This document shows positions 1-32,623 of a stretch of DNA of 32,623 nt, one piece after another. The notes beneath the pieces are model-generated. The model was not told the origin of the DNA and did no database searches. It saw nothing but the letters and a program-made list of their open reading frames with translations. Every line of letters starts with the position of its first letter. Within the stretch, counting starts at the first letter, position 1. Source of the DNA: Lentilactobacillus dabitei (GTDB taxonomy: Bacteria > Bacillota > Bacilli > Lactobacillales > Lactobacillaceae). Both the position numbers and the translations under genes were made by a program. Location: assembly GCF_019061365.1 (NCBI RefSeq), contig NZ_JAHPPD010000023.1:1-32623 (forward strand). The letters run 5' to 3'.

Positions 1-16
1 TAATTCATGCCTAATA

Positions 17-46
17 ACAAAAAAGCATCACCTTTCGGTGATGCTC
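17..46 (-). terminator. Rho-independent terminator after the degV-DUF1836 operon
   Basis: Perfect 8-bp stem GCATCACC / GGTGATGC (25-32 and 37-44) with a TTTC loop. Read on the minus strand it is followed by a run of six T (19-24). It lies about 80 bases beyond the DUF1836 stop codon. I see no gene in the bases between them. Confidence 0.85.
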
Positions 47-128
47 ATAAGTCGCCATCAATACGATTTGACTTTGACCCGAATTTTTGATTGGAACTGG
101 CTCTTTTCTAATCTTGCGCAGACTTCTT

Positions 129-626
129 CTACTCTTTAGACGCTTCTTCCAACCGTTTCTTGGCTGCCAGCCAAAATAAAATTGATTGAACCGCGTCGTA
201 TTGCATGATTGTTGGTTTATTAGCCGACTTCAAATCTAAACTGTTCAACGCCGCTGGAACCGTGCCGGATTGGGCGGCCTGCTCGTTGAACATCAAGACA
301 AAGTTATTATAGCCGGTCTTGGGTGAGCTGTCCTTTAAGAGTGCTTTCAATCCCGCTTGAATTTCAGCGAGGGTAAAAATATTTTTCAACAAGCCAACCA
401 CAATCGCGCCAGCCAGTTGCATTCGCCAATATTTTTTTCGAGTCGGTGGCACAATGATATCTGCTTTGAAATAATTGTGCATCATTGTTTTGGTAATCTT
501 GCTGCCAATTATCGGAGTGAGATACTGATTGGTCAGATCCAACAGTTGATCCAAATGAAGATCGAAGTTTGGCAACTCATCCCACATCGGTAATTTAATT
601 GAAGATCGTTTTGGGTTATCAATCAA
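129..626 (-). CDS. DUF1836 domain protein
   Basis: Protein of 165 residues resembling the DUF1836 family of Firmicutes, small proteins with a predicted winged-helix, MerR-like fold and no established function. The helix-turn-helix-like part is around residues 40-90 (ITKTMMHNYFKADIIVPPTR and onward), with a helical C-terminal half. The start is TTG at 624-626, chosen because AGGAG lies 8 bases upstream and the family N-terminus fits; the next ATG (residue 14) has no comparable site. It begins 21 bases after degV ends, so the two are almost certainly co-transcribed. A DNA-binding role is only an inference from the fold. Family assignment is fairly sure; function is unknown. Confidence 0.75.
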   Translation of the reverse strand: MIDNPKRSSIKLPMWDELPNFDLHLDQLLDLTNQYLTPIIGSKITKTMMHNYFKADIIVPPTRKKYWRMQLAGAIVVGLLKNIFTLAEIQAGLKALLKDSSPKTGYNNFVLMFNEQAAQSGTVPAALNSLDLKSANKPTIMQYDAVQSILFWLAAKKRLEEASKE

Positions 627-647
627 TTCGGTTACTCCTACTTTTCT

Positions 648-1514
648 TTAAAATGGATCGCCAACTTGAACAGCGATTCCGACCAATCCCGGACCGGTAT
701 GAACACCGAGCACGGGTGAAACATTTCCTTTATAAATTTTATCGTCTGGGAACAAATTATGCAATTGATCGCTCACTTTTTCCATTAAAGGTTCATCGGC
801 GCCATTAACCACTGCAATGCGGACATTTGCTGCGTTTTTAACAACTTCGGCCGCCAAATTAACCATCCGAGAAATTGCCTTTGGTTCCGTTCGAGCTTTG
901 GTGATGGGGAAATAAACACCATCTTGATCGCAAGAAATCACTGGCTTAATTTTCAATAACGAACCCACCAAGCCCGCAACCCGGCCAATTCGGCCACCTG
1001 CGCGGAGGTATTTCAAGCTTGGGATATAAAAGAAAATGCGACTCTCAGAAACAGCGTCATTTAATAATTTCACAATTTCTGCAAATGGTTTACCTGCATC
1101 GATCAATTGTTCCGCATAGACGGCAAATAGACCGCTGCCAATGCCGATATTCTTTGTATTGATAACTGCCATCTCAACGCCACCTTGATCTTTGGCAACT
1201 TGATTAAACAGACTAAAGCTAACTGATAATTTGGCAGAAATGGTGATGCCAATAAAATGATCGAAGCCGCGCTCTTTTAAAGTATCGAGCTGCTGCTGAA
1301 TGCTACCTCGAGTTGGCGCGGCGGTCGTTGGTAATTTAACTGCATTTTCCAGCTCCGCGTAAAATTCAACTGGGGTGATATCGACATTGTCCCGATATTC
1401 CTTACCAGCCATACTAATTAACATTGGCGCCACCCCAATATTATCGTACTTTTCAAGGGCTTCTGGTGGCACATCCGATGCAGAATCAACTAACAAGGCA
1501 ATTTTTTCAGACAT
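648..1514 (-). CDS. DegV family fatty-acid-binding protein
   Basis: Protein of 288 residues, normal length for DegV/FakB proteins, which bind a fatty acid. In fatty-acid kinase systems they present it to the kinase FakA. Seen in sequence: the N-terminal strand IALLVDSASDVP (5-16), the Thr-rich lipid-head-group loop PTTAAPT (62-68), the second-domain motif SLKYLRAGGRIGR near residue 165, and a C-terminal HTGPG motif near residue 271. The ATG has AGGAG six bases upstream. It is the first gene of a two-gene unit with DUF1836. Its promoter carries a perfect palindrome over the -10 box (separate entry). Whether it partners FakA or has another role cannot be told here. Confidence 0.9.
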   Translation of the reverse strand: MSEKIALLVDSASDVPPEALEKYDNIGVAPMLISMAGKEYRDNVDITPVEFYAELENAVKLPTTAAPTRGSIQQQLDTLKERGFDHFIGITISAKLSVSFSLFNQVAKDQGGVEMAVINTKNIGIGSGLFAVYAEQLIDAGKPFAEIVKLLNDAVSESRIFFYIPSLKYLRAGGRIGRVAGLVGSLLKIKPVISCDQDGVYFPITKARTEPKAISRMVNLAAEVVKNAANVRIAVVNGADEPLMEKVSDQLHNLFPDDKIYKGNVSPVLGVHTGPGLVGIAVQVGDPF

Positions 1515-1556
1515 GTAACTTCTCCTCTTTGAGATACATAGTTTTTAATACTATTT

Positions 1557-1591
1557 ATGTAGTATTCTATACTACATTAGTGAGTTGTCAA
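1557..1591 (-). promoter_or_regulatory. degV promoter with a palindromic operator over the -10 box
   Basis: On the minus strand: -35 TTGACA (1586-1591), 16-bp spacer, -10 TAGAAT (1564-1569). A perfect 9-3-9 inverted repeat, ATGTAGTAT / TCT / ATACTACAT, covers 1557-1577 and so overlies the -10 box, the expected position for a repressor site. The cognate regulator is not identifiable from this window. Confidence 0.7.
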
Positions 1592-1605
1592 TACCATCGA
1601 ACAAT

Positions 1606-1647
1606 AAAATATCCAAGATTAGTGTGAAACCTAACCTTGGATATTTT
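1606..1647 (-). terminator. Terminator downstream of the DUF6933-type gene, possibly bidirectional
   Basis: Arms AAAATATCCAAGATTAG and CTAACCTTGGATATTTT pair at 16 of 17 positions around an 8-base loop. The A/T ends allow termination in either direction. It sits just after the stop of the gene that ends at 1653 and upstream of the degV promoter. Confidence 0.75.
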
Positions 1648-1652
1648 GGGAA

Positions 1653-2198
1653 TTACGATGCTAAATATTGCGTAACCGCAGTTCTCAGAGCCTCAGAAGT
1701 CCTACGATAATCGCCATTCTCGCCACCTCTGACAATTAACTGTGCCAAATGATTGGTCATCTTTTCAGCCAACCGTTGATCATTAATGTCGTAATCAGAG
1801 TACGAGATTGCGACTTTTAGTTGAAAAATATACTGCCCCAATTTGCCGAGAATCGATTTGTTTGCTGCCGCGTTAACCCGAATCTGTCCCATTTTAATCA
1901 AATAGTGATTCACATATTTGGAATCAACGTCAGCTTGAGCCATTGTAAGCCGCAACCCTTCCTTGAAAAACTCTGAAATGTGCTTTTTGTTTTCGGCATT
2001 CATGTCCACCAAAACAACCGGTGAATAGGTGAGCTCGTTGATTAACACCACGATTTTCTTCCGATTAAAATTGAAATAATTGGCTGTCCACGAGAAGAAT
2101 GGATAGTCGCCGCTTTCCTGTTTGCCAGCCTCCCTATCACCAACCTTGGGTAATTTAGAAAAGATTGGCAATGCCTTCTTTGTTGGATTAATGATCAT
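1653..2198 (-). CDS. DUF6933-type protein of unknown function
   Basis: Protein of 181 residues. The N-terminus (MIINPTKKALPIF), followed by FFSWTANYFNFNRKKIVVLI at about 34-53 and then LVDMNAENKKH, resembles the DUF6933 family, cytoplasmic proteins of unknown function that begin MIINxTKK and carry a W-x-A-N-x-F core. There is no signal peptide or membrane segment. The ATG follows GGGGAG at a suitable distance. It appears monocistronic, with its own terminator. I infer no function. The family name is from memory of its characteristic N-terminal pattern. Confidence 0.6.
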   Translation of the reverse strand: MIINPTKKALPIFSKLPKVGDREAGKQESGDYPFFSWTANYFNFNRKKIVVLINELTYSPVVLVDMNAENKKHISEFFKEGLRLTMAQADVDSKYVNHYLIKMGQIRVNAAANKSILGKLGQYIFQLKVAISYSDYDINDQRLAEKMTNHLAQLIVRGGENGDYRRTSEALRTAVTQYLAS

Positions 2199-2287
2199 TA
2201 AAGCTCCCCACCTTCTATCAAGATTACTTTCAACAAAATCAAGATCATAAGGTTATTTTACCATGCAGTGGCTGAGTCCATCACTAT

Positions 2288-2480
2288 AAAAGGCTTAGCC
2301 TGCATCTAAGCCTTCGCCACAAAAATCCCACCCCCGGATTTCTGGTGTTAGACTTCTCAATTACATAGATTAGGACAGCTCCGCAAAGCAGAAACTTGCA
2401 CCTAAGTCTCCTTCACCAAAAATCCAAGCCCAGGGATTAGAGTTTCTTGGCAACCTAGCAGAAATGTGCTCCGCTCACTA
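2288..2480. repeat. Intergenic palindromic repeat, family 1 (one full copy plus a related partial copy)
   Basis: This fills most of the gene-free stretch 2199-2557. The full copy, 2371-2480, runs from TAGGACAGCTCCGCAAAGCA to GCTCCGCTCACTA and folds back on itself around ATCC...GGGAT near the middle. A related half-sized palindrome (2288-2370) is centred on AAAATCC CACCCCC GGATTT. The ends match the element at 8521-8683 in the opposite orientation. No coding potential is seen. Confidence 0.6.
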
Positions 2481-2481
2481 A

Positions 2482-2518
2482 ACAAAAAGGCCAACGACAA
2501 CGTTAATTGTCATTGACC
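2482..2518 (-). terminator. Terminator of the small secreted protein gene
   Basis: Arms GGCCAACGACAA (2489-2500) and TTGTCATTGACC (2507-2518) pair at 10 of 12 positions, with G-U pairs possible at the rest. On the minus strand the stem is followed by TTTTT (2484-2488). It lies 40 bases beyond the stop at 2558. Confidence 0.75.
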
Positions 2519-2557
2519 AGTTCATTGAAGGATGAAGCTCAATATTGATATTAATCA

Positions 2558-3031
2558 CTAATCAGCTTGCATGTAAGGACCTTTAGTCATTTGAGCTGCT
2601 GAAACATAGCCTTGACCCTTTACGTACAAGAATGTGCTTGTCTTGCTACCCTTGGTAACGGCAACTGAACGGGTGACTTTATATGTAACGCCGCCCTTTA
2701 AAACGCCCTTCTTAGTGAAGGTTACTTTGCCAGCATCAGCATAGAAGAAGCCTTTATAAACGTTAACATTTGCTTTGATGTGATAACTTTGTGCTTTGAA
2801 GTTCTTAACACCGTTCTTGGCGATGGTATAAGTTACGCCCTTGGTAGCTGCTGTCTTAGTAGTTGCGGCGGGCTTCTTAGTAGTTGTCGTAGCAGTCTTC
2901 TTAGCAGGTGTCTTAGTTGTCGTTGTTGCAGCATTAGCAGCAGGTAATGCTGAAGTTACTGCAAATGGCGCAGCAAGTGCCAATGGTAAAGCCAGTGAAG
3001 CTACGGTAATCATCGTTGCAAATTTCTTCAT
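2558..3031 (-). CDS. Small secreted Lys/Thr/Ala-rich surface protein
   Basis: Protein of 157 residues with a classical signal peptide: MKK, a hydrophobic core through about residue 25, and a probable cleavage site after LPAANA near residue 34. The mature part opens with a low-complexity linker of Thr, Lys, Ala and Pro (about 36-64). A roughly 90-residue beta-rich, very basic C-terminal domain follows (NGVKNFKAQSYHIKANVNVY, later STFLYVKGQGYVSAAQ). Its style recalls the cell-wall-binding C-terminal domains of lactobacillus surface proteins, but I cannot assign a family. Retention by charge at the wall is an inference. The ATG has GGGAGGG upstream, a very strong site, and a good promoter, which suggests high expression. 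Confidence 0.7.
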   Translation of the reverse strand: MKKFATMITVASLALPLALAAPFAVTSALPAANAATTTTKTPAKKTATTTTKKPAATTKTAATKGVTYTIAKNGVKNFKAQSYHIKANVNVYKGFFYADAGKVTFTKKGVLKGGVTYKVTRSVAVTKGSKTSTFLYVKGQGYVSAAQMTKGPYMQAD

Positions 3032-3061
3032 AATAAATCCCTCCCTTTATTGGATGCACCC

Positions 3062-3089
3062 ATTATGGCACGTTACAAATCAAAGTCAA
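3062..3089 (-). promoter_or_regulatory. Promoter of the small secreted protein gene
   Basis: On the minus strand: -35 TTGACT (3084-3089), 16-bp spacer, -10 CATAAT (3062-3067), about 30 bases before the ATG. The stretch upstream (3090-3280) holds several TGTAAC/TGTAAT-like hexamers (for example 3246-3260) but no clear spaced pair, so no regulator is assigned. Confidence 0.6.
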
Positions 3090-3279
3090 TGAAACATTGT
3101 TGTAATATGGTGTCTCTTAATAAAAAGTTAAGTAACCGGTAACAATGCATGTATCAATCATGTAAGCCCCCATTACAACGGCAATATGGCAACAATTCAC
3201 AAGCGTTATTGTTCGGAAATTCCGGGTTTGCTGAGTAGTCTTATTTTGTAACATTTGTAATATTGATATATTAGACACG

Positions 3280-3318
3280 AAAAAAGCACCCGCCACCTTT
3301 CAGCAAACGGATACTTTT
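3280..3318 (-). terminator. Terminator downstream of the pyruvate oxidase pseudogene
   Basis: Arms AAAAGCACCCG (3282-3292) and CGGATACTTTT (3308-3318) pair at 9 of 11 positions. Read on the minus strand the stem ends in a T-run (complement of the A-run 3281-3285). It lies about 70 bases after the stop at 3387. Confidence 0.65.
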
Positions 3319-3386
3319 CAATTGTAGAGTTGTTATGTTACGGTCATCGGATGATCATCGGCACCAATGGCCGCGACTTTGAGCTG

Positions 3387-5138
3387 TTATTCTTTACCAC
3401 GTAAAATTTCGCCTAGAGATGGTTGTTGCTTACGATCAATGTGATATTGCTTAGCAAACGCATCGGCAGTATCTTCACCAAATGTCTTTGGATCCAGTGG
3501 CATGAAGGCAGTTGCGACCGGATCATCCTGCTTGATCTTGGCATCGATAACGATTGGCTTAGTGTTGCCATTTGCTTGTAAATCCTTAATCTTAGCAAAG
3601 ACTTCATCAAGATCCTTGATGTTCTTAACCGTAAAGCCAATTCCACCAAGTCCTTCAGCAACTTTAGCCCAATCAGCGTCGGTCAAGTCAACACCGTAGA
3701 AGTGCTGCTTGGTTTGCATCTGTTCATACCAAATGAATCCAAAGCGGTCGTTTGAGAAGACCACGTTGATAACGGGCAGACCATAACGGGCTTCAGTGAT
3801 AATATCTTGACTAACCATTGAGAAGCCGCCATCACCAGATAGTGACCAAGCTTGGCCTTCTGGCACACTCAAAGCACCAGCCATGCCGCCGGGAACACCA
3901 AAGCCCATGGTTGCAAACAAACCAGAAATTGCGAAACGTTGGTTTTTGTTCATTGGCAAGCCCCGGACACTCCACTCTGATACGTTTCCAGTATCAACAG
4001 CATAAGTGTCATTAGGCCCAGCCATTTCAGCGATCTTCTTGGTAACTTATTCAGCGTTCAAACCATCGCTGTCGTCATCAGCCAAGCTATCGATCCACTT
4101 ATCCCAGTTATGCTTGTTTTCCTAGTTAGCTTCCAGCCAAGCATCCTTTGGTCGGCTTTCACCGGTATCAATCAATGCTTGCAGATAGCTCTTGGCATCA
4201 GCAATCACCGCATAGTCAACGTCGATTCGTTTACCAATATCGTAAGGATTGTTGTTAACTTGAATCATCTTAGTATCCTGTGGCCAGAAGTTGGCAAATG
4301 GATATTCTGATGCTAAGAACAAAATCAAATCAGCGTTTTGAATGGCTTCAAATCCTGACTTAGTACCTAATCGACCAGTCGTCCCGATGAAGTTTGGATG
4401 ATCGGTACTGATAACACCAGTTGCTGGAACGGTATTCATTACTGGAATATTGAATTGTTCTGAGAACTTCGTTAAGGTGTCACGAGCACCCAGCAAGCCA
4501 CGGCCAGCATAAATTAGTGGGCGTTTAGCTTCTTTAATCATCTTAAGGGTATCGCTAACAGCTGATGGATCAACTGTTTGCTTGAAGTCGTCAGCAACCG
4601 TCAATGGTGTCCGGGTTGGTTTGTAGTCAATTTCTTCTGCCGTTAAGTTTTCAGGCAGAACAACGACTGCAACGCCCTTTTGCCGATAGGCTTCCTTGAT
4701 TGCTTGATTGACAACGTACGGAATTTGGTCCGCCGTTGTGACTTGTTTGTTATAAACAGAGACGTCACTGAACATCGGTACTTCATCCATTTCCTGGAAG
4801 TAGTTGGTGTTCATTGCGGCTTGGGGAACTTGACCAATCAGTGCTAAAACGGGCACGTGATCCATCTTGGCATCGTACAAGCCGTTGAACAAGTGAGTGG
4901 CACCAGGACCAGCTGAACCAAACGCAACGCCAATCTTGCCAGTAAACTTGGCATCAGCTGAAGCCGCAATTGCGCCCACCTCTTCGTGACGTACCTGAAT
5001 GTACTTCACTTTATCTTTTTCAAGGTACAGACCTTTGACGGTATGGTTGATTGAACCACCAGGAATTCCGTAAACATGATCGACATCCCAGTCTTCAAGT
5101 ACCTTTACTAAAGCTTGTCCTGCAATCATCTTAGTCAT
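3387..5138 (-). pseudogene. pox: Pyruvate oxidase, interrupted by two in-frame stop codons
   Basis: Pyruvate oxidase (TPP- and FAD-dependent: pyruvate, phosphate and O2 give acetyl phosphate, H2O2 and CO2). One continuous frame of 584 codons, close to the usual length of about 580-600 residues, is broken by TAG at 4122-4124 and TAA at 4047-4049 with no frameshift. The N-terminal part has the TPP-domain motif YGIPGGS, the RHEEVGA glutamate region and GSAGPGATHL. The C-terminal part has the TPP/Mg signature from GDGGF to the Asn of FSND, about 28 residues later. Comparison with remembered Lactiplantibacillus Pox puts Gln at the TAA site, so CAA to TAA is likely; CAG to TAG is plausible at the other. 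Unless suppressed, only a 338-residue N-terminal fragment would be made. A restart at ATG 4025 could give 212 residues. Confidence 0.85.
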
Positions 5139-5165
5139 AGCAATATCTCCTTTTTATCCAAATAA

Positions 5166-5181
5166 CCACAAGCGCTTCCAT
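5166..5181 (-). promoter_or_regulatory. cre-like CcpA site in the pox leader
   Basis: Minus-strand ATGGAAGCGCTTGTGG matches the cre core (TGNAANCGNT) with mismatches only at the 3' edge. It lies downstream of the pox -10 box and before the start codon, a repressing position. Lactobacillus pox genes are known CcpA targets. Confidence 0.6.
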
Positions 5182-5208
5182 TGTTGCTATTCGGTTGTTC
5201 AACTACTA

Positions 5209-5237
5209 AGTATAATCTTAAGAGAATAAAATGCTAA
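5209..5237 (-). promoter_or_regulatory. pox promoter
   Basis: On the minus strand: -35 TTAGCA (5232-5237), 17-bp spacer, -10 TATACT (5209-5214). The cre-like site begins about 27 bases downstream of the -10 box. Confidence 0.6.
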
Positions 5238-5260
5238 CATTTAGACTTACTTTTAAAAAG

Positions 5261-5298
5261 TAGAGCGCGGAACCAAGCGGTTAGAAACTGGAGCACGT
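5261..5298. repeat. Truncated copy of intergenic repeat family 1
   Basis: GAGCGCGGAACCAAGCGGTT and the following AGAAACTGGAG match one end of the long palindromic element at 8565-8683 (AGTGAGCGGAGCAAAGCGGT). The partner arm is not recognisable, so only half an element is present. Confidence 0.5.
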
Positions 5299-5431
5299 TT
5301 CGGCCATATAGGCTCACCAAACATCAAAAAGCACCCATTTAATTCATAAAAACGCCCCAATCAAAATCCCCACCGGAATTTCAATTGAAGCATTATTGTC
5401 GGAGCTATCTGTTCGGTACTTATTCACAGCT

Positions 5432-6370
5432 TTATTTCATATACGTATTCAAGAATTCTCCAATCCGTTTCCGATAGGCCTCTGGATCCCGCCAAAAGCT
5501 TTCGGCGTGAGTGGCATTCTTAACAATCCAAATTTGTTTCAGCGCATGAGTGGCATGATAGTTCTCATAGGCCATATTGGCAGGAACATAAGTATCCTTT
5601 TCCCCATGAATGAACAGGATTGGTCGTTGATTCTTTGCCAACTGCTTGACAGATGAGGCATTTTCCAAGCCAAAACCAGCCGTCCGCTTGTTAATTTCAC
5701 TGACCATTGGTTCAACAGGATATTCAGGCAAGTGATATTGTTTCTTCAATAGATAGGTTAGTTCCTCTTCAACGCTTGAGTAACCACAGTCAGCAATAAT
5801 CGCCTTAACTTGATCAGGCAACCGTTCGCCGGAAAGCATTTCAACCGTAGCGCCACCCATACTGACCCCGAATAGTAAGATTTGACTATCTGCACCGACA
5901 TGATCAATCACCCGATGAATCCACTGCAGATAATCGAGCCGGTCCAACCAACCAAAGCTGATGTATTCGCCGGCGCTTTCGCCATGGCCCCGGTCATCTG
6001 GGGTTAAGACATTGTACCCCATCCTGCGAAACATCTTGGCATAGTTCGCCATAGTTTCCCGATTGCCCTTGTATCCATGAGCGATAATTACCGTTTTCTT
6101 AGTGGCTGTTTGGGCTGGAATGTAGGTGGCCACCATCTTCTGATCAGGATTGTCTTCATTGAGATACCAATCCTCGGATGGAACAGAATGGAACCAGTCA
6201 ACGTATTCGTAATATTTATCCGCGTATTTCTGTTTTTCCTTAGAAGTTTCGGGAACGTAGTCGACACGCTTGAATGCAAAATTGAATAATTTATAACTGA
6301 CAAACGCACTTCCGGCGGTAATTGCCGTGAGCGGAATTAATAATGGCTTTAACGATGGCATCTTCATCAA
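5432..6370 (-). CDS. Membrane-anchored alpha/beta hydrolase
   Basis: Protein of 312 residues with an alpha/beta-hydrolase fold. Catalytic candidates are Ser170 in GVSMGG, Asp259 in HGEKDTYVP and His288 in NATHAES. The oxyanion-hole HG is at 98-99 and a DDRGHGES motif at 125-132. The N-terminus has a single hydrophobic segment (about residues 8-26), probably a signal anchor placing the enzyme outside the membrane. It belongs to the serine aminopeptidase S33/BAAT-like hydrolase group common in lactobacilli; the substrate is unknown, with ester or peptide hydrolysis likely. The start is TTG at 6370 (AAGGAG 10 bases upstream) or the next codon, ATG at 6367. It is monocistronic and divergent from pheA. 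Confidence 0.85.
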   Translation of the reverse strand: MMKMPSLKPLLIPLTAITAGSAFVSYKLFNFAFKRVDYVPETSKEKQKYADKYYEYVDWFHSVPSEDWYLNEDNPDQKMVATYIPAQTATKKTVIIAHGYKGNRETMANYAKMFRRMGYNVLTPDDRGHGESAGEYISFGWLDRLDYLQWIHRVIDHVGADSQILLFGVSMGGATVEMLSGERLPDQVKAIIADCGYSSVEEELTYLLKKQYHLPEYPVEPMVSEINKRTAGFGLENASSVKQLAKNQRPILFIHGEKDTYVPANMAYENYHATHALKQIWIVKNATHAESFWRDPEAYRKRIGEFLNTYMK

Positions 6371-6402
6371 TTTTCTCGAACTCCTTTTTCGTGATACTGG
6401 TT

Positions 6403-6431
6403 ATATTAATTAGTTAACATCAGCAAGTCAA
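6403..6431 (-). promoter_or_regulatory. Promoter of the alpha/beta hydrolase gene
   Basis: On the minus strand: -35 TTGACT (6426-6431), 17-bp spacer, -10 TAATAT (6403-6408), followed by AAGGAG near the start. The architecture is near consensus. Confidence 0.7.
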
Positions 6432-6495
6432 ACACCTTTACTCTTGTTTAAAAAACGAATGTGATTCCCATCTGATTATTCCTATTTAGAATCTG

Positions 6496-6569
6496 AAACA
6501 ACCTAAAATGAGATCCAACCAGAAGCTGAAATGAATCAGTTTCCAACTGGATCTCATCTTAGATTGTTT
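6496..6569. repeat. Long imperfect inverted repeat between divergent genes
   Basis: Two 22-base arms (6496-6517 and 6548-6569), each containing TGAGATCCA or its complement, pair at 20 of 22 positions around a 30-base loop that can itself fold (CTGA...TCAG). T-rich ends occur on both strands. It lies upstream of the pheA promoter and upstream of the hydrolase promoter, so it terminates neither gene. Confidence 0.6.
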
Positions 6570-6599
6570 TCGTTGGCGATTTTATTTTGATTCTTTGTT

Positions 6600-6608
6600 T
6601 GATATGAT
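6600..6608 (+). promoter_or_regulatory. Extended -10 promoter of pheA
   Basis: TGATATGAT is an extended -10 element (TG, one base, TATGAT at 6603-6608). No good -35 hexamer stands at the normal distance. It is 45 bases upstream of the pheA ATG. Confidence 0.5.
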
Positions 6609-6652
6609 GGATGAAAATACTACATCATCCTTACTATAAAGGTGGTCACCCA

Positions 6653-7495
6653 ATGAAATTTTCAGTTCTTGGTCCTGCCGGCACCTTTGCCGACGCGGCC
6701 GCAAAAGCTTATTTAGCAACCCAGCCAGATTCAAACGTTACGTTTGACTACCACCCCACTTTTGATCAGGTTTACCAAGCGGTTTCTGGTGATAACATCG
6801 GCTTGTTACCATTGGAAAACCAGCTTGACGGTTATGTGTCCGCGACGCTTCAACGTTTGCAGACTGCCAACGTCACGGAAATCGGCGAAATCACCATCCC
6901 AGTTGATTTTGGGTTAGTGGCTAACGTTGATCAATTAAGTAAAATAAGCCGAATCTATGTGCAGTTTAAGACGGAAGGCCAATGCCAAAAACTGCTATCA
7001 AAATTACCTAGTGTCCAAATCATAACGACTTCATCAAATATGGTTTCATTGGAAAAGTTCAGATCTGGTGAACCAGGGGACGCCGCCATCATTCCGCAGT
7101 CTCAGTTAACGGAAGTCTCCAGTGCCTTGAAGCTGAATAACATTGCTGATCAATTTGATAACCGCACCCGCTTCATTATCTTCAAAGCCAACCCCGCCAC
7201 TGCCGCAACCCTTTCTAAAGTGGCTTTATCTACGAATCAATTTAAAGCACCCTTGTTCATCACACCTGCCACCAATGACCGTCCCGGCACGCTCTGCGAA
7301 ATTCTTGGCTATTTTGCCAAGGTAGGATTAAATCTGGTGACATTAATGTCAATGCCCACAAAAGCTAAGTTAGGGGTGTATTCCTTCTACGTTGAAGTCT
7401 CTGGGAATCGCGATCAACAGGAGGAAATATTCGCGACGCTCAAAGAATTGGCTTCAAACTATCAGGTTCACCTCCTTGGCTACTATGCCGTTTGA
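6653..7495 (+). CDS. pheA: Prephenate dehydratase with ACT domain
   Basis: Converts prephenate to phenylpyruvate, the last step before transamination to phenylalanine. Protein of 280 residues: PDT domain from GPAGTFADAA (7-16) to the TRF motif (172-174, catalytic Thr172), then a C-terminal ACT domain (about 200-280). The ATG at 6653 is chosen because AAGGTGG lies 7 bases upstream and MKFSVLGPAGT is a typical N-terminus; an in-frame ATG at 6611 lacks a site. Oddities: the usual ENS motif reads ENQ (55-57), and the ACT-domain Phe-binding ESRP motif reads MSMP (232-235). Feedback inhibition by Phe may therefore be altered. The 3' end overlaps the convergent reductase gene by 13 bases. Confidence 0.88.
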   Translation: MKFSVLGPAGTFADAAAKAYLATQPDSNVTFDYHPTFDQVYQAVSGDNIGLLPLENQLDGYVSATLQRLQTANVTEIGEITIPVDFGLVANVDQLSKISRIYVQFKTEGQCQKLLSKLPSVQIITTSSNMVSLEKFRSGEPGDAAIIPQSQLTEVSSALKLNNIADQFDNRTRFIIFKANPATAATLSKVALSTNQFKAPLFITPATNDRPGTLCEILGYFAKVGLNLVTLMSMPTKAKLGVYSFYVEVSGNRDQQEEIFATLKELASNYQVHLLGYYAV

Positions 7496-8484
7496 GCTTG
7501 AGGTTCTGCTTGGTGCGCCTTGATCGCCCGTTGTTTAGCCAAATTTTGCCGATGGAACTCTGCCAAATGAACCGCTTGGGTAACAAATAAATGGGTTTTG
7601 GCTTCGTAGTGGTACTTGCGCCCAAGATCAGCGATGTACCCATTGATATAGTCGACTTCAGTTGGCCGGTCCTTGGTCATATCTTGATACATGGATGGGT
7701 AGTGAAGTGGCATGTCAATTCGGGTATTGATATCGATTGCATGTAACTCCTCTTTTCTACTGGAAACCAGATGAATGTCGGCTCTGGCACAAATGTCATA
7801 GGCTTCATCAATCAATTGCCGCGCCATGTCAGTAGCTCCGGGGAAGTTACCAAATTCACCCATTGGGATTTCAAACATGGTGCAAATGGTATTAATAACG
7901 GAGTTAAAGATTACCTTCGTCATCAAGGTGCCAGTGAAGTCGTCAGTCAAAGTCGGATTCATGTCGGCTTTTTGTAACTCATCGAACAAGCGATGGGTCA
8001 TTTCATCCGGCTTTTCGGTAAGTGGGCACATGTTTAATTTGCCAGCACCACGTTTACCCATGAAGTCAACCTCACCAGGACCAGGAAGAACGGTGGCAAT
8101 TAAGGCAGTCCCACCGATGATTTTGTCATCCGCGAAATACTTCTGGAGCTTCTCAATATGGCCCATGCCGTTCATGCAGGTGAAGGCATATTGCCGATCA
8201 TTGAAGAAGTGTGAACAGCGTTTTAAGTAATCGTTCAACTGCATTTGTTTGGTGAAGAAAATTAACATATCTGGATCGCCATTATAAGATTCAGGAGTTT
8301 CCAACTTGATTTTGACTAAATGCCGATCTTGATGATCCCGCATCTGATAAACGCCGCCCTGTTCACGGATCTTATCAATATGTGGCTGCCATGTATCAAT
8401 AAATGTGACATCATTACCGGCCTCTTGTAGTAAAATACCATAACGTAACCCCATTGCTCCTGCACCAATCATTGCAAATTTCAT
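7483..8484 (-). CDS. Ketopantoate reductase family (2-oxoacid reductase)
   Basis: Protein of 333 residues of the ketopantoate reductase (PanE/ApbA) family, which reduces 2-dehydropantoate to pantoate with NADPH. Some lactic-acid homologues act as D-2-hydroxyacid dehydrogenases on branched-chain 2-oxoacids. Seen: Rossmann GAGAMG (7-12), catalytic Lys190 with Asn194 in MTKVIFNSVIN, and Glu276 in RPTEVDYINGY. I chose ATG 8484 (MKFAMIGAGAMG, GGAG 10 bases upstream); ATG 8490 and GTG 8493 are in frame and closer to the site. Transcription is probably under the T-box at 8684-8950, whose specifier suggests Val. This fits a role on ketopantoate or 2-oxoisovalerate, both linked to valine. The exact substrate is not certain. 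Confidence 0.85.
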   Translation of the reverse strand: MKFAMIGAGAMGLRYGILLQEAGNDVTFIDTWQPHIDKIREQGGVYQMRDHQDRHLVKIKLETPESYNGDPDMLIFFTKQMQLNDYLKRCSHFFNDRQYAFTCMNGMGHIEKLQKYFADDKIIGGTALIATVLPGPGEVDFMGKRGAGKLNMCPLTEKPDEMTHRLFDELQKADMNPTLTDDFTGTLMTKVIFNSVINTICTMFEIPMGEFGNFPGATDMARQLIDEAYDICARADIHLVSSRKEELHAIDINTRIDMPLHYPSMYQDMTKDRPTEVDYINGYIADLGRKYHYEAKTHLFVTQAVHLAEFHRQNLAKQRAIKAHQAEPQAQTA

Positions 8485-8520
8485 AAACATCACGCTCCAT
8501 TTTTATATTTTTGATTGAAA

Positions 8521-8683
8521 AGTGAGCAGAGTCAGGTTTCTGCCTGACGCAGCTGTCCTAACATAGTGAGCGGAGCAAAGCGGTTAGAAGTCGGAGTGTA
8601 AGTCTCCTTGGCCGTAAATTCCCTGTTCTGGAATTTACGGCCAAGGTGCTTACATGTAGACTTCTGCTTTGCGTAGCTGTCCT
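8521..8683. repeat. Palindromic repeat, family 1 (long copy plus short copy) in a T-box leader
   Basis: The long copy (about 8565-8683) starts AGTGAGCGGAGCAAAGCGGT and ends GCTTTGCGTAGCTGTCCT. Its two arms of about 55 bases share AGAAGTC and CCTTGGCCGTAAATTCC around a 7-base loop. A short copy (8521-8562), AGTGAGCAGAG to AGCTGTCCTA, precedes it and has its own stem GTCAGG/CCTGAC. Both lie between the T-box terminator and the reductase start codon, so they are transcribed as a very stable hairpin. Confidence 0.7.
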
Positions 8684-8950
8684 AAAAAAAGCGCCCTTGA
8701 TCTTTTTATATAAGATCAAGGGCGCTTACGCGTGTTACCACCTTTATTCACGATTTGCTCACACAAACCGTCTCATCATGTACAGCCAAAACTAGCGATA
8801 CACTGGCACTTTAAGGGGTGCACACCATAGATACTCATTACTTCGCATCTACTGCTTAGAGGCTACTTTCGCTCAGTCAACCATTATCCCTTCTCACTTA
8901 TCTGGGACTCCCTGAAATGGCTCAGCTGAGTTACTCTCCTCATCACTGCA
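8684..8950 (-). ncRNA. T-box riboswitch, specifier probably GTA (Val)
   Basis: tRNA-sensing leader on the minus strand. Seen: a stem I base with GATGAGGAGAG near the 5' end pairing with CCTC; the T-box proper GGTGGTAACACG (complement of 8731-8742); and a strong terminator with arms AGCGCCCTTGATCTT (8690-8704) and AAGATCAAGGGCGCT (8712-8726) followed by seven T (8684-8690). Aligning the stem I 3' side with the Met T-box of this window (GAA-G-ATG-A-GCTCT against GAA-A-GTA-G-CCTCT) puts the specifier at 8864-8866, GTA for Val. The base after the specifier is G rather than the usual A, so the assignment is tentative. It controls the reductase gene 200 bases downstream. Confidence 0.85.
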
Positions 8951-8981
8951 TTTAATTTCAATCAAATTTTAATGTGCTTAT

Positions 8982-9010
8982 AATCTAACTCATTGTATTT
9001 TAATTGTCAA
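8982..9010 (-). promoter_or_regulatory. Promoter of the Val-type T-box transcript
   Basis: On the minus strand: -35 TTGACA (9005-9010), 17-bp spacer, -10 TAGATT (8982-8987). It begins only 27 bases after the metC stop, with no terminator visible between. Confidence 0.7.
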
Positions 9011-9036
9011 CACTCATTTTAACTAATTTAAATTAA

Positions 9037-10215
9037 TTACCTGACTGCCTCTTTCTTGAGTGACGCACGGGTGAGTTGATTAAGCGACTGTCCCAAGTCC
9101 TTGAGCAAGTCTTTAGGGTCTTCAATTCCAACTGATAATCTGACAAGCTGTGTCGTAATCCCGGCCTTCAGTTGTTCCTTGCGAGACAATTCCGCGTGGG
9201 TCATTTTGTATGGTAATTCAATCAAGCTTTCAACTGCTCCCAAGCTAACCGCTAGTTGGATCAAATGCAGACCGTTCACAAATTGGGTTGAATCCAACCC
9301 ATCCTTCAATTCGAACGAGATGATGCCACCAAATCCATTGGTTTCGTCGGCGGCAATTTCATGATCACGGCTACCATCGTCAATGCCCGGGTAATACAGC
9401 TTGGTAATTTCTGGCCGTTTCTGCAGAAAGGCAACAATTTTGGCTGCATTACTCAAATGCCGATCCATGCGAACCGCCAAAGTTTGAATGCCCCGCCGGA
9501 TCAGACTACAGTCCTGTGGAGATAATGTAGCACCAATACTATTTTGATTAAAGTAAATTAACTTGGCAATATTTTCATTTTTGGCGACCACAATTCCGGC
9601 TACCACGTCCGAATGGCCACCAAGGTACTTAGTCGCGGAGTGAATGACAATGTCTGCCCCCAAATTGAGTGGTTGTTGCAGATAAGGCGTTAAGAACGTG
9701 TTATCGACGATGGTTAAAATATTGTGGGCCTTGGCAATCTTCGAAATCTGTTTGACGCTGGTCACGTGCAACAGTGGGTTAGTAAACGTTTCAAAGTAAA
9801 TCGCTTTGGTATTCGGTTGAATAGCTGCTTGGACTTCTTCAGGATTCTGGGTGTCCACAGCGGTGAATTCAAGCTGCCAGCGTTTGAAGAAGTCATTAAT
9901 AATTCGGAATGTCCCACCATAGATGTTCTTGCCAATGATAATATGATCGCCTGGAGAAAAGATTGACAGAACCGAGTGAATTGCTGCTGAGCCAGAAGAA
10001 AATGCAAACCCACGAACGCCGTTTTCCAACAAAGCGACTTGATTCTCGAGATAACTGCGCGTTGGATTGCCGGAACGTTCATAATCAAATTTGACTTTTG
10101 CATCTGCATTTGGATAAACATAGGTTGACGAGTTATAAATTGGCACATTAACCGCTCCGGTATTATTATCATATTCTGGTTGACCATGAACTAACTTTGT
10201 ATTGAATTCTGACAT
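9037..10215 (-). CDS. metC: Cystathionine beta-lyase-type PLP enzyme
   Basis: Protein of 392 residues of the Cys/Met-metabolism PLP family (trans-sulfuration). Seen: phosphate-binding Tyr45-x-Arg47 in YERSGNPT, SSGSAA (73-78), Asp171 in VDNTF, and PLP-lysine 196 in SATKYLGGHSDVVAG. Length and motifs fit cystathionine beta-lyase (cystathionine to homocysteine, pyruvate and ammonia). Cystathionine gamma-synthase or gamma-lyase cannot be excluded by sequence reading. Control by a Met T-box supports a methionine-synthesis role. The ATG has GGGGA 8 bases upstream. It is monocistronic by its leader, although no terminator is visible before the next T-box promoter. Confidence 0.85.
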   Translation of the reverse strand: MSEFNTKLVHGQPEYDNNTGAVNVPIYNSSTYVYPNADAKVKFDYERSGNPTRSYLENQVALLENGVRGFAFSSGSAAIHSVLSIFSPGDHIIIGKNIYGGTFRIINDFFKRWQLEFTAVDTQNPEEVQAAIQPNTKAIYFETFTNPLLHVTSVKQISKIAKAHNILTIVDNTFLTPYLQQPLNLGADIVIHSATKYLGGHSDVVAGIVVAKNENIAKLIYFNQNSIGATLSPQDCSLIRRGIQTLAVRMDRHLSNAAKIVAFLQKRPEITKLYYPGIDDGSRDHEIAADETNGFGGIISFELKDGLDSTQFVNGLHLIQLAVSLGAVESLIELPYKMTHAELSRKEQLKAGITTQLVRLSVGIEDPKDLLKDLGQSLNQLTRASLKKEAVR

Positions 10216-10232
10216 TTGAATTTCCCCTTTCT

Positions 10233-10500
10233 AAAAAAAAAAGTCGCCCCTGCGCATTAAATCAATTAATGCACAGGGACGACTTCCATCGTGTTACCAC
10301 CCGTATTTGTGTTCACGTTACCGTTCACACCTCAAAGGCACAATCATGCCCGGAATTTTATCGTGATTCCCACGTACCGCCAGCTTGCACTGTTGATAGT
10401 TGCTCAGAGCTCATCTTCAAAAAACGTTCCTGGCCACCCTTTCACTGTCGATGGTCGCTAGTTATCAGTACTGGTCTTTCTACTCTTCTCTTCGTCGCAA
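10233..10500 (-). ncRNA. T-box riboswitch, specifier ATG (Met)
   Basis: Minus-strand leader of metC. The stem I 5' side reads GCGACGAAGAGAAGAGTAG. The specifier loop reads GAAG-ATG-A-GCTCTGAG, with ATG the complement of 10412-10414, so tRNA-Met is sensed. The T-box sequence GGTGGTAACACG is the complement of 10290-10301. A terminator follows with arms GTCGTCCCTGTGCATTAA and TTAATGCGCAGGGGCGAC and ten T (10233-10242). Uncharged tRNA-Met would favour the antiterminator and metC expression. Confidence 0.92.
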
Positions 10501-10536
10501 ATAAATATTAGATTTAAATGAGATTTATTGTAATGA

Positions 10537-10565
10537 ATACTACGACCGATTCTGGCCTGTGTCAA
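10537..10565 (-). promoter_or_regulatory. Promoter of the metC T-box transcript
   Basis: On the minus strand: -35 TTGACA (10560-10565), 17-bp spacer, -10 TAGTAT (10537-10542). It begins 17 bases after the htpX stop; no terminator is visible between htpX and this promoter. Confidence 0.75.
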
Positions 10566-10582
10566 GGGCAAATTACCAACGA

Positions 10583-11584
10583 TTATTTCTCACCTAATAA
10601 ACGCTTCAGTCTGGCAATTCGTTCATCGAGTGGTGGGTGGGTATCAAACATCTTGACTAAGAATGGGGCCTTCCCTTGACGGGTCACTGGTTCATTAATA
10701 TAAAGAGCAGCCCCTTTAGAAGTTGGGTTTGACGTTGGGGTTGTATCAGTCTTGAGGAGAGTCAATGCATCGATTAATCCTTGCGGGTCGCGGGTCAAGT
10801 TGACCCCAGAAACATCAGCTAAAGATTCTCGTTGGCGGGAAACGGCAAACTGCATGATTTGGGCAATCGGCACCCCAATAATTCGGATAATCCATCCGCC
10901 CAGCCAAATAATAAAGCCAAATGTCATGATGGCCAAAAACAGATACCAAGAGTTATTAGAATCCTTACGGTCATCACCGCCACCAAACCAGCCAACCCAA
11001 CGGCCGCCGCGCATCAGACTGATACCGGCAACGATTAGGACTGCTCCAGCCCCGGCAATGAATGTGGTTAGTGCAACGGTGATTGATGAGACCCGAATAT
11101 CATAATTCTTAATATGCGAAATTTCATGAGCAAGGACCCCTTCAAGTTCCTCACGATTCATCATCTCGCGTAACCCCTTAGTAACCGCAATAGCAGCGTG
11201 CTTTGGATCACGGCCGGTCGCAAACGCGTTCGGTGAGGGATCTGCCATCAGGTACAAATCCGGCATCGGAATATTCGCCACAACGACTAAGTCACTCACA
11301 ATATTGAACAATTGGGGGTCGTCTGATTCTTGCAATTTAGTCGCCTTGCTGGATTTCATCAAGATATTGGTAACGTTTAAATACACAAAAAAGGAGTAGA
11401 TGACGGCTCCAATTAAAAATCCAATCATAGTATATACCGCGATCATAATGTCGAACGGGTCTTGTTGGTAAGCAAATATGCAGCCAATTGCAAAACCAAT
11501 CAGGGAGATCAGCAGCATAAAGCCGGCCATCACCAGCCACGTCCGTCTTCTATTCTGTTGAACTTGCTGATTTATGGTATCCAT
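10583..11584 (-). CDS. htpX: Membrane zinc metalloprotease HtpX homologue
   Basis: M48 peptidase of 333 residues acting in membrane-protein quality control. Two N-terminal membrane segments (about 15-38 and 45-69), the zinc motif HEISH at 153-157 with catalytic Glu154, two further hydrophobic segments (about 168-187 and 210-240) separated by a Gly/Trp/Asp-rich loop, and the third zinc ligand region RESLADVSG. It is somewhat longer than the usual 290-300 residues, mostly from that loop and the N-terminus. The gene starts at ATG 11584, 21 bases after lemA. The lemA-htpX pairing is conserved in lactobacilli. Confidence 0.92.
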   Translation of the reverse strand: MDTINQQVQQNRRRTWLVMAGFMLLISLIGFAIGCIFAYQQDPFDIMIAVYTMIGFLIGAVIYSFFVYLNVTNILMKSSKATKLQESDDPQLFNIVSDLVVVANIPMPDLYLMADPSPNAFATGRDPKHAAIAVTKGLREMMNREELEGVLAHEISHIKNYDIRVSSITVALTTFIAGAGAVLIVAGISLMRGGRWVGWFGGGDDRKDSNNSWYLFLAIMTFGFIIWLGGWIIRIIGVPIAQIMQFAVSRQRESLADVSGVNLTRDPQGLIDALTLLKTDTTPTSNPTSKGAALYINEPVTRQGKAPFLVKMFDTHPPLDERIARLKRLLGEK

Positions 11585-11605
11585 CAGGCTAGTTCTCCTT
11601 TTTTA

Positions 11606-12157
11606 CTAAAATTTCATTTGAGGAACTTCTTTGGTCTTCTCAGGTACTTCAAGATAACCGCGAACCGCAAAGTTTCCGAATTTAGCAACTAAATTACTTG
11701 GGAAGGTTTGAATCTTGTTATTATAAACCATCACGTTACTGTTGAAATTCTGGCGGGAAAAGGCAATTTTGTTTTCAGTATTGGAAAGTTCTTCTTGAAG
11801 TGCAATGAAATTTTGGTTTGCCTTTAATTCAGGATAGTTTTCGGAAACTGCAAATAAGTGATTCAAAGCACCAGTCAGTTCATTATCGGCCTTAACTTTG
11901 TCACCTAGACTGGCATTGGGATCCGTAATTTGTGTCCGCATTTCAGTTACTTTGGCAAAGGTTTCCTGCTCGTGTTTGGCATATCCCTTAACCGTTTCCA
12001 GCAAGTTCGGCAGCAGGTCCCCTCGCCGTTGCAGTTGAACGTCGATTTGGCTGGCAGCCTCATCCACTAAGTTTCGTTGGCTAACTAAGCCGTTATATAA
12101 GGCAATGATCCAGATGATCAGCAGCACAACGATGACGCCGGTTATGATTAGTCCCAT
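11606..12157 (-). CDS. lemA: LemA family membrane protein
   Basis: Protein of 183 residues: one N-terminal membrane segment (about 3-20) followed by a long helical bundle with the family pattern AALYNGLVSQRN...VDEAASQIDVQLQRRGDLLP and an NFNSNVMVYNNKIQTFPSNL-like C-terminal part. The biochemical role of LemA is unsettled; in Firmicutes it is often encoded next to htpX, as here. The ATG has a strong AAGGAGG. A small inverted repeat, TGGTA/TACCA (about 12183-12199), lies about 30 bases upstream of the start in the leader. No promoter was chosen because no hexamer pair was convincing. Confidence 0.92.
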   Translation of the reverse strand: MGLIITGVIVVLLIIWIIALYNGLVSQRNLVDEAASQIDVQLQRRGDLLPNLLETVKGYAKHEQETFAKVTEMRTQITDPNASLGDKVKADNELTGALNHLFAVSENYPELKANQNFIALQEELSNTENKIAFSRQNFNSNVMVYNNKIQTFPSNLVAKFGNFAVRGYLEVPEKTKEVPQMKF

Positions 12158-12294
12158 GATCTTTTCCTCCTTGTGTCCTTTGGTATCAAATGTACCATAG
12201 TCGCCCAGATTACTAAAGGGCTATAACCTGTTTTTATCAGCAAATTAAAGATTACGAGATTGTGATGAAAGGCGATTTGATTCCAGGATTTAGG

Positions 12295-12376
12295 TAAAAA
12301 AAGCTGCCAAGCCATCAGCCTGATCTTTAACATCCTCTGAGAACGTCAACGAAACCGGCTGACCGTCTGGCAGCCA
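12295..12376 (-). terminator. gdhA terminator
   Basis: Minus-strand arms GGCTGCCAGACGGTCAGCC (complement of 12358-12376) and GGCTGATGGCTTGGCAGCT (complement of 12301-12319) pair at 14 of 19 positions around a 38-base loop. Each arm also contains its own short fold. A run of T follows (complement of 12296-12301). Confidence 0.65.
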
Positions 12377-12424
12377 TTATTAGTTATAATCCTTTAATCA
12401 ATGATCCAGCTGTGGGTGACCCGC

Positions 12425-13795
<1,371 letters not shown>

Positions 13796-13990
13796 CTAAA
13801 CTTACATCATTGTGTTATATGTTACCAGAATTTTGATTAGAAGTATTCACATTTTATGAAATTTTGTTCAAAAATTTGCAAATTAACATCAAGATCTCTT
13901 AATTTTACTGATTATGAGCACTATTTTGGGTAACTTCTCTTATCACTTATTTGTAGCTGCAGTATCTCATTTCCACTCAATCAGTGGATC

Positions 13991-14021
13991 TTGACTTAAA
14001 CAGTGGTTTAAGTTGTAGACT
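13991..14021 (+). promoter_or_regulatory. MerR-type promoter with 19-bp spacer
   Basis: -35 TTGACT (13991-13996), 19-bp spacer, -10 TAGACT (14016-14021). A perfect 8-4-8 palindrome, ACTTAAAC / AGTG / GTTTAAGT (13994-14013), fills the spacer. Over-long spacers with a central palindrome are the hallmark of MerR-family regulated promoters, and the CTTGACTTAAA start recalls AdhR/NmlR-like sites. It drives the acetyltransferase pseudogene. Confidence 0.7.
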
Positions 14022-14055
14022 AATAATTGTAATCTAAAACAAAGAAGGAGATAAC

Positions 14056-14620
14056 TTGTCAGAACTAGAAAAATTAGACGCGGGTGAACCTTATTACTTT
14101 CTTGATGATGAGGTAGCTGCTCGAAAAGCCAATGCGGCCAAACTTTGTCAGGAGTTCAATGAGATTCCTGCCACGCAACCAGAAAAGTAAACCGAAAAGA
14201 TTAAACAAATCTTCGGGAAGACTGGCAACCGGGTGTCAGTTCAAGCAACGTTCAATTGCGATAACGGGAAAAATATATCAGTTGGCGAAGATTTCTTAAG
14301 CAACTATAATTTGGCCATCCTAGATATTGCCCCTGTCAAAATGGGGCACAACGTCATGATTGGCCCCAATGTTGACATTTACACGGTTAATCATCCCTTG
14401 GATGCCAAAGCTCGCCGTCACTACATGGCTCAAGGCTCCCGGTTACAATCGGCAACGACGTCTGGATCGGTGGTAAGGTCTCGATTATGCCAGAGGTCAC
14501 CATTGGCAGCAACGTTGTCATTGCCGCTGGTGCAGTCGTCACCAAGGACGTCCCTGATAATTCGTTAATTGGCGGCGTCCTGCAAAGATCACTCGAAAAC
14601 TACCCCCAATTGAAGAATGA
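14056..14620 (+). pseudogene. Maltose/galactoside O-acetyltransferase-like gene, decayed
   Basis: Left-handed beta-helix acetyltransferase (Maa/LacA type, acetyl-CoA dependent) with the hexapeptide-repeat region [41 protein letters not shown] and [14 protein letters not shown]. It starts at TTG 14056 with AAGGAG five bases upstream. Three lesions are visible: an in-frame TAA at 14188-14190 (a Gln CAA would restore EKQTEKIKQ); a frameshift near 14430-14445 after RRHYMAQG; and a missing base near 14578-14580, after which [16 protein letters not shown] and TGA (14618-14620) would be restored. The intact length would have been near the usual 185-190 residues. Not functional as read. Confidence 0.85.
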
Positions 14621-14641
14621 GGGGCTCTTAGAAATCAATTG

Positions 14642-15328
14642 CTATCTGTTCACCGAATCCGAATTGGCACAACGATAACCATTTAATGAAACTGCCCCCA
14701 CATCTTCAAACCCGACTCCGCCAGCCGCAGTTCTGCCATATCCCAACTCAAATTCAGTGGCCCCGGCATGGGGACAGAAGACGTCGGTTCGGATACCTTT
14801 ATCAAGTAACTCCTTATCAAGCGCCTGCCCCAAACCACGAAGCGCAAACTTACTACAAGTGTAGACCGTCTCATCAGGATGACCAACAATTCCAGTAACT
14901 GAGGAGGTCAAAATAATTTGGCCATCATGCTGTTTCACCATGTCGGGCACGACATATTTTGTAAATGCATAGGCACTTCTCACGTTGGTATTCATAACCA
15001 AATCAAAATCTGCCATCGTAGTCTCTTGAATTGAAAGGGTGCGCCCAATCCCGGCATTATTCACAAGAATATCAATTCTTCCAAATTCTTTAATTGCATT
15101 TTCAATGACCATCTTTGCCGTTTGTTCTTTTTGAGCATCTCCTGAATAATAAACCGCCTTGACCCCCCAGCTTTTGACATCGGGCAACAACTTTGGCCAA
15201 TTTTGCCTCTCTTCTGGCAGTCAAAACAAGATTTACGCCAGCTTCCGCCAAGGCGATTGCTGTCCCCCCCGACCAAAACCAGAACTGGCACCGGTGACCA
15301 CTGCAACTTTATTCTGCAAAGATTCCAT
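14642..15328 (-). pseudogene. Short-chain dehydrogenase/reductase, frameshifted
   Basis: Classical SDR (NAD(P)-dependent oxidoreductase). Seen across frames: TGASSGFG nucleotide-binding start, VNNAG, catalytic Ser in LTSSVTG and YTCSK (Tyr-x3-Lys). ATG at 15328. Two frameshifts sit exactly in G/C homopolymers: seven C at 15264-15270 (after GFGRG; five or eight would keep frame) and six C at 15163-15168 (five would keep frame). The C-terminus runs into the 3' end of the convergent acetyltransferase and looks shortened at about 228 residues. A third run of seven C (15340-15346) lies in the ribosome-binding region. It could be decayed, phase-variable or mis-sequenced. Confidence 0.8.
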
Positions 15329-15366
15329 CTGTATTTTTTCCCCCCCTAAGATTTTCCTCTACAAAT

Positions 15367-15397
15367 AGATTACTACCTGAACTTGGTTTTAAGTCAA
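15367..15397 (-). promoter_or_regulatory. Second 19-bp-spacer promoter, for the SDR
   Basis: On the minus strand: -35 TTGACT (15392-15397), 19-bp spacer beginning TAAAACCAAGTT, -10 TAATCT (15367-15372). It shares TTGACTTAAA and the long spacer with the promoter at 13991-14021, but its central symmetry is imperfect. This suggests the same MerR-family regulator, which is not in the window. Confidence 0.55.
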
Positions 15398-15523
15398 ATT
15401 ACTTTCCAGTTGACAAGGTTCCCCAGGCCAACAGAATGTATCCCGACCATGAGGCAGAAATGTACTGGTTAGTATCTTTAGGATTATGAATCACTCATTC
15501 TTGAGAAGCCTAGCCGTTTCAAC

Positions 15524-15571
15524 CCAAAAAGAAGCCTTCCAAAAACCTCAATCAAGATTTCAGAAAGCTTC
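15524..15571 (-). terminator. Terminator of the module A GH127 gene
   Basis: Arms GAAGCCTTC (15531-15539) and GAAAGCTTC (15563-15571) pair at 8 of 9 positions. On the minus strand TTTTT follows (complement of 15526-15530). It lies 40 bases beyond the stop at 15611. Confidence 0.6.
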
Positions 15572-15610
15572 CACCAATTCACCAATCTGTGTTCTTACAT
15601 TGGCTTTTTA

Positions 15611-17587
15611 TTAAAATCCATTTTGCTTAAACCAAACAGTCATTTGTTTTTCATCACGGTTAGCCCAAGCATAATATGGAATCAATGTGAGATGACTCTT
15701 ATTAGCGCCCTTAGGTTGATCAAAGCTATACAGCGCATCATCTTCAGAATCAAGTTCTAATCGATAAACATCGTCGGTCGTTAAGACACCAACCCCGCTC
15801 AATAAGTTGGCCCGATAGTCATACTTGAAAGTTGGCTTCTGATCAAGAACATATAACCAGAGTGGCTCTTCGTTATCCACACCTTCTGCCGCGTAAACAA
15901 TTGCGCCTCGTTGAACTGCAACTTTCATCGTATCAGAACTTACCCGGGTACTTGCGCGGACTATGCGAGCTTCCATGTTCAACTTAACAGAAATTTCAGC
16001 CGTTTCATCATCAATATTCAAGTACAGGATACCCTTTTGTAAGCTTGACTCCACTGGCTTACCGTTCATTTTAACCGAATATTTGTCCAAGCTCCAAGCA
16101 GGGATTCGGATCCCAAACTTAAAACTATTTTTGTTTGGATTTGAAATACTGTAGTGAATGTTGCCATCCCAAGGGAAATTCCCAGTTTGCTTAATTTCAA
16201 GGCCATTATTAAATTTGGCGTCGTTAGCGATAAACTGATGAGATAAGATGACATCATCTTTCACTTCGTACAAATACTGATCGAGTGATGCAATCAACCG
16301 GGCGATATTAGCCGGGCAGCAAGCACATGCGAACCATGAAGATCGCCGCAATGCAATATGCTTTTTACCAGGATTTAACTTGCTGGCTAATGGATCAGCT
16401 TCCAATGGGTTGGCATAGAAATAATGCTTGCCATCAAGCGCAATGCCACTCAAGGCACCATTGAAAATTTCCTTTTCAATGACATCACCAAATTTGCCTT
16501 CAAAATCATTAACTAACATCTGTTTGGTAAAGAACGTCATTGAAACCGAAGCACATGTTTCACCATAATCAGTATCATTTGGAAGGTCATAATCGTAAGT
16601 AAATGCTTCGCCAGTCGCGGTTTGATCCACATTGCCTGTTATATACATCTGCTTCTTAACGATATCGTTCCAGAGTCGATTGGCAGCGTCTAATAACGGC
16701 TTGTTATGGCTAACTCTGGCCACATGAGCTAATCCGGTACAGAAGTAGAGCACTCTCACGGCATGTCCATGAGCATCCGTCTGTTCAGTAATTGGCTTGT
16801 CTGCAAAGTAATAACGATCGCCAATTGTCCGAAGCTCTGGGAAGAAGTCGTTATCAATTCCATCAGCCTCATTTTGGGCGTTGAAGAAATTCAAATCCTG
16901 GCCCCGTTGGGTAACAAAATATTCCGCCAATTTCAAGTATGTTTTATTTTGGGTTGTTTCATAAAGTTTGGCTAAGGCCAATTCAATTTCAGGATGACCA
17001 TCGTATCCATGAATTTTGCCATCTTCAGGGCCAAAATGATTATTGATGCAGCTGGCCATTTTTTCAGCAATATCTAGTGCTTTTTGATTGCCCGTTGATT
17101 CATAATAAGCAACCCCAGCTTCAATATAGTGTCCCATTGAATAAAGCTCATGGGATTGTTGCAGCCGCTTGAATTTCCGTTTAGGCGCATCGATTTGGAA
17201 GTAAGTTGACAAGTAACCATCAGGATCTTGGGCATCGGCAATCAAATCAACTGTCCAATCAGCTTCCTCTTTCATCTTTTGATCTGGATTGTATTTTAAA
17301 ACATAGGCAACCGTTTCCAACCACTTGTATACATCGGTATCTTGGAATGGGTACCCAAAGTGATGGCCTTTTGCCCGTCCTGCGGCAATCTTTAAGTTCT
17401 CAATGGCGCCACTGTGATCAGCTGCTCCACCAGCCGCGTCAGCATTCATCACATCCATTTTGCCTTTGTCATTAATCATATCCCATTGAAACGGAACGGA
17501 GTCCTTGGCAATTAAATTACGATAGCGGTTCCAAAAATCCGAAGTAATTTGAACACCATTTAATTGAATTTTAGTTAATTGTTTCAT
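15611..17587 (-). CDS. GH127 beta-L-arabinofuranosidase
   Basis: Retaining, zinc-and-cysteine-dependent glycosidase releasing L-arabinose from beta-L-arabinofuranosides. Protein of 658 residues, close to the 658 of Bifidobacterium HypBA1. The expected Cys/Glu set is present: Glu343 and Cys345 in GETCASVSM, Cys423 and Cys424 in CACCPANIARL (HypBA1: Glu338, Cys340, Cys417, Cys418). The (alpha/alpha)6 barrel is followed by a beta-sandwich C-terminal region ending with LIPYYAWANR. There is no signal peptide, so it is cytoplasmic. I prefer ATG 17587 (GGATGG 8 bases upstream) to ATG 17599, which lies directly on the ribosome site. It is divergent from AraC1, with cre-like sites between them. Confidence 0.9.
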   Translation of the reverse strand: MKQLTKIQLNGVQITSDFWNRYRNLIAKDSVPFQWDMINDKGKMDVMNADAAGGAADHSGAIENLKIAAGRAKGHHFGYPFQDTDVYKWLETVAYVLKYNPDQKMKEEADWTVDLIADAQDPDGYLSTYFQIDAPKRKFKRLQQSHELYSMGHYIEAGVAYYESTGNQKALDIAEKMASCINNHFGPEDGKIHGYDGHPEIELALAKLYETTQNKTYLKLAEYFVTQRGQDLNFFNAQNEADGIDNDFFPELRTIGDRYYFADKPITEQTDAHGHAVRVLYFCTGLAHVARVSHNKPLLDAANRLWNDIVKKQMYITGNVDQTATGEAFTYDYDLPNDTDYGETCASVSMTFFTKQMLVNDFEGKFGDVIEKEIFNGALSGIALDGKHYFYANPLEADPLASKLNPGKKHIALRRSSWFACACCPANIARLIASLDQYLYEVKDDVILSHQFIANDAKFNNGLEIKQTGNFPWDGNIHYSISNPNKNSFKFGIRIPAWSLDKYSVKMNGKPVESSLQKGILYLNIDDETAEISVKLNMEARIVRASTRVSSDTMKVAVQRGAIVYAAEGVDNEEPLWLYVLDQKPTFKYDYRANLLSGVGVLTTDDVYRLELDSEDDALYSFDQPKGANKSHLTLIPYYAWANRDEKQMTVWFKQNGF

Positions 17588-17663
17588 CGTTAAATCCATC
17601 CTTTCAAACGACCAATCAATTTGGCATGATTGATCAATGTGTTAATCTCAATTAATCAGGCTT

Positions 17664-17712
17664 GATTACACTTATAATGATAGCGGTTCCAAGTACGGAT
17701 TAACACTTATAA
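17664..17712. promoter_or_regulatory. Direct repeats flanking a cre-like site, candidate AraC1 operator
   Basis: GATTACACTTATAA (17664-17677) and GATTAACACTTATAA (17698-17712) are direct repeats with ends 35 bp apart, as expected for AraC-family half-sites on one DNA face. Between them lies the cre-like TGATAGCGGTTCCA (17678-17691). On the minus strand a -35 TTGACA (17725-17730) lies upstream of the second repeat, whose TATAAG could serve as the GH127 -10 box. Confidence 0.5.
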
Positions 17713-17745
17713 AAAAATACATCTAGTGTCAAAAAGTGACTTTTC

Positions 17746-17759
17746 CGTTACCGCTTTCA
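17746..17759 (-). promoter_or_regulatory. cre-like CcpA site between GH127 and AraC1
   Basis: Minus-strand TGAAAGCGGTAACG matches TGWNANCGNTNWCA at 13 of 14 positions. It lies upstream of the GH127 -35 box, next to the direct repeats. Confidence 0.55.
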
Positions 17760-17950
17760 TTTCCAATGTGGTAAGCTTGATTTGACAGAATTATTCACTA
17801 GGAGATTTTTAATTCCCCGTGGTACAACGACGTAAAAATTACTGAATTTACCTGTTGATTAATTGGGAAGCCAAAATCGATTTTAGGTGGATAAATACGA
17901 TACCAATTAAATCACTGAGTTTAGACAGTCAAAAGATGGAGGTGTTCACG

Positions 17951-18892
17951 TTGGATAGCGTTATGTTTCCCAAAAATGAAATTGTGACATTTATGATTGG
18001 TGGCAATTTTTCGGCCGATGCTGGCTGGAAACATAAACTTCGTTATCACCATGGTGATTATGAATTAATCATTTGCGTGAAAGGGCCAATCAACCTGCTA
18101 GTCGGAGATGAAACTGTCACCTTAAATGCGAATGATATTTACATTGTGCCACCCTACACGTCAATGAAAGGAACCGAACCAAGCGATCGATCAATTGAAT
18201 TCTACTGGCTTCATTTTCTGCTGCCAACGAAGCCAGCTGCTAGCCAAGATCAATCACAGAGTCTCGACAACCCACATGAGATTCAAAATCTCATCATCGA
18301 TAACAGCTACCACCTCCAAAGTTTAGACGAGTTACTGATCCTCACCCATCAGTTGCTGGCAGTCGACGTTTCAGGCACATACAGCACTCAGCAACAGAAT
18401 CTGTTAATGACGCTTATCCTAACCGTTATTGGTAATTTGGCTAACAAAACTGAAAGTGACGAAAAAAATCGGACAGTTGTCAATCAGCTCAAAGAATGGA
18501 TTAGAGCAAACATTTATCGATCACCAACCCTCACTGATATCGCAAACGAAACCCAACTGAATCGCCAATACGTTTCCAGGCTGTTCAAAAAGTTTGTCGG
18601 TATGTCCCCAAAACATTACATGATCCAACTAAAAATTCAGACTGCCCAAGCACTGCTTATTAGAACGAATTTATCCATCAAAGAAATTAGTGGGTACGCC
18701 TATTTCTCGAACGACAAGCTTTTTATGAAGCAATTCAAACAAGTGACCGGGGTGACCCCGAGCTCATTTCGAAGTGAGTACCGCAAGATCTACCACAATA
18801 ATCAAGTCATTGACCCCGTTTTACCCATCCCAGAAGAAATCACCCAGAAATTGGATCATGATAAGGATCTGGGAACGCCTAAAGAATCGTAA
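17951..18892 (+). CDS. AraC-family regulator of module A (AraC1)
   Basis: Transcription regulator of 313 residues. N-terminal cupin-type sugar-sensing domain (about 1-120; HHGDYELIICVKGPINLLVG, then IEFYWLHFLLP) and C-terminal double helix-turn-helix AraC domain (about 205-300; LTDIANETQLNRQYVSRLFK, then ISGYAYFSNDKLFMKQFK). The start chosen is TTG 17951 with GGAGGTG 6 bases upstream; an in-frame TTG at 17855 has no such site. It is divergent from the GH127 gene and probably activates it in response to an arabinose-containing sugar. Its tail IDPVLPIPEEI resembles that of AraC3 (IDPGYDIGKIV), so the two are related. The ligand is unknown. Confidence 0.88.
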   Translation: MDSVMFPKNEIVTFMIGGNFSADAGWKHKLRYHHGDYELIICVKGPINLLVGDETVTLNANDIYIVPPYTSMKGTEPSDRSIEFYWLHFLLPTKPAASQDQSQSLDNPHEIQNLIIDNSYHLQSLDELLILTHQLLAVDVSGTYSTQQQNLLMTLILTVIGNLANKTESDEKNRTVVNQLKEWIRANIYRSPTLTDIANETQLNRQYVSRLFKKFVGMSPKHYMIQLKIQTAQALLIRTNLSIKEISGYAYFSNDKLFMKQFKQVTGVTPSSFRSEYRKIYHNNQVIDPVLPIPEEITQKLDHDKDLGTPKES

Positions 18893-18925
18893 AAAAGCAG
18901 GCAACTACCAGGGATTAAATTTTTG

Positions 18926-18985
18926 TATAAAAAATAGTTGGAACCGTCCAGCATCCCTGCGAGATGGTTCCAACCATTTTATTTC
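18926..18985. terminator. Bidirectional terminator between AraC1 and the GPH transporter pseudogene
   Basis: Perfect 10-base arms AGTTGGAACC (18936-18945) and GGTTCCAACC (18966-18975). The plus strand is followed by ATTTTATTT and the minus strand by ATTTTTTATAC. It serves the convergent AraC1 and GPH genes. The remaining bases to 19141 hold a second small hairpin (CACTTTC/GAAAGTG near 19005-19027) and no gene. Confidence 0.8.
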
Positions 18986-19141
18986 CTATATAACAACCTT
19001 TTGTCACTTTCTTGAACGAGAGAAAGTGTGCATCAAACAAATCCTCTTGAATCTTTTGAGTATCGATTATGACGAATGGGGTTTCGCTTGAAACATCCAA
19101 TAGGAAGGATGCCCACATAATCTTACTTAATTAATTCGAAA

Positions 19142-20533
19142 TTATTCTTTTGCTTCCTTAGCATGACGAGCAGCCAAGTCTGCTTTGATTTGTGGCTCCA
19201 TCTTTTCGTACTTGAAGTACAAGCACATAATGGCAGCAACAATCGCATAGACGATAACTGGGAAGTAAATAAATGTGAAGTGAATGGCACTCAAAGCATG
19301 AGCAGATTGAGTCTTGTTAGCAACGAAGCCAGCAGCAGCCATGATCTTTGAAGGAATGAAGGCACCGAAGCCTGAACCTAATTGAATACAGAAGGCAGAA
19401 CCAACGGCAGTCAAGAATCCAGGAGCTCGAATACCTGTCTTCCATTCACCAAAGTCAACAGTATCAGCTAACATACCAAATGGCATGGCAACGGCGATTG
19501 AAGCACCGAAGATACCGATAATCCACCCAACGATAACAAGAGTGAAGTTGTTACCAACAAATCCCATCATTAATTGACCAAAGGCACCAATTGCCAAACC
19601 GATAATCATGGTCATCGTCTTGTTGGTTACTTTAACAATAAATGGAATTGAAATAGTAGCGATGATACCAAGAACTTGGAGACCGTTAAATACAGAAGTT
19701 AATTGTTCGTTACCCAAGTTGTATTTAGCGTAGTAAACTGAGATTCCGTTACGAGTTGATTGAGCAACCCAGTAAATAACAAATGAAACAACCAAAATGT
19801 ACCAAGGTGCGTTACCAACAGTAGCTTTCAAAGAATCTTTGAAAGGAATTGGCTTTTGAACGGCAATTGTTCGTTCCTTCATACCCTTAAATGCTAAGAA
19901 GAGCAAGATAACGGCTAAGATACCGAAGAAGAACATTGTCCACATGAAACCAACTTTATCGTCACCTTTACCCATGAAAGCAACTAAAGGCAAAGCGAAG
20001 GTACTTGTGATAAATGAACCAAGGGCACCACCAACCATTCGGAATGAGTTGGCATTCATCCGTTCCTGACCATTCGTGGTCAAACTAGGAAGAATAGCAG
20101 TAATTGGTGTTTGAATACCAGTATAAACAACTCCGGCAGCTAGGATGTAAGTAAACCCGGCATACCATAACTTAGCAGATCAGTGCAATCCTGGCGCAGT
20201 GAAGGCTAAGAATGTTGCAACGGCAAATGGAATGGCTAACCATAAGAAGTAAGGTCGACTTTGACCCCATTTAGTATGGGTGTGGTCAACGATTGAGCCC
20301 CAAACTGGTGCACTAATTGCATCGAAGAAACGTGCAACCAGCAAAATCATTCCGGCACCTGCAGCAGTAATTCCGAACACATCGGTGTAGAAGTAAAGAA
20401 TGTAACTAGAAATTGTAACATATAGTAAATTACCGGCCATATCAGTAAAGGAATAAGCTGTTTTTTCCCAAACTGATAGTTTGACATTCGCTTTGTCTTT
20501 GCCGGCATTTGATGCTTTGGCAGTATTGTCCAT
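19142..20533 (-). pseudogene. GPH-family sugar:cation symporter of module B, one in-frame TGA
   Basis: Glycoside-pentoside-hexuronide family transporter (12 membrane segments, MFS fold). One unbroken frame of 464 codons except for TGA at 20180-20182, between APGLH and SAKLWYAG. The full length and motifs (SFTDMAGNLLY, DHTHTKWGQSRPYFLW, ERMNANSFRM) are otherwise intact. TGG to TGA (Trp) or CGA to TGA (Arg) are single transitions. ATG 20533 with GGAG 9 bases upstream. It is the third gene of the module B operon, 81 bases after the DUF5695-like gene. Translation would stop after 117 residues unless there is read-through. The intact GPH gene of module C might substitute. Confidence 0.85.
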
Positions 20534-20614
20534 GATGAATATCTCCTATCATATAAGTTTATAATTGCAGAACAAGGTGGATCTTGTCATCACCTCCCCA
20601 AGTGAATCATCAGC

Positions 20615-22981
20615 CTATTCGAACGTTCCTGTAGCGGCGTTGAATATGACATTGTCTTGATTACTCTTGAATACATCTTTCTTGTCCAAATTAATGTATT
20701 CACTGATATATGGTGCAAAGCTTTGGACCTCATAGCGATTATCGTCTAACGGTTTGATTCGACCATTGATTGCTGTCAGTCCTTTATTCTTGTCTTGATA
20801 AATGTAAGTCTTTTGACCAAAACCATTTAAGAAGGCAACGAGTTCTTCACCCATGTCCCAGTCATCCTCTCCCGTGTAACCATCGGGGAACAATCTGGCA
20901 AAAATGCCACCGTCTGAAGCAAAGATTGATTGTCCGAATCGATTCCGTGAAAGATCAGGTCTGTTCAAATTGGGACCCGCGATGCTATAAGTCGAAGCGG
21001 CCTCACCTGGTTCAAGCATTCGATCAGTTGCTGTTGCATTTGAATCATACATATAGAGGATCGCACCGGTTGCCCGATAAGCTGCTTCAACGAGTTCAGG
21101 ATCGGCAAGCTCTTCACCTGTAATTTGAGCAGATGCGGCGGTTAAGCCACCCCATAGTACGTGAATCATGTAAGATAATGCTTCCCACCAACGATCTGGA
21201 CTCTGTGACCGGAAGTCGTTACTAAAACCAATATTGGCTTTTAGCAACTCGCCATAGGTCTTAGCTGCGCCAACGTTGCCGGTAAGGGCTAATGCGCTGG
21301 CAGCTGGACCAAAGCCAGCATTGTCAAAGAAATGTTCAGTCATTGCAGCATCTAAGGTACTGCTGGTTTTAGCCAGCCGGTCTGTGACGGCTTTCCATGA
21401 CTTCGAAATTTCTGAGTATTCTTTATCCAAACCATTTTTCTTTAAATCTGCTAGTAAATCTTCAATATATAAACCATAGGTTCCAAGCATCTGTGCCTCA
21501 GTCTTAGCCCGCTCATCTTCATTCAAGTCCGGGTTGACCCGAACATCGAACACTTGAGCAGCCCATGATAAGTAATCATTTGGCTTGTTCAATTTTAATG
21601 AAGCTGCTGGACATTTCGACAACAGGTAGAACATATGGGCAATGTACTCAAGATCCATCAAGCGGTAAAAGTCACCGTAGAGCTTAGCTGGCTTTCGGAA
21701 GTCACCATTGACGAACCACTTTTTGCGGACGTACTTTACAGCACTTTCTTCAACCTGAGCAATTTGTTTGTCGGCGTCCTTTACTTTGTCATCCAAGAGG
21801 CATTCCTGAAGGATGAAGGTCATCTTACCAAGCGACTCGCCTTGATTAGAAACAGGGCCGAAGCTGTATGGAACCTTGCCGTCTTTGCCTGCATATGAGT
21901 GTTCAGAAACGTAATTTGCTCGATTGCGCAACAGCTCATTGATTGAACTCATCACGTTGAAGACACCCATATCAACCGTACCATCATCGAATGATAGGAT
22001 CACTTGATGTTCTCCCAAGCCTTCAGGTTGATAGACCAAGCGACCGTCTTTCAAATCGCTGGTCATATCCTGGTCAATTGTTTGATGGCCGGATTTGTAA
22101 CGAACTGAAATCTTTTGAAGCTTCTGATCCTTTGCCAACTTGACAGTAAAGATCTGATCGGAGCCTTGAGAAATCATTGGTTCAAACGAGAACCGAGGAT
22201 GACCAAAGTCCCTAGTTGCAATGTCATAGAAGTTCTGGTGGCTGGTAAATGGCTTGAGGTAGAACTCCCAATCCTTCGTCTCACCAGCTTTAAGAATTAG
22301 ACTATCTTGCGGATAAATCCAGTCGTGGTGTGGCCGACGATCATCGTCATACCCACCTGCCAGGACAATTTCGTGGAACAACATACCATCTAATGAAGGC
22401 GAAACATTTTCAAAGAACCGATTGGTGTAATCGTTGAAGGTTCCCACTGAGAGCACTTTTCCCTTGGTTTGGTAGACTCCCAGATTCGGGTTGGTATTGT
22501 CACGACGGACAGCAGCCAATTTGGTGTAATTCTTAGAAATCTGTGGGAAAACGGCAACTGATTGGTTCGCATTACGCTTAACATTTTTATCTCTAAACAT
22601 GACGTAAGCTAAGCTAATCCAAAGGCCTAAGTTTTCAATAGTGGCATCTTCTTGAGTCCCATTTTGAATTGAAAAGTCCCATTTAAATGCGTCCTTTTCA
22701 AGTTCAAAATTCTGTTTCAGCGTTAACCCGGCTACTTGGAAAGTCACCGTACTATGGGTATCATCACCGGTAACTTCAGGTATCTGGTCAATGCTTCGAT
22801 GCTTTTGACCATTTACAGTAATATTGAATTCACCAAAGAGTTTATCTAAGTCATCATATCCGAGGGACTCGAGATAATCCGGGTCAATCACCCAGTTCAT
22901 ATTTGATTTGTCGTCGTTGAGCTTAAAGCTGGTAATTGCTCCTCGTTTACTTTGTGCTACTGTCAGAAAATCCGACTTCAT
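20615..22981 (-). CDS. DUF5695-like putative six-hairpin glycosidase of module B
   Basis: Protein of 788 residues without signal peptide. Architecture: N-terminal beta-rich part (about 1-270, ending LILKAGETKDWEFYLKPF), a small beta domain (about 275-365), then a long helical region (about 370-700) of the (alpha/alpha)6 type, and a beta C-terminus. The layout and several landmarks match the module C protein at 28237 (FILKAGEAKTFTLKF). I therefore place it as a distant relative of DUF5695, though the signature motifs are less clear. An acidic candidate sits in PDRWWEALSYM. It lies 29 bases after the GH146-type gene in an operon. A glycan-cleaving or sugar-epimerising role is inferred only from the neighbours. 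ATG with AGGAGGG. Confidence 0.65.
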   Translation of the reverse strand: MKSDFLTVAQSKRGAITSFKLNDDKSNMNWVIDPDYLESLGYDDLDKLFGEFNITVNGQKHRSIDQIPEVTGDDTHSTVTFQVAGLTLKQNFELEKDAFKWDFSIQNGTQEDATIENLGLWISLAYVMFRDKNVKRNANQSVAVFPQISKNYTKLAAVRRDNTNPNLGVYQTKGKVLSVGTFNDYTNRFFENVSPSLDGMLFHEIVLAGGYDDDRRPHHDWIYPQDSLILKAGETKDWEFYLKPFTSHQNFYDIATRDFGHPRFSFEPMISQGSDQIFTVKLAKDQKLQKISVRYKSGHQTIDQDMTSDLKDGRLVYQPEGLGEHQVILSFDDGTVDMGVFNVMSSINELLRNRANYVSEHSYAGKDGKVPYSFGPVSNQGESLGKMTFILQECLLDDKVKDADKQIAQVEESAVKYVRKKWFVNGDFRKPAKLYGDFYRLMDLEYIAHMFYLLSKCPAASLKLNKPNDYLSWAAQVFDVRVNPDLNEDERAKTEAQMLGTYGLYIEDLLADLKKNGLDKEYSEISKSWKAVTDRLAKTSSTLDAAMTEHFFDNAGFGPAASALALTGNVGAAKTYGELLKANIGFSNDFRSQSPDRWWEALSYMIHVLWGGLTAASAQITGEELADPELVEAAYRATGAILYMYDSNATATDRMLEPGEAASTYSIAGPNLNRPDLSRNRFGQSIFASDGGIFARLFPDGYTGEDDWDMGEELVAFLNGFGQKTYIYQDKNKGLTAINGRIKPLDDNRYEVQSFAPYISEYINLDKKDVFKSNQDNVIFNAATGTFE

Positions 22982-23010
22982 TTATAAAACCCTCCTGGCG
23001 TCTTGATTAA

Positions 23011-25191
23011 TTATTTTGTTGCAACCATTGATTCAATCTTGTTAATGTTTGCAATATCAAAGTTCAAACCTTCGTAATCGAGTGGCTTGATCTTAATATT
23101 GAGTTTGTTTTTGCCTTTAGTTGCATCTAATGGTAGTGGATAGATGTAGTATGAATCTTCTGGCCATTCTTCACTCTTCATGGTCTGAGTAAAGAGAACC
23201 TTTTGATCATCTTCAATTTGGAAACTATAAATATCACCATCTAAGCGATCATAAGTAATCTTCAAATAGTTCTTCTTTTCTGGGTCAACGGCCAATGTCC
23301 ATTCACGTTCTTCATTCACTGGCTTGTCGCTATCGTTTTGAGTATCAATCACAGTTGCAACCTTTTCGTCAGGAACTTTTACATAAACGTTATATGGGGT
23401 GCTACCAGGAATTGCTGGCAGTGACTTAAAGATGATGTTGGTGCCGGCAAGCCGGAATTGATTCTTACCTTCAACCTTAACAAGATCCTTCAAGTATTCC
23501 TTAGCAGGCTTGGTTGAGGCTGGTAAGTCTTTTGTTTGAGCTGCTAATAAGATTGGGCCGTAGTAGATTGCAACTCGGTTAAATCTATCAGCAAGGGTTT
23601 GATAACGCAGTTCGAAATCAAAGTTAACGGTAATTTCAGCTTTCTTGCCCCAAGTACGCTTAATAGCAACAAAGCCATTCTTGGGTTCTGCATCAACAGT
23701 TTCACCATCAACGGAAATTGTCGTTGTCTTGCTCCACTTTGGAATTCGCAGATAAATCGTAAATTCTTGTGACTTTGCAGCTTCAACAGTGATGTGAGCA
23801 AAGTGTTGTTCTGGGAAATGAGAATCTTGAGTAAGGGTGACACCCTGGTCCTTCAAATCAAGAATTGAATCGAAGTATTGACCAACATAGATATCGTGAT
23901 TGTCGGTGTAGTAGATTCCGTCGACTAAGGTTGAGTGACGTTCAGTACCACTACCAGTGCAGCACCAGAAGCCAGTGTGACTGTATTCCTTGGTTGAGTT
24001 AGGGGCAACACTCAAGTTATACAGGTATTCAGCGATAGCGCTGTCATTATTCTGCTGAGCCATGATTGCATTCACAAACCGAATTTCATAATCATCAAGC
24101 AAAGTAGCATCCTTAGTATCAGCAAATAATTCTGAGCTCAAGAAGTTCAAGTCATGGCTGCAGCAACTTTCGCCGTTTAACTTAGATAAGTGCTTAAAGA
24201 ACATTTCTGGGTAGTCATATAGTTCTGAACCGTAATCGGCAGGTGCTGGATATGCTGAACGACCTGAAATGCCTTTAGTTGGTAATTCGTGGCCATCGTG
24301 CATCCAGTTCATGTAATTGACAACGCCTTTTTTATAATTCTCGTCGCCAGTCACATGATAATATTCTAGCATTCCTTCGGCACAAACTAATTCGGTGTTT
24401 GCGTGACATGAGTAGTAGCCTAATTCATCATCATTATTGATTAACATGTCACGGAACCACTTACGATCAAATTTTTCAGCTAAATCGAAAATATCTTTTT
24501 GCTTCTTACCAGTCATTTCATACAAGCGGAGTAATGTTCGATGCATGGCCCCAAATTCTTGGTGATAAATGTAGTGGCCTTTGCCTTGGTACCACCGAGT
24601 ATCAATCATTGCATTGATTTGTTCTGGCGTAAGCCGTTCCATTCGTTTCTCAAAGTAATGAGTCATGTTCATGACAAGTTCCAAGGCAGTTTGGTTACCA
24701 GCATATTCATAAGCGTCCATCAAGCCATCCATTAACTTTTGAACAGCATAATATGGCACATAATGGTTACCATTGAATCGAAGCTTTTCAACATCATCGA
24801 AGCGCTTTGAAGGTTCAGCAGCTAAGTAACCTGGGAATTCTTCAAATGTATCGAATCTCTCTTGGCATTCTTTCAAGCCATCGATAATTTGGTTGACCCG
24901 ATCTTTTAGTTCATTCGCTTCTTTGGTATCTTCCATATTGTTGAGTTCAACATAACTTCTAGAAGCCCCTGAAAGATAATGACCAGTAAAGTGACCTCTA
25001 AAGAACCAGTCTGGTGATTCCCATACCGTTAGTGGCGTAGCGCCTTTAGTATCTAGTCCTGCATTTACCCGATAGTTATACAGTAACTGATCAGGTGTGA
25101 GGGACAACATCCAATTAACGTTGCACTCGAACTTCTCTTTTAAAGTCGAACCTGGTAAATATTTAACATCATAATATGACACCGGTTTCAT
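23011..25191 (-). CDS. GH146/DUF1680-type beta-L-arabinofuranosidase
   Basis: Protein of 726 residues related to GH127/GH146 (DUF1680), intracellular by lack of a signal peptide. Barrel motifs include RGHFTGHYLSGASRSY (65-80), YYAVQKLMDGLMDAY (147-161) and HQEFGAMHRTLLRLYEMTG. The catalytic cysteine/glutamate set is Glu341 and Cys343 in GESCCSHD, Cys410 and Cys411 in FWCCTGSG, and Glu417 in TERH. This fits the GH146 pattern FWCCxGTG-E better than GH127. An extra Cys (344) beside the zinc-ligand position is unusual. ATG 25191 has AAAGGA at good spacing; a longer in-frame form from 25254 has none. It is the first gene of the operon with the DUF5695-like and GPH genes, divergent from AraC2. Confidence 0.85.
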   Translation of the reverse strand: MKPVSYYDVKYLPGSTLKEKFECNVNWMLSLTPDQLLYNYRVNAGLDTKGATPLTVWESPDWFFRGHFTGHYLSGASRSYVELNNMEDTKEANELKDRVNQIIDGLKECQERFDTFEEFPGYLAAEPSKRFDDVEKLRFNGNHYVPYYAVQKLMDGLMDAYEYAGNQTALELVMNMTHYFEKRMERLTPEQINAMIDTRWYQGKGHYIYHQEFGAMHRTLLRLYEMTGKKQKDIFDLAEKFDRKWFRDMLINNDDELGYYSCHANTELVCAEGMLEYYHVTGDENYKKGVVNYMNWMHDGHELPTKGISGRSAYPAPADYGSELYDYPEMFFKHLSKLNGESCCSHDLNFLSSELFADTKDATLLDDYEIRFVNAIMAQQNNDSAIAEYLYNLSVAPNSTKEYSHTGFWCCTGSGTERHSTLVDGIYYTDNHDIYVGQYFDSILDLKDQGVTLTQDSHFPEQHFAHITVEAAKSQEFTIYLRIPKWSKTTTISVDGETVDAEPKNGFVAIKRTWGKKAEITVNFDFELRYQTLADRFNRVAIYYGPILLAAQTKDLPASTKPAKEYLKDLVKVEGKNQFRLAGTNIIFKSLPAIPGSTPYNVYVKVPDEKVATVIDTQNDSDKPVNEEREWTLAVDPEKKNYLKITYDRLDGDIYSFQIEDDQKVLFTQTMKSEEWPEDSYYIYPLPLDATKGKNKLNIKIKPLDYEGLNFDIANINKIESMVATK

Positions 25192-25254
25192 TTTGATTCG
25201 TCCTTTCTGATAAAAAATGGGTTTCAACAACGTCGTTATGAATTTGCATATCAT

Positions 25255-25268
25255 TGCAACCGCTTACG
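25255..25268 (+). promoter_or_regulatory. cre-like CcpA site upstream of the module B operon
   Basis: TGCAACCGCTTACG matches TGWNANCGNTNWCA at 12 of 14 positions. It lies 64 bases upstream of the GH146-type start in the divergent intergenic region 25192-25544. The rest of that region is A/T-rich and I found no convincing operon promoter. Confidence 0.45.
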
Positions 25269-25436
25269 ATTAATAGAATACAACATAACCGCAGTGGTTA
25301 GAATCCAATATTAGAGCGCCTTTTTATAAAAAAATATATATTTGGCCATTTTGCCTTGTTTATTGCTGCACAAGGGTTTCGGGCGGTAATACCGGCATTT
25401 ATGGTGATTTTTACAATAAAATCACTTATCAGCAAT

Positions 25437-25465
25437 TTGACAAACAGATAAATTTGCCTTATTTT
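25437..25465 (+). promoter_or_regulatory. AraC2 promoter
   Basis: -35 TTGACA (25437-25442), 17-bp spacer, -10 TATTTT (25460-25465), 80 bases before the AraC2 start codon. Confidence 0.55.
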
Positions 25466-25544
25466 TATGATATCCAAACGATTTTTTATACTAATATTAA
25501 CAGCAAATAATTAATCACTCGCTAAGCAAGTGGAGGAGTCTAAT

Positions 25545-26483
25545 ATGGCTAAACAATTTTTGTCAATTTCGTGTCTGCCAACCCCAACTTATATTCAGAG
25601 TGGGCATGTCATTTTCAAACCAGGTGAACGTCACCCTAATCGTAGAAATTTTCAATTCTTCGTCATGATGTTTATGCAACGTGGAGCCCTATACATTGCC
25701 GAAGATGACAATCAGTATACCGTTCGTGCTGGTGAAATGTTTATTTTACAACCTCAGCATCATCATTATTCATGGAAACCAATCGATGAAACAACGGAAT
25801 ATTATTGGATCCATTTTGCAACGGCTGGTAACTATGTTCAATCCAACGAACCCAAGCAGGTCCAGTCGTTAATTCCAGTCCCCGCAATTCACTACTACAC
25901 TTCAATGGTAACGTTGTTTCTCCAAAAACAGCAGCCCATTCCTAATGAAGCAACTATTTTTTCAATGATTGAAAAAATCTTTACCAATAGTCGCAAATCC
26001 AACGAGAATCACTCGGACACCACTCAAAACTCAATTGAATTCTGGAAAGCGCAACAGCTTTTCATTGATTTACTGCAATTGATTCAGGTCCAGGCCCCTC
26101 AGGAATCGCCAACCGTTATGATTGCCAACAAAATTCAACGTTACATCGAAGATCATTATGATGAAAAGATCACTTACGAAGAACTTGGAAAGCAATTTCA
26201 TATCCACCCTAATTCTGTATCCATTTATATGAAGAAAACTTTCGGAATTACCCCTAATATGTTATTAACCAAATATCGGCTAGAAGAAGCCACCAAGTAC
26301 CTACTATTAACTTCGGACCAAATTAGTAAGATTGCCACTAGAGTTGGTTATCAAAACGTGTACTACTTCTCAATGGCCTTCAAAAAGCACTACGGTATGT
26401 CACCATCCCAGTACCGAAAGAAATACATCAGCTTGAAGCTTCACACAACAACGGAAAGTTCCCATGGCACCCAATTAATTTAA
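25545..26483 (+). CDS. AraC-family regulator of module B (AraC2)
   Basis: Regulator of 312 residues. N-terminal cupin-like AraC ligand domain (about 25-95; FFVMMFMQRGALYIAEDDNQ, YTVRAGEMFILQPQHHHYSW, YYWIHFAT) and C-terminal AraC HTH pair (about 205-305; ITYEELGKQFHIHPNSVSIY, then SKIATRVGYQNVYYFSMAFK). ATG 25545 is chosen for GGAGGAG 6 bases upstream; an in-frame GTG at 25530 overlaps that site. It is divergent from the GH146-type operon, which it probably controls. It is less similar to AraC1 and AraC3 than those two are to each other, lacking their IDP-type tail. Confidence 0.88.
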   Translation: MAKQFLSISCLPTPTYIQSGHVIFKPGERHPNRRNFQFFVMMFMQRGALYIAEDDNQYTVRAGEMFILQPQHHHYSWKPIDETTEYYWIHFATAGNYVQSNEPKQVQSLIPVPAIHYYTSMVTLFLQKQQPIPNEATIFSMIEKIFTNSRKSNENHSDTTQNSIEFWKAQQLFIDLLQLIQVQAPQESPTVMIANKIQRYIEDHYDEKITYEELGKQFHIHPNSVSIYMKKTFGITPNMLLTKYRLEEATKYLLLTSDQISKIATRVGYQNVYYFSMAFKKHYGMSPSQYRKKYISLKLHTTTESSHGTQLI

Positions 26484-26527
26484 AGCCTTTTTTCGTTGGG
26501 ATCGAAGACCGGCGCATCTATTAATTT

Positions 26528-26594
26528 CCAGTCGGTAATCATTCACTTAAATCGTCCTGACCACCTAAGATAAAAGCTGCGACAAGCGGCTAAC
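26528..26594. repeat. Partial copy of intergenic repeat family 2
   Basis: AGTCGG near 26530 and GCGACAAGCGGCTAACG at the end match the element at 32400-32488 (AGTCGG; ACGACAAACGGCTGATC) in the same order, with similar T/A-rich filler between. The CTGGGA/TCCCAG ends are missing. Like that copy, it is followed at once by a strong terminator hairpin. Confidence 0.45.
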
Positions 26595-26642
26595 GAAAAG
26601 GACCAACTATTCCAAAATCAGGAATAATTGGTCTTTTTCGTT
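26592..26642. terminator. Strong bidirectional terminator after AraC2
   Basis: 22-base arms (26592-26613 and 26621-26642) pair at 20 positions around the loop AAAATCA. The A/T-rich ends (GTCTTTTTCG on plus) support termination from both sides. Confidence 0.85.
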
Positions 26643-26738
26643 AAATTCTGAGGTCAAATCGATTTTCGCACCGGCAATTAATGAAGCACCGAGCAATTCT
26701 GTGGTTAATATACCTTAAGCCCATATTGAGAACTTTAA

Positions 26739-26951
26739 CTACCGATTAATGGCTTGCCAAACTTCCATTTGGCCCTCCGCTCGGTTCGCCCATGCATAAT
26801 AAGGAATTAACTTCATATTGGTTGGGGACCAAGTAATCTCATCAGTTAGATAAAGTTCATCTTCATTTTCTCGAGCCACTTGAACATCTTCGGTTTGAAG
26901 CACCCCAACCCCGTCTAATAATGATCCCTCATATTCATGATCGTTCTTTAT
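26739..26951 (-). pseudogene. 3' remnant of a GH127 gene
   Basis: The minus strand, ending at TAG 26739-26741, encodes about 70 residues including LLDGVGVLQTEDVQVA, MKLIPYYAWANRAEGQMEVW and AINR. These align with the C-terminus of the module A GH127 (LLSGVGVLTTDDVYRL, LTLIPYYAWANRDEKQMTVW). Upstream of it, in frame, is a TAA (26952-26954) and no further GH127 similarity. It is therefore a truncated relic of a second GH127 copy, downstream of AraC3. The bases 26955-27116 contain only a short unassigned coding-like tract (WMNDVDASLKYPNKVR on the minus strand, about 27020-27068). Confidence 0.85.
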
Positions 26952-27116
26952 TTACCAAAATGACACTCACAAAAGATCACGTTTGGTGCTTTATTTTGAC
27001 TTCTTCTAAGAGCTACCTGACTTTATTTGGGTATTTAAGTGAAGCATCCACGTCATTCATCCAGATATCCCTACGCCCTCATCAGTTTGTTTTTATAATA
27101 GCCAACATCTCATTTT

Positions 27117-28040
27117 TTAAAATAGCTTCTTTTCATCAATTCCCTTTTCCAGCACCGACACAATTTTACCGATGTCATAGCCAGGATCAATATCTGGGTT
27201 ATTCAGGAATGTGCTTGTAAACGTATTACGATATTTTGCCGGTGTTAAATTAGTATTCCTTTTAAAAATTCGAAAGAAATATTTGTAGTCGTTAAAATAG
27301 CTTTTCTCCGATATCTCTTGCACCGATAAGGTAGTCGTCAGTAATAGGTACTTGGCTTGATCGATTTTAAGTTTATTCAAATACTTCTTAACAGTTGAAC
27401 CCGTTACTTTTTTAAAGATAGCAGCCAGATAATTTTGGTTGATTTCAAAATGATCAGCGATGGTTCGAACCGTTAGTTCTTTATTGATATTTAGCCGGCT
27501 CCACTCCTTGATTTGCATTACTTTACTTTCATCAGTGGTATCAGATTGTACCTGATTCAAATAATCATTAGCAAGTTCAGTCACCAATAAAGTGGCCGCA
27601 TAATCCGCCGATGAGGCATGCCCTTGATGATGGGCAATGTCTAGTAATTGCGTTGCCAGGACCAAGCAGCGATCAGGTTCAGTCATTTGAAAAGATCTCG
27701 GTAGAATTGCTAAGTTCTCCGGAATAGGCTTGGTTGGCCCTTCTTTTGCAATATTAAGCGGTGCCTGATTGATAATATGGATCCAAAAGAAATCAGAAGA
27801 CACCGTTACCGGGGTACTCCCAAAAATTGTTTCAGTCGGAAAATTAATCAAGACTTTTCCAGCAGTTAAGTTAAATTTTTCGCTGCCAATTGCAAGCGGG
27901 ATATCCCCAGAGAGACCAATTAGAATCTCAGTATCAGATTTTCGAGTAGACACCTTATGGGTCCAACCCCGCTTAGTAATGAAGTGACCACACTCCACTA
28001 GTTTCATAGGATAACCCAACTGATAATAACCATATTCCAT
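27117..28040 (-). CDS. AraC-family regulator of module C (AraC3)
   Basis: Regulator of 307 residues: N-terminal ligand-binding domain (about 12-95; GWTHKVSTRKSDTEILIGLS, SDFFWIHIINQ) and C-terminal AraC DNA-binding domain (about 185-285; LTVRTIADHFEINQNYLAAI, then QEISEKSYFNDYKYFFRIFK). The tail NNPDIDPGYDIGKIVSVLEK resembles AraC1. ATG with AAAGGAGG. It is divergent from the DUF5695-GPH operon and probably controls it. Downstream on the same strand lies only the GH127 remnant, so it may once have headed a GH127 unit. Confidence 0.88.
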   Translation of the reverse strand: MEYGYYQLGYPMKLVECGHFITKRGWTHKVSTRKSDTEILIGLSGDIPLAIGSEKFNLTAGKVLINFPTETIFGSTPVTVSSDFFWIHIINQAPLNIAKEGPTKPIPENLAILPRSFQMTEPDRCLVLATQLLDIAHHQGHASSADYAATLLVTELANDYLNQVQSDTTDESKVMQIKEWSRLNINKELTVRTIADHFEINQNYLAAIFKKVTGSTVKKYLNKLKIDQAKYLLLTTTLSVQEISEKSYFNDYKYFFRIFKRNTNLTPAKYRNTFTSTFLNNPDIDPGYDIGKIVSVLEKGIDEKKLF

Positions 28041-28130
28041 CAGCTTTATCCTCCTTTATGATCTTCACTACTTCATCAACAAAGTGAAAAAAGATACTTT
28101 TTATACGAAAATGTGAGCTTTTATAAAAAG

Positions 28131-28170
28131 AACAAGCGCTTACAATTTAACTCGTAGGTGATCGCTTACA
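28131..28170 (-). promoter_or_regulatory. Two cre-like CcpA sites upstream of module C
   Basis: Minus-strand TGTAAGCGCTTGTT (28131-28144) and TGTAAGCGATCACC (28157-28170). The second matches the cre consensus at 13 of 14 positions. Both contain CGCTTACAA on the plus strand, spaced 26 bp apart. They lie in the 28041-28236 divergent region. Confidence 0.6.
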
Positions 28171-28172
28171 AG

Positions 28173-28192
28173 TTCATACTGACGAGTATGAA
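28173..28192. promoter_or_regulatory. Perfect 20-bp palindrome, candidate operator of module C
   Basis: TTCATACT / GACG / AGTATGAA, perfect 8-bp arms. It is 44 bases upstream of the DUF5695 start codon and directly beside the second cre-like site. It could bind AraC3 or another repressor. Confidence 0.5.
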
Positions 28193-28236
28193 TTGTACCA
28201 CAATATTCTCGGAACAAAGAATTGAGGAAAATTAAA

Positions 28237-30732
28237 ATGGCAAACCTAAAAATCGAAAGTTTTCAATCTAATTCCAATCTGTTAAAGACACTTGCAGCCC
28301 AAGATGAGAACCAAGAGTGGTTTGATTTTGCCACCAGTAAGGCCAAGGTCAACCGCTCCGGCTCGGATTACTACCAACTGGGTGATGTCCAGTTAGCCCT
28401 TCGGCCGGTCAACCAACAGCAGTGGTCATTTTACACAACAAAAGATGATCAAGATTTGACAACTGCCCCTCTCAAGATTGATCGTGATTGGATCGTAAAA
28501 AATGATAGCGTTTTATTCACTACTAGAATAACAAATTCAAGCAAAAATAACATTGAAGTTGGTGGCTTGGGCTTTGCAATGATCTTTAATCAAATCTTTA
28601 CGGATAACTCACTTGAGGAAAGCCATAACAATAGCTCGTTTGTTGACCCATATATCGGCCAGGATGCTGGCTATCTCCAAGTTGCACGGCTCAATGGTCG
28701 AAAGCCAACGTTACTAGTTGTTAATGGTGGTAACACACCATTTGAAGCTTACCGCCCCCTTAACGATGATAAAACCAAACGCGATGTTCACTTTGAAGGA
28801 TTTTATGAATGGACTGCGTTTTCCAAAGCCTACTTCGATACCAATTGGGATGGTAAGCGTCAGTGGAACACCCCCAGCTCATTTATCTTAAAAGCTGGTG
28901 AGGCTAAGACATTTACCTTAAAGTTCATTGATGTGACCACTCCAGATAAAATCGCCAATACATTAATCGAAAACAGCATTCCCAGTGTTGCCAGTCTGCC
29001 AGGTTATGTACTCCACGGCCAAGAACAAGCAGAATTAACAATTCACACCGATAAAGATATCGCTAGAATCCATGCCGACCCAGAAACTGCAATTAAGATT
29101 ACAAACGGCTCTTCTCACCATGCTTATCTGCTTAGCCGGCTACATGACTACTTTGGTCAAGCCCGCATTGTGATTGAATATTCCGATCATACAACCCAGA
29201 CCATTAATTATTATGTTACAGACGCGGCCGAACAATTAGTGCAGCAACTAGCAAGATTCCACGAAACTCACCAATGGCTTGCTGAACCGGATAAACACGG
29301 TCGCCAACACTCATTTGTCACCTATGATAATGAAACAAACCGCCAAGTACTGGACGAATTTCGATCATACATTTCAGGTGATTCCGATGAAGCCGGTGCC
29401 GGTCCCAATCTTCTAATGGCAATTAAGAACTTATATATGCCAAATAAAAACCAAGTCCACATGTTAGAACAATATGTTGATGATGTTCTTTGGGGGCACT
29501 TGCAAAACAAAGATTACAGCATTCGGGCCAGTTTGTATTATATGAACAACGACATCATGTACAGTTGGAATAAATCCCGCTCTGAAGAAACTTGGCGTGC
29601 TTATAACTATCCTCACCAAGCTACTATTTATTGGGTGATGTATCGACTTGCAAGAAATTATGATGGCCTAGTTACCAACCATGATTGGCAATGGTACCTA
29701 AACCAAGCCTATCAAACCGTCATGGCAATGCATCAATTCTGCGGCAAGGATGCGTTTCTTTACTTGGAACAATATGGCTTAATGGTTGGCAGTATTCATA
29801 AATCAATCCTTGAGGACTTAAAGAATGAAGCGTGGACTAAACAAGCCAATCACTTTGAATCATACATGAAATATCGCTATAACATTTGGGCAAACTTACA
29901 ATATCCATATGGTAGTGAAATGCCGTGGGACTCCACCGGTCAAGAAGAGGTTTATACCTGGTGTGATTATTTTGGTGACCAACCCAAAGCGGTCAAAACG
30001 GTTAACGCCATCTTAGCATGTACACCACTCATCCCTCACTGGGGCTATAACGGTGACGCTAGGAGATACTTTGATTCCTTCGTATATGGTAAACGAGAAA
30101 AAATAACCCGAGAATTTAACCATTACGGTTCAAGCCTCAACGCAATCCCCATTCTCGATAATTATAAATATCATGATTCAGCCAATTTATTTAAGCTGGA
30201 AGTTGGCTACGCTGCCTCAACCAGCGCTTTAAGTTCAATTGATCAGAAGGGCTTTGGCTCCATGGCCTTTCTAACTGATCCTGAATTCATGGAATTTGAA
30301 CCTTACACATCGGACTATGGCCAAGCTTTTTATGGCTATGCCCATGACGCAGGGCAGTATATATACCAACAATCCGCGACTCGTTGGCTTTCGTTTGGTG
30401 GCAATTTCAATACGAATAATAGCCAGATTATCTTTGAACCAACTGATGCATTTAGACACCGCATGTTTATCCACACTATCAATTTTGACGTGGAAATTGA
30501 TTCAGAAGTTGTCCCAATCAAATCAGCTGTCCTTGATCTTAGTGAGGGAATGCTGCAACTTCATTTTGCTAACTGCGACGTTGCTCCCAAAAACATCCGG
30601 GTTAAAACGTCAGCTAATCTGATTCCCACAAGCAGTGCCCAATCAATCCGTGGTGCATATGAATTTAGTCGTACTAGCGATGAAGTCACGTTTAGCATTG
30701 CAAATAAATCACCAAAAAACAACGTCAATTAA
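28237..30732 (+). CDS. DUF5695 putative (alpha/alpha)6 glycosidase of module C
   Basis: Protein of 831 residues with no signal peptide. It matches my memory of DUF5695 proteins, large uncharacterised bacterial and fungal proteins with a six-hairpin glycosidase-like barrel. Landmarks: N-terminal beta region (about 1-250), a small beta domain (about 255-330), SGDSDEAGAGPNLLMAIKN (about 370-390), LWGHLQNKDYSIRASLYYM, YNYPHQATIYWVMYRLARNY (about 455-475), PYGSEMPWDSTGQEEVYTWC (about 555-575) and HYGSSLNAIPIL (about 625-637). The Glu pair in GQEEVY is the best candidate catalytic acid. ATG 28237 follows GAGGAAA; TTG 28222 is in frame but less likely. It is operonic with the GPH transporter 36 bases downstream. 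Substrate unknown; an arabinose-containing glycoside is inferred from the neighbours. Confidence 0.8.
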   Translation: MANLKIESFQSNSNLLKTLAAQDENQEWFDFATSKAKVNRSGSDYYQLGDVQLALRPVNQQQWSFYTTKDDQDLTTAPLKIDRDWIVKNDSVLFTTRITNSSKNNIEVGGLGFAMIFNQIFTDNSLEESHNNSSFVDPYIGQDAGYLQVARLNGRKPTLLVVNGGNTPFEAYRPLNDDKTKRDVHFEGFYEWTAFSKAYFDTNWDGKRQWNTPSSFILKAGEAKTFTLKFIDVTTPDKIANTLIENSIPSVASLPGYVLHGQEQAELTIHTDKDIARIHADPETAIKITNGSSHHAYLLSRLHDYFGQARIVIEYSDHTTQTINYYVTDAAEQLVQQLARFHETHQWLAEPDKHGRQHSFVTYDNETNRQVLDEFRSYISGDSDEAGAGPNLLMAIKNLYMPNKNQVHMLEQYVDDVLWGHLQNKDYSIRASLYYMNNDIMYSWNKSRSEETWRAYNYPHQATIYWVMYRLARNYDGLVTNHDWQWYLNQAYQTVMAMHQFCGKDAFLYLEQYGLMVGSIHKSILEDLKNEAWTKQANHFESYMKYRYNIWANLQYPYGSEMPWDSTGQEEVYTWCDYFGDQPKAVKTVNAILACTPLIPHWGYNGDARRYFDSFVYGKREKITREFNHYGSSLNAIPILDNYKYHDSANLFKLEVGYAASTSALSSIDQKGFGSMAFLTDPEFMEFEPYTSDYGQAFYGYAHDAGQYIYQQSATRWLSFGGNFNTNNSQIIFEPTDAFRHRMFIHTINFDVEIDSEVVPIKSAVLDLSEGMLQLHFANCDVAPKNIRVKTSANLIPTSSAQSIRGAYEFSRTSDEVTFSIANKSPKNNVN

Positions 30733-30768
30733 TGAAATTGGTTTCTAAATAATTAGGGAAGTGGAAAC

Positions 30769-32343
30769 ATGCAAAAAACAAATGAAATTCATGATGGTTG
30801 GAACGAATATCAAAGCAAAAAGATTTATACGCCCCGGGGTAAAATTGGTATTTTAAGATCAACCGGCTTTGGTATGTATGGCTTTATTGGCTCTGCAGTT
30901 GGTTTAATCTGCTATAATTATATTTCGTATTTTTATACCTATTTTTGTGGGTTAACCCCATTACAAGTGGCTTTTATGTTAATTTTCGGGCGGGTGTTAG
31001 CCTCTGGCGTTGCCCTTTGGATTGGTCATTTTTCAGATTCACTATATAAGTTTAAATTCGGTCGCAAGTACGGCCGGCGACATTTCTTCATCCTAATGAC
31101 CATTCCTTTCTTTGTATACGCGACACTGATTCCCATTAGCGGATTAAACTTCTGGTATTATTTTATTACCTACTCAGTCTTACTAGCGTTTTTCAACACA
31201 ATCCATTTACCATGGACAACGTTACCCTCAGAAATGACGGATTCGTTTAAAGTAAGAACCATCATGGGAACCGTCCGCAGTGTCGTTGCTGCTTTGCTCA
31301 ATACGATTGCTGCTTTCGTTGTGGCTCAGATCTTGAATAACTGGCCCAAAAACGATCCCAAGATTTACCTGTATCTCCAGATTGGCCTTTCAGCAGTCGG
31401 AATTATCTTTGCTCTGATTACTTACTACACTACTTGGGAACACTTTGTTACTAAGAACGAAGCTGCCCTCATGGAAGCAGAACACAATCAAGGGACTAAT
31501 ATTTCCGCCTCTCGCTGGACCAAGTTCAAAGAAACCGCCCATGATTACCTTTCAATTTTCAAAATTAAAAGTTTTAGAAAACACTTATTCATTGATGGTG
31601 CTGATCAAATGGCCGGAAACTTAGGCGGCCTGATATTAACGTATTTCATCGTTAATGTATTAGGATTAAATGCGTCAGTAACCGCCTACCTGTCATCACT
31701 AAGTACTTTTGTTGGTATTTTCGTAATGATTGCAGCTGGCTACGTGATTAATAAGTATGCACCAAGATATATGTACGGTGTTGCCTATGGAATGGCCATG
31801 ATATCCTGTGTTGGTTTTGGCCTGCTTGGCTTTATTAAACCAGATCATATGGTAATGTGGTTATTAATCGTTCAAACCTTCTCAATCTTTGGCGGTCAGT
31901 TATATGGATTCATCCCCGGAACAGTCTTTCCATCCTTACCCGTCTTAGATACTTTACTTACAGGTCAAAATCGAGCCGGAACCTTTTCATCGCTCGCGGG
32001 CTTATTTGAACAAGGCGGTTTTGTAATCACCAATATTCTTGGTGAAGAAATCCTTCAGTTGGCTGGGTTCAAGAGTAGTACTACTGGTGCTGTGAATCAG
32101 TCACCAACTGTTCAATTAACTTTAACGCTCATGATTAGTGTTGGAGTAGGATTCTTCTTCTTAATTGCTTTATACAATGGTCTTTCATTCAGAGCGGATA
32201 AATCGAAGTTGGATTTGATTAGTGCGGAAGTGACTCGCCTAAAATCTGGTGGCAAAATGTCCGAAGCCTCAAGCAAAGTCAAATCGGTTACAAAAGAATT
32301 AACCGGTGAAGATTACGATTCAATCACTGTTTGGGACAAATAA
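30769..32343 (+). CDS. GPH-family sugar:cation symporter of module C
   Basis: Intact transporter of 524 residues with about 12 hydrophobic segments, glycoside-pentoside-hexuronide family. It imports a sugar with H+ or Na+. Seen: GRVLASGVALWIGHFSDSLY followed by the Arg/Lys-rich cytoplasmic loop FKFGRKYGRRHFFIL (family signature loop 2-3), HLPWTTLPSEMT, and a hydrophilic C-terminal tail (about 475-524). It lacks the PTS IIA-like tail of LacS. It differs clearly from the module B GPH (longer, divergent), so it is not a recent duplicate. ATG with GGGAAGTGG. The likely cargo is the oligosaccharide or disaccharide handled by the island enzymes. Confidence 0.88.
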   Translation: MQKTNEIHDGWNEYQSKKIYTPRGKIGILRSTGFGMYGFIGSAVGLICYNYISYFYTYFCGLTPLQVAFMLIFGRVLASGVALWIGHFSDSLYKFKFGRKYGRRHFFILMTIPFFVYATLIPISGLNFWYYFITYSVLLAFFNTIHLPWTTLPSEMTDSFKVRTIMGTVRSVVAALLNTIAAFVVAQILNNWPKNDPKIYLYLQIGLSAVGIIFALITYYTTWEHFVTKNEAALMEAEHNQGTNISASRWTKFKETAHDYLSIFKIKSFRKHLFIDGADQMAGNLGGLILTYFIVNVLGLNASVTAYLSSLSTFVGIFVMIAAGYVINKYAPRYMYGVAYGMAMISCVGFGLLGFIKPDHMVMWLLIVQTFSIFGGQLYGFIPGTVFPSLPVLDTLLTGQNRAGTFSSLAGLFEQGGFVITNILGEEILQLAGFKSSTTGAVNQSPTVQLTLTLMISVGVGFFFLIALYNGLSFRADKSKLDLISAEVTRLKSGGKMSEASSKVKSVTKELTGEDYDSITVWDK

Positions 32344-32399
32344 TTAGGAACTTGATTCAAACAAAGCCGAACAGTAACTCCTAATTTGCTATTAAGGGG

Positions 32400-32488
32400 C
32401 TGGGACATTAGTCGGCAAAGTGTTTATAGATGTAACTTAGCTTTCCCTGCTTATATTGATAAAACTTACGACAAACGGCTGATCCCAG
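32400..32488. repeat. Intergenic repeat family 2, with inverted ends
   Basis: Starts CTGGGACATTAGTCG and ends CGGCTGATCCCAG, giving imperfect terminal pairing (CTGGGA/TCCCAG) around A/T-rich filler. A partial copy stands at 26528-26594. Just before it, AATTAGGA (32342-32349) and TCCTAATT (32379-32386) could form a weak hairpin directly after the transporter stop. Confidence 0.5.
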
Positions 32489-32503
32489 AATTTAAGCCAA
32501 AAA

Positions 32504-32541
32504 AGTAATGCATTCCAAAACCAGAATGCATTACTTTTTTT
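32504..32541 (+). terminator. Terminator of the module C operon
   Basis: Perfect 12-bp stem AGTAATGCATTC (32504-32515) / GAATGCATTACT (32524-32535), 8-base loop, then a T-run to 32541. An A-run precedes it, so it may also act on the transposase transcript from the right. Confidence 0.88.
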
Positions 32542-32552
32542 CACTTGAATTG

Positions 32553-32623
32553 TCAAATTAAGTGCAACACTACATTAAAGAATATTTCATAAGGCGTTTT
32601 CCATCCGAGACATTTACGGGGAC
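32553..32623 (-). mobile_element. 3' end of an IS30-family transposase gene, cut by the window edge
   Basis: The minus strand from the window edge encodes PRKCLGWKTPYEIFFNVVLH, LI and stop (TGA at 32553-32555). This is the typical C-terminus of IS30-type DDE transposases of lactobacilli (the K-x-L-G-W-x-T-P-x-E signature that lies after the catalytic Glu). Only 23 codons are inside the window, so the state of the rest and the exact terminal inverted repeat cannot be judged. Confidence 0.85.

Follow-up and report, generated by a model that had tools for sequence, protein, structure and literature searches.

In Bifidobacterium longum the GH127 enzyme HypBA1 is encoded in a cluster with a GH121 enzyme and an ABC importer (PMC7263609). 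The Zn/Cys centre of GH127 and GH146 is described in PMC10850190, and PMC8377490 concerns a lyase acting on rhamnose-glucuronate, the nearest solved relative of the protein that we call D788. We analysed a stretch of 32,623 nucleotides of Lentilactobacillus dabitei DNA (the window), in which a sequence-only reading had placed a three-module island for the use of β-L-arabinofuranosides. All of its parts were found: three divergent AraC/enzyme modules with GH127, GH146, two DUF5695-related proteins, two GPH symporters and a GH127 relic (Table 1).

Table 1. Features of the island (positions in the window).
Feature	Position	Strand	Evidence or remark
GH127 β-L-arabinofuranosidase, 662 aa	15611-17599	-	PF07944 + PDB 3wkw
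GH127/AraC1 divergent gap	17600-17854		cre-like sites
AraC1, AraC-family regulator	17855-18892	+	PF12833, PF02311
Junction, ~5.9 kb extra in L. rapi	18917-18919		blastn of locus L149 vs window
GPH1, glycoside-pentoside-hexuronide symporter	19142-20533	-	TIGR00792, PF13347 on both pieces
D788, 788 aa, PL27-like predicted fold; proposed cytosolic L-arabinosidase	20615-22981	-	
Predicted GH146-type β-L-arabinofuranosidase	23011-25254	-	PF07944, 5opj, 8k7y
AraC2, AraC-family regulator, divergent from GH146-D788-GPH1	25530-26483	+	Pfam
Relic of GH127 C-terminus	26757-26939	-	tblastn
AraC3, AraC-family regulator	27117-28040	-	Pfam
D836, DUF5695 protein, PL27-like predicted fold	28222-30732	+	PF18951, 803.5 bits
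GPH2, MFS_2-type sugar symporter	30769-32343	+	PF13347, E 1.1e-21

The AraC genes are separated from GH127, GH146 and D836 by gaps of 255, 275 and 181 bp respectively, and GH146 lies 29 bp upstream of D788, apparently in one operon. Both symporter genes are present and GPH2 is one open frame, but GPH1 carries a single in-frame TGA at codon 118; a tblastn alignment at 90% identity spans the stop. GPH2 is 81% identical in genome G151, where it also adjoins D836. The contig ends 280 bases past GPH2, so the island may extend further; up to that end, the ten proteins scanned included only MFS_2-type transporters and no ABC importer. By tblastn, the relic matches the C-terminus of the window GH127 (48% identity over 64 residues, E 9e-11) and the GH127 of L. 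otakiensis (65% over 66 residues, E 9e-25).

GH127 and GH146 are ordinary family members. GH127 matches three Pfam domains, each over its cut-off (the catalytic PF07944 at 337 bits, E 1.9e-100, and the middle and C domains), and PDB 3wkw at E 8e-205. It keeps E347-x-C349 and C427-C428, with the register judged by eye against what we take to be the HypBA1 residue numbers. The GH146-type protein (PF07944, 196 bits) is closest to 5opj (1e-44), which we take to be GH146 BT0349, and to 8k7y (5e-37), matches the GH127 structure 3wkw at just 1.5e-6, and keeps E362-x-C364 and C431-C432. These Glu-x-Cys and Cys-Cys pairs are those expected of the Zn/Cys centre.

The unusual parts of the island are D788 and the DUF5695 proteins. 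Two DUF5695-type proteins had been claimed; this holds for D836, which covers profile positions 4-834 of 857 with residues 16-809, but D788 gives only a marginal match (25.8 bits where the cut-off is 25.2, and over residues 82-363 only; 23.8 bits, under the cut-off, in the genome search). Profiles of the two proteins align at a probability of 98.2%. AlphaFold models (mean pLDDT 80.9 for D788 and 75.5 for D836) both predict a β-sandwich plus (α/α)6 barrel, as in the PL27 lyase BACCELL_00875, their top fold match (E 2.5e-25 and 2.7e-26). Superposition of 5nok on the predicted models gave TM scores of 0.61/0.71 for D788 and 0.61/0.75 for D836 over 734 and 740 alignment columns, a loose fit with 15% identity and an rmsd of 5.4 to 7.1 Å. 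PL27 profile matches were also obtained (D788, E 2.5e-6, best stretch 10-175; D836, E 4.7e-16, stretch 217-681). Predicted fold and sequence thus point to the PL27 lyase superfamily for D788 and DUF5695. Among the papers listed in our literature search, none dealt with D788 or treated DUF5695 as an enzyme; the one that names DUF5695 deals with fungal velvet regulators.

Cre-like sites lie in or at the edge of all three divergent gaps, as anticipated, with an exact match at 17678-17692 in the GH127/AraC1 gap and one-mismatch matches at 17746, 25254/25255, 28131 and 28157. Using what we take to be the cre consensus, 29 matches were counted in the window, whereas 20 mononucleotide shuffles of it averaged 15.5. 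A search for an operator common to the three AraC gaps gave an A+T-rich 13-mer in the first two only; the third shares shorter A+T-rich words.

Gene order was compared as the sequence-only reading had proposed, and synteny is kept in named Lentilactobacillus genomes; the modules are not one fixed unit, and their order and content vary between species. That the enzymes lack signal peptides is borne out in this strain (N-termini judged by eye) but fails as a general rule: in L. rapi (G199) the ~5.9 kb extra at the junction, a syntenic gap empty in the window, encodes a surface-type protein and a secreted DUF5695 protein of 1287 aa that starts with a signal-like N-terminus and ends in a DUF5776 tail.

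D788 loci occur in Lactobacillaceae, Enterococcus, Bacillaceae and Paenibacillaceae; 117 were found, 80 fetched and 78 scored, L091 and L107 (clusters without a D788 ORF) being dropped before counting. Neighbours were clustered by all-against-all BLAST (60% coverage, single linkage), with one or a few members of each cluster checked by Pfam. A sugar transporter (GPH1-like or ABC) lies at most three genes from D788 at 71/78 loci, an AraC, AraR or LacI regulator is present at 58/78, and an L-arabinose marker lies within 10 kb at 49/78. AraA occurs at 14/78 loci, 12 of which also have an FGGY kinase. Among the enzymes, GH51 is found at 18/78 loci, GH127 at 13, GH146 at 12 (ten of these at least 72% identical; L063 and L076 joined that cluster at just 26%) and GH121 at six; GH43 and melibiase genes are present among the other neighbours. 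Partners have changed repeatedly along the D788 tree (GH146 four times, GH127 nine, GH51 11, GH121 once). Only seven of the 36 loci that lack GH51, GH127, GH146 and GH121 clusters, and were scored as having no enzyme, have AraR, AraA or FGGY kinase; one of the 36, L119, carries a DUF5695 protein.

A regulator cluster present at 43/78 loci was at one stage taken to be AraR. This was rejected, as only 20 of the 43, hence 20/78 loci, have the GntR head of AraR (one member matched PDB 3tb6 at E 8e-69 and 4egy at 6e-15); the other 23 are of the LacI family, a call for which nine were scanned with Pfam and all nine had a LacI head. Scanning the loci with what is presumably the B. subtilis AraR consensus (at most three mismatches) gave 37 sites, against 16 in one shuffle per locus, of which 18 precede araA, FGGY kinase or AraR and none lies within 450 bp before D788.

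At six Paenibacillus loci, all from one clade, the order is LacI-D788-SBP-MP-MP-GH121, that is, an ABC importer with a surface GH121 (that of L114 matches 6m5a, E 2e-111). By analogy, D788 would occupy here the place that GH127 has in bifidobacteria. The idea that D788 is the unique splitter of β-Ara2 in these Paenibacillus was dropped: outside Lactobacillaceae, each of the 20 genomes with D788 that we tested also carries PF07944 genes, which leaves other candidates for that step. The six GH121 genomes have these genes at sites apart from the D788 locus; at L112, L115 and L125 one PF07944 gene is inside the D788 locus itself.

We also surveyed 201 Lactobacillaceae genomes including the source genome, 19 with and 182 without D788. 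The araA gene is present in 18/19 D788-bearing genomes and 55/182 others (Fisher p 4e-8, uncorrected for relatedness); in the source genome L-arabinose isomerase is encoded on another contig. Within the set of genomes that have araA, D788 was not significantly linked with GH127/146 (p 0.10, excluding eight genomes with PF07944 under the cut-off) but was significantly linked with GH51 (p 0.003). Three D788-bearing genomes have araA and lack both GH127/146 and GH51; one of these, G018, has its D788 split into two pieces. Pediococcus acidilactici is an example of a D788-only species. The predicted absence of GH121 held, with no match in the source genome and none over the cut-off in the other 200; weak matches in 24 genomes were, among those listed, to the non-catalytic C-terminal part, bar one short stretch with stops. 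GH43 is indeed missing from the island, but the genome has two GH43 genes outside it.

Our best reading, to which we give a probability of roughly 0.45, is that D788 belongs to an unassigned family and acts in the cytosol as an L-arabinosidase, its activity, substrate, linkage and mechanism being deduced from gene content, homology, predicted fold and neighbourhoods. The GPH symporters would import short plant L-arabinosides, which would be split in the cytosol, D788 freeing L-arabinose that could then enter metabolism via L-arabinose isomerase. In the window's lineage, where D788 shares an apparent operon with GH146, its substrate is most likely a β-linked L-arabinofuranoside. Its chemistry would rely on acidic residues in the PL27-like β-sandwich and helical barrel, not on the cysteine/zinc centre of GH127/GH146; no Cys column exceeds 45/79 in the D788 alignment, so no cysteine is conserved, whereas E382, E411, D443, E549, D589, E600, D707 and D709 are invariant acids. 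D836 and its secreted cousins would form a DUF5695 sister branch devoted to the same glycan class, the secreted proteins acting as surface releasing enzymes. The earlier proposal of short-arabinoside import and cytosolic breakdown by a non-bifidobacterial enzyme set fits the gene content, the Lentilactobacillus synteny and the distribution of araA, whereas β-linkage for the whole island was not established: GH51 α-L-arabinofuranosidases accompany D788 relatives, which counts against strict β-specificity, although a GH51 search of this genome found no match. Other observations count against our best reading: 29/78 loci have no arabinose marker, few of the loci without those enzyme clusters have AraR, AraA or FGGY kinase, the link of D788 with GH51 but not that with GH127/146 is significant in the genomes with araA, PF07944 genes offer alternatives for β-Ara2 splitting, the Paenibacillus regulator is a LacI-family protein rather than AraR, the solved structure nearest to D788 is a rhamnose-glucuronate lyase, and the D788-linked importer GPH1 is interrupted in this strain.

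Since a PL27 enzyme is the top fold match of both models, with profile matches besides, D788 might itself be a true PL27-type lyase that uses β-elimination to take an arabinosyl or rhamnosyl cap off glucuronate, acting on imported arabinogalactan side-chain fragments, which the melibiase-type genes of some loci would suit. We consider this unlikely, because a search of 18 D788-bearing Lactobacillaceae genomes for KduI, an entry enzyme for unsaturated uronate products, drew a blank in 15, source genome included (it is present in G021, G089 and G174; G165 was left out), and the 25 commonest of the 106 Pfam families in 83 unlabelled neighbours include no uronate gene. The frequent GH51 neighbours, and the presence of GH51 in 14/19 D788-bearing Lactobacillaceae genomes against 18/182 others, could instead make D788 an α-L-arabinosidase helper of GH51 on arabinan or arabinoxylan fragments, its adjacency to GH146 and GH121 being secondary. 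That too seems improbable: the source genome has no GH51 match, GH146 adjoins D788 at all nine loci (L047-L055) that comprise the orthologue of the window and those scored relatives that are closest to it, and the six Paenibacillus loci pair D788 with GH121, the maker of a β-linked disaccharide. In the unscored L091 (73% identical), GPH1 and GH51 stand in place of GH146.

There is a slim chance that this is an ordinary β-arabinofuranoside island in which GH127 and GH146, with their Glu-x-Cys and Cys-Cys pairs kept, are the sole relevant enzymes and D788 and D836 are non-catalytic or act on another sugar, as the loci lacking an arabinose marker would allow. Set against it are the co-occurrence of araA with D788, the 31/78 loci that have transporters next to D788 but no GH127, GH146, GH51 or GH121 cluster, and the 130 positions with at most one exception among 79 aligned D788 sequences, relatives ranging from 41 to 98% identity, a pattern typical of an enzyme.

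The reading of D788 as a cytosolic L-arabinosidase would provide a testable substrate class for the conserved D788 family, to which no function is assigned, and for Pfam DUF5695, and the species with D788 and araA but neither GH127/146 nor GH51 are a direct test ground. It is also relevant to the ways in which lactic acid bacteria that lack GH121 could use sugars of hydroxyproline-rich glycoproteins or arabinogalactan, and raises the question of whether an arabinosidase evolved from a lyase fold or a lyase from an arabinosidase. More tentatively, and with some doubt on our part, D788 may found a new glycoside hydrolase family of cytosolic L-arabinofuranosidases on a PL27 scaffold without a cysteine/zinc centre, and together with secreted DUF5695 proteins form a second, independently built release-import-split system for plant β-arabinosides, parallel to the bifidobacterial GH121/ABC/GH127 system, across the four groups of bacteria named above.

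Compared with the cysteine glycosidases of clan GH-P, GH127 and GH146, D788 is a neighbour with probably related substrates but has neither a conserved cysteine nor a PF07944 match. With the L-rhamnose-α-1,4-D-glucuronate lyase BACCELL_00875 (5no8, 5nok) D788 and D836 share the predicted two-part fold, whereas D788 has no signal peptide by eye, arabinose genes near most of its loci, and KduI mostly absent from its genomes. The HypAA/HypBA2/HypBA1 system of B. longum (GH43, GH121, GH127, with an ABC importer) has in common with our proposal the import of arabinosides followed by cytosolic release of L-arabinose. The island differs in lacking GH121, as do all 201 Lactobacillaceae genomes at the cut-off of the GH121 model, in having GPH symporters instead of an ABC importer, in its additional D788 and DUF5695 proteins and in its AraC control; GH127 is present in both, and the LacI-D788-ABC-GH121 loci of Paenibacillus show an analogous layout.

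Every island component named in the sequence-only reading was found in the window (all of contig C141, 32,623 bases; genome size 2.8 Mb) by Pfam/NCBIfam and PDB matches. This is a real catabolic island, and its GH127 and GH146 enzymes are ordinary. The proposed regulatory layout also holds: GH127, GH146 and the DUF5695 gene D836 each have a divergent AraC gene, across gaps of 255, 275 and 181 bp respectively, and every gap has cre-like words inside it or at its border, one being an exact match. Since only 29 bp separate GH146 from D788 (a 788-aa protein) and 81 bp separate D788 from the symporter GPH1, the layout suggests that these three genes form a single operon.

Island genes in order from position 15611 of the window, followed by other genes mentioned in the text
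Feature	Sequence	Coordinates	Strand
GH127	window		-
AraC1	window		+
GPH1	window	19142-20533	-
D788	window	20615-22981	-
GH146	window		-
AraC2	window		+
GH127 relic (C-terminus)	window	26757-26939	-
AraC3	window		-
D836	window	28222-30732	+
GPH2	window	30769-32343	+
Pyruvate-oxidase-like	window	3387-5138	-
Short-chain dehydrogenase-like	window	14642-15306	-
Its L. rapi counterpart	L149	1103-1831	
GH127-type, Ig-like domains	L028 (G000:C208)	5958-8150	
780-aa protein, Paenibacillus	L096	7544-9904	
780-aa protein, Paenibacillus	L099	7625-9964	
780-aa protein, Paenibacillus	L103	7285-9642	

In a Pfam and NCBIfam scan, no NCBIfam model matched D788, and its match to DUF5695 was marginal. For the AlphaFold models of D788 (mean pLDDT 80.9, pTM 0.83) and D836 (75.5, 0.81), the predicted fold was by far best matched, among solved structures, by the PL27 lyase BACCELL_00875 (E 2.5e-25 and 2.7e-26 respectively, rmsd 5.4-7.1 Å); the next matches had E values of about 1e-8 and 5e-5 and a query TM < 0.3. 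Sequence profiles of both proteins also match PL27, in agreement with the fold, and match each other (98.2% probability, E 3.5e-14). D788 and DUF5695 are two branches, themselves without an assigned function, of a PL27-like superfamily. In an alignment of 79 D788 sequences, 130 positions vary in one sequence at most, including the acidic residues E382, E411, D443, E549, D589, E600, D707 and D709. No cysteine is conserved in this alignment, and D788 should therefore not share the Cys/Zn mechanism that PMC10850190 describes for GH127/GH146.

D788 occurs in 19 of 201 sampled Lactobacillaceae genomes. A species-genome collection scan gave 117 D788 relatives; the 80 that were retrieved come from Lactobacillaceae, Enterococcus, Bacillaceae, Paenibacillaceae, Lachnospiraceae, one Kineococcus and others, and 78 of them were scored for neighbours. 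A GPH1- or ABC-cluster transporter lies within three genes of D788 at 71 of the 78 loci, and AraC-family regulators occur at 50 (AraC, AraR or LacI at 58). Within 10 kb we found true AraR with a GntR head (20 loci), a LacI-family regulator of the same BLAST cluster (23), AraA (14; with FGGY kinase, 12), GH51 (18), GH127 (13), the GH146 cluster (12), GH121 (6) and a D836-type gene (6). The FGGY kinase is not necessarily AraB, as one member scores best with the xylulokinase model, yet below its cut-off. At least one arabinose marker (AraR, AraA, FGGY kinase, GH51, GH127, GH146 or GH121) lies within 10 kb at 49 loci; the 29 marker-free loci are mostly either Paenibacillaceae loci of the LacI-ABC-D788 type or AraC-GPH1-D788 loci. 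The four glycosidase clusters are all absent near D788 at 36 loci, 31 of which have a transporter and 7 AraR, AraA or the kinase. Three Paenibacillus loci carry a 780-aa protein immediately before D788, with a faint, below-cut-off GH76 match in L096 and no match in L103. Three Lentilactobacillus species have D788 paralogue pairs (L048/L056, L049/L057, L050/L058), one copy by GH146 and the other by GH51. The contig of L055, filed as Sporolactobacillus shoreicorticis, has the Lentilactobacillus-type order AraC-GH146-D788-GPH1-DUF5695; its D788 (77% identity) falls inside Lentilactobacillus in the tree, through transfer or a foreign contig.

Within Lactobacillaceae, araA is present in 18 of 19 D788-bearing genomes (the one lacking it is an assembly of 87% completeness) compared with 55 of 182 others; the corresponding counts are 12 and 21 for PF07944 above cut-off, and 14 and 18 for GH51. 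Among araA-bearing genomes only, and ignoring kinship, the link of D788 to GH51 is kept (p 0.003) and that to GH127/146 is gone (p 0.10). Three genomes (G018, G137 and G129, Pediococcus acidilactici DSM 20284) combine D788 and araA with neither PF07944 above cut-off nor GH51. The reading with the best support makes D788 of Lactobacillaceae a putative cytosolic enzyme splitting L-arabinosides; D788 of the LacI-ABC Paenibacillus loci may have the same role.

Lyase action would yield an unsaturated uronate. KduI had no match in 15 of the 18 D788-bearing Lactobacillaceae genomes searched, the window genome among them. Because KduI is mostly absent and the Lactobacillaceae neighbours point to L-arabinose, we tentatively favour a hydrolase over a lyase. 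The window genome holds four PF07944 genes and two GH43, and GH51 had no match anywhere in it. Since GH51 is missing there and GH146 adjoins all nine scored loci of the window D788 orthologue group (L047-L055), a beta rather than an alpha linkage is favoured for this hydrolase in the window lineage. The paralogues of L. kisonensis, L. fungorum and L. sunkii adjoin GH51, not GH146, and the family may cover both linkages.

The sequence-only reading held that all enzymes lack signal peptides, which by eye fits the window but not L. rapi (G199), where a 1287-aa DUF5695 protein begins with a signal-like stretch and ends in a DUF5776 tail. The D788 proteins of the window and L. rapi are 98% identical and aligned island DNA is 88-93% identical (blastn), which marks the source of the window as a Lentilactobacillus closely related to L. 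rapi. The order SDR-GH127-AraC1 is common to both. Between AraC1 and GPH1, L. rapi carries this protein and a 493-aa surface-type protein, a stretch that the window skips at 18917-18919 without remnant. GPH1 of L. rapi sits at a contig break, and its link to D788 rests on a second contig (C49) opening with GPH1-D788-GH146-AraC2. As surface-type and DUF5695 genes also adjoin GPH1 in L. kisonensis, loss in the window strain is the simpler reading. Codon 118 of the window GPH1 is an in-frame TGA, both flanks being 90% identical to the L. sunkii (G109) symporter. With two genes missing and GPH1 broken, this part of the island shows signs of partial decay in the window strain. Where the window has the relic, L. 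otakiensis carries a complete GH127 in the same orientation. Elsewhere in the window, a pyruvate-oxidase-like gene (named by eye) has two in-frame stops (TAG and TAA), and a short-chain dehydrogenase-like gene lies in two frames, its L. rapi counterpart being whole (242 aa). On another contig (L028) the window genome encodes a further GH127-type protein, which has bacterial Ig-like domains and is flanked by genes for a dicarboxylate-type symporter and a leucine-rich-repeat protein with DUF5776.

D836 has no visible signal peptide and has its own AraC3 and GPH2; the D836-GPH2 pair recurs in genome G151 beside AraC3, AraC1, an MFS gene and GH127. In L. kisonensis, L. fungorum, Sporolactobacillus and Paenibacillus methanolicus, D788 has a DUF5695 protein nearby whose start looks signal-like by eye; that of L. 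rapi, also called by eye, is separated from D788 by the contig break. Schleiferilactobacillus harbinensis has a DUF5695 gene split over two frames. DUF5695 proteins with a signal-like start may be surface-releasing counterparts of GH121.

Six loci of one Paenibacillus clade have the order LacI-D788-SBP-MP-MP, followed by a 2111-2116-aa protein. In L114 this is a GH121 (6m5a, HypBA2, E 2e-111) with S-layer domains, scoring 647 bits with NF041578, below the model cut-off of 3200; the GH121 domains of the other five are 85-95% identical to it. Of the D788-bearing genomes from outside Lactobacillaceae, all 20 that were tested have PF07944 genes as well, the six GH121 genomes included, so the parallel with Bifidobacterium longum draws its strength from gene position and not from D788 being the only candidate. 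There, as set out in PMC7263609, Ara-beta1,2-Ara is freed outside by GH121, imported via an ABC system and split inside by GH127; in the six Paenibacillus loci D788 occupies the place of that GH127, beside an ABC importer and GH121.
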